DNA from: Salminus brasiliensis
Lineage: Eukaryota; Chordata; Actinopteri; Characiformes; Bryconidae
Direction: 5' to 3'
DNA: 64,000 nt
Assembly: GCF_030463535.1 (NCBI RefSeq)
Contig: NC_132879.1
Span: 35,884,425 to 35,948,424, forward strand
The notes beneath the pieces are model-generated. The model saw only the letters and a list, made by a program, of their open reading frames with translations. It had not been told where the DNA came from and made no database searches. The translations under genes and the position numbers were made by a program. Position 1 is the stretch's first letter. Each line of letters begins with the position of its first letter. Of this stretch, positions 1 through 64,000 are shown in pieces.

Positions 1-1049
1 CAAAGTGACACACAGTGCAGATACTGCTTCATATTATAAATCATCATTCATATTTGTTCCACATATCTGTTATCTACTGTATATAGATCTATACATATCT
101 ATATTCCAACCTCAGGTGTGCACGCTGGACTACAGGTGAATTGTGAAGGCACTTGGCTTCTGATCTGGCTGAAGTCGTAAATGGCCAGTACAGTGTTCTC
201 CAGCTCTGCTTGTGCAGTGAATACTCCCACCCAGAGAAGCGGAGATCCAGAGGAGATAACAGCAGATGACAGGAGCTTTCGACGGGGTTCATCATCACAG
301 CACTGTAACTCTGCACCTTTCAGAGATTTGGTCATATCTGATTTGCTGTGACTGTTCTCCATCCTTAAGACCATCACTGCTGCATCTGCTTCAGGGTTAA
401 CGTTCACCAGCAGGTACGAGTGAGAGGGAGATGATGTCTGGAACCCGTCAACCCACTCAACATCTCCTTTTGGTGAAATGTTGGCTATTGAGTCAGTTTG
501 TGATCTTGAGAAGATTTCTCCTGGCTGGGAATCCAGAGTGTTCCTCAATGTCACACCAGTATCGTCAACAGATCCACAGATTGTCTGGTCAGTTTTCTTT
601 TTAACTTGGGCTTCATTCTCTCTGGCAACCAGTATATATGCACCATTTTCTGAGTTACGTTCATGAAAATCTACTAGAAAAGCGACAGATGATTCCTCCA
701 CAGACGGTCCAGCAGACACCCCCTCCCTGTAGATACTTCTGGATATATCATCTAGATCGAGAACTTCACAGTAGCCACAGTCAGAGGTCCCACAGCTGAT
801 CAGGGTCTTGTTCGCGTCGAAAGGCAGTAAAACAGTAAGTCTGTTGGGGTGTGTGTGGTTAGATATGTTCTTGTGTTTCTCCACTACTAGATCGTGCTTC
901 ATCTGGAGGAGCTGAGAGTCGGTCACAACGAACACTTTCCCGTTTCCAACAACAAAGTTCCTGATATCTCCATTAACGCTCTGCTCCATTAAAGAGAAAA
1001 CACCACTTCTAAACAACAGAAGAAGGAGTCCCACTAAAACTGTCCTCAT
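1..1049 (-). repeat. right end of a preceding tandem unit
   Basis: This segment is nearly identical to 27150-28198 and to 56277-57325. It carries exon 1 and part of intron 1 of plexin copy A, so at least one more unit, or the original gene body, lies to the left of the window. Whether copy A is complete cannot be judged here. Confidence 0.85.
111..1049 (-). CDS. plexin (C1-like) copy A, first coding exon only
   Basis: Plexins are cell-surface semaphorin receptors. This 939-nt exon (313 codons) encodes the N-terminal part of a sema domain. It starts with a hydrophobic signal peptide (MRTVLVGLLLLLF...), has the cysteine-rich motif CGTSDCGYCEV at about residues 86-96 (compare the CGS..G.CE motif of sema domains), and several N-glycosylation sequons (NIS, NHT, NKT). 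It ends at a phase-0 donor (GAG|GTTGGA). I chose the ATG at 1049 because it precedes the signal peptide and is shared by all three copies; an in-frame ATG at 1070 would add only MRLRSGK. The remaining exons lie off the left edge. Relative to copies B and C, amino-acid changes cluster at about residues 116-190. Assignment to plexin is firm from the homologous copies with downstream exons; the C1 subtype is a judgement. Confidence 0.8.
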
Positions 1050-1620
1050 TTTGCCTGAGCGGAGTCTCAAACGCAGAGTGTCCGTCTTCTCCGGGTGTGC
1101 AGCTGAGAGAAGATGATCACATCATCAAACCCGTCTTTGCTGAAAGTGGATCGAGGTGAGGACTTCCGTGTTATCTGGGTTTGCAGCATATCTTCAGTCC
1201 TCAGCAGATTAAAGTGTGCAACTGTTGAAGTGTGGGATCTTCATTGAACATGATGATGGTGGTTAAGCGTTGTTCCACATTCGGTATCATATCGGGAGAA
1301 TCCAGATTATTCTAGATAATCAAATAAGTCTCAGGCAAGTCTCTCATGTAGCTAACATTAATCTTTATATGACTCTGTTGCTGGAATTCATGGCTTGCGT
1401 TACTGATTTGGTTTTGACCACCCAGTGCTGCTCTCTAGTGGTGAAAAAAAATTAAAAAGCTTTAGGTGCATGTTTTTATTTTATAAAAAAGACACCTCAG
1501 TATGTCCAAAGTGAATAATTACATCATAAAGATGTTGTCCTCTATAGCATGTGCCGTTATTTTATTAAAACCATAATATTTCGCTCCCATTCTAAACGGC
1601 AAAATTAACTTTTTGTTCAC
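1050..1620. other. plexin 5' flank (A/B type), no gene
   Basis: This is the upstream flank of plexin copy A, shared with copy B (28199-28760) and absent from copy C. About 1130-1450 resembles 17025-17260 in diverged form, including the stretch around 'gatcttcattgaacatgatg' and 'agcgttgttc'. It presumably contains the A/B promoter, but I see no clear TATA or CRE element. Confidence 0.6.
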
Positions 1621-1621
1621 T

Positions 1622-1660
<39 letters not shown>

Positions 1661-1662
1661 TA
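1621..1662. repeat. (TG)n(TA)n microsatellite
   Basis: Compound TG/TA dinucleotide tract. The unit 2 counterpart at about 28762-28793 is shorter. Confidence 0.9.
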
Positions 1663-1771
1663 GTAAATAGTGTTGTGTTCACCCTTCAACAAATGGCTTT
1701 CAAATGACATCATCAGAACATAGAAAATAAAACTTGATAACATTTGACCTGGCTATACATTTAATTTAGGA

Positions 1772-2071
1772 TTAGCCACTATAACTTGTGTTTGGAAATA
1801 GTTTCCCCCACCTTTTCTTCTTGTACTGGTATGTTAAATTCTGTTTAACATGCCAGTCTCTGAAATGTTCGTCCATTGCGAAACAGCCCCCAATTTTTCT
1901 AATATCACTATTGGATTCAGTTGTTGAGATGTAAACCAAGCACTCATTCTCACTCGTGTTTAGTGAAAAATGGACTCCATACACAGCGGTGGTGATTAGC
2001 CCTTCTAATGAATGCATTGAACTACTTATGTTGCACCTTTTGCTGACACAGATGTTCAAATTCATACACAC
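1772..2071 (-). CDS. 99-codon open reading frame, unknown
   Basis: A 99-codon frame that I do not recognise. It has four cysteines, two or three N-glycosylation-like sequons and a Lys/Arg-rich end (KKKRWGK). The same frame is preserved without a break in unit 2 (28905-29204), but the units are young enough that this says little about selection. There is no signal peptide, no clear splice context and no known domain. It could be a chance frame or a piece of an old mobile element. Confidence 0.15.
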   Translation of the reverse strand: MCMNLNICVSKRCNISSSMHSLEGLITTAVYGVHFSLNTSENECLVYISTTESNSDIRKIGGCFAMDEHFRDWHVKQNLTYQYKKKRWGKLFPNTSYSG

Positions 2072-2089
2072 AGATTGCCTAGTCCATGT

Positions 2090-2755
2090 AGAGAAATATT
2101 TCCATTAGAACATCTTTCTAGACTTTCTAGAGCAGATAAACTCGAACATGTGGGAAATAGCTGTGGCAGAGTCTTGTCGTGTTGGACCGGATGCTGTGAT
2201 ACCAACACGAGAACAGTTTGTGTAAAGGGTGGGTGGGGTCAACCACAGTGCTGGTTGCTTTGCGGATGCTGCGGGCGGTGTAAATGTCCATGATGGATGG
2301 GAGAGAGACTCTGATGATCTTGGGTCTTGCGGTCAGAGACGGTGCAGTTCCCAAACCAGGCAGTGATGTAGCTGCTCAGGACGCTTTCTATGGTGCCTTT
2401 GTAGAAGATGGTGAGGATGAGTGGAGGGAGACGGGCCCTTCCCAGCTTCCTGAGGAAGTAGAGACGCTGCTGGGCTTTCTTGACTGTAGGGCTGGTGTTC
2501 AGGGTCCAGGTGAGGTTCTCTGCTAAGTGGACACCAATGTTGAGGCCAGAGTGGTTGTGTCGTGCTCTCCTGAAGTCAACAACCATTTCCTTGGTCTTGT
2601 CTACATTCAGGTGAAGGTTGTTAACTTTACACCAGTCTGTCGCCGCTGCACCTCCTCTTCAACTATGAGCACTGTGCCGGGAATGTTGTCCGGTCCTGCA
2701 GCAGTGGATTAACTCTGTGCAGAGTTTTCCTCACATCCACCGCAGTCAGACACAG
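2090..2755 (-). mobile_element. 5'-truncated LINE (L2/CR1-like) reverse-transcriptase remnant
   Basis: On the - strand this encodes the C-terminal part of a non-LTR reverse transcriptase: [33 protein letters not shown] and ITAWFGNC motifs, then SLPSIMDIYTARSIRKATS and a 'TTRLCHSYFP' tail, spread over different frames. Frameshifts and stops make it inactive. Compared with unit 2, about 1.34 kb is missing immediately to the right (junction near 2754). Confidence 0.8.
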
Positions 2756-3780
2756 AATTGATCAAAGGCATCTCACCAACGTGTGGACCGTTGTTTTCTG
2801 CATCCACGACCCCTGCGAGCGAGCGAGCTGAACCTAGGAAAGTTGACCCGCGTTTCTATAAACAGCGGAAAGGCTAGGAGAAGGCCGGCGGATTGTATTG
2901 AGGGCAGAGCGGTCTCTGGCTTCTGTCGGCAGACTATTTGGTTTAACGGGCCCGCTCTGGAGTGGGACTCCTCAGTGTTTTGACCTGCCCTGAGCGCAGG
3001 GCACTCGGTGTCAGGCGCTGGCGTAAGTGCCCGTGGTTTGTTTTTTCCCCATAAATGGAAGAGCTTGATGAGTAGAGAGCTGTGCAGGTCACGGTCGATG
3101 ACCCTTGAAGGACGTTCACTTCTTTGGAATGGTCTTAAACACTCAGTCAACCTTACCCCCCCCCCCTCCTCCACCACCACCCCGTCTCTCGGAAGACCCG
3201 TGAAAGGTGGCGCAGGGCCGTAAGTTTTCTCTACATGGAGCGACACCTGCCTTTGACGTACCCTCTGTTGCTAAATAGGCCTTTATGAGTCTTGTACAAC
3301 TGCAGGTACCCCTGTGAAAAGCAGTGCTGTATACAGTGGATTAATTACCCTGCCACAGGTGTGCGACTGCCTGATCCACTTACCGAACCGCTCAATCCCA
3401 TCATGCATTTAATTATGAATAGACTTTGTCTTTATAATAAGGTAATTTGTTGGAAAAGGTTATCTGTCTTCATATGTAAAATCTTTTTTTCTAATATGAA
3501 TCATTCTGAATGTTAATTCTAATTTAATTCTCAATGTTATGTTTTTTTGCGGCGTGTATCATTTTAGATACATATACTAATATATGTTGTTCATGTTTTC
3601 ATCTGTTTTTCTGTCAATTGACATGTTTGTGTTATAATACATTTTCTAATCAAAAGACTTTTACTTCGTAAAATAATTCATTACATGATGAAAAAGGTCA
3701 TTAGTAAATATCTAATAGAAACTAAAATGCTGGTGGTAAATATTGAATTATCTTATATACATATATATATATATATACTA
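2756..3780. other. unassigned stretch between LINE remnant and dead kinase
   Basis: GC-richer to about 3250, then AT-rich. It contains a C-rich tract near 3160-3190 and several overlapping frames, none with a recognised domain. Unit 2 has the same sequence from about 31450 to 32360 with small indels. I see no gene here that I can support. Confidence 0.4.
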
Positions 3781-3818
3781 CATAAATTGTTCATTCCATC
3801 TTTCATCTACAGGAAAAA

Positions 3819-4403
3819 ATGAAAACTGACAAAGACCTTAAAGGTTTGGTCTACAAGGTAGTTGATAAAGGTTTTTTTTAGCAGGGTAAAGCTGGCCACA
3901 TCCAAAAGGCACCGCAACCGGGTGGACATTTCAATAATGGCATCACCTGCTTTTGTTCGTAAATTTCTGCCTCGAGAACTCGACATTATCCGATTAATAT
4001 ATCACCCTCACATTGTTGAGGTGCATGATGTTTTTGAGATGCCTAGAGGACGAGTGTTCATTGTGATGGAGGCTGCTGCAACTGATCTCAAGAAAAAGAT
4101 CCAGAAGCTCCATCGCGTTCCCATCACCCAGGCCAAAACATGGTTTTCCCAGCTCGTCAGTGCCGTGGCCTATCTGCACCAGCTGAACATTGTCCATCGA
4201 GACCTGAAATGTGAGAATGTCCTGCTGACTGCTGATGGCCAGGTCAAACTGACTGACTTTGGTTTAGTACGCTTTTCAACAACTGACCTAAGTCGTACGT
4301 TTTGGTGCACCTGAGGTTCTCTTAAAAAAAAGATCCAAAAAAAGGTGACTATGGAGCAAGGGCGTCACCGGGACCCTGTCTTTCAGAGACGTCAATAGGA
4401 ATA
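3819..4403 (+). pseudogene. TSSK-like kinase pseudogene, unit 1
   Basis: Closely related to the kinase gene at 11740 but broken. After the ATG at 3819 the glycine-loop region is frameshifted and hits a stop in 'ttttttttagcagg'. The VAIK segment with the catalytic lysine is deleted or altered (NRVDISIM in place of NVAIKIMDRTL). The middle is intact (FVRKFLPREL, HRDLKCEN, DFG), then a deletion of about 16 bases after RTFWC removes the start of the activation-segment RYAAPE motif and everything beyond is scrambled. An acceptor-like 'catctacag' lies just upstream, so it arose by DNA duplication with flanking intron sequence, not as a processed copy. No catalytic activity is expected. Confidence 0.85.
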
Positions 4404-4889
4404 AAAATAGGAAAAAAATCATGGCTGCTTTCATTAAATTGCTCAGTCTGGCAACACCAGTACAATCATAGCACAACATCACTTTGTTCACCATACGTAA
4501 AAAATTGTGTTGGATCAACGTAAAATCAGAAGTTGGCATAACTAAAAAAACTAATGCAAACTGTTGCCTTAATTTTGTTTGTTGGCCCTGATGCATTATT
4601 TTTTAGAATGAGACTTTCTAGTGTTTGTGATGTTGTACACTCCAAAGTCGACAAAGTAGAAGCAGCCTGCCAAGACAATACAACAAAGACGAAGGTGACC
4701 TTCTTCTTTGGACTCGTCGACGGCACCGTTAGTTTATCCTAAACGTGTCCAGCCGGACAGCCGTCCACAGAACCAAGAAGACCCCCGAAAGTCAAACAGA
4801 AATGCCTTTAAAGGTCTTACAGCATGATGATGCTTAACGGCTCTGCGTGGACTCTAAAAAGCCTTGTTTTTTGATGGTGCAGACAGACG

Positions 4890-5100
4890 CATCAGGTACT
4901 GCAGCTCTTTATTACCTTTAGTACTTTTTACTTTTTTAATGTATCCCCTACCCTATTTATTGTTTAGTGTCATTTTCCTTTAGTTTAAGACTGTGTTCTG
5001 TGTTTTTTGTTACTTGTCCTACGTGTTGCTCTCACCAAGACAAATTCCTTGTATGTGTAACATACTTGGTGAAATAAAGAGATTCTGATTCTGATTCTGC
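4890..5100 (+). mobile_element. LINE 3' tail with TTCTGA repeats
   Basis: The segment ends in 'gaaataaagagattctgatt' followed by tandem TCTGAT, the characteristic 3' end of a fish CR1/Rex-type LINE. It is heavily 5'-truncated and without coding sequence. The same copy is at 33330-33541 in unit 2. Confidence 0.7.
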
Positions 5101-6900
5101 ACTGGAAATAGTGCTGCTGCAAGGACAGGTACAGGATGAAAATCCTCATGGCTGAAAAAAACCCAGCACGACCCGCTTAAGCTGGTTAAATGGTTTAACC
5201 AGATAGCAAACCTTTATTCAGATAGACAGATTTTTTTTCTTAATTTCTAAATTTCATAATTTTCTAGATTCTATTTTTCTGTATTTCTACTTCAATTTAT
5301 TCCACATTTATGTATTTATTTATGTATTTCCATAGTTATTCGTTTCTGTATTTGAATATTTCTACATTTATATCTGTTTTGCATTTCTTTATTTATTAAT
5401 TTATCTAATCTTTTTTAAACGTTCCCTTATTTATTTATTTCTGCATTTCCTAATTTGTATATTGGCTCATGTATTTTCCCATTTTTATATTCATTCCATT
5501 CTGTATTTTATATTTATTTATTTCTCTACTTCAACATTTTTACATTTTTCATTTATTATGGTTGCCCCTTACAAAACAATCATGTGTGCTTCCAAAGCCA
5601 TGCGAAGTGGCCAAAACACTCCCAGAGAAATACATAGAAATCTGTCTGTAATTTTTAACTCCTCTACATTCACCAAATGTGTCACAATTGTTGAACTAAT
5701 AATGTAGTTTAATGCTTTACGCCTTTTCAATCTCACAGTTTTCGCAAAAGTATTGTACATTTTCCCCATAAAAATGTATGGTGGATACAATGAGCAGCTC
5801 TACCACACTCTAGCTCTTTTCTCTACTTTTAGGATGAGCTGAAGTGACAAAACTAATCATTCATCAAGACCTGACTTCACTGATGCTTTCCCAGATAGCA
5901 AAAGTATGTTGAATTAACGTTCATTGTCCATATAATAATTAAATAATTAATTATTTAAAATTAATTCAACGTTATGTTTCGATTTACCCAGATGAAATAT
6001 TGCTTATTATTGATTTATGGTTGTTTTGTGGTTGAAGGGACGTTGAATCAGCGCATAAATCAGTGGCTTTTCATTCAATCAATATAAACATGAATATAAT
6101 ATCCACGATATAGATCAACACAGTAAAGTATACATCAGAATTATAAACACTAATAAACGAAGTAAACTAATCATATGCATATTTTAAGTTTACATTTACT
6201 AGTGGTCTCTTTTTTAGCATTATTATATGTTAATAATTCATTTCTGGGTCTAACAAAAAAGTTTTAAACTCACAATAAAAAGTGTTTATTAAAATGTATT
6301 TAATGAAGTTGATAAGTGCTATTTAACTAAATTTGAGTAAACTTGCATTTCAACAGTATAACATGCACTAAATTCTAATGTGTGTAGCAATTGTGTGTAG
6401 CAGATTATTCTAAATAATAAAATAATATAAAACGAATATTAAAATATGACATATATGAGATTCAAAATGACACAAAATTACAGAGGGTTCAATTACATTA
6501 AAATATGTGACCATGGAACACATCATAGTCTCCCCTTTAACTGCAACCACACTTCTGTACATATAGTGCTATGAAAAAATATTTGTCCTTTCCTAGTACT
6601 TCTGTTTTTGCAACTGTCAGTTCAGTTCAATCTACCAGCCACACCCAGGCATGATTACCTGAATCTACACATCTCCTAGAACCTGTCTGGCAATCTGAAG
6701 CAGGATAGACGTTTTTCAAAAAGCAGTAGATGAAGCCACGTTCTGAAGATATTCAGAACTATCATGTTTATAGATTTTATAAAGCGTCGGTTTGGGGGAA
6801 CATGTATGTATTCTATTCTTCTTCTTCTTCTTATTATTATTATTAGTAGTAGTAGTAGTAGTAGTAGTAGTATATGATATTATATTTCTTAGATTTAAAA
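5100..6900. other. AT-rich intergenic stretch with repeat debris
   Basis: No gene seen. About 5220-5560 is a T-rich degenerate repeat of units like 'tatttctacattt'. About 5905-5975 holds a partial palindrome with 'gttgaattaacgtt' and 'aattaattcaacgtt' arms. About 6560-6610 ('agtgctatgaaaaaatattt') resembles the left terminus of a Tc1-type non-autonomous element whose right terminus type occurs near 11410. Compound trinucleotide repeats lie at 6817-6872. The stretch from about 6416 to 6703 is absent from unit 2, where an L2 fragment sits instead. Confidence 0.5.
6817..6872. repeat. compound (CTT)n(ATT)n(AGT)n microsatellite
   Basis: Trinucleotide tracts in succession. The unit 2 counterpart (about 35420-35477) has different repeat numbers. 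Confidence 0.85.
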
Positions 6901-6954
6901 AAGTATTTAGTTTTACACTTGGCCAGATCGGAGAGCAACAGGTCTAAACTTGAC

Positions 6955-7810
6955 TAATTTAAGTTCCTCAGAGCTCAGACTCAGATTTTCACATAAAGTT
7001 ACTTTGCACTCTGAAAAAAGAAACATCCAGAACTTCAGCAATGCAGAACTGCTCTTAATTTGTTCTATAGACAAATACTGACACTCCTCCAGATCACTCC
7101 TCCTGCTCACTCCTCTCGCCCACTCCTCCAGGTCTTTCCTCCAGCTGGGTTGCTGTTCCGGGCACACATACATACATACACACACACACGCACACACACA
7201 CACACACACAGACACACACATTATAGATTATATACACTTCCATCTCCGTCTATAAGGGTTTATTCTTCACTAACACTGTTTATTTAAACCAAATCAACAG
7301 TGGCCAATTTTTTTATGATCTATTCAGCTGAATGTCTCCCGATAGCTGGGCTTTATAGACACTTCTGAACAGGATGCTGGAAATGTATTGTAGCAGAAAT
7401 AAATATATTACAGCACTGATGTTAAACAGTACAATGAGGATGTGTATATTATTATATATATATATAATAATAATCACTGACGGAAAGTCGCATTGATGGT
7501 GAACAAGAGGAACATTTTCACATCTGAGGGGGAGCCGAAGCGTCGGTCTCCTTGTTTCCTGCATCACTGTGAGCTGTGGGAGACCAGGATCTGCCTCCAC
7601 CACCGGCCCACGGAGCGGGACTTTCCCTTCAGAATTGAACCCAACCAGTTTGTTATCATTCCCGGGAGCCGCGTTAGCCGTGTTAGACCCGTCATACTGC
7701 AACCAGCCAGCAGAGGCGCTAAAGCCGTGGTGTCTTCACTTTTCAGAGAAGATGTGCTGCCCATGTTTTCTACAGTCATTGATTGCAAGCTTTACGAACT
7801 GTCTAAGCTG
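6955..7810 (-). pseudogene. inverted relic of a TSSK-like 3' end, unit 1
   Basis: On the - strand this matches the 3' exons of the kinase gene at 13785-14430: the tail exon with LGSILKGKSRSVGRWW and VSHSSQ-stop, the terminal exon, and its 3' flank ('ttaagagcagttctgcattg'). It therefore represents the 3' end of a second kinase copy in opposite orientation. No kinase domain lies further along the - strand, so only the tail remains. Part of the terminal exon is replaced by a (CA)n tract here, whereas unit 2 keeps it (35570-36625). Confidence 0.65.
7165..7220. repeat. (CA)n microsatellite
   Basis: Dinucleotide tract interrupted by CG and GA. The unit 2 counterpart is a pure (CA)n at about 35986-36031. 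Confidence 0.9.
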
Positions 7811-7837
7811 GGCCACCATTCTGTGTTCTTCAGGAAA

Positions 7838-7935
7838 TATAGCAACCACCTAGCAACAACTCGTTATAGCAGCCACACAGTAACAGCATCACCATTACAA
7901 CCACATAGCAGCCACTTAGCAACACCAAAGCACTT
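7838..7935. repeat. degenerate 'agcaaccacctagcaaca' minisatellite, short allele
   Basis: Several imperfect copies of a roughly 20-base unit built on 'tagcaaccacctagcaac'. In unit 2 the array covers about 36775-37010, more than twice as long. Confidence 0.7.
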
Positions 7936-8044
7936 TTTTCTATAATTATACATTTTATTTTTTGTTTATGTATTTCCACATTTCATCTCCATTTTATGTA
8001 TTAAAACATCTACAGAATTGCTGGCCTCACTGTATTAAAATATG

Positions 8045-8210
8045 TCTTAAAATATCTAAAGAACTGCAGGCCTCACTTGCCTCAGTTGAGGTCTATATAC
8101 AAGATTTCACAGTAAGAGGGTCACTGGGCAAAAATGGCATCCATGGGAGAATTGACTTGAAGTCCACTTCCGAATGGCTCCAAATAATTAAAGTGACCCA
8201 GTCTGAAGGA
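8045..8210 (+). mobile_element. degenerate Tc1/mariner fragment, unit 1
   Basis: The segment 'ggcctcacttgcctcagttgaggt ... gggcaaaaatggcatccatgg ... tccacttccgaatggctcc' follows the order of a fish Tc1-type transposase gene with a large internal deletion. No usable reading frame survives. Identified from memory of the family, so only moderately sure. Confidence 0.5.
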
Positions 8211-8299
8211 GATGACATAACTGTATCTGTTAGAGCAAAATCATGGATGTCACACATGTTTTATTATTATTTTACAAAACAGACCCATGTTTATAAAGA

Positions 8300-9480
8300 G
8301 TAGCACACTAACAAGGACACAGATTACTTACAATTGGCCTCTACCTGTGGAAGTTGTAAAATCAACAGAGAATTTTGGCTTTGAAACTTAAACTTAAAGA
8401 ACTTTTACTTTGCTGGTGTTCAACAATAATACTGACTGGAACATTGTGTAATCGATGCTAAACCAATGATGCAAGGGAGCTGAGTGATTTTCCAAGGCAC
8501 CATATTCACTGAAATGCACATTTTATAACATGTGATAAATTTTCTGGTTATACTGTCCATGTCCCAAAGAACTTGTTGTTGGAATAGCTGGAAATGAAGG
8601 TCTTGTGTTTGGAGGCTATCCAGGAAATGTAACTGTCAGTAATTGTCATCACGTTACTGAAAACCACTACTGTAACAAATTTATTCTAGCGATCTGGAAT
8701 AAAAACACCAACTATGTGTTATTTTTTACATGAATAAAACTACGTAAAGTTAAAAATAGCAATGTTTTCATAAGCAGCAGAATTTTCTAAAAGTCATTTT
8801 TATTTTTCATTATTGACAGACTAGTAACAGACCTTTTTTTCTGATTTATCAAGATCATAAAAGGTCAACTAGTCAGTTATAAGATTGTCAGTTACAGCTG
8901 TACTGTAGTGTAAGGGTGTTGTTTGTGTAAGAATGCTGGTGCAAATTGGCTGCTTTAGTTTCAGTTGTTTAGTATCAGTTGTGTTTCTGTTGTTTTTATG
9001 CTGCTTTCTTTGGTTTGCATGTTTCTTGTGATGTTTGCCCATTTGTTGCAAGTGACTTTTGTTCATGTCTTTGTAGCTGTAGGAATTTCTGAGCCAGCTG
9101 CATGTATTGCTCTTCACTTCAGCATAGATGTTTACGCTGGTCCGCTGTGGAAGTTTCACTAGCCCACTGTTGGTGTGGCTCTGCATTGAAACGATGATAT
9201 TTTGTCAGCCTGCTGTCAAAGCTGTGTACAGTAAAAGAAATGAAAACAACTAGAATTTAACAATATTTAATCTTATGTATCTCATTCAAATGATCAGTTC
9301 CACTGCTGCATCATTTAAGGTTAAAAGAAATGTTGAATAAGAAGCTGACAAATAAGAACCCAACTAAAAAACTTAAAATACATAAGTACAAACTTCTGAA
9401 AACAAACAAACAAAAAAAACACGTTTTGTTACACTGCAACTGATGCAGCAGCTATCTTAACTTAAACTGAGTAACCAGGA
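8300..9480. other. intergenic stretch, nothing recognised
   Basis: AT-rich sequence that is almost the same in unit 2 (37385-38500). The frames present (for example 8869-9186 on the - strand) have no recognisable domain and are not convincing as genes. Confidence 0.5.
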
Positions 9481-9485
9481 CCCAG

Positions 9486-9877
9486 TGTCATGCCGGGTCA
9501 GGCGGGGCAGTGAGAACACATGGAAACACTTGCAGGGTTGGACAATGCAAAACAACACAAGGAATCACAGAAACGCAGTACAGCAGAGGTACAGCAATCT
9601 AAGGGTCATAACGTGAAAACAGACAGAACTTGACAACACTGTCTGGGCAACGCAAGACACCTGGGACTGGGAGGGCTCTGAACGGTATAATAGGGAATAC
9701 ATGAACTGGGCAAACATGAACTGAGGGGCAGAGCTAATTCAGGGCAACGACAGACTGAAACACCTTGGCTTAAGAAGCCCCAGTCCCAAGTGTTTGTTGT
9801 CTACTTAACGACCTCCGGAATCCCGATTCCTTAAATGGGCAAGGGGGCGGAGTCTGGGGATCGCCCCGGGCCTGACA
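9486..9877. mobile_element. solo LTR (392 bp) with 5-bp target duplication
   Basis: Begins TGTCATGCC and ends GGCCTGACA (5'-TG...CA-3' ends). It is flanked on both sides by CCCAG (9481-9485 and 9878-9882), a 5-bp target-site duplication as made by Gypsy- or Pao-type integrases. No internal retroelement sequence is adjacent, so this is a solo LTR left by recombination. The copy in unit 2 has the same length and the same flanks. Confidence 0.75.
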
Positions 9878-9889
9878 CCCAGATATTCT

Positions 9890-11480
9890 TTCTCCGCACT
9901 GTTCCCTTACTATGGGATCAATTTCTACTATGCTGCTTATGTTCTGACAAAGAAAATGTTTTAGCAGATTCATTTTTTAAATGAACGAGTTTTAACAATT
10001 AAAAACAAATTGAAAACATTTGTTTTAAACTAAAAACATCATCAATTTCAACTGAAATATGGATCTTCACTGAGATGTTAGTAAATACTATTTAAAAAAC
10101 TTAAATGTTAAATTCTGAGTTTTAATCGTGTAAACAGCAAGAAAGGGTCACGCTAAAATAGCCTTTATACAGTACAATCAACCTACACCCAAAAGTCCCG
10201 CCCATGTCGTGTTTTCATTGGTCCGATACTCTGTCACTCAGTGGATTCCCCCTTCTGCCCCCCTGCAGTCTTTTTGCAGCACAGCTTCTCTATTTATTAT
10301 TACTCTTCATTTAGTTCAGTCTGACTGACTGGAAAACCTGAAAATACACATTTCTAATCCTAATTAGTGTATTTTTTTACTTGTAGGTATTTCATTAAAA
10401 AAATCCACAAATAAAACCTAGATTTTCCAAATAAGACTAACAATTATGTCATATCTGTGCAGTAATAATAATACTCGTTTTATGTAATTTTGAAAATGTA
10501 TTTTTTAGTACTGAAACATCAATAATGAAGATGAAGAAAAATAAAATTTCTATAGTTATTCTTATTATTATATATTTTTACGTCAGTAGTAGTAATTAAA
10601 ATGTTTCAATACAATAACAAATCAACACAAAAACAAATCCCTCCGTTATTCTAATTAACATTTATATTGTACATTATATTTATTCTTAATAATATTTGTT
10701 GTTGTTCTTCTTCTTCTTCTTCTTCTTACTATTATTATTATATATGTTATATATTGTAGAATATTGGATTATTATATATATTATTATATTATATCGTATA
10801 ACGTAGTTATTTTCTGGGGGGGGGGGTCGTTTTTTTTATAAAAAGTTTAAAAGTTTAAAAGTGGGCATGTCCCAGTGAAAGCGAGAGATTGTGTGTGTGT
10901 GTGTGTGTGTGTTATATTCACTGGTTGCCGTTTTGACAATGGGCAAAGCTTTCCTTTGCAGACAGAAGGATGAACAGTGTTTACAGCCACTGCACAGCGG
11001 TACAGCTAACTTCAGCCTCCCCGTACATTTAACTTCACTGTGAGTGTATCAGTACCCCGACCCTTCAAAGCCTTCCAATAAACGTTGATTCAATGGCAGA
11101 AGTTCAACAAAAACTGATGCCTATGAGAGTTTATTTAATGTTAATTCTTATCTGGGTTCACTTTCGGGGCTGCATGCCATCAAATCCTCCTCTCAGAAAT
11201 AATGTTTAACATCGTTTGGCGGGACCGCATTTGGATTCAGGCGTTGCTACGGGTTACCAGCAATCACCTTTTCACAGGAATTATTTGCATTTAGGATAAC
11301 TTTAAATAAATGCAATCATTCATAAGAAGTGTGTGTTTGATTAGGTTTATTTTCATCTAAAATAATTATGTACACATATTTAATTACAGAGGAAGTGCAG
11401 AAGGAGGGCAAATACTTTTTCACAGGTCTGTGTGTACCTACACTAGGTTAAAGTGTAAGGTCCACTGTGTCTGAGATACA
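9890..11480. other. upstream region of kinase gene, unit 1
   Basis: AT-rich with simple repeats: (CTT)n near 10705, a G tract at 10816-10826 and (TG)n at about 10891-10912. About 11260-11432 ends in 'gggcaaatactttttcacag', typical of the right terminus of a Tc1-type non-autonomous element. No coding sequence seen. Confidence 0.5.
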
Positions 11481-11524
11481 CTGTGTGTACAGACAGTCAT
11501 ATACACTCAGTGGAAGCTGAGGAG

Positions 11525-11590
11525 CAGCCAATCGGCCCTGCCATTGTGACGTCACGAGGTTGACGTCACGCTCCTATAAAAAGGCGCGGC
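11525..11590 (+). promoter_or_regulatory. kinase promoter: CCAAT box, two CREs, TATA box
   Basis: CCAAT at 11528-11532, two perfect palindromic cAMP-response elements TGACGTCA at 11547-11554 and 11561-11568 (14 bp start to start), and TATAAAAAGG at 11575-11584. This predicts transcription start near 11605, about 135 bp before the kinase ATG at 11740. Full CREs beside a TATA box are typical of CREM-driven postmeiotic germ-cell genes, which fits a TSSK. Tissue specificity is inferred. The block is identical in unit 2. Confidence 0.85.
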
Positions 11591-11739
11591 GCTCTCTCAC
11601 TGAGCCAGTTAGGATTCAGCACCTTGAAAGACGGTTGATTCCTACGTGCACACTGACACTGAGGTCATCTGATTGATGCTCGTATCTAGAGCCACTTCAT
11701 TTAGAACCAGATATTAAGGATCTAGATCCACAGAGAATA

Positions 11740-14309
11740 ATGGACACCGACAAAGACCTTAAAGGTTTGGGCTTTAATGTAATTAGTGACCTTGGTGAAG
11801 GGGTTTTCAGTAAGGTCAAGCTGGCCACATCCGAAAGGCACTGCAACAATGTGGCCATTAAAATTATGGACCGCACATTGGCATCACCTGCTTTTGTTCG
11901 GAAATTTCTGCCTCGAGAACTCGACATTATCCGATTAATATATCACCCTCACATTGTTGAGGTGCATGATGTTTTTGAGATACCTAGCGGACGAGTGTTC
12001 ATTGTGATGGAGGCTGCTGCAACTGATCTCAAGAAAAAGATCCAGGAGCTCCATCGCGTTCCCATCACCCAGGCCAAAACATGGTTTTCCCAGCTCGTCA
12101 GTGCCGTGGCCTATCTGCACCAGCTGAACATTGTCCATCGAGACCTGAAATGTGAGAATGTCCTGCTGACTGCTGATGGCCAGGTCAAACTGACTGACTT
12201 TGGTTTAGTACGCTTTTCAACAACTGACCTAAGTCGTACGTTTTGGTGCACTCCTCGCTACGCTGCACCTGAGGTTCTCTTAAAGAAGCCTTATGATCCC
12301 AAAAAGGCTGATGTATGGAGTTTGGGCGTGATCCTGTACGTCATGGTCACCGGGACCCTGCCCTTTAGAGACGTCAGTAGGAAAAACATCCCATTTCTCC
12401 AGCGAGAAGCACTGACGTATCCAGACGGGATCAGAGTGGAGCAGCCCTGTCGCTCCTTCATCTCGTATATGCTGCAGTATAAACCCGAGAGACGTCCTAC
12501 AGTGGCAGAGGTGGCAGCACACCCATGGCTGCAGTTGACACAAGAACCGTAAGTATGAATTTGCAGGTTTATGTATATATATGAACTGCATTTTGGTTAT
12601 ATTCTATTTTATAGATTGTGTGTAAATCAGATTATATATGTGTGTGAACATACACTTAACTGTATTTTCATCAACAGATCTCCGGAGGAGAATGTGTTTG
12701 GAGCTCGGTGCAAGAAGGACATTCAGCAGCAGCAGCAGCAGCAGCAGCATCAGACTGCTGAAGTTGATGTGAAGGAAACAAAGGACGATTCATCCACAGT
12801 CAGCTGTCTTCACTCGTCTGTAACCGATGCCTTTACACAGGACACCACTAATTGTTTGGAGAAACCCATCAGGTATGTTTGTTTGTTTGTTTATTTAGTT
12901 GTTGTTTACACACTATTCATGAATTTCTTTACTAATTAATATATTTATTATTATTGTGTATCTTGGCTGCCACCATTAAACCTCTCAGTCTGGCAACACC
13001 CGTACAAAGGATGCACACTTTGTGTATTGTACATATTATGCACTGATAAAGGTCAGTTTAAATGAAGACCTTTTTTTTGTAAATATGAAACAGGTAAAGT
13101 ACAGTAACACTTCACTAACAATAAGTTAATAATCAAAGATGACTCATTTTCCACATTTATTCTCTACCATCTCCAGACTTACAGGCAGGTTTACTGTGGT
13201 ACCCGTCGATGAAGATGAGGGAAGTAGGAGTCATCCAGATTCCGAGCCACTCCAGGAAGATGACGGCAGTAGAGCTGGTGCAAGTCTGACTTGCAGAAGT
13301 GTAGAAGGTGTGGAGGAGGAGTATGGCTGCTTCAGCTGTGCTCCATTTTGTGCTGCACTTAAAAGAGCAGCTAATGCTTTTGTTGTAGCTCCAATTTTTT
13401 AGAGGCTCCCAGTCACTGGAAGCTGAAGAAGTGCTGCACAGGTAACTCTGTGGTGCCGGACTCCTCCTCTTCTTCCCAGCAGGATGCTTGTCATTCTGCT
13501 CCCTCTACAGAAGCTCCTGCTTGTTCATTTTCTGAGCCAAGAAGACAAGAAGATGGGACTCCAGACATTACGCTCTGTGGGACAGTGGTTGAGGAGAAAG
13601 CTGACCTCCCACAGCCCACGCTGAAGGAGGAAACCAGGAGGTTGAGATTCCCCCACTTTAAGGTATGTGATTTGAGTGCTGGGTGATTGTAAAAGCCTCA
13701 GATTTCAGACCATAACATCACTTCAAATATCAAATATAATAATGTTTCATTGGATTAATCTTTTTCATCTTTTCCCTCCAACAGATCCTGAAGAAAAAGA
13801 TTCACCCTTTTTAAACGCGGCGAAAATCCTGGGAATGATAAACTGGTTGGGTTCAATTCTGAAGGGAAAGTCCCGCTCCGTGGGCCGGTGGTGGAGGCAG
13901 ATCCTGGTCTCCCACAGCTCACAGTGATGCAGGAAACAAGGAGGCCGACGCTTCGGCTCCCCCTCAAATTATTCCAACAGAATTTCAACTTTAAGGTATG
14001 TATTATCAGTTATCATTAATACACACATTCATTCTGACCAGTGGTCTTCATTTATACACATGCTTTAGATTTTAAACCACCTTCTTCATGGTTTAATCTT
14101 TTCTAAATAACTGTAACATTTCTATTATTCAGGTTGGAGGAGTGAAGCCAGAGGAGAGAGCCCGGGAGAGAGAGGCTGTAGGAGAGAGCCTAGAAAAACG
14201 TGGCCGGAGGAACAAACCTGGAGGAGTGAGTCTGGAACAGCAAGAACAGAGGAGCTGTGAGCCCAGAGGAGTGAGCGTGGAAGAGGACGAGCCTGGAGGA
14301 GTATTCTAA
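11740..14309 (+). CDS. TSSK-like serine/threonine kinase, unit 1
   Basis: TSSK-family kinases phosphorylate sperm proteins during spermiogenesis. Exon 1 (11740-12548) holds the whole kinase domain: glycine loop GEGVFSKV (residues 19-26), VAIK lysine 41, helix-C Glu 60, HRDLKCEN (133-140), DFG (153-155), AAPE (175-178) and PYDPKKADVWSLGVILYVMV, strongly TSSK-like. The activation segment reads TFWCTPRYAAPE where TSSKs usually have TFCGSAAYAAPE. Exon 2 (12678-12872) encodes a polyglutamine run from (CAG)8 at 12724-12747. Exon 3 starts at 13177. The tail is uncertain: in this copy a 1-nt insertion relative to unit 2 gives a stop at 13400-13402. Further open blocks at about 13450-13662 and 13785-13995 and a clean terminal frame at 14133-14309 suggest more tail exons. 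AATAAA at 14341-14346 probably ends the transcript. Confidence 0.8.
13785..13995 (+). other. duplicated tail-exon block of kinase gene, unit 1
   Basis: Flanked by a good acceptor (ccctccaacag) and donor (AAG|GTATGT). It is homologous to the preceding block ending at 13662: RSVGQWLRRKLTSHSPR-stop against RSVGRWWRQILVSHSSQ-stop in one frame, or VVEEKADLPQPTLKEETRR against VVEADPGLPQLTVMQETRR in the other. This is an internal exon duplication. In the frame joined from the previous exon (phase 0) it hits a stop after ILKKKIHPF, so it may be a decayed or skipped exon. Skipping it joins the flanking blocks in frame. Confidence 0.5.
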
Positions 14310-14340
14310 AGGAGTGAGCTGGCGGAGCATCTGTGTTTAC

Positions 14341-14346
14341 AATAAA
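14341..14346 (+). terminator. polyadenylation signal AATAAA of kinase gene
   Basis: AATAAA 32 bp after the stop of the terminal tail frame (14307-14309). The same arrangement is at 43315-43320 in unit 2. Confidence 0.6.
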
Positions 14347-14565
14347 TTAAGAGCAGTTCTGCATTGCTGATGTTCTGGATGTTTCTTTTTTAAAGAGTAA
14401 AACTGGTGTCTGAGCTCTGAGGATATAACTTGCTCAGAATTTAGCTCCCATTCCGAGAAATGAACCAGATACACCCATGTCACAAGGCACCAAAATCCCA
14501 TCTTTAGCATGTTATAGAATAACTATTATTGTTAATAATTAATTTAAGGTGTCACCTTTTAAATG

Positions 14566-15790
14566 TACTAAGATAGGATAAGATAATCCTTTATTAGTCC
14601 CACAGTGGGGAAATTCTCAGTGTCACAGCAGAAATGGATAGCAAGACACTCAACACAAAAAACATAGATAAATAATATACACTATATACACAATATAAAT
14701 AAGAAGTAAAAAAGCAATAGCAATATTATTTACAGATTATTGCAAATTACTCTTAATTGCACATGTGGGAGGGGGGAGGTGGTGGTATTGCACATAGTAT
14801 TTTTACATTGAGGGACCTCTGTTCCCTGAACATGTGTGTGTAGTTAAGTGTGTGTGAGTGTGTGTGTATGTGGTCCGCCGGGAGCAGTGCTGGTTGTGGA
14901 GTCTGATGGCAGCAGGAAGGAAGTACCTGCGATACCGCTCCTTCACACACTTAGGGTGAAGCAGCCTGTCACTAAAGGAGCTGCCCAGTGCTGCCAGAGT
15001 CTCATGCATGGGGTGGGAGCTGTTCTCCAGCATGGATGCCAGCTTGAATGTCATCCTCCTGTCTCCCACCACCTGCACTGGGTCTAAGGACCCCAGGACA
15101 GAGCCGGCCCTCTTTATGAGCTTATTCAGTCTTTTCTTATCTGCCGTCGAGATGCTATTGCCCCAGCAGACCACTCCATAAAAGATGGCAGATGCCACCA
15201 CTGTGTCGAAGAAAGTCCTCAGGAGTGCTCCCTGCACTCCAAAGGACCTCAATCTCCTCAGTGGGTAGAGTCTGCTCTGGCCTTTCTTGTAGAGTGCAGC
15301 AGTTTTGACTGACCAGTCCAGTTTGTTGTTCAGATGAACACCCAGGTATTTATAAGAGTCCACACTCTCGATGTTCATACCCTGGATGTTCACTGATGGA
15401 GGGGGGTGTCTGCACCTGCAGAAATCCACCACCAGTTCTTTGGTCTTTCCAGCGTTTATCTGAAGGTGGTTCTGCAGACATCAGTCCGCAAAGTCCTGGA
15501 TACGTTCTCTGTACTCGCTGTCCTCCTCATTGGTTATGAGGCCGACGATCGCTGAGTCATCAGAGAACTTCTGGAGGTGACAGGTCGGTGAGCTGTACGT
15601 GAAGTCAGCAGTGTACAGGGTGAAGAGGAACCGTGCCAAAACTGCTCCTTGAGGGGCTTCTGTGCTGCTGACCACCATATCGGAGACACTGTCCCAGCTT
15701 GTCCTTCAGGAGCCCTGGCTGTATGGTGTTAAAAGCACTGGAGAAATCGAAGAAAGTGATCTTCACAGTGCTGCCGGGCTTCCCCAGGTG
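14566..15790 (-). mobile_element. Rex1-like LINE, 5'-truncated, inactive, unit 1
   Basis: The - strand encodes a non-LTR reverse transcriptase C-terminus: TEAPQGAVLARFLFTLYTADF, FSDDSAIVGL (the catalytic DD box), KYLGVHLNNKLDW, KKGQSRLYPLRRLRSFGV, VVCWGNS and FLPAAIRLHNQ. The 3' end ('actaataaaggattatctta' on the - strand) is at about 14570. An in-frame stop where unit 2 has Trp (DFxxWCLQN) breaks this copy. The 5' part is missing. Confidence 0.85.
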
Positions 15791-16703
15791 AGAAAGAGCT
15801 CTGTGTACTAAGCACTGTCTTTATGTAATAAACTGTTTCAAAAAGTAACAGTCTTTTAAGGTTCTTTAGTAATACTTACAAGAAATCTTATTTTATTTTT
15901 GATTACAGTGGCCTTATTTCCACTGCAGAGCCAAATGGTAACTAAGGCTGTGCCTTACTGCTCCGCTCCTGTTCTACATATTCGCGTTGCTAAATCAGAA
16001 TGAGGACGTGCACAACGTCTCTTATATTTATGCAACAGTCTCTTTCTTCAGTCTTGCACTACAAGTACAAGGCTACTGTAGCTATATGTAATCTGCATGT
16101 ATGAATCATATTCGTATCAAACCATGCCAAGGAGGCAATTTTTAAAATGTTGTATGGCAAATCATTTTGGAATTCAGTTAAACACGACGAAGTGACAACT
16201 TCAGCACATAGTTAAGCTAACACTACATAGACAGATACGCTATATTGCCAAAAGTATTAATTCACCCATTCAAATCATTTTGACCAACATGGGAATTCCA
16301 TATAAGCTGCAGGCCTATATCCGTTTACTATGGCAGTCACAATCCACATGCTTTTTCGTTATGAGGGAAAATTTTATGCTATATTAAATGCAAGCAAATT
16401 GTGATGCAAAAGTGATGCAATTTTGAATAAGAGAGATGTCTACATGTGTAGGAAAGGTAAGAAACCTACTTGTTTCTGATCATACACCAGACATGGACAG
16501 GGTCTAGGGAGGCTCTGCAGTCTCATAGACTGCTGTACACACTTGTTGTCACTTGTTAATCAGAGAGCTTGTAATCAGTCCTGCTATGAAACTGGACACA
16601 GACACTGAAGACGTTCCTGCTTCAGCAGACTTTTAGCTCAATTTAAAACACTGTTACTGTACTATTCTGCAATGGCACATTCTCATTCTTATCTTTAATA
16701 GCA

Positions 16704-16709
<6 letters not shown>

Positions 16710-16760
<51 letters not shown>
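16710..16760. repeat. (AT)n microsatellite
   Basis: Long TA dinucleotide tract. The unit 2 counterpart is about 45671-45714. Confidence 0.9.
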
Positions 16761-16764
<4 letters not shown>

Positions 16765-17024
16765 AGTATTCCTTTCTTGTTAATTATTGATTTTTTTAGC
16801 TTAATTTGTAATGCTTTTAAAATATTGTCTTTGCTTTTACTGTTTTTATGTCTTTGTATTTTCATTGTTCTTTGAATTGTCACTGTGTATGAAAGGTCCT
16901 TTCACAAATAAACCCGCCTTGTTGACGGAGTGGTTGAGGCAGGCCGCATGTGCAAAAGGGCGTAGGCAAAACACAGCTGATCAGGTTCTTAATCACGTTG
17001 CAGTAAAATTGTAATATTACAGTT

Positions 17025-17260
17025 CTGTGCTGAAAGTGGATGGAATGTGAGGACATCTTTAGTCATCACCAGCGTCCAGATTATAGTGCCCAGATCTTAT
17101 TGTGAGATCTTCATTAAACATGATGGCCATTAAGCGTTGTTCTACTTTAGGTATCACCTTAGGTATGGTCAGGACATACCCAAAGAATACCCAAAGTTTG
17201 TGCCTTCTAAAACTGCTTTAACAACTCAGTGCTGCTCCCCAGTGGTGCCACTACGATACT
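17025..17260. repeat. diverged copy of plexin 5' flank
   Basis: Resembles 1130-1450 and 28280-28580 in order: 'gctgaaagtggat', 'gtgaggac', 'gatcttcattaaacatgatg', 'taagcgttgttct', 'cagtgctgct...cagtggtg'. It is clearly more diverged than the unit duplication, so it reflects an older duplication. No plexin exon 1 follows on its left. The counterpart in unit 2 is about 46000-46220. Confidence 0.6.
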
Positions 17261-18473
17261 GAGAACTGGGGTTAGTTTATGTTGGTTTCTATCTCTGTGT
17301 CTGTATGTACCCTTTAGCTTCCATAACAAAAATCAGTATAGAAAAATCTATATAGAATATAACATTAGTTTGTAGCTGGAATCCATTATTGTTCAATTCC
17401 TTTTAAAACAACTATTTGTCTTTTGTCTTTAAATATCAGTAGATAATAAAAGTAGATAATCAAATCATAACATGTGTTCCATACTTCCTGCTATTTAAAA
17501 CATTAAATATATTATTATTATTGTTGTTGTTTTTGTTGTTGTTGTTGTTTTCTTCTGTTCCACTATTTTCTTCTTATTAATAGTATTCACAGTTGATGTT
17601 TAACAGGCAGTTTTCAGTCATCTCCAGAACAAATTACAAAATGTCTCACATGACTACTACACAACTTTACCACAATGCAATGACAGCAGTGTCAATTATT
17701 ATACAACATATCATTTCAATGAGGTTTATTTAAATAACCAGTGTCACAAGCCACATACACACAACGTAATCTCAAAACATGAGACAATAAGCAGCCCTTG
17801 CCTAATTATAGATTTTGTCATTTTTTAAGTGAAAGGAAGCTGCATTAAGAACAACCATAAGCTTTTGAATGTAGCTGGTTAAGGATCTGAACTGAATTAG
17901 TGGTGCACCGTTCTACTATGCAGCACTGCTTACACAATCATAATCTCCAAGTACCCTGACTTAAGCATCACTCACAATCTGGGGGTGGATCTGAAACATA
18001 ATGTGCATTAAAAAGGCCCTGGATATCCCTGAACTAGAAGCATTGTACAGGAAACAGTGGTTGACAACTGCTAAACCATACAAATCTAAAAATACAGACT
18101 GTACATATAACTATTATACACAACAATCAACAGTAACAAACACACAAATATCTAAACTAAGGACAAGAACAGGAAGATCAGATCTTCATTCTTACAGGAT
18201 ACAAGGATTCAGGGCAAATCTTTCACACAAAATAAACTGACTGTGTTTCTCACTTCTGTTTCCAGTACTGTAGAAAAATCACCAACACTGATCTAGAACA
18301 AACCAAACAAAGAGGTTAATGAAGAAACAGGTAACAGAATAAAGAACAACTGCTGATGTTCTGTGCTCGACTTTGCTTCATATTTTTATTCAACTGAACA
18401 AACTCACTATAATGTCTTAAATATGTTGTTAAAGGACCTTATTTAAAAATATGTATATTATATATGTATTATA

Positions 18474-20311
<1,838 letters not shown>

Positions 20312-20880
20312 TATATGTATATGTATATATGTACTTATATAAAATATATGTATTTATATGTATGTATATTTATTAATATGTCTTTTTGCCCCCACAGTTG
20401 CTGAGTGTAATTAAATTTTACACAAATTCACACTTTGAGCTCCCCCTTAATGACAGCTGTACACATGCATTTGTTGACAAGCTGAAGGATTCAGAACCTT
20501 GAAAGAATCTTGCCGACTAATGTGGCAGAGTAGTGTTACAGGATTTCACACAAATATGACAAATAGGGTTAAGCAGTTCTCCCAAGAGCCCCTCTGCAGC
20601 TCCACCAAAGTTACCAAGTTCAGTAGCAGCATTCCCAGAGGCAAAATTATACCATAGAAAATTATGTTCAAAGCTGTTGTTTTCTTTTAGATAAAATTGC
20701 TATGAAGCTATTGCTACTAAAATGTGCCCTTTGACTATGGGTACCCAAACGTTTCAGAAATGTGGAATCTAGTACACTAACTGATCTAAAAGCGTGTATA
20801 GCTATTTCAACCTGTTATAAGTCTGTACTGTTACAGAGAATAAAGACATTGTCAGCACTGGACTCAATCTTTACTGTCGC
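20312..20880. other. spacer between Tc1 and plexin copy B
   Basis: No firm gene. On the - strand a hydrophobic frame (about 20565-20700: ...FYGIILPLGMLLLNLV...) lies where a plexin transmembrane exon would be expected, but its splice acceptor is weak and is lost in unit 2. Confidence 0.4.
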
Positions 20881-20955
20881 ACATTCAGACTGCAAAGAGA
20901 AATAAAATCTGAATCAGAAATACATTATTGATCCCAGGAGAGAAATTGCAGAAGA
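20880..20955 (-). mobile_element. short LINE 3' tail at end of plexin copy B
   Basis: On the - strand 'ctgggatcaataatgtattt' followed by 'ctgattcag' is the 3' tail of a fish LINE. It starts about 10-20 bp beyond the last plexin exon donor (20963) and supplies the stop codon if that donor is not used (SLKVTSLLQFLSWDQ-stop). Confidence 0.6.
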
Positions 20956-20963
20956 CTGGTTAC

Positions 20964-23900
20964 CTTGAGTGAGGTTACATTTATGCTGACGTCCTGCGTT
21001 CCCACAATGTTACAGATGATAGCAGTGGATATAACTTTCTGTCTCACACACTCAAACTGCTTCTCTTCCTGCAGACCCCACACCTTTACATCCTCATCCC
21101 TCATATTCAACCTGTCTTGCTTTTTCTACACAGCCAGAGAGAGAAATAGTTCAGCGTTCATGTCTAAGAATGTGTGAATCTGTGTTCTGTTAAGCAACTT
21201 TTATGTCTTTTAAGAAACTTACATTAATGAAAACCAACACATCATTAAATTCCAGAGAGGTGGAGAAGCTGATGAATTCTGGATCTGGGAAGGTAATGAG
21301 TGTATCTACACAGTCCACTGATGAGTTTCCCACTCTGAGAGAGACACTGAATGACCCATAACCCTCCCCTACCATGAGAGGAGGAGTGTTAAACCACAGA
21401 CCCTGATAGAGAGAGGGGATTAGTGTAATACATGTAATATATTTCATAAGTGGAATAAAATGAAGTACAATAAAGATGAAGGACAGTAGTAAGCCTGCAG
21501 ATATTTTACCTCACTGCTTTGGCTTGACCTGACACCGATTTCTTTTTTATTCACTATGATGTTTTCAACGTACTGCAGACTCGTCCCCAGCACTTGAATT
21601 GTCCTCCCCCCACTGATGGACACATATTAAATGTCAAACATGCTGTCAGCAGCACTGCAGCAGGAAACCGTTTCAATTTTAGTCCAACAACAGTCCGAGT
21701 GCTCAGATCAACATTATAGAAAAGAGGAAGACTCAAAGAACAGACAATAAGCTTTCTGCAGTAAAAACAAGAGAGTATTACATCATCTGACTTTTGGGTA
21801 ATTTTGTTCTTTACCTGGCCCAGGTGATTCTAGGCTGCAGTCCAGTACATGTGGGCTGGGGGCCATATGTGATGGTGGTTTTGCTGTGACAACGGCTGTC
21901 TGCTGTGACCACACACACCATTGCATTTCCTTTATGTCCACTCGGAATATTGAACTTCAGAGTGTCACTGGAGCGCTCAATCACTGGCGTCCTAGAAATA
22001 ACATATACATAACCTTGTAAACACATATATACACACAGTTATGTACATACGAGTGCATCTACAAAAATATGACAAATATATATTGAAGAGTGACACTCAC
22101 TCTTTTGAATCACACTCCTTTAACCATTGGAAATTAATTTTCATGACTGATTCCAGATTTTTCCCTCTTATTGTTGCATTGTTTTTTCCATGAATGGAGA
22201 CTTGATTAGGCCACAAAGACATGATCTCTGGCTGATGATGGTAATAAAGAGAGGACAACATTAGATGCTTACTATGAGATCAGTTACAAACAGCACGTTT
22301 AAGACATGGTAGAATAAGAGCACAAGTATAGAGAGATTGCACTAGGTTCCTTAAATCTGTTAACTGCATTGCTCTCTGGGCCTATCATGATAATTATTGA
22401 GTTATCGTACAATATATAGACATGACCTAGATGATTTATGCTGACCTCAGTATTGCCCAACATTGTGTTTACTTGCATATGTACTGTAAAATGTCATCAC
22501 TCAGTATAGTGAGTATCAGAACACAGCCACTAACAGCACAAAAGGCGAATGGTCAATCTTTAAATGACAATGGTAATACATAGAGCATGGTCACACATCT
22601 AAAGTGACATCACTCTGGTGTTTCAGTGGAGAGCAAAGTTTGTCTCCCTTTTTTTTTGACTCAAAAATATGATCTGTTCTGAATTGTGAGTTTAATCTAT
22701 TACACCTTAAGCAACAGGTGAAGACGTGTTACTCAAACTAATAGCTGTTTTTCTCCCAAAGAATACATAATTCCAGCCAGAAAGTTTGGAAGTTAAGTCT
22801 GAAGACACTTGATTTTACGGATCTGGTGTGGATCTGAACATTTTGGCTTTCAGCAGAGTGAGCGAGGAGAGCCAACTTAGTTTAAAAACAGTGTTTTTAT
22901 TTTATTCACGTTTTATTTACTTACTAAATTGAAACATTTGAAATTACAATTTCAATGTCTGAATATTCCTAACTATGAAAAAAGTTCCTTAAAGGAAAAA
23001 ATGTTCCTTAAAGGATGTAATTGCATTATTACAATTTATCGTCCAAAAAATAGTTATCATGACAGATCTATTGCTCCCTTTACAGGGTTAAATGCCCTAA
23101 GTCCTATAAAGTTGTCTTTGTTAGTGCTCTTTAAAGTTCTGGATTGGTGAGCCTCAAACTAATCCTTGCTGTAAAAGGACTAGGCTTTCTAGGTTTCTAG
23201 GCATTTATCAACAATCAAGTCGATTAAATAAAACATGAAATTTACAAAAAGATTTTCTACAATTTCTTTTTGCATTCAAGTAAAAATAATTGTATAAATG
23301 ACTGCATGACTAAATTGCAGGTCATTTTATAGCATGACTAAATTGCAGGTCATTTTATAGTATGAGCAAAACTACACGAGATGTATAAAAGGCAGCAATA
23401 GAATTTATTATACTTAATAAAAAATGTGTCATTTTAACCCATCTGTGGTAGTGAACATACACACACACACACACACCCAGAGCGGTGGGCAGCCAACTCC
23501 AGCCCCCGGGGAGCAGAGAAGGTAAAGGGCCTTGTTCAAGGGCCCAACAGTGGCTGTTTGCTGAGGCCGGGAATTGAACCCACCCTGTTATCAATAGCCC
23601 GGCACTCTAACCGCTGAGCCACCACCGCCCTGTAAAAAACTAATGTTGCAAAATGAAACAACAGAAGACCTGAGCACTTCTCACCCACACTGTGCTCAGC
23701 TTCCTTTTTAACCCTCAACTTCCCCCCCTGACAGCCAAAGCATTAATTTCCACTAATGCTGTGAGAGTTTACTTACTTTATATTCCACAGTCAAAAACCC
23801 TTTACATATTTTCTACAGAGAAAAGAGAGTTACAGCATTTGTTATTAATGTTTGGATTGTGTCTGTTTTAAAAAGCAAGACTGCTTCTACTAAAGAGGTT

Positions 23901-24890
23901 TCTTGCCTTTGCTAAGTCAGCAATCCACAAATCATTCAAATCAAGAGTTACACTAAATTTAGAGATGCACAGAGCTACATTCACAGCAATACATAGCATA
24001 GAGCACATTATAAATATATATGACATTTTAAAAGAAATGAAGTGGCAGTGCCTCTGCTCAGTCTGGGTGTATGTAAGAGACTGTTACACGATCTTACCTG
24101 AATGTCTGCCTGTGGTTCAGAACCATTAGTCCAGCTGCACTCCTGACTACTTGAGGACCAGTAACACCCTGCTGCGACACATGCTACACACCTGCATATA
24201 ACATATACAGCACATCCAACCCCCAAGAGCAAAATCTTAACAGACAAATTTGCTTTCACTCTGAAATGTTGGATATTTAAAGACTGAACAAGTTTTAGAG
24301 TAGACATGCTGTGCATGTGTATTGACAATTTCACCTGAAGCGGCCCTACATGCCACAAACTGTCCAGTCTGATTACAAATCCTGTCTACTGATCCAAATC
24401 TTCTTACTTAGCATATGAAGAGGTATCTTTGATGTCTGGGCATCTCCTCAGATTCAGGATCTCTGTGATTTTCTGATCTCCTACAGTGACCGTTGCTGTG
24501 ACTCTGAGGCCTGGATGTGAAAAGATATCACTGTCTAGCTGCACATGTTGAGTTATGTGATTTCTTGTGTGCTGTGAAAATATATCACTGTGCATTGTGC
24601 ACTTTACACAAATTAAGCTGTTTGATTTTTTCTGAGCTGTTCACTAAATGTGTCAAAGGTAAAAAAAAGTATAAAGATAGGCTAAACTGTGAATGCACTG
24701 ACCTTCAGGAGGCAAGCGCTGGATGGAGAAGTTGCAGGAACAGCTGGGGAATACTGAGACTTTTTCACACAGATCCACATGTTCTGCCTTCATACTACAC
24801 TTTAAAGGAGGGCGGCCTGAACCCTGTGCACTTAGGTAGAGATTCAGACTGACCTGAACAAGAGCAGAGCAATAGGTGAGAAATGGTGTC

Positions 24891-24954
<64 letters not shown>

Positions 24955-27900
24955 AAATATATCAAAGAGATATATAAAGAGACCAATAATGTACCTCTTC
25001 GGAGATCGCAGCTACTTGAAAAGTAATCAAGTCTTTCTGAAATACATTCTCAGGAATGGAGATCCAAGTGGAGTTCAAACACTCATCCAGAGTAGAGCAC
25101 CTACAGTGACCCAACAGAATCACACAAGGAGAGAAGTCAACACCCACTCGTTCTTAGCTCCCCCTAGCACTAGCAATGCTCCTTATACTAGGAGGGCAAG
25201 GACTTAACATTGCCACCGCCATTGTGGAATGCTGTGCAGCCAACACGCTCAAAGGAAAGCACCAGGTCCCCAGCTCTGACATACCAGCTATCAGACTTCT
25301 GTGCCAACCAACATCACTAAGAATGTTAGGCCCTGGACCACAGTAGTAGTGCATTAGACCACTGAGCCATTTGGAGCCCCCAAGATTTACCGCCCACAAT
25401 TTAACATAACAAACGAGTGCCGGGGAGCAGAGGGGGTACATGCCGGGCATGTGTGCTCACTGTCACTGTCTGTGTGTGTGTGTTTACTGCCCAAATGGGT
25501 TAAAGCAATCTATTCATTAATAATGGAAAAGCTCAGTGCCTCAAACTAATTCTACATTTCAGTAAAAGGCTTGGGGAGCAGAGGGGGTACATGCCGGGCA
25601 TTTGTGCTCACTGTCACTGTCTGTGTGTGTGTGTGTGTCAGACAGCATATGAACTACTGTGTAGGCTTTAGCCATAGCTGACAATGTCTACATATAAATG
25701 AATGTTCAATATCAGTCATTATAGAGTGTGCCAAATAAAGACTGAGCACAGCCATGCCTATAAAATGGTTATCACAAGTCCTAAGCTTATTTGGTATTTT
25801 TACAAGGTAGACACCACAACTCCCCCATACAACATATGCCTTATATAACATATATGGGTTATCAAACTGAACATTCAGTGTGCACGAGAGCACATGTGGA
25901 AAGAAAAGATGAGAAACCTACTTGTTTGTGGTTATACACCAACCACATAGAGGGTCCAGAGATGAGCGGCAATCTATCAAACTGCTGTACACACCACACT
26001 GGGTCACAGCCACCCGCCTAATCTACACAACACACAAACACACTCACCCATAGAGACTCACTCAGACATCACACATACACAGGTGTATCATGGATATATC
26101 TGATCTCTTAAGTGTAACACTGAACATATCAGATAGATAGTAGGTGTACAGTTCTACCACTTACTTGATTTCTCAGAGCGATGTAAATGTAATTATGATC
26201 CACTGGGTCAAAGTGCATTCTGGGAAACACCATTCTGTCATAGTCAGATCTGTACAGTTCTGTTGCACAGCCACAATTAAAACCCTTATCCAACACCACC
26301 TTTCAACATCCAAAACAAAGAAATTAGAAGTTATAACAATAATTAAGTAATTAAGATTAACATGAATATACACTGCTTATATTAGATTTATTCACTTGGT
26401 GCTTGAGATGCAATTTTTAATTGTTAGTCGGCTGTGAACTGCTTGAGCCTGAGTGGACTGCACAACTTCCACACCTAGTTTCATCTCCTTACACTATAAA
26501 ATATACCCCACTGTGGTCTGAGCTTACAAATCCCTCATAACCAACACTGATTTTCTCTCATCTATCACATAAGTAGACTTGCTAGCTTGTACTTCGTATC
26601 GTGCTATCTGGTGTCAACCAAAGGCAGATGGGTTTTGCTTTTGGGGTTTTAGTTTCCCTCAAGGTTTATACCTCCTGTTCTCACATAGTTTTTCATTCCA
26701 CTGTCACATTTAGCTTGCTCAAAAGAGGCTCAGATGTCAGTAAATGAGCTTTGTGACAACGGCCATTGTGAAAAGCGTAAAACAAATATTCTTGAATTGA
26801 AATTGAAATTGATATTGAAGCTGATCTCTAAATAACATATGAATACCAACTGGCTAACAATTAAATAAATACATACATACATACATATACACATAGATAT
26901 TCAGACAAATACAGAGAAAATATAATATTACTAGTTACAAGACCTTCATCAGTTGTCCATTATTAGTTCCAATGTAGATCACAATCCAGGATCCTTTCTT
27001 CTCTGCTGCTACAGAGGTCATTGAGCTGTGTCTTAACACCACAGCACGAGGAGCCAGAACAGCATTTCCCCCCTACAAAGACACAAAACATCACGAGCAT
27101 TAGAAATGTCCAATACTGATCTATTTAATCTGATTCTAAATGCTGAAGACAAAGTGACACACAGTGCAGATACTGCTTAATATTATAAATCATCATTCAG
27201 ATTTGTTCCACATATCTGTTATCTACTGTATATAGATCCATACATATCTATATTCCAACCTCAGGTGTGCACGCTGGACTACAGGTGAATTGTGAAGGCA
27301 CTTGGCTTCTGATCTGGCTGAAGTTGTAAATGGCCAGTACAGTGTTCTCCAGCTCTGCTTGCGCAGTGAATACTCCCACCCAGAGAAGCGGAGATCCAGA
27401 GGAGATAACAGCAGATGACAGGAGCTTTCGACGGGGTTTATCATCACAGCACTGTAACTCTGCACCTTTCAGAGATTTGGTCATATCTGATTTGATGTTA
27501 CTGTTCTCCATCCTTAAGACCATCACTGCTGCATCTGCTTCAGGGTTAACGTTCACCAGCAGGTACGAGTGAGAGGGAGATGATGTCTGGAACCCGTCAA
27601 CCCACTCAACATCTCCTTTTGGTGAAATGCTGGCTAAAACTGAATCCTGTGATTTTGAGAAGATTTCTCCTGGCTGGGAATCCAGAGTGTTCCTCAATCT
27701 CACACCACCATCGTCGAGAGATCCACAGTCTTTCTGGTCGGTTTTCTTTTTACCTTGGTCTTCATTCTCTCTGGCAACCAGCATATATGTAGCATTTTTA
27801 GGGTTACTTTCATTAAAAACTACTAGAAAAGCGGCAGATGATTCGTCCACAAAAGGTCCAGCAGACACCCCCTCCCTGTAGATACTTCTGGATATATCAT

Positions 27901-28198
27901 CTAGATCAAGAACTTCACAGTAGCCACAGTCAGAGGTCCCACAGCTGATCAGGGTCTTGTTCGCGTCGAAAGGCAGTAAAAGAGTAAGTCTGTTGGGGTG
28001 TGTGTGGTTAGATATGTCCTTGTGTTTCTCCACTACTAGATCGTGCTTCATCTGGAGGAGCTGAGAGTCGGTCACAACGAACACTTTCCCGTTTCCAACA
28101 ACAAAGTTCCTGATATCTCCATTAACGCTCTGCTCCATTAAAGAGAAAACACCGCTTCTAAACAACAGAAGAAGGAGTCCCACTAAAACTGTCCTCAT
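20964..28198 (-). CDS. plexin (C1-like) ectodomain gene, copy B, 13 exons
   Basis: Semaphorin-receptor ectodomain. Exons on the - strand: 28198-27260, 27072-26944, 26299-26165, 26022-25922, 25100-24995, 24853-24703, 24510-24408, 24191-24098, 22225-22101, 21991-21815, 21612-21510, 21402-21223, 21125-20964. All have GT/AG borders and compatible phases, total 2505 nt (835 codons). Domain order: signal peptide; sema (CGTSDCGYCEV; SSMTSVAAEKKGSWIVIYIG in exon 2); first PSI (CGVYSSLIDCRSSLDPLCGWC, exon 4); hybrid region; second PSI (CPDIKD...CVACVAAGCYW); IPT repeats from exon 9 (ATIRGKNL; SGGRTIQVLG). The last donor is phase 0, but no transmembrane or cytoplasmic GAP exon follows before the Tc1 element and kinase gene. 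It may be a truncated gene or encode a soluble receptor. The C1 subtype is my best match, not proven. Confidence 0.8.
23425..23633 (-). mobile_element. tRNA-derived SINE in plexin intron, copy B
   Basis: On the - strand: a tRNA-like head with A-box-like 'tggctcagcggttagagtg' and B-box-like 'gggttcaattcc', then 'ctgttgggcccttgaacaag', a GC-rich body and a (TG)n tail. It lies in the intron between exons 8 and 9. The same SINE family is at 29673-29925. Unit 2 counterpart: 52300-52511. Confidence 0.75.
24895..24952. repeat. (AT)n microsatellite in plexin intron
   Basis: Nearly 60 bp of TA repeat just right of exon 6. In unit 2 the same place holds only a short tract (about 53778-53790). Confidence 0.9.
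25420..25645. repeat. duplicated SINE-body fragment in plexin intron
   Basis: Two copies of a block beginning 'gggagcagagggggtacatg' followed by 'ccgggcat' and (TG)n, at about 25424 and 25571. Both resemble the GC-rich body and tail of the local SINE family. The counterpart is 54271-54492. Confidence 0.55.
26600..26820 (+). mobile_element. LINE 3' end fragment in plexin intron 2
   Basis: The stretch 'agctttgtgacaacggccat' with 'tgtgaaaagcg', followed by a (GAAATT)n-like tail, is the common 3' end of a fish L2-like LINE. Unit 2 has a longer version at about 55370-55935. Confidence 0.65.
27260..28198 (-). CDS. plexin copy B exon 1 (signal peptide and N-terminal sema)
   Basis: First coding exon of copy B, 313 codons, listed separately because it carries most differences between copies. 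The variable part is about residues 116-190. It reads EGVSAGPFVDESSAAFLVVF here where copies A and C read EGVSAGPSVEESSVAFLVDF. Start chosen as in copy A; ATG at 28198-28196. Confidence 0.8.
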
Positions 28199-28760
28199 TT
28201 TGCCTGAGCGGAGTCTCAAACGCAGAGTGTCCGTCTTCTCCGGGTGTGCAGCTGAGAGAAGATGATCACATCATCAAACCCGTCTTTGCTGAAAGTGGAT
28301 CGAGGTGAGGACTTCCGTGTTATCTGGGTTTGCAGCATATCTTCAGTCCTCAGCAGATTAAAGTGTGCAACTGTTGAAGTGTGGGATCTTCATTGAACAT
28401 GATGATGGTGGTTAAGCGTTGTTCCACATTAGGTATCATATCCAGATTATTCTAGATAATCAAATAAGTCTCAGGCAAGTCTCTCATGTAGCTAACATTA
28501 ATCTTTATATGACTCTGTTGCTGGAATTCATGGCTTGCGTTACTGATTTGGTTTTGACCACCCAGTGCTGCTCTCTAGTGGTGAAAAAAAAATTAAAAAG
28601 CTTTAGGTGCATGTTTTTATTTTATAAAAAAGACACCTCAGTATGTCCAAAGTGAATAATTACATCATAAAGATGTTGTCCTCTATAGCATGTGCCGTTA
28701 TTTTATTAAAACCATAATATTTCGCTCCCATTCTAAACGGCGAAATTAACTTTTTGTTCA
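28199..28760. other. plexin 5' flank (A/B type) of copy B
   Basis: Same sequence as 1050-1620 with a small deletion near 28440. It joins the plexin ATG at exactly the same base as in copy A. Confidence 0.6.
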
Positions 28761-28762
28761 CT

Positions 28763-28793
<31 letters not shown>

Positions 28794-28904
28794 TAGTAAA
28801 TAGTGTTGTGTTCACCCTTCAACAAATGGCTTTCAAATGACATCATCAGAACATAGAAAATAAAACTTGATAACATTTGACCTGGCTATACATTTAATTT
28901 AGGG

Positions 28905-29204
28905 TTAGCCACTATAACTTGTGTTTGGAAATAGTTTCCCCCACCTTTTCTTCTTGTACTGGTATGTTAAATTCTGTTTAACATGCCAGTCTCTGAAATG
29001 TTCGTCCATTGCGAAACAGCCCCCAATTTTTCTAATATCACTATTGGATTCAGTTGTTGAGATGTAAACCAAGCACTCATTCTCACTCGTGTTTAGTGAA
29101 AAATGGACTCCATACACAGCGGTGGTGATTAGCCCTTCTAATGAATGCATTGAACTACTTATGTTGCACCTTTTGCTGACACAGATGTTCAAATTCATAC
29201 ACAC
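28905..29204 (-). CDS. 99-codon open reading frame, unknown (unit 2)
   Basis: Same product as the frame at 1772-2071, with no amino-acid change. Function unknown. Confidence 0.15.
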   Translation of the reverse strand: MCMNLNICVSKRCNISSSMHSLEGLITTAVYGVHFSLNTSENECLVYISTTESNSDIRKIGGCFAMDEHFRDWHVKQNLTYQYKKKRWGKLFPNTSYSG

Positions 29205-29222
29205 AGATTGCCTAGTCCATGT

Positions 29223-30310
29223 AGAGAAATATTTCCATTAGAACATCTTTCTAGACTTTCTAGAGCAGATAAACTCGAACATGTGGGAAATAGCTGTGGC
29301 AGAGTCTTGTCGTGTTGGACCGGATGCTGTGATACCAACACGAGAACAGTTTGTGTAAAGGGTGGGTGGGGTCAACCACAGTGCTGGTTGCTTTGCGGAT
29401 GCTGCGGGCGGTGTAAATGTCCATGATGGATGGGAGAGAGACTCTGATGATCTTGGGTCTTGCGGTCAGAGACGGTGCAGTTCCCAAACCAGGCAGTGAT
29501 GTAGCTGCTCAGGACGCTTTCTATGGTGCCTTTGTAGAAGATGGTGAGGATGAGTGGAGGGAGACGGGCCCTCCCCAGCTTCCTGAGGAAGTAGAGATGT
29601 TCAGGGTCCAGGTGAGGTTCTCTGCTAAGTGGACACCAATGTTGAGGGCAGAGTGGTTGTGTCGTGCTCTCCTTCTTGTGGGTTCGATTCCCGGGCTTGG
29701 CAAGCTGCCACTGTTGGGCCCTTGAGCAAGGCCCTTTACTCTCTCTGCTCCCCGGGCGCTGGAGTTGGCTGCCCACCGCTCTGGGTGTGTGTGTACTCAC
29801 TGCCCCTAGCTCACTAGAGTGTGTGTGTGAGTGCGTGTTCACTACCACAGATGGGTTAAATGCGGAGGACCCATTTCGCTGTACAGTGCACACTGTACAG
29901 TGACAAATACGTGCACCTTTACCTTTGAAGTCAACAACCATTTCCTTGGTCTTGTCTACATTCAGGTGAAGGTTGTTAACTTTACACCAGTCTGTCGCCG
30001 CTGCACCTCCTCTTCAACTATGAGCACTGTGCCGGGAATGTTGTCCGGTCCTGCAGCAGTGGATTAACTCTGCGCAGAGTTTTCCTCACATCCACCGCAG
30101 TCAGACACAACACCTGCTCGTCTGGCTGGGGTGTTTTTTTCGCCAGCGTGTCATTTTGTGCCTCAAACCGTGCATAAAGTTGGTGGATTGTCCGGATGCC
30201 TTGCCACATGCGCCGCGTGTCACCTGTACCCTTGAAGTGGCCGTGGATTCTCTGCGCGTGCACGCGTTTTGCCTCTCTGATGGCTCATGACAATTTGGCT
30301 ATTGCTTTCC
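29223..30310 (-). mobile_element. LINE (L2/CR1-like) reverse-transcriptase remnant, unit 2
   Basis: Same element as at 2090-2755 but extending further 5' on the - strand. About 30018-30263 adds an upstream reverse-transcriptase region ([28 protein letters not shown]). The extension shows that unit 1 has lost this part. It is interrupted by a SINE at 29673-29925 and lacks about 50 bp near 29597. Confidence 0.8.
29673..29925 (+). mobile_element. SINE inserted in the LINE remnant, unit 2 only
   Basis: A 253-bp block absent from the aligned unit 1 sequence (junction at 2570/2571). It starts in the tRNA-related region with 'gggttcgattcccgggcttgg', has 'ccactgttgggcccttgagc', a GC-rich body, (TG)n, and ends in 'gtgcacctttacctt'. 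The A box is missing, so it is 5'-truncated. Being specific to unit 2, it inserted after the duplication or was removed from unit 1. Confidence 0.75.
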
Positions 30311-30725
30311 TCAGTGCCACCTTGTCACCCGCTCTGAAGTGTTCACAGTAAAAGGGGGTTCCAAATTTGCATGCCCATTTCTTCTATTTTTGCATATTTG
30401 ACACATTTAAATATTATTTAAATATTCACTTAAATATTCGATTAAAGTATTGCACTCATTTTCATATATAGAAACAACATGAGTTAACACTAAACACCAT
30501 TCATTAAAGATAAAGATTTATGTAAAACTTGGTGTGCCATCCTTTTTTCTTTTTTTTTTTGCATGACAACCACTAAATATTACAGCATATAGTTATAACA
30601 TAATATGAACGTCAGAATATCCGGAGCTCATAACCAGAGAAGAACAGAGGCTTGAGACTGGAAACAGTGGGAAGAAATGGCAAGCTACAGGAGGAAATAC
30701 TGCTGGAGTGACCTCATAGACCACA
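30310..30725. other. AT-rich spacer
   Basis: No gene or known element seen. Part of the segment missing from unit 1. Confidence 0.4.
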
Positions 30726-31215
30726 GAGGAAAGTAGGTCAACAAAAGTATTTGGATATTAAAGAAAAAAGAGTTTATCCGTCTTTCGTTGAAGAAGCTGC
30801 CCTCAGCTGTCCAGGGAAGAAGTGTTTCTACTAGATTCTGGAACATTGCTTTGAGGATTTGATTGCATTCAGAGAGAGACGAGAGCATTAGCGAAAACAG
30901 AACGTTGGATGATCACCACCCCACCTCATCCCCAACTCGCCCCAAAAGTATTGGATGGAGCACCACCGTTATTCAAAAGACCACAGTTCTTCCACTGCTC
31001 CACAGCTCAAAGCCTAGCTCTAGCCCACGCCCGGCATTAGGCAGCATGATGCCAAAAGGTTCATGTTGATCTGCTCCAGAGAGTCCTATTCTATTGGCAG
31101 TACTTCTCTACAGGGACTCGACAGGTTGTGTGTGTGTCAGCAGTGGGTGACACTTAAAGTAGCTGAATGCATTGATGTGAAGGGGTGTCCACAAACGTTT
31201 GGACATGTAATGTAT
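30725..31215. mobile_element. non-autonomous DNA transposon (MITE-like)
   Basis: Homologous to 63150-63545: 'gattgcattcag', 'attggatggagcaccacc', 'cacagttcttccactgctcc', 'gttcatgttgatctgctcca', 'gagagtcctattct'. It ends in 'ggggtgtccacaaacgtttg' followed by 'gacatgtaat', a terminus common among fish MITEs. No coding capacity. Confidence 0.65.
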
Positions 31216-32387
31216 GCAATAGCCTCAGTGAGTTTCTTGAGCACCCTGATGGTCCAGAACATTGCAGATTAGGCTCGATCACTGGCATTGACATTGAGTA
31301 CGCTGTGGTTGCCATGTAAGGGTGTGTTGCTCAGCAGTGCATTATCAAGTTTTTTTTTTTTTTTGTCTACCATAAAGGCGTTTTGAGAACATGGCCATTT
31401 TAATGTCTCGGACCTTTTTCACAGGTTGTAAAAGAACAGATCCAGTTTTGGAATTGATCAAAGGCATCTCACCATCTCATCTTTCTATAAGGCCGGCGGA
31501 TTGTATTGTGGGCAGAGCGGTCTCTGGCTTCTGTCGGGATGGCAGACTATTTGGTTTAACGGGCCCGCTCTGGAGTGGGACTCCTCAGTGTTTTGACCTG
31601 CCCTGAGCGCAGGGCACTCGGTGTCAGGCGCTGGCGTAAGAATAATAAATGGAAGAGCTTGATGAGTAGAGAGCTGTGCAGGTCACGGTCGATGACCCTT
31701 GAAGGACGTTCACTTCTTTGGAATGGTCTTAAACACTCAGTCAACCTTACCCCCCCCCTCCTCCTCCACCACCACCCCGTCTCTCGGAAGACCCATGAAA
31801 GGTGGCGCAGGGCCGTAAGTTTCCTTTACATGGAGCGACACCTGCCTTTGACATACCCTCTGTTGCTAAATAGGCCTTTATGAGTCTTGCACAACTGCAG
31901 GTACCCCTGTGAAAAGCAGTGCTGTATACAGTGGATTAATTACCCTGCCACAGGTGTGCGACTGCCTGATCCACTTACCGAACCGCTCAATCCCATCATG
32001 CATTTAATTATGAATAGACTTTGTCTTTATAATAAGGTAATTTGTTGGAAAAGGTTATCTGTCTTCATATGTAAAATCTTTTTTTCTAATATGAATCATT
32101 CTGAATGTTAATTTTAATTTCATTCTCAATGTTATGCTTTTTTGCGGCGTGTATCATTTTAGACACATGTACAAATATATGTTGTTCATGTTTTTATGTC
32201 AACAATTGACATGTTTGTATTATAATACATTTTCTAATCAAAAGACTTTTACTTCGTAAAATAATTCATTACATGATGAAAAAGGTCATTAGTAAATATC
32301 TAATAGAAACTAAAATGCTGGTGGTAAATATTGAATTATCTTAATGGATTATTTATATATATATATATCTTTCATCTACAGGAAAAA

Positions 32388-32970
32388 ATGAAAACTGACA
32401 AAGACCTGGCAGGGTTGGGCTTCAAGGTAGTTGATAAAGGTTTTTTTTAGCAGGGTAAAGCTGGCCACATCCGAAAGGCACCGCAACCGGGTGGACATTA
32501 CAATAATGGCATCACCTGCTTTTGTTCGTAAATTTCTGCCTCGAGAACTCGACATTATCCGATTAATATATCACCCTCACATTGTTGAGGTGCATGATGT
32601 TTTTGAGATGCCTAGCGGACGAGTGTTCATTGTGATGGAGGCTGCTGCAACTGATCTCAAGAAAAAGATCCAGAAGCTCCATCGCGTTCCCATCACCCAG
32701 GCCAAAACATGGTTTTCCCAGCTCGTCAGTGCCGTGGCCTATCTGCACCAGCTGAACATTGTCCATCGAGACCTGAAATGTGAGAATGTCCTGCTGACTG
32801 CTGATGGCCAGGTCAAACTGACTGACTTTGGTTTAGTACGCTTTTCAACAACTGACCTAAGTCGTACGTTTTGATGCACCTGAGGTTCTCTTAAAAAAAA
32901 GATCCAAAAAAAAGGTGACTATAGAGCAAGGGCGTCACCGGGACCCTGTCTTTCAGAGACGTCAATAGGA
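32388..32970 (+). pseudogene. TSSK-like kinase pseudogene, unit 2
   Basis: Counterpart of 3819-4403 with the same lesions: frameshift and stop in the glycine loop, loss of the VAIK lysine (NRVDITIM), and the same deletion after RTF. In addition TGG has become TGA here. The lesions predate the unit duplication. Confidence 0.85.
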
Positions 32971-33329
32971 ATAAAAAATAGAAAAAAAATCTTGGCTGCT
33001 TCCATTAAATTGCTCAGTCTGGCAACACCAGTACAATCATAGCACATCACTTTGTTCACCATACGTAAAAAATTGTGTTGGATCAACGTAAAATCAGAAG
33101 TTGGCATAACTAAAAGAACTAATGCAAACTGTTGCCTTAATTTTGTTTGTTGGTCCTGATGCATTATTTTTTAGAATGAGACTTTCTAGTGTTTGTGATG
33201 TTGTACACTCCAAAGTCGACAAAGTAGAAGCAGCCTGCCAAGACAATACAACAAAGACGAAGGTGACCTTCTTCTTTGGACTCGTCGACGGCACCGTTAG
33301 TTTATCCTAAACGTGTCCAGCCGGACAGA

Positions 33330-33541
33330 CGCATCAGGTACTGCAGCTCTTTATTACTTTTAGTACTTTTTACTTTTTTAATTTATCCCCTACCCTATTT
33401 ATTGTTTAGTGTCATTTTCCTTTAGTTTAAGACTGTGTTCTGTGTTTTTTTTTACTTGTCCTACGTGTTGCTCTCACCAAGACAAATTCCTTGTATGTGT
33501 AACATACTTGGTGAAATAAAGAGATTCTGATTCTGATTCTG
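33330..33541 (+). mobile_element. LINE 3' tail with TTCTGA repeats, unit 2
   Basis: Same fragment as 4890-5100. Confidence 0.7.
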
Positions 33542-34856
33542 CACTGGAAATAGTGCTGCTGCAAGGACAGGTACAGGATGAAAATCCTCATGGCTGAAAA
33601 AAAACCAGCACGACCCGCTTAAGCTGGTTAAATGGTTTAACCAGATAGCAAACCTTTATTCAGATAGACAGATTTTTTTTCTTAATTTCTAAATTTCATA
33701 ATTTTCTAGATTCTGTTTTTCTGTATTTCTACTTCAATTTATTCCACATTTATGTATTTATTTATGTATTTCCATAGTTATTCGTTTCTGTATTTGAATA
33801 TTTCTACATTTATATCTGTTTTGCATTTCTTTATTTATTAATTTATCTAATCTTTTTTAAACGTCCCCTTATTTATTTATTTCTGCATTTCCTAATTTGT
33901 ATATTTGTTCATGTTTTTTCCCATTTTTATATTCATTCCATTCTGTATTTTATATTTATTTATTTCTCTACTTCAACATTTTTACATTTTTCATTTATTA
34001 TGGTTGCCCCTTACAAAACAATCATGTGTGCTTCCAAAGCCATGCGAAGTGGCCAAAACACTCCCAGAGAAATACATAGAAATCTGTCTGTAATTTTTAA
34101 CTCCTCTACATTCACCAAATGTGTCACAATTGTTGAACTAATAATGTAGTTTAATGCTTTACGCCTTTTCAATCTCACAGTTTTCGCAAAAGTATTGTAC
34201 ATTTTCCCCATAAAAATGTATGGTGGATACAATGAGCAGCTCTACCACACTCTAGCTCTTTTCTCTACTTTTAGGATGAGCTGAAGTGACAAAACTAATC
34301 ATTCATCAAGACCTGACTTCACTGATGCTTTCCCAGATAGCAAAAGTATGTTGAATTAACGTTCATTGTCCATATAATAATTAAATAATTAATTATTTAA
34401 AATTAATTCAACGTTATGTTTCGATTTACCCAGATGAAATATTGCTTATTATTGATTTATGGTTGTTTTGTGGTTGAAGGGACGTTGAATCAGCGCATAA
34501 ATCAGTGGCTTTTCATTCAATCAATATAAACATGAATATAATATCCACGATATAGATCAACACAGTAAAGTATACAACAGAATTATAAACACTAATAAAC
34601 GGAGTAAACTAATCATATGCATATTTTAAGTTTACATTTACTAGTGGTCTCTTTTTTAGCATTATTATATGTTAATAATTCATTTCTGGGTCTAACAAAA
34701 ACGTTTGTAACTCTCAATAAAAAGTGTTTACTAATATTTATTTAATGATGTTGATAAGTGCTATTTAACTAAATTTGAGTAAACTTGACTTGCATTTCAA
34801 CAGTATAACATGCACTAAATTCTAATGTGTGTAGCAATTGTGTGTAGCAGATTATT
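33542..34856. other. AT-rich intergenic stretch, unit 2
   Basis: Counterpart of 5100-6415 including the T-rich degenerate repeat and the partial palindrome (about 34345-34415). No gene seen. Confidence 0.5.
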
Positions 34857-35311
34857 CAAAACCCTGACGCTGGCCTACAAAGCCAAGAATGGACCAGCCC
34901 CTCAGTATCTGATGGCAATGGTCAAAAGCCGATCCGCACCAAGAACCCTTCGAGCTTCAAGTATGGCTCGGCTCGACCCGCCATCCCTCAAAATCCGACA
35001 AGCGTCCAGGCTTTTTTCTGTCCTGGCACCAAAGTGGTGGAACAAGCTTCCCCTGGGTGTCCGAACAGCCGAGTCGCTCGCTGTCTTCAAATGCAGACTG
35101 AATGCTGACCCACCTCTTCAGAGAGTACTTGGACGAATAGTTCTATGGTCGCCTTATTGTCTTGTGTTTAGCAATGTCTAAAGCTTAGAGGTATCTTTTG
35201 TATTATTGGTCTATTCTAACTAGCTGAGGCTTTTCTTGGGTAAATAGCAAAGCACTTTGTAAGTCGCTCTGGATAAGAGCGTCTGCTAAATGCCGTAAAT
35301 GTAAATGTAAA
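34857..35311 (+). mobile_element. L2 LINE 3' fragment, unit 2 only
   Basis: Encodes the end of an L2 ORF2 with little disruption (KTLTLAYKAKNGPAPQYL, ARLDPPSLKIRQASRLFSVL, KWWNKLPLGVRTAES, FKCRLNADPP). It ends in 'taagtcgctctggataagag' plus (TGTAAA)n. In unit 1 the same flanks enclose about 290 bp of different sequence (6416-6703), so its arrival here coincided with loss of target DNA, or unit 1 was altered later. Confidence 0.85.
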
Positions 35312-35569
35312 TAGACGTTTTTCAAAAAGCAGTAGATGAAGCCACGTTCTAAAGATATTCAGAACTATCATGTTCATAGATTTTATAAAGCGTCGGTTTG
35401 GGGGAACATGTATGTATTCTATTATTATTATTATTATTGTTATTATTATTAGCAGCAGCAGTAGTAGTAGTAGTAGTATATGATAACATATTTTCGTAGA
35501 TTTAAAAAAGTATTTAGTTTTACACTTGGCCAGATCGGAGAGCAACAGGTCTAAACTTGACTAATTTAA

Positions 35570-35985
35570 GCTCCTGTCTGTTGCACTCTGAAAAAAGAAA
35601 CATCCAGAACTTCAGCAATGCAGAACTGCTCTTAATTTATTCTATAGACAAATACGAACACTCCTCCAGATCACTCCTCCTGCTTACTCCTCTCGCCCAC
35701 TCCTCCAGATCACTCCTCCTGCTGGGTTGCTGTTCCGGGCTTGCTCTCCGCTTCTCCAGCCTCTCTCCCGGGCTCTCTCCTCTGGCTTCACTCCTCCAAC
35801 CTGAATAATAGAAATGTTACAGTTATTTAGAAAAGATTAAACCATGAAGAAGGTGGTTTAAAATCTAAAGCATGTGATGAATGAAGACCACTGGTCAGAA
35901 TGAATGTGTGTATTAATGATAAACTGATAAACGGATTGGTTCTGTGCTTCTGTGAATCTCAGCTCGTTCTTTTTTAATAACAGAA

Positions 35986-36032
<47 letters not shown>

Positions 36033-36625
36033 TATAGATTATATACACTTCCATCTCAGTCTATAAGGGTTTATTCTTCACTAACACTGTTTATTTAAAC
36101 CAAATCAACAGTGGCCAATTTTTTTATGATCTATTCAGCTGAATGTCTCCCGATAGCTGGGCTTTATAGACACTTCAGAACAGGATGCTGGAAATGTATT
36201 GTAGCAGAAATAAATATATTACAGCACTGATGTTAAACAGTACAATGATGATGTGTATATTATATATATATATATATGAGTCCTTTAACTGACGGAAAGT
36301 CGCATTGATGGTGAACAAGAGGAACATTTTCACATCTGAGGGGGAGCCGAAGCGTCGGTCTCCTTGTTTCCTGCATCACTGTGGGCTGTGGGAGACCAGG
36401 ATATGTCTCCACCACTTTCCCTTCAGAATTGAACCCAACCAGTTTGTTATCATTCCCGGGAGCCGCGTTAGCCGTGTTAGACCCGTCATACTGCAACCAG
36501 CCAGCAGAGGCGCTAAAGCCGTGGTGTCTTCACTTTTCAGAGAAGATGTGCTGCCCATGTTTTCTACAGTCATTGATTGCAAGCTTTACGAACTGTCTAA
36601 GCTGTGCCACCATTCTGTGTTCTTC
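35570..36625 (-). pseudogene. inverted relic of a TSSK-like 3' end, unit 2
   Basis: Fuller version of 6955-7810. On the - strand about 35815-35640 reads VGGVKPEERARER, LEKRRASPEQQPS and two RRSDLEE repeats after a good acceptor, matching the terminal exon of the kinase gene (43107-43283). About 36300-36600 matches the preceding tail block (GMITNWLGSILKGK...). No kinase domain is attached. Confidence 0.65.
35986..36031. repeat. (CA)n microsatellite
   Basis: Pure CA dinucleotide tract of about 46 bp inside the inverted kinase-tail relic. Confidence 0.9.
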
Positions 36626-36774
36626 AGGAAAAGCACTTTTCTAGTTCTACTTTCTTGTTATCACTATTTTATCTGCCAGAGATATTCGCTGCATTTCTCG
36701 TCTAGCAGTTATCCAGATATCGACATCGCTACAGCTCCAGATTCCTTAGTCTGATTATGTGATGCCTGTTTGTG

Positions 36775-37010
36775 TACAGCAACCACAAAGCAACATCATA
36801 GCAACTGCCTGTAAAATCTACCCATTCAGCTTTCACTTAGCAACAACATAGGCACCACTTAGGATTGGACAGCAACCACTGAGTAATATCAAAGCAACAA
36901 ATTAGGATAACATAGCAACCACCTAGCAACAACTCGTTATAGCAGCCACACAGTAACAGCATCACCATTACAACCACATAGCAGCCACTTAGCAACACCA
37001 AAGCACTATA
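36775..37010. repeat. degenerate 'agcaaccacctagcaaca' minisatellite, long allele
   Basis: About a dozen imperfect copies of a roughly 20-base unit. Compare the shorter array at 7838-7935. Confidence 0.7.
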
Positions 37011-37135
37011 ATTTATTTTTTCTATAATTATACATTTTATTTTTTGTTTATGTATTTCCACATTTAATCTCCATTTTATGTATTAAAACATCTACAGAAT
37101 TGCTGGCCTCACTGTATTAAAATATGTCTTAAAAT

Positions 37136-37300
37136 ATCTAAAGAACTGCAGGCCTCACTTGCCTCAGTTGAGGTCTATATACAAGATTTCACAGTAAGAG
37201 GGTCACTGGGCAAAAATGGCATCCATGGGAGAATTGACTTGAAGTCCACTTCCGAATGGCTCCAAATAATTAAAGTGACCCAGTCTGAAGGAGATGACAT
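37136..37300 (+). mobile_element. degenerate Tc1/mariner fragment, unit 2
   Basis: Same fragment as 8045-8210. Confidence 0.5.
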
Positions 37301-37384
37301 AACTGTATCTGTTAGAGCAAAATCATGGATGTCACACATGTTTTATTATTATTTTACAAAACAGACCCATGTTTATAAAGAGTA

Positions 37385-38500
37385 GCACACTAACAAGGAC
37401 ACAGATTACTTACAATTGGCCTCTACCTGTGGAAGTTGTAAAATCAACAGAGAATTTTGGCTTTGAAACTTAAACTTAAAGAACTTTTACTTTGCTGGTG
37501 TTCAACAATAATGCTGACTGGAACATTGTGTAATCGATGCTAAACCAATGATGCAAGGGAGCTGAGTGATTTTCCAAGGCACCATATTCACTGAAATGCA
37601 CATTTTATAACATGTGATAAATTTTCTGGTTATACTGTCCATGTCCCAAAGAACTTGTTGTTGGAATAGCTGGAAATGAAGGTCTTGTGTTTGGAGGCTA
37701 TCCAGGAAATGTAACTGTCAGTAATTGTCATCACGTTACTGAAAATCACTACTGTAACAAATTTATTCTAGCGATCTGGAATAAAAACACCAACTATGTG
37801 TTATTTTTTACATGAATAAAACTACGTAAAGTTAAAAATAGCAATGTTTTCATAAGCAGCAGAATTTTCTAAAAGACATTTTTTTATTTTTCATTATTGA
37901 CAGACTAGTAACAGACCTTTTTTTCTGATTTATCAAAATCATAAAAGGTCAACTAGTCAGTTATAAGATTGTCAGTTACAGCTGTACTGTAGTGTAAGGG
38001 TGTTGTTTGTGTAAGAATGCTGGTGCAAATTGGCTGCTTTAGTTTCAGTTGTTTAGTATCAGTTGTGTTTCTGTTGTTTTTATGCTGCTTTCTTTGGTTT
38101 CTTGTGATGTTTGCCCATTTGTTGCAGGTGACTTTTGTTCATGTCTTTGTAGCTGTAGGAATTTCTGAGCCAGCTGCATGTATTGCTCTTTACTTCAGCA
38201 TAGATGTTTCGCTGGTCCGCTGTGGAAGTTTCACTAGCCCACTGTTGGTGTGGCTCTGCATTGAAACGTTGATATTTTGTCAGCCTGCTGCCAAAGCTGT
38301 GTACAGTAAAAGAAATGAAAACAACTAGAATTTAACAATATTTAATCTTATTTATCTCATTCAAATGATCAGTTCCACTGCTGCATCATTTAAGGTTAAA
38401 AGAAATGTTGAATAAGAAGCTGACAAATAAGAACCCAACTAAAAAACTTAATACTATATATATAATAAAAAACTTAAAAATACTTAAACTGAGTAACCAG
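37385..38500. other. intergenic stretch, nothing recognised (unit 2)
   Basis: Counterpart of 8300-9480. No convincing gene. Confidence 0.5.
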
Positions 38501-38507
38501 GACCCAG

Positions 38508-38899
38508 TGTCATGCCGGGTCAGGCGGGGCAGTGAGAACACATGGAAACACTTGCAGGGTTGGACGATGCAAAACAACACAAGGAATCACAGAAACGCAG
38601 TACAGCAGAGGTACAGCAATCTAAGGATCATAACGTGAAAACAGACAGAACTTGACAACACAGTCTGGGCAACGCAAGACACCTGGGACTGGGAGGGCTC
38701 TGAACGGTATAATAGGGAATACATGAACTGGGCAAACATGAACTGAGGGGCAGAGCTAATTCAGGGCAACGACAGACTGAAACACCTTGGCTTAAGAAGC
38801 CCCAGTCCCAAGTGTTTGTTGTCTACTTAACGACCTCCGGAATCCCGATTCCTTAAATGGGCAAGGGGGCGGAGTCTGGGGATCGCCCCGGGCCTGACA
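38508..38899. mobile_element. solo LTR (392 bp), unit 2
   Basis: Same ends (TGTCA...TGACA), same length and same CCCAG target duplication (38503-38507, 38900-38904) as 9486-9877. Confidence 0.75.
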
Positions 38900-38909
38900 C
38901 CCAGATATT

Positions 38910-40490
38910 CTTTCTCCGCACTGTTCCCTTACTATGGGATCAATTTCTACTATGCTGCTTATGTTCTGACAAAGAAAATGTTTTAGCAGATTCATTTTTT
39001 TAAATGAACGAGTTTTAACAATTAAAAACAAATTGAAAACATTTGTTTTAAACTAAAAACATCATCAATTTCAACTGAAATATGGATCTTCACTGAGATG
39101 TTAGTAAATACTATTTAAAAAACTTAAATGTTCAATTCTGGGTTTTAATCGTGTAAACAGCAAGAAAGGGTCACGCTAAAATAGCCTTTATACAGTACAA
39201 TCAACCTACACCCAAAAGCCCCGCCCATGTCGTGTTTTCATTGGTCAGATACTCTGTCACTCAGTGGATTCCCCCTTCTGCCCCCCTGCAGTCTTTTTGC
39301 AGCACAGCTTCTCTATTTATTATTACTCTTCATTTAGTTCAGTCTGACTGACTGGAAAACCTGAAAATACACATTTCTAATCCTAATTAGTGTATTTTTT
39401 ACTTGTAGGTATTTCATAAAAAAATCCACAAATAAAACCTAGATTTTCCAAATAAGACTAACAATTATGTCATATCTGTGCAGTAATAATAATACTCGTT
39501 TTATGTAATTTTGAAAATGTATTTTTTAGTACTGAAACATCAATAATGAAGATAAAATTTCTATAGTTATTCTTATTATTATATATTTTTACGTCAGTAG
39601 TAGTAATTAAAATGTTTCAATACAATAACAAATCAACACAAAAACAAATCCCTCCGTTATTCTAATTAACATTTATATTGTACATTATATTTATTCTTAA
39701 TAATATTTGGTGTTGTTGTTGTTGTTGTTCGTCTTCTTCTTACTATTATTATTATATATGTTATATATTGTAGAATATTGGATTATTATTATATATATTA
39801 TTATATTATATCGTATAACGTAGTTATTTTCTGGGGGGGGGGTCGTTTTTTTATAAAAAGTTTAAAAGTTTAAAAGTGGGCATGTCCCAGTGAAAGCGAG
39901 AGATTGTGTGTGTGTGTGTGTGTTATATTCACTGGTTGCCGTTTTGACAATGGGCAAAGCTTTCCTTTGCAGACAGAAGGATGAACAGTGTTTACAGCCA
40001 CTGCACAGCGGTACAGCTAACTTCAGCCTCCCCGTACATTTAACTTCACTGTGAGTGTATCAGTACCCCGACCCTTCAAAGCCTTCCAATAAACGTTGAT
40101 TCAATGGCAGAAGTTCAACAAAAACTGATGCCTATGAGAGTTTATTTAATGTTAATTCTTATCTGGGTTCACTTTCGGGGCTGCATGCCATCAAATCCTC
40201 CTCTCAGAAATAATGTTTAACATCGTTTGGCGGGACCGCGTTTGGATTCAGGCGTTGCTACGGGTTACCAGCAATCACCTTTTCACAGGAATTATTTGCA
40301 TTTAGGATAACTTTAAATAAATGCAATCATTCATAAGAAGTGTGTGTTTGATTAGGTTTATTTTCATCTGAAATAATTATCTACACATATTTAATTACAG
40401 AGGAAGTGCAAAAGGAGGGCAAATACTTTTTCACAGCTCTGTGTGTACCTACACTAGGTTAAAGTGTAAGGTCCACTGTGTCTGAGATAC
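38910..40490. other. upstream region of kinase gene, unit 2
   Basis: Counterpart of 9890-11480 with shorter G and TG tracts. No coding sequence seen. Confidence 0.5.
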
Positions 40491-40535
40491 ACTGTGTGTA
40501 CAGACAGTCATATACACTCAGTGGAAGCTGAGGAG

Positions 40536-40600
40536 CAGCCAATCGGCCCTGCCATTGTGACGTCACGAGGTTGACGTCACGCTCCTATAAAAAGGCGCGG
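40536..40600 (+). promoter_or_regulatory. kinase promoter: CCAAT box, two CREs, TATA box (unit 2)
   Basis: CCAAT at 40539-40543, TGACGTCA at 40558-40565 and 40572-40579, TATAAAAAGG at 40586-40595. Spacing is identical to unit 1, about 165 bp from the first CRE boundary to the ATG at 40751 via a predicted start near 40616. Confidence 0.85.
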
Positions 40601-40750
40601 CGCTCTCTCACTGAGCCAGTTAGGATTCAGCACCTTGAAAGACGGTTGATTCCTACGTGCACACTGACACTGAGGTCATCTGATTGATGCTCGTATCTAG
40701 AGCCACTTCATTTAGAACCAGATATTAAGGATCTAGATCCACAGAGAATA

Positions 40751-43283
40751 ATGGACACCGACAAAGACCTTAAAGGTTTGGGCTTTAATGTAATTAGTGA
40801 CCTTGGTGAAGGGGTTTTCAGTAAGGTCAAGCTGGCCACATCCGAAAGGCACTGCAACAATGTGGCCATTAAAATTATGGACCGCACATTGGCATCACCT
40901 GCTTTTGTTCGGAAATTTCTGCCTCGAGAACTCGACATTATCCGATTAATATATCACCCTCACATTGTTGAGGTGCATGATGTTTTTGAGATGCCTAGCG
41001 GACGAGTGTTCATTGTGATGGAGGCTGCTGCAACTGATCTCAAGAAAAAGATCCAGGAGCTCCATCGCGTTCCCATCACCCAGGCCAAAACATGGTTTTC
41101 CCAGCTCGTCAGTGCCGTGGCCTATCTGCACCAGCTGAACATTGTCCATCGAGACCTGAAATGTGAGAATGTCCTGCTGACTGCTGATGGCCAGGTCAAA
41201 CTGACTGACTTTGGTTTAGTACGCTTTTCAACAACTGACCTAAGTCGTACGTTTTGGTGCACTCCTCGCTACGCTGCACCTGAGGTTCTCTTAAAGAAGC
41301 CTTATGATCCCAAAAAGGCTGATGTATGGAGTTTGGGCGTGATCCTGTACGTCATGGTCACCGGGACCCTGCCCTTTAGAGACGTCAGTAAAAAAAATAT
41401 CCCATTTCTCCAGCGAGAAGCACTGACGTATCCAGACGGGATCAGAGTGAAGCAGCCCTGTCGCTCCTTCCTCTCCTATATGCTGCAGTATAAACCCGAG
41501 AAACGTCCTACAGTGGCAGAGGTGGCAGCACACCCATGGCTGCAGTTGACACAAGAACCGTAAGTATGAATTTGCAGGTTTATGTATATATATGAACTGC
41601 AGTTTGGTTATATTCCATTTTATAGATTGTGTGTAAATCAGATTATATATGTGTGTGAACATACACTTACCTGTATTTTCATCAACAGATCTCCGGAGGA
41701 GAATGTGTTTGGAGCTCGGTGCAAGAAGGACATTCAGCAGCAGCAGCAGCAGCATCAGACTGCTGAAGTTGATGTGAAGGAAACAAAGGACGATTCATCC
41801 ACAGTCGGCTGTCTTCACTCCTCTGTAACTGATGCCTTTACACAGGACACCACTAATTGTTTGGAGAAACCCATCAGGTATGTTTGTTTGTTTGTTTATT
41901 TAGTTGTTGTTTACACACTATTCATGAATTTCTTTACTAATTAATATATTTATTATTATTGTGTATCTTGGCTGCCACCATTAAACCTCTCAGTCTGGCA
42001 ACACCCGTACAAAGGATGCACACTTTGTGTATTGTACATATTATGCACTGATAAAGGTCAGTTTAAATGAAGACCTTTTCTGTAAATATCAAACAGGTAA
42101 AGTACAGTAACACTTCACTAACAATAAGTTAATAATCAAAGATGACTCATTTTCCACATTTATTCTCTACCATCTCCAGACTTACAGGCAGGTTTACTGT
42201 GGTACCCGTCGATGAAGATGAGGGAAGTAAGAGTCATCCAGATTCCGAGCCACTCCAGGAAGATGACGGCAGTAGAGCTGGTGCAAGTCTGACTTGCAGA
42301 AGTGTAGAAGGTGTGGAGGAGGAGTATGGCTGCTTCAGCTGTGCTCCACTTTGTGCTGCACTTAAAAGAGCAGCTAATGCTTTTGTTGTAGCTCCAATTC
42401 TCAGAAGCTCCCAGTCACTGGAAGCTGAAGAAGTGCTGCAGAGGTAACTCTGTGGTGCCGGACTCCTCCTCTTCTTCCCAGCAGGATGCTTGTCATTCTG
42501 CTCCCTCTACAGAAGCTCCTGCTTGTTCATTTTCTGAGCCAAGAAGACAAGAAGATGGGACTCCAGACATTACGCTCTGTGGGACAGTGGTTGAGGAGAA
42601 AGCTGACCTCCCACAGCCCACGCTGAAGGAGGAAACCAGGAGGTTGAGATTCCCCCACTTTAAGGTATGTGATTTGAGTGCTGGGTGATTGTAAAAGCCT
42701 CAGATTTCAGACCATAACATCACTTCAAATATCAAATATAATAATGTTTCATTGGATTAATCTTTTTCATCTTTTCCCTCCAACAGATCCTGAAGAAAAA
42801 GATTCACCCTTTTTAGACGCGGCGAATATCCCGGGAATGATAAACTGGTTGGGTTCAATTGGTGGTGGAGGCAGATCCTGGTCTCCCACAGCTCACAGTG
42901 ATGCAGGAAACAAGGAGGCCGACGCTTCGGCTCCCCCTCAAATTATTCCAACAGAATTTCAACTTTAAGGTATGTATTATCAGTTATCATTAATACACAC
43001 ATTCAATCTGACCAGTGGTCTTCATTTATACACATGCTTTAGATTTTAAACCACCTTCTTCATGGTTTAATCTTTTCTAAATAACTGTAACATTTCTATT
43101 ATTCAGGTTGGAGGAGTGAAGCCAGAGGAGAGAGCCCGGGAGAGAGAGGCTGTAGGAGAGAGCCTAGAAAAACGTGGCCGGAGGAACAAACCTGGAGGAG
43201 TGAGTCTGGAACAGCAAGAACAGAGGAGCTGTGAGCCCAGAGGAGTTAGCGTGGAAGAGGACGAGCCTGGAGGAGTATTCTGA
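40751..43283 (+). CDS. TSSK-like serine/threonine kinase, unit 2
   Basis: Second intact kinase domain. Exon 1 is 40751-41559 (same motifs and residue numbers as unit 1), exon 2 41689-41877 with (CAG)6 in place of (CAG)8, exon 3 from 42180. In the catalytic exon it differs from unit 1 by a few residues (for example E-M-P against E-I-P in the hinge region, S-K-K-N against S-R-K-N, and V-K-Q against V-E-Q). Unlike unit 1, exon 3 stays open to EAEEVLQR and stops at 42445-42447. A gtaact donor lies at 42444, but the next acceptor is only about 38 bp away, too short for a normal intron. Tail blocks at about 42452-42664 and 42787-42969 and a clean terminal frame 43107-43283 follow, with AATAAA at 43315. 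The kinase is firm; the tail model is not. Confidence 0.8.
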
Positions 43284-43314
43284 AGGAGTGAGCTGGCGGA
43301 GCATCTGTGTTTAC

Positions 43315-43320
43315 AATAAA
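43315..43320 (+). terminator. polyadenylation signal AATAAA of kinase gene, unit 2
   Basis: AATAAA 31 bp after the stop of the terminal tail frame. Confidence 0.6.
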
Positions 43321-43546
43321 TTAAGAGCAGTTCTGCATTGCTGATGTTCTGGATGTTTCTTTTTTAAAGAGTAAAACTGGTGTCTGAGCTCTGAGGATAT
43401 AACTTGCTCAGAATTTAGCTCCCATTCCGAGAAATGAACCAGATACACCCATGTCACAAGGCACCAAAATCCCATCTTTAGCATGTTATAGAATAACTAT
43501 TATTGTTAATAATTAATTTAAGGTGTCACCTTTCAAATGTACTAAG

Positions 43547-44755
43547 ATAGGATAAGATAATCCTTTATTAGTCCCACAGTGGGGAAATTCACAGCAGAAA
43601 GGGATAGCAAGACACTCAACACAAAAACATAGATAAATAATATACACTATATACACAATATAAATAAGAAGTAAAAAAGCAATAGCAATATTATTTACAG
43701 ATTATTGCAAATTACTCTTAATTGCACATGTGGGAGGGGGGAGGTGGTGGTATTGCACATAGTATTTTTACATTGAGGGACCTCTGTTCCCTGAACATGT
43801 GTGTAGTTAAGTGTGTGTGTGTGTGTGTCTGTGTATGTGGTCTGCCGGGAGCAGTGCTGGTTGTGGAGTCTGATGGCAGCAGGAAGGAAGGACCTGCGAT
43901 ACCGCTCCTTCACACACTTGGGGTGAAGCAGCCTGTCACTAAAGGAGCTGCCCAGTGCTGCCAGAGTCTCATGCATGGGGTGGGAGCTGTTCTCCAGCAT
44001 GGATGCCAGCTTGAATGTCATCCTCCTGTCTCCCACCACCTGCACTGGGTCTAAGGACCCCAGGACAGAGACGGCCCTCTTTATGAGCTTATTCAGTCTT
44101 TTCTTATCTGCCGTCGAGATGCTATTGCCCCAGCAGACCACTCCATAAAAGATGGCAGATGCCACCACTGTGTCGAAGAAAGTCCTCAGGAGTGCTCCCT
44201 GCACTCCAAAGGACCTCAATCTCCTCAGTGGGTAGAGTCTGCTCTGGCCTTTCTTGTAGAGTGCAGCAGTTTTGACTGACCAGTCCAGTTTGTTGTTCAG
44301 ATGAACACCCAGGTATTTATAAGAGTCCACACTCTCGAGGTTCATATCCTGGATGTTCACTGATGGAGGGGGGTGTCTGCACCTGCAGAAATCCACCACC
44401 AGTTCTTTGGTCTTTCCTGCGTTTATCTGGAGGTGGTTCTGCAGACACCACTCCACAAAGTCCTGGATAAGTTCTCTGTACTCGCTGTCCTCCTCATTGG
44501 TTATGAGGCCGACGATCGCTGAGTCATCAGAGAACTTCTGGAGGTGACAGGTCGGTGATCTGTACGTGAAGTCAGCAGTGTACAGGGTGAAGAGGAACGG
44601 TGCCAAAACTGTTCCTTGAGGGGCTCCTGTGCTGCTGACCACCATATCGGAGACACTGTCCCAGCTTGTCCTTCAGGAGCCCTGGCTGTATGGTGTTAAA
44701 AGCACTGGAGAAATCGAAGAAAGTGATCTTCACAGTGCTGCTAGGCTTCCCCAGG
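43547..44755 (-). mobile_element. Rex1-like LINE, 5'-truncated, unit 2
   Basis: Counterpart of 14566-15790 but with one unbroken frame of 316 codons (44645-43695) covering the FSDD catalytic box (FSDDSAIVGL), FVEWCLQNHLQINAGKTKEL, KYLGVHLNNKLDW and FLPAAIRLHNQ. It lacks the 5' endonuclease half, so it cannot transpose alone. Confidence 0.85.
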
Positions 44756-45669
44756 TGAGAAAGAGCTCTGTTTACTAAGCACTGTCTTTATGTAATAAAC
44801 TGTTTCAAAAAGTAACAGTCTTTTAAGGTTCTTTAGTAATACTTACAAGAAATCTTATTTTATTTTTGATTACAGTGGCCTTATTTCCACTGCAGAGCCA
44901 AATGGTAACTAAGGCTGTGCCTTACTGCTCCGCTCCTGTTCTACATATTCGCGTTGCTAAATCAGAATGAGGACGTGCACAACGTCTCTTATATTTATGC
45001 AACAGTCTCTTTCTTCAGTCTTGCACTACAAGTACAAGGCTACTGTAGCTATATGCAATCTGCATGTATGAATCATATTCGTATCAAACCATGCCAAGGA
45101 GGCAATTTTTAAAATGTTGTATGGCAAATCATTTTGGAATTCAGTTAAACACAACGAAGTGATAACTTCAGCACATAGTTAAGCTAACAACACTACATAG
45201 ACAGATACACTATATTGCCAAAAGTATTAATTCACCCATTCAAATCATTTTGAACAACATGGGAATTCCATGGGAACACCCGAAGCTGCAGGCCTATATC
45301 CGTTTACTATGGCAGTCACAATCCACATGCTTTTTCGTTATGAGGGAAGATTTTATGCTATATTAAATTGTGATGCAAAAGTGATGCAATTTTGAATAAG
45401 AGAGATGTCTACATGTGTAGGAAAGGTAAGAAACCTACTTGTTTCTGATCATACACCAGACATGGACAGGGTCTAGGGAGGCTCTGCAGTCTCATAGACT
45501 GCTGTACACACTTGTTGTCACTTGCTAATTAGAGAGCTTGGAATCAGTCCTGCTATGAAACTGGACACAGACACTGAAGACGTTCCTGCTTCAGCAGACT
45601 TTTAGCTCAATTTAAAACACTGTCACTGTACTATTCTGCAATGGCATGTTCTCATTCTTATCTTTAATA

Positions 45670-45719
<50 letters not shown>

Positions 45720-47427
45720 TAGTATTCCTTTCTTGTTAATTATTGATTTTTTTTTAGCTTAATTTGTAATGCTTTTAAAATATTGTCTTTGCTTTTACTG
45801 TTTTTATGTCTTTGTATTTTCATTGTTTATGTAAAGCACTTTGAATTGCCACTGTGTATGAAAGGTACTTTACAAATAAACCCGCCTTGTTGACGGAGTG
45901 GTTGAGGCAGGCCGCATGTGCAAAAGGGCGTAGGCAAAACACAGCTGATCAGGTTCTTAATCACGTTGCAGTAAAATTGTAATATTACAGTTCTGTGCTG
46001 AAAGTGGATGGAATGTGAGGACATCTTTAGTCATCACCAGCGTCCAGATTATAGTGCCCAGATCTTATTGTGAGATCTTCATTAAACATGATGGCAATTA
46101 AGCGTTGTTCTACTTTAGGTATCACCTTAGGTATGGTCAAGACATACCCAAAGAATACCCAAAGTTTGTGCCTTCTAAAACTGCTTTAACAACTCAGTGC
46201 TGCTCCCCAGTGATGCCACTACGATACTGAGAACTGGGGTTAGTTTATGTTGGTTTCTATCTCTGTGTCTGTATGTACCTTTCCTGTATGTACCTTTCAC
46301 AACAAAAATCAGTATAGAAAAATCTATATAGAATATAACATTAGTTTGTAGCTGGAATCCATTATTGTTCAATTCCTTTTAAAACAACTATTTGTCTTTT
46401 GTCTTTAAATATCAGTAGATAATAAAAGTAGATAATCAAATCTGCTATTTAAAACATTAAATATATTATTATTGTTGTTGTTGTTTTTGTTGTTGTTGTT
46501 GTTTTCTTCTGTTCCACTATTTTCTTCTTATTAATAGTATTCACAGTTGATGTTTAACAGACAGTTTTCAGTCATCTCCAGAACAAATTACAAAATGTCT
46601 CACATGACTACTACACAACTTTACCACAATGCAATGACAGCAGTGTCAATTATTATACAACATATCATTTCAATGAGGTTTATTTAAATAACCAGTGTCA
46701 CAAGCCATTTACACACAACGTAATCCCAAAACATGAGACAATAAGCAGCCCTTGCCTAATTATACATTTTGTAATTTTTTTAGTGAAAAGAAGCTGCATT
46801 AAGAACAACCATAAGCTTTTGAATGCAGCTGGTTAAGGATCTGAACTGAATTAGTGGTGCACCGTTCTACTATGCAGCACTGCTTACACAATCATAATCT
46901 CCAAGTACCCTGACTTAAGCATCATTCACAATCTGGGGGTGGATCTGAAACATAATGTGCATTAAAAAGGCCCCGGATATCCCTGAACTAGAAGCATTGT
47001 ACAGGAAACAGTGGTTGACAACTGCTAAACCATACAAATCTAAAAATACAGACTGTACATATAACTATTATACACAACAATCAACAGTAACAAACACACA
47101 AATATCTAAACTAAGGACAAGAACAGGAAGATCAGATCTTCATTCTTACAGGATACAAGGATTCAGGGCAAATCTTTCACACAAAATAAACTGACTGTGT
47201 TTCTCACTTCTGTTTCCAGTACTGTAGAAAAATCACCAACACTGATCTAGAACAAACCAAACAAAGAGGTTAATGAAGAAACAGGTAACAGAATAAAGAA
47301 CAACTGCTGATGTTCTGTGCTCGACTTTGCTTCATATTTTTATTCAACTGAACAAACTCACTATAATGTCTTAAATATGTTGTTAAAGGACCTTATTTAA
47401 AAATATGTATATTATATATGTATTATA
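44756..47427. other. intergenic stretch with small mobile-element debris, unit 2
   Basis: Counterpart of 15791-18473. It includes the Tc1-type terminus near 45205-45290, (AT)n at 45671-45714, the diverged plexin-flank copy at about 46000-46220, and the unrecognised frame at 46955-47194. Confidence 0.5.
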
Positions 47428-49215
<1,788 letters not shown>

Positions 49216-49799
49216 TATATGTATATGTATATATGTACTTATATAAAATATATGTATTTATATGTATGTATATTTATTAATATGTCTTTTTGCCCCCACA
49301 GTTGCTGAGTGTAATTAAATTTTACACAAATTCACACTTTGAGCTCCCCCTTAATGACAGCTGTACACATGCATTTGTTGACAAGCTGAAGGATTCAGAA
49401 CCTTGAAAGAATCTTGCCGACTAATGTGGCAGAGTAGTGTTACAGGATTTCACACAAATATGACAAATAGGGTTAAGCAGTTCTCCCAAGAGCCCCTCTG
49501 CAGCTCCACCGAAGTTACCAAGTTCAGTAGCAGCATTCCCAGAGGCAAAATTATACCATAGAAAATTATGTTCAAAGCTGTTGTTTTTTTTTTAGATAAA
49601 ATTGCTATGAAGCTATTGCTACTACAATGTGCCCTTTGACTATGGGTACCCAAACGTTTCAGAAATGTGGAATCTAGTACACTAACTGATCTAAAAGTGT
49701 GTATAGCTATTTCAACCTGTTATAAGTCTGTACTGTTACAGAGAATAAAGACATTGTCAGCACTGGACTCAATCTTTACTGTCGCACATTCAGACTGCA

Positions 49800-49862
49800 A
49801 AGAGAAATAAAATCAGAATCAGAAATACATTATTGATCCCAGGAGAGAAATTGCAGAAGACT
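49800..49862 (-). mobile_element. short LINE 3' tail at end of plexin copy C
   Basis: Same as 20880-20955, directly downstream of the last plexin exon. Confidence 0.6.
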
Positions 49863-49868
49863 GGTTAC

Positions 49869-52800
49869 CTTGAGTGAGGTTACATTTATGCTGACGTCCT
49901 GCGTTCCCACAATGTTACAGATGATAGCAGTGGATATAACTTTCTGTCTCACACACTCAAACTGCTTCTCTTCCTGCAGACCCCACACCTTTACATCATC
50001 ATCCCTCATATTCAACCTGTCTTGCTTTTTCTACACAGCCAGAGAGAGAAATAGTTCAGCATTCATGTCTAAGAATAAGTGAATCTGTGTTCTGTTAAGC
50101 AGCTTTTATGTCTTTTAAGAAACTTACATTAATGAAAACCAACACATCATTAAATTCCAGAGAGGTGGAGAAGCTGATGAATTCTGGATCTGGGAAGGTA
50201 ATGAGTGTATCTACACAGTCCACTGATGAGTTTCCCACTCTGAGAGAGACACTGAATGACCCATAACCCTCCCCTACCATGAGAGGAGGAGTGTTAAACC
50301 ACAGACCCTGATAGAGAGAGGGGATTAGTGTAATACATGTAATATATTTCATAAGTGGAATAAAATTAAGTACAATAAAGATGAAGGACAGTAGTAAGCC
50401 TGCAGATATTTTACCTCACTGCTTTGGCTTGACCTGACACCGATTTCTTTTTTATTCACTATGATGTTTTCAACGTACTGCAGACTCGTCCCCAGCACTT
50501 GAATTGTCCTCCCCCCACTGATGGACACATATTAAATGTCAAACATGCTGTCAGCAGCACTGCAGCAGGAAACCGTTTCTATTTTAGTCCGACAACAGTC
50601 CGAGTGCTCAGATCAACATTATAGAAAAGAGGAAGACTCAAAGAACAGACAATAAGCTTTCTGCAGTAAAAACAAGAGAGTATTACATCATCTGACTTTT
50701 GGGTAATTTTGTTCTTTACCTGGCCCAGGTGATTCTAGGCTGCAGTCCAGTACATGTGGGCTGGGGGCCATATGTGATGGTGGTTTTGCTGTGACAACGG
50801 CTGTCTGCTGTGACCACACACACCATTGCATTTCCTTTATGTCCACTCGGAATATTGAACTTCAGAGTGTCACTGGAGCGCTCAATCACTGGCGTCCTAG
50901 AAACAACATATACATAACCTTGTAAACACATATATACACACAGTTATGTACATACAAGTGCATCTACAAAAATATGACAAATATATATTGAAGAGTGACA
51001 CTCACTCTTTTGAATCACACTCCTTTAACCATTGGAAATTAATTTTCATGACTGATTCCAGATTTTTCCCTCTTATTATTGCATTGTTTTTTCCATGAAT
51101 GGAGACTTGATTAGGCCACAAAGACATGATCTCTGGCTGATGATGGTAATAAAGAGAGGACAACATTAGATGCTTACTATGAGATCAGTTACAAACTGCA
51201 CATTTAAGACATGGTAGAATAAGAGCACAAGTATAGAGAGATTGCACTAGGTTCCTTAAATCTGTTAACTGCATTGCTCTCTGGGCCTATCATGATAATT
51301 ATTGAGTTATCATACAATATATAGACATGACCTAGATGATTTATGCTGACCTCAGTATTGCCCAACATTGTGTTTACTTGCATATGTACTGTAAAATGTC
51401 ATCACTCAGTATAGTGAGTATCAGAACACAGCCACTAACAGCACAAAAGGCGAATGGTCAATCTTTAAATGACAATGGTAATACATAGAGCATGATCACA
51501 CATCTAAAGTGACATCACTCTGGTGTTTCAGTGGAGAGCAAAGTTTGTCTCCCTTTTTTTTTGACTCAAAAATATGATCTGTTCTGAATTGTGAGTTTAA
51601 TCTATTACACCTTAAGCAACAGGTGAAGACGTGTTACTCAAACTAATAGCTGTTTTTCTCCCAAAGAATACATAATTCCAGCCAGAAAGTTTGGAAGTTA
51701 AGTCTGAAGACACTTGGTTTTACGGATCTGGTGTAGATCTAAACATTTTGGCTTTCAGCAGAGTGAGCGAGGAGAGCCAACTTAGTTTAAAAACAGTGTT
51801 TTTATATTATTCACATTTTATTTACTTACTAAATTGAAACATTTGAAATTACAATTTCAATGTCTGAATAATCCTAACTATGAAAAAAGTTCCTTAAAGG
51901 AAAAAATGTTCCTTAAAGGATGTAATTGCATTATTACAATTTATCGTCCAAAAAATAGTTATCATGACAGATCTATTGCTCCCTTTACAGGGTTAAATGC
52001 CTTAAGTCCTATAAAGTTGTCTTTGTTAGTGCTCTTTAAAGTTCTGGATTGGTGAGCCTCAAACTAATCCTTGCTGTAAAAGGACTAGGCTTTCTAGGTT
52101 TCTAGGCATTTATCAACAATCAAGTCGATTAAATAAAACATGAAATTTACAAAAAGATTTTCTACAATTTCTTTTTGCATTCAAGTAAAAATAATTGTAT
52201 AAATGACTGCATGACTGCAGGTCATTTTATAGTATGAGCAAAACTACACGAGATGTATAAAAGGCAGCAATAGAATTTATTATACTTAATAAAAAATGTG
52301 TCCTCCACATTTAACCCATCTGTGGTAGTGAACATACACACACACACACACCCAGAGCGGTGGGCAGCCAACTCCAGCGCCCGGGGAGCAAAGAAGGTAA
52401 AGGGCCTTGTTCAAGGGCCCAACAGTGGCTGTTTGCTGAGGCCGGGAATCGAACCCACAACCCTGTTATCAATAGCCCGGCACTCTAACCGCTGAGCTAC
52501 CACTGCCCTGTAAAAAACTAATGTTGCAAAATGAAACAACAGAAGACCTGAGCACTTTTCACCCACACTGTGCTCAGCTTCCTTTTTAACCCTCAACTTC
52601 CCCCCCTGACAGCCAAAGCATTAATTTCCACTAATGCTGTGAGAGTTTACTTACTTTATATTCCACAGTCAAAAACCCTTTACATATTTCCTACAGAGAA
52701 AAGAGAGTTACAGCATTTGTTATTAATGTTTGGATTGTGGCTGTTTAAAAAAGCAAGACTGCTTCTAATAAAGAGGTTTCTTGCCTTTGCTTAGTCAGCA

Positions 52801-55800
52801 ATCCACAAATCATTCAAATCAAGAGTTACACTAAATTTAGAGATGCACAGAGCTACATTCACAGCAATACATAGCATAGAGCACATTATAAATATATATG
52901 ACATTTTAAAAGAAATGAAGTGGCAGTGCCTCTGCTCAGTCTGGGTGTATGTAAGAGACTGTTACACAATCTTACCTGAATGTCTGCCTGTGGTTCAGAA
53001 CCATTAGTCCAGCTGCACTCCTGACTACTTGAGGACCAGTAACACCCTGCTGCGACACATGCTACACACCTGCATATAACATATACAGCACATCCAACCC
53101 CCAAGAGCAAAATCTTAACAGACAAATGTGCTTTCACTCTGAAATGTTGGATATTTAAAGACTGAACAAGTTTTAGAGTAGACATGCTGTGCATGTGTAC
53201 TGACAATTTCACCTGAAGCGGCCCTACATGCCACAAACTGTCCAGTCTGATTACAAATCCTGTCTACTGATCCAAATCCTCTTACTTAGCATATGGAGAG
53301 GTATCTTTGATGTCTGGGCATCTCCTCAGATTCAGGATCTCTGTGATTTTCTGATCTCCTACAGTGACCGCTGCTGTGACTCTGAGGCCTGGATATGAAA
53401 AGATATCACTGTCTAGCTGCACATGTTGAGTTATGTGATTTCTTGTGTGCTGTGAAAATATATCACTGTGCATTGTGCACTTTACACAAATTAAGCTGTT
53501 TGATTTTGTCTGAGCTGTGTTTGACACTAAATGTGTCAAAGGTAAAAAAAAGTATAAAGATAGGCTAAACTGTGAATGCACTGACCTTCAGGAGGCAAGC
53601 GCTGGATGGAGAAGTTGCAGGAACAGCTGGGGAATTTTGAGACAGGATTCTCACACAGATCCACATGTTCTGCCTTCATGCTACACTTTAAAGGAGGGCG
53701 GCCTGAATCCTGTGCACTTAGGTAGAGATTCAGACTGACCTGAACAAGAGCAGAGCAATAGGTGAGAAATGGTGTCATATATATATATATCAAAATATAT
53801 CAAAATATATCAAAAAAAGAGATACCAATAATGTACCTCTTCGGAGATCGCAGCTACTTGAAAAGTAATCAAGTCTTTCTGAAGTACATTTTCAGGAATG
53901 GAGATCCAAGTGGAGTTCAAACACTCATCTAGAGTAGAGCACCTACAGTGATCAGTGAAGGAGAGAAGTCAACACCCACTCGTTCTTAGCCCCCCCTAGC
54001 ACTAGCAATGCTCCTTATACTAGGAGGGTAAGGACTTAACATTGCCACCGCCTCTTTTCGAACTACCGCCATTGTGGAATGCTGTGCAGCCAACACGCTC
54101 GAAGGAAAGCACCAGGTCCCCAGCTCTGACATACCAGCTATCAGATGTCTGTGCCAACCAACATCACTAAGAATGTTAGGCCCTGGACCACAGTAGTAGT
54201 GCATTAGACCACTGAGCCATTTGGAGCCCCCAAGATTTACCGCCCACAATTTAACATAACAAACGAGTGCCGGGGAGCAGAGGGGGTACATGCCGGGCAT
54301 GTGTGCTCACTGTCACTGTCTGTGTGTGTGTGTTTACTGCCCAAATGGGTTAAAGCAATCTATTCATTAATAATGGAAAAGCTCAGTGCCTCAAACTAAT
54401 TCTAAATTTCAGTAAAAGGCTTGGGGAGCAGAGGGGGTACATGCCGGGCATTTGTGCTCACTGTCACTGTCTGTGTGTGTGTGTGTGTGTCAGACAGCAT
54501 ATGAACTACTGTGTAGGCTTTAGCTATAGCTGACAATGTCTACATATAAATGAATGTTGAATATCAGTCATTATAGAGTGTGCCAAATAAAGACTGAGCA
54601 CAGCCATGCCTATAAAATGGTTATCACAAGTCCTAAGCTTATTTGGTATTTTTACAAGGTAGACACCACAACTCTCCCATACAACATATGCCTTATATAA
54701 CATATATGGGTTATCAAACTGAACATTCAGTGTGCACGAGAGCACATGTGGAAAGAAAAGATGAGAAACCTACTTGTTTGTGGTTATACACCAACCACAT
54801 AGAGGGTCCAGAGATGCGCGGCAATCTATCAAACTGCTGTACACACCACACTGAGTCACAGCCACCCGCCTAATCTACACAACACACAAACACACTCACC
54901 CATAGAGACTCACTCAGACATCACACATACACAGGTGTATCATGGGTATGTCTGATATGTTAAGTGTAACACTAAACATATCAGATACATAGATAGTAGG
55001 TGTACAGTTCTACCACTTACTTGATTTCTCAGAGCGATGTAAATGTAATTATGATCCACTGGGTCAAAGTGCATTCTGGGAAACACCATTCTGTCATAGT
55101 CAGATCTGTACAGTTCTGTTGCACGGCCACAATTAAAACCCTTATCCAACACCACCTTTCAACATCCAAAACAAAGAAAATAGAAGTTATAACAATAATT
55201 AAGTAATTAAGATTAACATGAATATACACTGCTTATATTAGATTTATTCACTTCATAACCACCTCATAACCAACACTGATTTTCTCTCATTTTTTCTACA
55301 TAACCCATGGCTTGCTCTTCAATTACTGTTTCCCATAATTTTACTTCCCATCGCTTTACTTCTGTCTTATCCTGCTGGAAGATTGCCCGCTGATGTCCCC
55401 TCTACCTGCGTCAGACCAGCTGCCACCTACCAGTCTGACCATCAGGCCCCCCACCCACCACCACCCATACCAGACCAGCGGCACAGCTGCTACCTGTTTA
55501 ATGACCATGTTAAAACCTAAATAATACCACTATTAACTATCTGTTGTATCTGGTTTGGTCATTTTTATCATTAATGTTCAAATAGTTCTAACCAGAGGAG
55601 GATGGTTTGGGTCCCCCTTGTGAGTCTTGGTTCCTCCCAAGGTTTCTTCCTCCAGCTCTGAGGGAGTTTTTTCTTGCCACTGTCGCCGTTGGTTGCTCAC
55701 TGGGGGTCTTTCCTTCATGTCTTACGTCACTTATTTTTTGTCTCTGTCTTTTACTAATTACTAATTGGATGGATTTAGCTTTTGGGGTTTTAGTTTCTCT

Positions 55801-57325
55801 CAAGGTTTGGACCTCCTGTTCTCACATAGTTTTTCCACTCCACTGTCACATTTAGCTTGCTCAAACTCAGATTTCAGAAAATGAGCTTTGTGACAACGGC
55901 CATTGTGAAAAGCTTAAAACAAATATTTTTGATTTGAAATCTGAAAGCTGATCTCTAAATAACATATGAATACCAACTGGCTAACAATTAAATACATACA
56001 TACATACATACATATACACATAGATATTCAGACAAATACAGAGAAAATATAATATTACTAGTTACAAGACCTTCATCAGTTGTCCATTATTAGTTCCAAT
56101 GTAGATCACAATCCAGGATCCTTTCTTCTCTGCTGCTACAGAGGTCATTGAGCTGTGTCTTAACACCACAGCACGAGGAGCCAGAACAGCATTTCCCCCC
56201 TACAGAGACACAAAACATCACGAGCATTAGAAATGTCCAATACTGATCTATTTAATCTGATTCTAAATGCTGAAGACAAAGTGACACACAGTGCAGATAC
56301 TGCTTAATATTATAAATCATCATTCAGATTTGTTCCACATATCTGTTATCTACTGTATATAGATCTATACATATCTATATTCCAACCTCAGGTGTGCACG
56401 CTGGACTACAGGTGAATTGTGAAGGCACTTGGCTTCTGATCTGGCTGAAGTTGTAAATGGCCAGTACAGTGTTCTCCAGCTCTGCCAGCGCAGTGAATAC
56501 TCCCACCCAGAGAAGCGGAGATCCAGAGGAGATAACAGCAGATGACAGGAGCTTTCGACGGGGTTCATCATCACAGCACTGTAACTCTGCACCTTTCAGA
56601 GATTTGGTCATATCTGATTTGATGTTACTGTTCTCCATCCTTAAGACCATCACTGCTGCATCTGCTTCAGGGTTAACGTTCACCAGCAGGTACGAGTGAG
56701 AGGGAGATGATGTCTGGAACCCGTCAACCCACTCAACATCTCCTTTTGGTGAAATGCTGGCTAAAGCTGAGGCTTGTGATTTTGAGAAGATTCCTCCTGG
56801 CTGGGAATCCAGAGTGTTCCTCAATGTCACACCACCATCGTCAAAAGATCCACAGATTGTCTGGTCAGTTTTCTTTTTAACTTGGGCTTCATTCTCTCTG
56901 GCAACCAGTATATATTTACCATTTTTAGGGTTACTTTCATTAAAATCTACTAGAAAAGCGACAGATGATTCCTCCACAGACGGTCCAGCAGACACCCCCT
57001 CCCTGTAGATACTTCTGGATATATCATCTAGATCAAGAACTTCACAGTAGCCACAGTCAGAGGTCCCACAGCTGATCAGGGTCTTGTTCGCGTCGAAAGG
57101 CAGTAAAAGAGTAAGTCTGTTGGGGTGTGTGTGGTTAGATATGTTGTTGTGTTTCTCCACTACTAGATCGTGCTTCATCTGGAGGAGCTGAGAGTCGGTC
57201 ACAACGAACACTTTCCCGTTTCCAACAACAAAGTTCCTGATATCTCCATTAACGCTCTGCTCCATTAAAGAGAAAACACCACTTCTGACCAACAGAAGAA
57301 GGAGTCCCACTAAAACTGTCCTCAT
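49869..57325 (-). CDS. plexin (C1-like) ectodomain gene, copy C, 13 exons
   Basis: Exons on the - strand: 57325-56387, 56199-56071, 55155-55021, 54874-54774, 53942-53837, 53739-53586, 53388-53286, 53069-52976, 51130-51006, 50896-50720, 50517-50415, 50307-50128, 50030-49869; 2508 nt, 836 codons. Borders and phases are as in copy B; exon 6 is one codon longer (CENPVSKFPSC against CEKVSVFPSC). Domains are as in copy B. Outside exon 1 only a handful of residues differ from B. The 5' flank is different from copies A and B, and an in-frame ATG at 57397 would add 24 residues before the signal peptide; I prefer 57325. No transmembrane or GAP exon is seen downstream. Confidence 0.8.
52300..52511 (-). 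mobile_element. tRNA-derived SINE in plexin intron, copy C
   Basis: Counterpart of 23425-23633, slightly more complete (B-box-like 'gggttcgattcc' on the - strand). Confidence 0.75.
55370..55935 (+). mobile_element. LINE 3' region in plexin intron 2, copy C
   Basis: Contains 'gagggagttttttcttgcca', 'ctgtcgccgttggttgctca' and 'gctttgtgacaacggccatt', the familiar 3' untranslated region of an L2-like fish LINE. Unit 1 keeps only the last 220 bp, in a rearranged flank. Confidence 0.65.
56387..57325 (-). CDS. plexin copy C exon 1 (signal peptide and N-terminal sema)
   Basis: 313 codons. In the variable segment (about residues 116-190) it is a mosaic: the start matches copy A (VEESSVAFLVDF) and the following NESNPKN matches copy B, which suggests conversion between copies. 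ATG at 57325-57323. Confidence 0.8.
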
Positions 57326-59090
57326 GTTTGTTGCTTCGCTGTTGCTGAGTGCTGCTGGAGACCCAGGCAGATGCTCACCGCAGGCGTCGTGGCACAAAGT
57401 GAAAGCGGACCACAGGAAAGAGGCACTTCACCGCAGTGTCTGAGTTTGTGAGACTTCTACAACCATCTGCATATTATGCAAATAATTATTCAGCTTAAGT
57501 CATTCGCATATAACAAATAAATAATAACAATAATGTAAAAATAATAAAAAAATTAAATACATTTATATATTTTGTCTGTTCCCTGCAGGACAATCAGTAC
57601 AGTGCATGTACAAAAAATACATACAGATTTCTAAGTCGAAAAAAAGGCAGTCAATAGAACAAGGGGTCAAATCATTTCGAGTTCTATATGTTTTAGTTGC
57701 GAGCAATACATTCCTGATGTATCAAGTATCTACTTGTCAATCATGTGTTGCAAGGTGAAAATTAAGGCATAATGTAAAAAAGTGCAAAGAAATGCAAATA
57801 AATAAATATATAAAATAATTGTAAAATAAATAAATAAATAAAAATCACCATAAGAATAGCAGGTTTATATCACATGCTACTTGGCTCAGAAATAAAGCTA
57901 TAATTCAAAGTAAATGAATAATTGATTAATTCATTTTAATGTTATTTGTTCTGCTATGCAGCGTCGAATAGAGGAGAATATGTGTCCCTTATGAACCTTG
58001 ATTCTTCCTCAAGTGAATTATTCCTTGCTGCTTTCGCCATTTGCAACACATCTTTGTGGAAAAACGCCATTAGTTAGCTTTAATGCAAGGGGGTTCACAA
58101 AATATTGCATTTACCATTTAGGAATTACAGACATTGGGGTGGTGCACTGCAGCAGAATGTGTCCAGTTGGGAGCAGTGATACGTGAGAGATTTTGTTAGT
58201 ACATTAGGCCAAGTCAAGTGGTCTTCTTGAGTACTTGTGACAATGTGCGAGAATATCTAGTACATGAATTTATGTTTTTTTTTTAATATATAATACAGAA
58301 TATCCCCAGGCATAAAGCCACCATTTGTTCCTGACTGCCAGAAAAACGGGGGCGAGCTGGTGTTTGACCGACCACTTCTCAAAGTAATAGGTCAAAGTAG
58401 AGGTATAAGCACAAACGGCCAAGGTTAGTGGCAGAAGCACTGAATATTACATTTTCTTAGAAATTAGGCTTCAGACACAGCAAACTAGTGTTGAAGAATT
58501 TGTGTCAGGTAAGGTTGGTTGATGATCTCCTCTGGTCTTCTGTGAAACAATTTGTACTCAAACACAGTAGCCCATACAACAACTGGTCTTTTAAATTTAT
58601 AATCAGTGCAATTTTTGCCAAAACAGTTTACAGTTATCTTTGTAACTTCTATCCAACTGTGAAAGTGAAATGGTACACTGGTATGCAGCTGTGGTGCTGC
58701 ATATTATTACTGTTGGAACAAACATTTCCATCTATTTTTGTCATTGTTTATTTTTACATAACTTAACCCTCAGGTTGCAGGTTGCAGGTCCAACTGACCA
58801 ATTTTCAACACAGGAAATATATTTAGAATAATATTTGAAGCAGAAACCTTGTCTTCTGGGCTAAATTTAGTGAACACATGGACATGTAAATGGAAATAAT
58901 TTCATGATTTTAAGAGAGGGCAAACCTGCAAGGCCAAATACAACCTAAATAAATACAATCTGTTGAAAGTTTATAAATAAATATGGAAATCATTATGATT
59001 ATACCAAATATTCATTAAACTAATATTGGGCTAAAGACAATATTTCTGACCAAAAATATTGTTTTGGATAGTAAAACATGCACCACGCCC
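57326..59090. other. unique right flank, AT-rich, no gene
   Basis: Sequence not repeated in the window. The first 100 bp would be the 5' untranslated region or promoter of plexin copy C. Beyond it I see AT-rich sequence with ATAA-type simple repeats near 57810-57845. No coding region is supported. Confidence 0.5.
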
Positions 59091-59139
59091 ATCCTTACAT
59101 TGCTATGGACTGAGAAGCCCCTGCTACAAAATCTAAACT

Positions 59140-59495
59140 TTCAAGCGCAATGTTTGCAAGTGACCACATGGACAAAGAAAAAGCTTTCAGGAGAAAAGTT
59201 ATGTAGTCAGATGAGACAAAGACAAAGGATGAGTCAAAGGGAGACACTCAAACTCAAGAACATTGTACCAACTGGAAAGCATGGTGTGGGTACCAACATG
59301 ATCAGGGCTGTTTTGTAACCTGTCCTGACCACAAATATAATAACTGTGCCTTAAAGTCAGGTTCCAACCAGGGTTTTGGTTTGAGTGTCTCACTTTGACT
59401 CATACTTTGTCTTTGTCTCATCTGACTACATAACTTTTCTCCTGAAAGCTTTTTCTTTGTCCATGTGGTCAGTTGCAAACTTTCATTGCACTTGA
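59140..59495. mobile_element. Tc1 transposase fragments in inverted arrangement
   Basis: About 59146-59250 (+) and 59375-59490 (-) are inverted copies of a Tc1 transposase segment (ATWTKKKLSGEKLCSQMRQ-like, derived from the SDETK region), separated by about 120 bp that includes 'aacattgtaccaactggaaagcatg' on the + arm. Neither arm is functional. Confidence 0.65.
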
Positions 59496-59500
59496 AAGTG

Positions 59501-59701
59501 GTTGGTGTGGCGCAACAGATAACACCACAACCTGCCAGTGAGCTACCACACCACATGGGAGACTGGGGTTCGACTATGCTGCGCTAAACCAATAAGTCCT
59601 TGGGCCAGACTCCTAACACTCCTAGCTCACCTCTGTAATACAAGTAACCTTGTAAGTCGCTCTGGATAAGAGCGTCAGCTAAATGCCATTAATGTAAATG
59701 T
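59501..59701 (+). mobile_element. tRNA-derived SINE with L2 tail
   Basis: Head 'tggcgcaacagataacacca' and 'gactggggttcgactatgct' correspond to tRNA-type A and B boxes. The end 'taagtcgctctggataagag' and 'cgtcagctaaatgcc' plus TGTAAATGTA is an L2-type tail, so it was mobilised by L2 machinery. Confidence 0.75.
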
Positions 59702-60885
59702 AGGAGACCAACAAATGTAGTTGTGCACCTACCAGATCTACCAAGAAGAACCATCAAATATCCAACCGGAATCTCAACAGTCGTTTGCTAAAACCAAAAG
59801 CCTACAAAAAAGTGCCTGGTCAAGGACATTTAACTGAATGTAGGATGTCCTGTATTATATATTTGTATGAATTACACCCCCCCCCCCCTCTAAAATTTAA
59901 ACTTGCGCATCACATTGACCAAAATAACTGTTCAAATCATTAAAACCCCCCAAAAATGAAGTTTAGAGACCTCTGATCTGGGATGACCATTGCATGTATT
60001 TGATCCTTTGCTGGTGGTAGTAAAGAAAAACATGTTTAAAAGTTATTTTAAATCTGTTAAAGAACAACAGGTAAGTGGGGAGACAAAAATTATGAACCCA
60101 CCATTCAACCATTTAACAGTTGGCAACAGACGTGGAATGTTGAAGGCATCCTTTGAATTTCTCCAGATCTAGCTTTTTCCAAAAGATAAAAGACCACTTG
60201 CAAGATCACAATATTTTTTCCACTATTTAGGGGCCAACATGTGTGCTTCTTACAGTGGGTTATCCCACATTGCCTCTCAGAATTTGCCAAATACAGAAAT
60301 AATTTGTAAACTGCAGTTTTGCCAAAAATTCCAGTTTTGTGAAGCTTACCTTGCCCAGTTTTTGTTCAGACTGTAATAACTGATTCAACTAGCAAGAACG
60401 ATCTTAACCACTGTCGTTTCTCAATGCTTGGGACATCTTTAATCAGCTGAAGACCTTGTTTCTTGGGACGTTGAAAAATGTTAAAGAAGAAATGCCAAAA
60501 TGACACTAGGGGGCGCTCTAAATTCACAAACTCAAAGCAGCTGTATTGTGGCTCTACACTGGTCTAAACAAAGATCTTATCATCATGAATGAACATTCTT
60601 GAGGCTGAAAATGCATGTAATGGTAAAACTGCAATGTAATAAACATACCAGGAGGGCAAACATATACTCCATACATATACTATACCTACATTTCCATTAT
60701 AAACAAAATAATGCTTACATTGTGTTCATCAATTCGGACTGTGCCTGAACTAAATTAATAAATAACTCTGTGTAATAATACTGTGTGCATGTGAATGCCC
60801 TATAAATTAAGGGACTAAATTTGGAAGTGAAAAAGTAGGATGTCATCATAAAATCGTTATAACATACTACACTATACTATACACT
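59702..60885. other. intergenic stretch, nothing recognised
   Basis: Contains a C tract at 59877-59888. No gene or known element that I can support. Confidence 0.45.
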
Positions 60886-61105
60886 ATACAGCACAGCTGT
60901 GTCTGATCCAACGGAACCAGAGCAATACACTCTAAAGCACTCACCACCACCATGTTAGTGTCCCTGCAGTGCTGAAATTTACCCAGCACCCATGTAATAG
61001 CTGCTCTGTGGTGGTCCTGTGGGGTCCTGACCTTTAAAGGACAGGGTGAAAGGAGGCTTAGATAGTATGCAGAGAAACAGATAAACTACAGTCTGTAATT
61101 ATAAA
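60885..61105. mobile_element. MITE-like repeat fragment
   Basis: 'cactcaccaccaccatgtta', 'gtccctgcagtgctg', 'ctgctctgtggtggtcctgt' and 'gcagagaaacagataaacta' follow a very common fish non-autonomous DNA repeat. Recognised from memory of fish genomes. Confidence 0.5.
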
Positions 61106-61261
61106 ACGAATATTCCCATAGGACTGTGTAAACAAAGAACACAGACCAAGACAGGAGCAAGGCTGGGCTAGATTTGGGGTACGATTTGATAGGAAGGTGG
61201 CAGCTGATGTTATTGTCATTACTTTCATGTATATAGTATATATAGTATGTATCTTTAATGT

Positions 61262-61262
61262 A

Positions 61263-61330
<68 letters not shown>
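61262..61330. repeat. (AT)n microsatellite
   Basis: About 65 bp of TA repeat. Confidence 0.9.
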
Positions 61331-61504
61331 CATTCAAATTTTTAGCTGATTCTGCCCTCTTAGTTAGTTTCAAGGCCATGGATTGATCTTGTTCAGCTAA
61401 TGCAATAATGCTGACCTCAGTCTGGCTGTATCACTAAAATCTGATGTGTAATTCCACAAATGCACAAATACTCTCACATATTTCATGAGAGGGAGAGAGT
61501 AAGG

Positions 61505-61507
<3 letters not shown>

Positions 61508-61552
<45 letters not shown>
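61508..61552. repeat. (GA)n microsatellite
   Basis: About 22 GA repeats. The open frames across it are artefacts of the repeat. Confidence 0.9.
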
Positions 61553-61554
<2 letters not shown>

Positions 61555-61599
61555 GAGACAGAGACTCTGAAAAGTGACAAGAATAAAGGCACATTTCCA

Positions 61600-62125
61600 T
61601 CGCCATGGTAACCAGCAGGGCCACATTCTTCGGATCTCCAGTTGCGGAAAGATCAATAGCAAATTATCCACTCACTCTCGCATTCCAGGAAGGCTGAATG
61701 CTTTCCAGTAGGCAGGCCTGCTTCTGCGTACGCTGAAGCACTCCTCTGCCTGCTGACCTCAGACAGCAGTTCATCTGAGTGCTTTAGTGCCCCAGACATT
61801 AGTGCACATTACAGGACTTGTAGTGGGAGGCCTACATTAACTGGCCTACATTAACCATGCTGAATAAGCCCAGTGAGCTGCCTGTCATTGCTCTTCATCA
61901 GGTTACATCATGATGTTGGGAGTGAGAGTGACGGTTGGGCTAGTGGGGAGGGCAGTGCAGCAAAGCCGGGGGAAGCCTCAGGGCTGGCTCTCTGTGTCAC
62001 TTAAACGTCTGCCCGGAGGAGTCTGACTGAGAGGCTGCCATCAGCAAGCGTCAGCTGGCATTGCAAGCCGAGCCATTCAGAGAACTCGGGCAGGGCACCT
62101 TTCACAGAACTGCGTCTATTCAGCA
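61600..62125. other. GC-richer non-repetitive stretch, possible regulatory element
   Basis: Balanced base composition without recognisable repeat or coding frame, unlike its AT-rich surroundings. It could be a conserved non-coding element or an old untranslated exon. No function can be assigned from sequence alone. Confidence 0.3.
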
Positions 62126-63149
62126 TGCTCACACGCATACACACACACACACATATGCATACTTGTTTTTATACAGTGTCAGGACGTGGGGTCATATATG
62201 GATTCCATTTCGCTGACTTTACAGGAGAAGGCATTTCTACTGGTCTATTCATCCAGAATTATTTACACAGTGTACAGAGCAGCCGCAGGGTTCAAATCAT
62301 GGAGAAAACTAAAAACAGACAAAAATGGAGATACATGTTTTTCATTAGACAGCAGCATCTAGCATTAGATCATTATCTATGCTGTAAGTTGAAAAAACCT
62401 TAGTTATTTATTTGTTTGTTTTTCATTTTATTTGAAAATGAGGGGACTAACAGGAACTGATGTTACATTACATTGCATATATTTATGTTACCAAAGAGTT
62501 ACTGTTTATTGTAACTATGTAAAGTGACCATTTTGGAAATATGTAAGGATACTATTCCTTTCATGTAAATATTTCCACTTTGTGTTAGATATTTGCCTTA
62601 TAAAGCCTATTTATTAGCAAAAATAAATCAATATTGCAGTAAAATGCAGTGAAACGTCTTAATACACAAACTAGATGGGAATACATTTGAAATAGATAGG
62701 AAAATGGCTTTTAATGCATTTTTTCAGTTCATCCCACCATATGTACAGTTTTGGGCACATTAAGTCCTGGTCAAATTATGTCTTTGTGTTCTAACATCTC
62801 AATTATGTGCTTTTTGATTTTCTAAATGTAAACACATTCATGTCCTCTATAGAGCAAAATACTTTCATTTCACAACATTTCAATGCAGATTTCAGTTCAC
62901 ATCTTGAACATATTGGAACACAAACAAAATACAATCACTTTCCAATTTGTTGGCAGAAGATTTGTTTACATATTTTCATAGAAAACCAACTAAATGTTGT
63001 CCAAACTTTTGCATACAAATGTACAGATACATTATATGTAATAATAATAATGATCCAAATGTTTTCTAGGCATGTAAGTATGTAATAATATATCCAATAT
63101 GTATCCAATATGTATATGTAAATAATATGTTCCATATGTATTACATATA
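62126..63149. other. AT-rich intergenic stretch
   Basis: Short (CA)n near 62131-62155. No gene or known element seen. Confidence 0.45.
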
Positions 63150-63545
63150 CTCTACATGGAAGTTTTGGGACACCTGCTCATTCATTGTTTTTTCTGAAAT
63201 CAAGGGTACTGAAGAGAGTTTATCCTGCTTTTGTAACTCTCTCCACTGTCCAGGCAAGGCTGTCTACTAGATTTTGGAGGAGCACAGCTGTGAGGACTTG
63301 ATTGCATTCAGTGACAAGAGCATTAGTGAGGTCAGGATGTTGTATGATCACCACTCCAAAAGTACTGGATGGAGCACCACCATCATTCCAGAGAACACAG
63401 TTCTTCCACTGCTCCTCAGCTCAATGCCGGGGGACTTTATACCCCTCTAGCATTAGATGTGGTGCCAATAAGTTCATGTTAGTCTGCTCCAGAGAGTCCT
63501 ATTCTATGGTCAATACTTATCTTCAGAGACTAGACCGGCTGAGTG
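63150..63545. mobile_element. non-autonomous DNA transposon (MITE-like)
   Basis: Same family as 30725-31215: 'gaagttttgggacacctgct' at the left, 'ctggatggagcaccaccatc', 'cacagttcttccactgctcc', 'gttcatgttagtctgctcca'. No coding capacity. Confidence 0.65.
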
Positions 63546-63609
63546 TGTTAGCCCTGTTTTCTCTAGTTTTCCAAGAATGTCAGAACCTTTTTCTCCCAAA
63601 AAAGTACAA

Positions 63610-63655
63610 AAATGCACACACTCACACACACTCACACACACACACACACACACCA
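63610..63655. repeat. (CA)n-rich microsatellite
   Basis: ACACTC and CA repeats. The rest of the window to 64000 shows no supported feature. Confidence 0.85.
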
Positions 63656-64000
63656 AGCACTTTCACACACAGCAGGCGCAATTTCAACCTCAGAGAATAC
63701 ATATAACCCTGCTGTGACTTGTAGGAAAAAGACATCTGCTTTCAGTAAACTCCGTTATTGCACGTAATCTCCCCATGATGGACTATCACGCTTTCTGAGA
63801 ATGATGGTCAGTCACTCAGCTACTCTCAGTCAGCAGTCTCGAAGCCCTGAGGTTCCGACTCTGGTCTTGAGGTTGATCTGATAGAATGAATCAGATAAGA
63901 TAAGGAAGTCATGGAGGAATGGAGGTGTGCGTAAGACACACTGCCCACAGTCATTGAGGCTAGTAGCTGAGGGAAATGGATTCTGGGTTTGTGTGCTACA

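Follow-up and report, generated by a model that had tools for sequence, protein, structure and literature searches.

Structure of a tandem plexin and kinase array

The window analyzed here is a 64,000-nucleotide stretch of the Salminus brasiliensis genome on contig NC_132879.1 (C2 below). It contains two complete plexin genes, P4 and P5, and the first exon of a third, P3, all on the minus strand, together with two intact kinase genes on the plus strand. The plexin first exons occupy 111-1049, 27260-28198 and 56387-57325, and the intact kinase open reading frames occupy 11740-12552 and 40751-41563. Self-alignment confirmed the head-to-tail repeat that the sequence-only reading had described, with two units of 27-29 kb plus exon 1 of a third plexin. 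Positions 7832-26397 matched 36904-55253 at 96.6%, and further matches joined 1-2571 to 27150-29673 and 1-1052 to 56277-57328. Chance is ruled out as the source of kilobase repeats at such identity.

When 250 kb of the chromosome were examined, five plexin-C1-type genes (P1-P5) were found in tandem, with P1 and P2 lying outside the window. A kinase protein query against the 250 kb around the array returned only four copies, two of them intact and two degenerate, and each of the four lies between P3 and P5; the intact kinases adjoin P4 and P5 only, and every unit holds a second, degenerate copy. With five plexins to two intact kinases, the kinase-plexin pair is not what repeats along the cluster, contrary to the earlier proposal. 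The plexin at the left edge, read earlier as the end of another such unit, is the first exon of a full-length receptor, P3. The arrangement is known from one assembly.

One full-length plexin-C1-type receptor and four tailless relatives

The plexin features are as follows.

111..1049, minus strand: exon 1 of P3, full-length plexin-C1-type receptor, exon open
C2:35863243-35884424, left of the window, minus strand: remainder of P3, with transmembrane, Plexin_RBD and Plexin_cytopl exons
16472..16540, minus strand: fossil plexin exon 4 interrupted by an in-frame stop, from an older, lost plexin copy
20815..28198, minus strand: P4, secreted-type plexin-C1-type gene, 14 exons, 861 aa, TAA stop in exon 14
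28198-27260, 27072-26944, 26299-26165, 26022-25922, 25100-24995, minus strand: P4 exons 1-5
24853-24703, 24510-24408, 24191-24098, 22231-22101, 21991-21815, minus strand: P4 exons 6-10
21612-21510, 21402-21223, 21125-20964, 20889-20815, minus strand: P4 exons 11-14
45441..45509, minus strand: fossil plexin exon 4 of the second unit
49720..57325, minus strand: P5, secreted-type plexin-C1-type gene, 14 exons, 862 aa, one frame, same stop as P4
53388-53286, minus strand: P5 exon 7

The plexin had been regarded as a fragment; P4 and P5 are instead complete 14-exon ectodomain genes. Exons 1-13 are open in all five plexins, with no internal stops, and all splice sites are GT-AG (13/13 introns in P4, which has an AATAAA at 20374). 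For P1-P3, the exon search itself accepted only candidates that were flanked by AG and GT, whose phase was correct and whose length was within 40 nt. Length differences between copies keep the frame open, and dN is less than dS across exons 3-13 in 10/10 gene pairs, dN being about half of dS between P1-P3 and P4-P5. All four tailless genes retain the 13 exons, the splice sites and the frame across a dS of about 0.6 between these two groups.

The best PDB match of P4 is human Plexin-C1 (E 5.9e-52, over residues 83-836 of 861), which scored 179.8 bits, whereas the other plexin classes scored at most 62.6. In Pfam, TIG and PSI passed and Sema fell slightly under its cut-off (21.2 of 23.7). A published paper describes Cys412/Cys703 of human Plexin-C1 as a class-specific Sema-IPT2 disulfide pair (PMC7181871). 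When alignments were compared by hand, both equivalents aligned to cysteines in P1-P4; the Cys412-equivalent is lost in P5 (C367R). Exon 1 alone failed as an identifier, with no Pfam family and a Plexin-C1 match in PDB at E 0.23 that ranked under spurious designed and viral-fibre matches, and thus identification as a plexin needed the spliced model. A search for relatives in viral contigs confirmed none.

The five genes differ in their tails. P3 is a full receptor in which the exons for the transmembrane helix, the RBD and the RasGAP are all retained. In P1 and P2 the transmembrane helix is present and a stop comes 7 and 11 residues past it, respectively, and P4 and P5 stop at the point where the helix should begin, so that both are predicted to be secreted. 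Of 86 genome-wide matches to PF08337, those within the array lie only at C2:35863243-35876777, in P3. RBD and RasGAP sequences were absent from the 9.2 kb downstream of P1 exon 13 and from the minus strand of 1-28449; neither these nor a transmembrane helix was found for P4 and P5, and P1 and P2 have the helix only. Based on these gene models, we conclude that P1, P2, P4 and P5 are plexin-derived genes and not signalling plexins. In summary, the array plexins share the Sema, PSI and IPT order of PLXNC1/VESPR, the cysteine pair in P1-P4 and, in P3, the RBD and RasGAP. They differ from it in being five tandem genes, four of them without the cytoplasmic region and two of those also without the membrane helix.

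Homogenization of exons 1 and 2 around a hypervariable patch

The Sema domain is the part of a plexin that binds semaphorins. The first 356 residues, which cover the signal peptide and the greater part of the Sema propeller, are almost identical in P1-P5 as a result of homogenization of exon 1, intron 1 and exon 2 between the genes (95-99% alike across all five). Synonymous divergence is at most 0.056 in exon 1 outside the patch described below and 0.032 in exon 2, compared with 0.58-0.65 between P1-P3 and P4-P5 in exons 3-13. The features of this region are listed here.

26940..28227, minus strand: homogenized block in P4, common to P1, P2 and P3 (exon 1, intron 1 and exon 2, with 29 nt of flank on the 5' side and 4 nt after exon 2)
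471..719, minus strand: hypervariable segment in P3 exon 1, codons 111-193
27620..27868, minus strand: hypervariable segment in P4, codons 111-193
56747..56995, minus strand: hypervariable segment in P5, codons 111-193

Over the same 1288 bp, P1 and P4 are 98.7% identical and P2 and P4 96.5%. P3 and P4 are 96.7% identical in a block whose 3' edge is shifted by one base and whose 5' side is longer. The trees disagree as well: exons 1-2 place P1 and P4 apart from P2, P3 and P5 (support 100), and exons 3-13 join P4 with P5 (support 100). From exons 1-2 being similar despite a dS of about 0.6 in exons 3-13, we conclude that the ligand-binding half has undergone gene conversion, as judged by sequence. 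The block edges are the same in P1 and P2, which would also fit one old exchange and not continuing conversion between the groups.

Within the homogenized block, codons 111-193 stand out, with 30/83 residues variable vs 16/273 elsewhere (Fisher 5.6e-11). There, dN exceeds dS in 9/10 gene pairs, although the pairs are not independent; dN and dS are both raised, and dN/dS is near 1. As a result, the patch could possibly be old neutral variation. P1 and P4 differ at only 7/249 bases of the patch, with dN less than dS. The patch is a mosaic, in that 162/465 pairs of informative sites are incompatible, with modest support from a recombination test (p 0.017). Plexin blades 3-4 bind semaphorin, which carries no weight as evidence here. 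The structure prediction for exon 1 was unusable for placing the patch on the ligand face (mean pLDDT 33), and excerpts of five papers gave no usable list of PlexinC1 residues at the semaphorin interface (PMC7181871, PMC3137789, PMC8155012, PMC6695400, PMC4892512).

TSSK6-type kinases with germ-line-type promoters

TSSK6 (SSTK) is a post-meiotic sperm kinase, and promoters that combine CREs with a TATA box are typical of post-meiotic germ-cell genes. The kinase features, all on the plus strand, are as follows.

3819..4399, plus strand: degenerate kinase copy, first unit, with a 367-nt tract that matches kinase 1 at 99%
11547..11582, plus strand: kinase 1 promoter, with perfect CREs at 11547-11554 and 11561-11568 and a TATA box from 11575
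11740..12552, plus strand: kinase 1, TSSK6-type, intact (open reading frame and catalytic motifs), 270 aa, one exon
12678-12872, plus strand: possible spliced C-terminal exon of kinase 1
32388..32969, plus strand: degenerate kinase copy, second unit, with the same 367-nt tract as the first
40558..40593, plus strand: kinase 2 promoter, with two perfect CREs and a TATA box
40751..41563, plus strand: kinase 2, TSSK6-type, intact open reading frame
41689-41877, plus strand: possible spliced C-terminal exon of kinase 2

The two kinases share 98% protein identity, and their catalytic motifs are intact. The four promoter CREs are the only four TGACGTCA sequences in the window. TSSK6 is the best solved relative (285.5 and 282.2 bits, vs 160.5 for the next family) and the sole TSSK among the best 60 PDB matches listed, a comparison that does not exclude TSSK1-4. 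The array kinases resemble TSSK6 in their domain of about 270 aa in one exon and their intact catalytic motifs. They differ from it in a canonical donor, GTAAGT, that overlaps the stop codon, in a conserved open 3' exon downstream, and in their huge copy number. All mouse Tssk transcripts except Tssk4 are intronless, according to a published paper (PMC7401350). In the degenerate copies, the 367-nt tract has 4 mismatches, with its flanks at 28/121 and 17/91, which is separate evidence that conversion has acted within the array.

The genome has at least 142 TSSK6-type copies, a lower bound since 142 of 1,192 first-look candidates were scored. Kinase loci were located by tblastn, with matches of fewer than 240 residues dropped. 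Many lie in tandem arrays, with large ones at C2:32.6M and on C5, C3 and C12. The germ-line idea put forward in the sequence-only reading is strengthened, to judge from the TSSK6-type sequence, the paired CREs with a TATA box and the family of at least 142 copies. The plexins are better explained as a receptor and putative decoy family shaped by conversion.

A receptor with putative decoys, and alternative explanations

We favour, with moderate confidence, the reading that the five plexin-C1-type genes comprise a single signalling receptor and four decoys that cannot signal, their role as decoys being the putative part. P3 and the four tailless proteins would bind a common ligand, either a semaphorin (Sema7A, for example) or a pathogen's imitation of one, and the tailless proteins would act as decoys that are membrane-bound (P1 and P2) or soluble (P4 and P5). 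Gene conversion would maintain the match between receptor and decoys, while selection or exchange would maintain diversity in the patch. The two CRE/TATA-driven kinases would have been duplicated with the P4 and P5 units as passengers or local partners, and would not be the reason for the array. The sequences include signalling-competent and signalling-dead members with a common binding domain, and conversion of that domain. The loss of the Cys412-equivalent in P5 counts against the decoy reading, and the truncated tails may reflect decay that is still to arrive at the ectodomain.

There are no decoys in a non-adaptive account, which we consider rather unlikely: unequal crossing-over made the tandem duplicates, tails were lost at random, conversion of exons 1-2 was a by-product, and the patch is old neutral variation. 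The joint rise of dS and dN in the patch, with dN/dS near 1, fits such an account, as do the plexin fossils and degenerate kinases that attest to local copy death, and the cysteine lost in P5. It is harder to reconcile with four out of four tailless genes retaining 13 exons, splice sites and frame over a dS of about 0.6, with length differences that keep the frame open, or with dN below dS in exons 3-13 of every pair, by about half between the two groups. Another explanation, that uncollapsed haplotypes were stacked head to tail by the assembly, had been named as a possible refutation of the repeat, and aligned non-coding DNA of the P4 and P5 units does differ by just 1.37%. We judge it very improbable, given five plexin copies that are distinct in the hypervariable patch, dS of about 0.6 (up to 0.65) between P1-P3 and P4-P5, insertions unique to single units, and 5' flanks that differ.

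Two further explanations start from the kinases. The first is a germ-line amplicon like those of sex chromosomes or meiotic-drive regions, in which a testis kinase would be selected and the plexin would ride along. The double CRE and TATA box of the TSSK6-type kinases and the many tandem arrays of the family (at least 142 copies) speak for this, and tandem germ-line-type copies with 98% protein identity recall the ampliconic testis families of sex chromosomes. Here, however, the converted and variable gene is the plexin, not either of the two intact kinases. Five plexins accompany those two, no kinases lie beside P1-P3 except on the right side of P3, where the P4 unit starts with a degenerate copy and kinase 1, and the large kinase arrays are elsewhere in the genome. 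This makes the amplicon improbable in our view. We give slightly less credence still to gamete recognition, in which secreted P4 and P5 would be expressed in testis or egg, regulated together with the sperm-type kinases next to them, and diversified by gamete coevolution. Germ-line-type promoters do adjoin a binding-type domain that is locally hypervariable, but the CRE/TATA pair is absent from the 5' flanks of P3, P4 and P5, the three examined, and the P5 upstream region is unlike that of P3 and P4.

Returning to the receptor and its putative decoys, known systems offer a parallel. Plexin-C1 (PLXNC1/VESPR) is a receptor for Sema7A and poxvirus A39R, and paired or decoy immune receptors such as CEACAM and KIR/LILR are kept similar by gene conversion. 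As in those families, signalling and non-signalling neighbours here have a near-identical binding domain, conversion and a variable binding region; the differences are that the scaffold is a Sema-domain plexin and that the ligand and the opposing function are putative. Excerpts of two papers describe PlexinC1 as the target of the viral semaphorin mimic A39R (PMC7181871, PMC3137789), and a decoy array would thus have a plausible driver. By analogy, we tentatively suggest, as a possibility that we hold to be doubtful, a plexin recognition system in which the receptor and four decoys draw on a shared, converted exon 1-2 cassette, with the patch reshuffled between genes much as happens in MHC or in paired immune receptors, in an arms race whose contested ligand would be a semaphorin or a pathogen mimic. 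The open-licence literature sample searched showed no account of plexin-C1 genes arrayed in tandem or of natural plexin decoys.

The TSSK6-type family, with at least 142 copies, is a second case in its own right, in which a germ-line-type gene has been amplified to an extreme degree. Plexins are usually viewed as guidance receptors under constraint. If the decoy reading is true, plexins are able to evolve in the manner of paired immune receptors, and the array would offer a natural soluble plexin for testing.

Tandem units in the window and the plexin array

The sequence-only reading had described a plexin and a TSSK-like kinase amplified together in two complete head-to-tail units and the end of a third. 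Self-alignment of the window bore this out, and the coordinates and strands were right. Positions 7832-26397 align head-to-tail with 36904-55253 (18.7 kb, 96.6%), 1-2571 aligns with 27150-29673, and the left window edge holds the first exon of a third plexin. In the aligned homologous blocks, non-coding divergence between the two units was 290 of 21,245 bases (1.37%), and insertions specific to one or the other unit were present.

Genes in the window
28198-20815, minus strand: plexin P4, 14 exons, 861 aa
57325-49720, minus strand: plexin P5, 14 exons, 862 aa
11740-12552, plus strand: kinase 1
40751-41563, plus strand: kinase 2
3819-4399 and 32388-32969: degenerate kinase copies

UnaL2-type LINE 3' ends occur at 19046-19099, 35246-35299 (second unit only), 47950-48003 and 59639-59692. 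LINE reverse transcriptase remnants lie at 14803-15480, 43695-44672 and 29372-30013, and Tc1/Sleeping-Beauty-like transposase remnants around 19.4-19.9 kb.

We searched the genome (1.07 Gb, 103 contigs; the window is C2:35884425-35948424) and found five copies of exon 1, every one on contig C2, with all 57 listed matches to the ectodomain protein within C2:35.809-35.942M. Over 250 kb, the left-to-right order is P1, P2, P3, degenerate kinase, kinase 1, P4, degenerate kinase, kinase 2 and P5; a kinase protein search (E 1e-5) found no further kinase copy in the 250 kb around the array. About four copies of a ~3.2-kb tandem repeat lie between P1 and P2 (C2:35821283-35831624), and a related stretch lies near P3 (C2:35855345-35856673). 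Plexin exon 4 fossils, some with stops, were seen at 16472-16540 and 45441-45509 of the window, at C2:35858316-35858393 and, weakly, at C2:35837516-35837647. We interpret these fossils as traces of additional lost plexin copies.

A single plexin retains the signalling domains

Plexin exon 1 by itself was only weakly recognized; later Sema and PSI exons were located by frame scans, and minus-strand splice signals were then read by eye. P4 and P5 each form a single reading frame, with GT-AG introns throughout and consistent phases; P5 has lost one conserved cysteine. The closest solved structure to the plexin protein was human Plexin-C1 (E 5.9e-52, two stretches across 83-836 of 861 residues), with the remaining plexin classes in the PDB comparison scoring at most 62.6 bits. 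In Pfam, TIG and PSI passed the cut-off and Sema narrowly missed it.

A TAA in exon 14 closes the P4 and P5 frames at about human Plexin-C1 residue 947 by alignment (residue 836 corresponds to chain residue 888, human 922; the offset of 34 was derived from named cysteines). PMC7181871 begins the human helix nine residues beyond Tyr935. In the ectodomain protein, the signal peptide was the sole helix-like stretch above the cut used. An AATAAA lies 441 nt 3' of the P4 frame end. No plexin RBD or GAP was found on the minus strand by Pfam in 1-28449, or by PDB scans in 13451-28449. The P5 5' flank (57326-64000) matches that of P4 only as far as 3 bases before the ATG, and thus P5 probably has a different promoter.

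Exons 1-13 form one stop-free frame in all five plexins (832, 830, 830, 837 and 838 codons for P1-P5), with GT-AG at all joining introns; for P1-P3, an exon was accepted in the search only if it had AG and GT, the right phase and a length differing by at most 40 nt, which makes their splice sites a built-in requirement and not an independent result. P1-P3 also have an exon for a strongly hydrophobic helix (Kyte-Doolittle 2.95-3.26 across 19 residues). P1 terminates after ...GALIYHGRRNN, 7 residues beyond the predicted helix, and P2 after ...VEVLVHCSNEYVPGTS, 11 residues beyond. In P3 the helix is followed by a plexin-like juxtamembrane exon, then RBD and RasGAP matches, the latter covering GAP profile positions 33-176 and 262-420 of 441. 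PF08337 gave 86 exon matches genome-wide, those within the array confined to the P3 stretch C2:35863243-35876777. Searching the 250 kb with four P3 RBD/GAP pieces revealed no further copy of them. The left window edge is therefore the predicted start of the sole signalling member.

Gene conversion has homogenised exons 1 and 2

Between P1-3 and P4-5, exons 3-13 have dS of 0.58-0.65 and dN of 0.27-0.29; dS is 0-0.032 in exon 2 and 0.012-0.056 in exon 1 with the hypervariable patch (codons 111-193) excluded. Intron 1 is 187 bp in all five plexins with 1-5 differing positions, and outside exons few blocks are alignable between P1 or P3 and P4. The homogenised block has the same limits in P1 and P2, from 29 bases upstream of the ATG to 4 bases beyond exon 2, and is 98.7% (P1) and 96.5% (P2) identical to P4. 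Whole exon 1 is 95.0-98.6% identical across all pairs, and within P1-P3 silent changes are fewer in exons 1-2 (patch excluded) than in exons 3-13. The exons 3-13 tree unites P4 and P5 in one clade on a long branch (support 100); that of exons 1-2 separates P1 and P4 from P2, P3 and P5 (support 100). From these alignments and the agreeing trees, we conclude that exons 1-2 are gene-converted between plexins. The shared block edges fit either a single exchange between P1-3 and P4-5 or repeated ones.

Both degenerate kinases contain a tract of 367 nt that mismatches kinase 1 at 4 positions; in the stretches flanking it, mismatches number 28/121 and 17/91 in the first unit and 28/121 and 19/92 in the second. 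By its sequence, this tract shows a second, independent conversion trace in the array.

A hypervariable patch lies within the converted block

Among the five genes, 30 of 83 residues vary in the patch, compared with 16 of 273 elsewhere in exons 1-2 (Fisher p 5.6e-11, with patch limits picked after the data were seen). A scan of all 240-nt windows of exon 1 in the three window copies reached 39 variable sites, vs a maximum of 28 in 10,000 random placements. Patch dN exceeded dS in nine of ten pairs, the exception being P1-P4, which differ at 7 of 249 bases; patch dS is elevated as well, so this excess does not formally establish positive selection. Site patterns clash (P1+P4, P2+P3, P3+P5), with 162 of 465 informative pairs incompatible and a PHI-like permutation p of 0.017, as expected if short segments were exchanged.

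Window kinases and the TSSK6-type family

Kinases 1 and 2 are 270-aa TSSK6-type proteins with catalytic motifs present, separated by 5 non-silent changes and 3 silent ones. Upstream of each, a pair of perfect CREs spaced 14 bp apart accompanies a CCAAT and a TATA box. TGACGTCA occurs four times in the window, each time as a kinase CRE (0.42 expected; 0 of 100 shuffles reached four). A splice donor overlaps the kinase stop codon, and downstream an exon containing a CAG repeat stays open and in frame in both units. This possible second kinase exon (repeat at 12724-12753 and within 41689-41877) differs between copies by two in-frame units, or two glutamines.

The genome has at least 142 TSSK6-type matches, this being the number scored among 1,192 first-look candidates, at 60-67% identity, the window pair excepted. 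Those scored lie on C1, C2, C3, C5, C6, C7, C8, C10, C12, C14, C23 and C26; most have a frame open across the entire kinase, and many are in tandem or paired arrays.

Examples of TSSK6-type arrays among the matches scored
C2:32.61-32.86M: tandem array, 22 matches
C3:19.9-21.3M: pairs
C5:32.4-37.6M: pairs

TSSK6 was nearest for both family members checked. Across 20 sampled loci, the DFG/DYG motif was missing in 11 of 30 full-length matches, 3 of 30 contained a stop, and one locus (C1:82.5M) had a double CRE and TATA within 350 bases. There, C1:82499500-82502500 holds a 474-codon open frame with a TSSK6-type kinase and a double CRE and TATA like those of the window kinases.

According to PMC7401350, Tssk6 knock-out mice are sterile and mammalian TSSKs are post-meiotic, and the kinases adjoining P4 and P5 would therefore fit germ-line expression. 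The 5' flanks of P3-P5 lack such a CRE/TATA pair, so this hint is uninformative on the plexins.

A receptor and its potential decoys

Taken together, the predicted gene structures show that one of the five plexins is a signalling-competent receptor and the other four are signalling-dead, all with a converted N-terminal half in common. We hypothesize that the array plexins bind a common semaphorin-type ligand and that the signalling-dead plexins could compete with P3. Selection may favour binding surfaces that are matched yet diverse.
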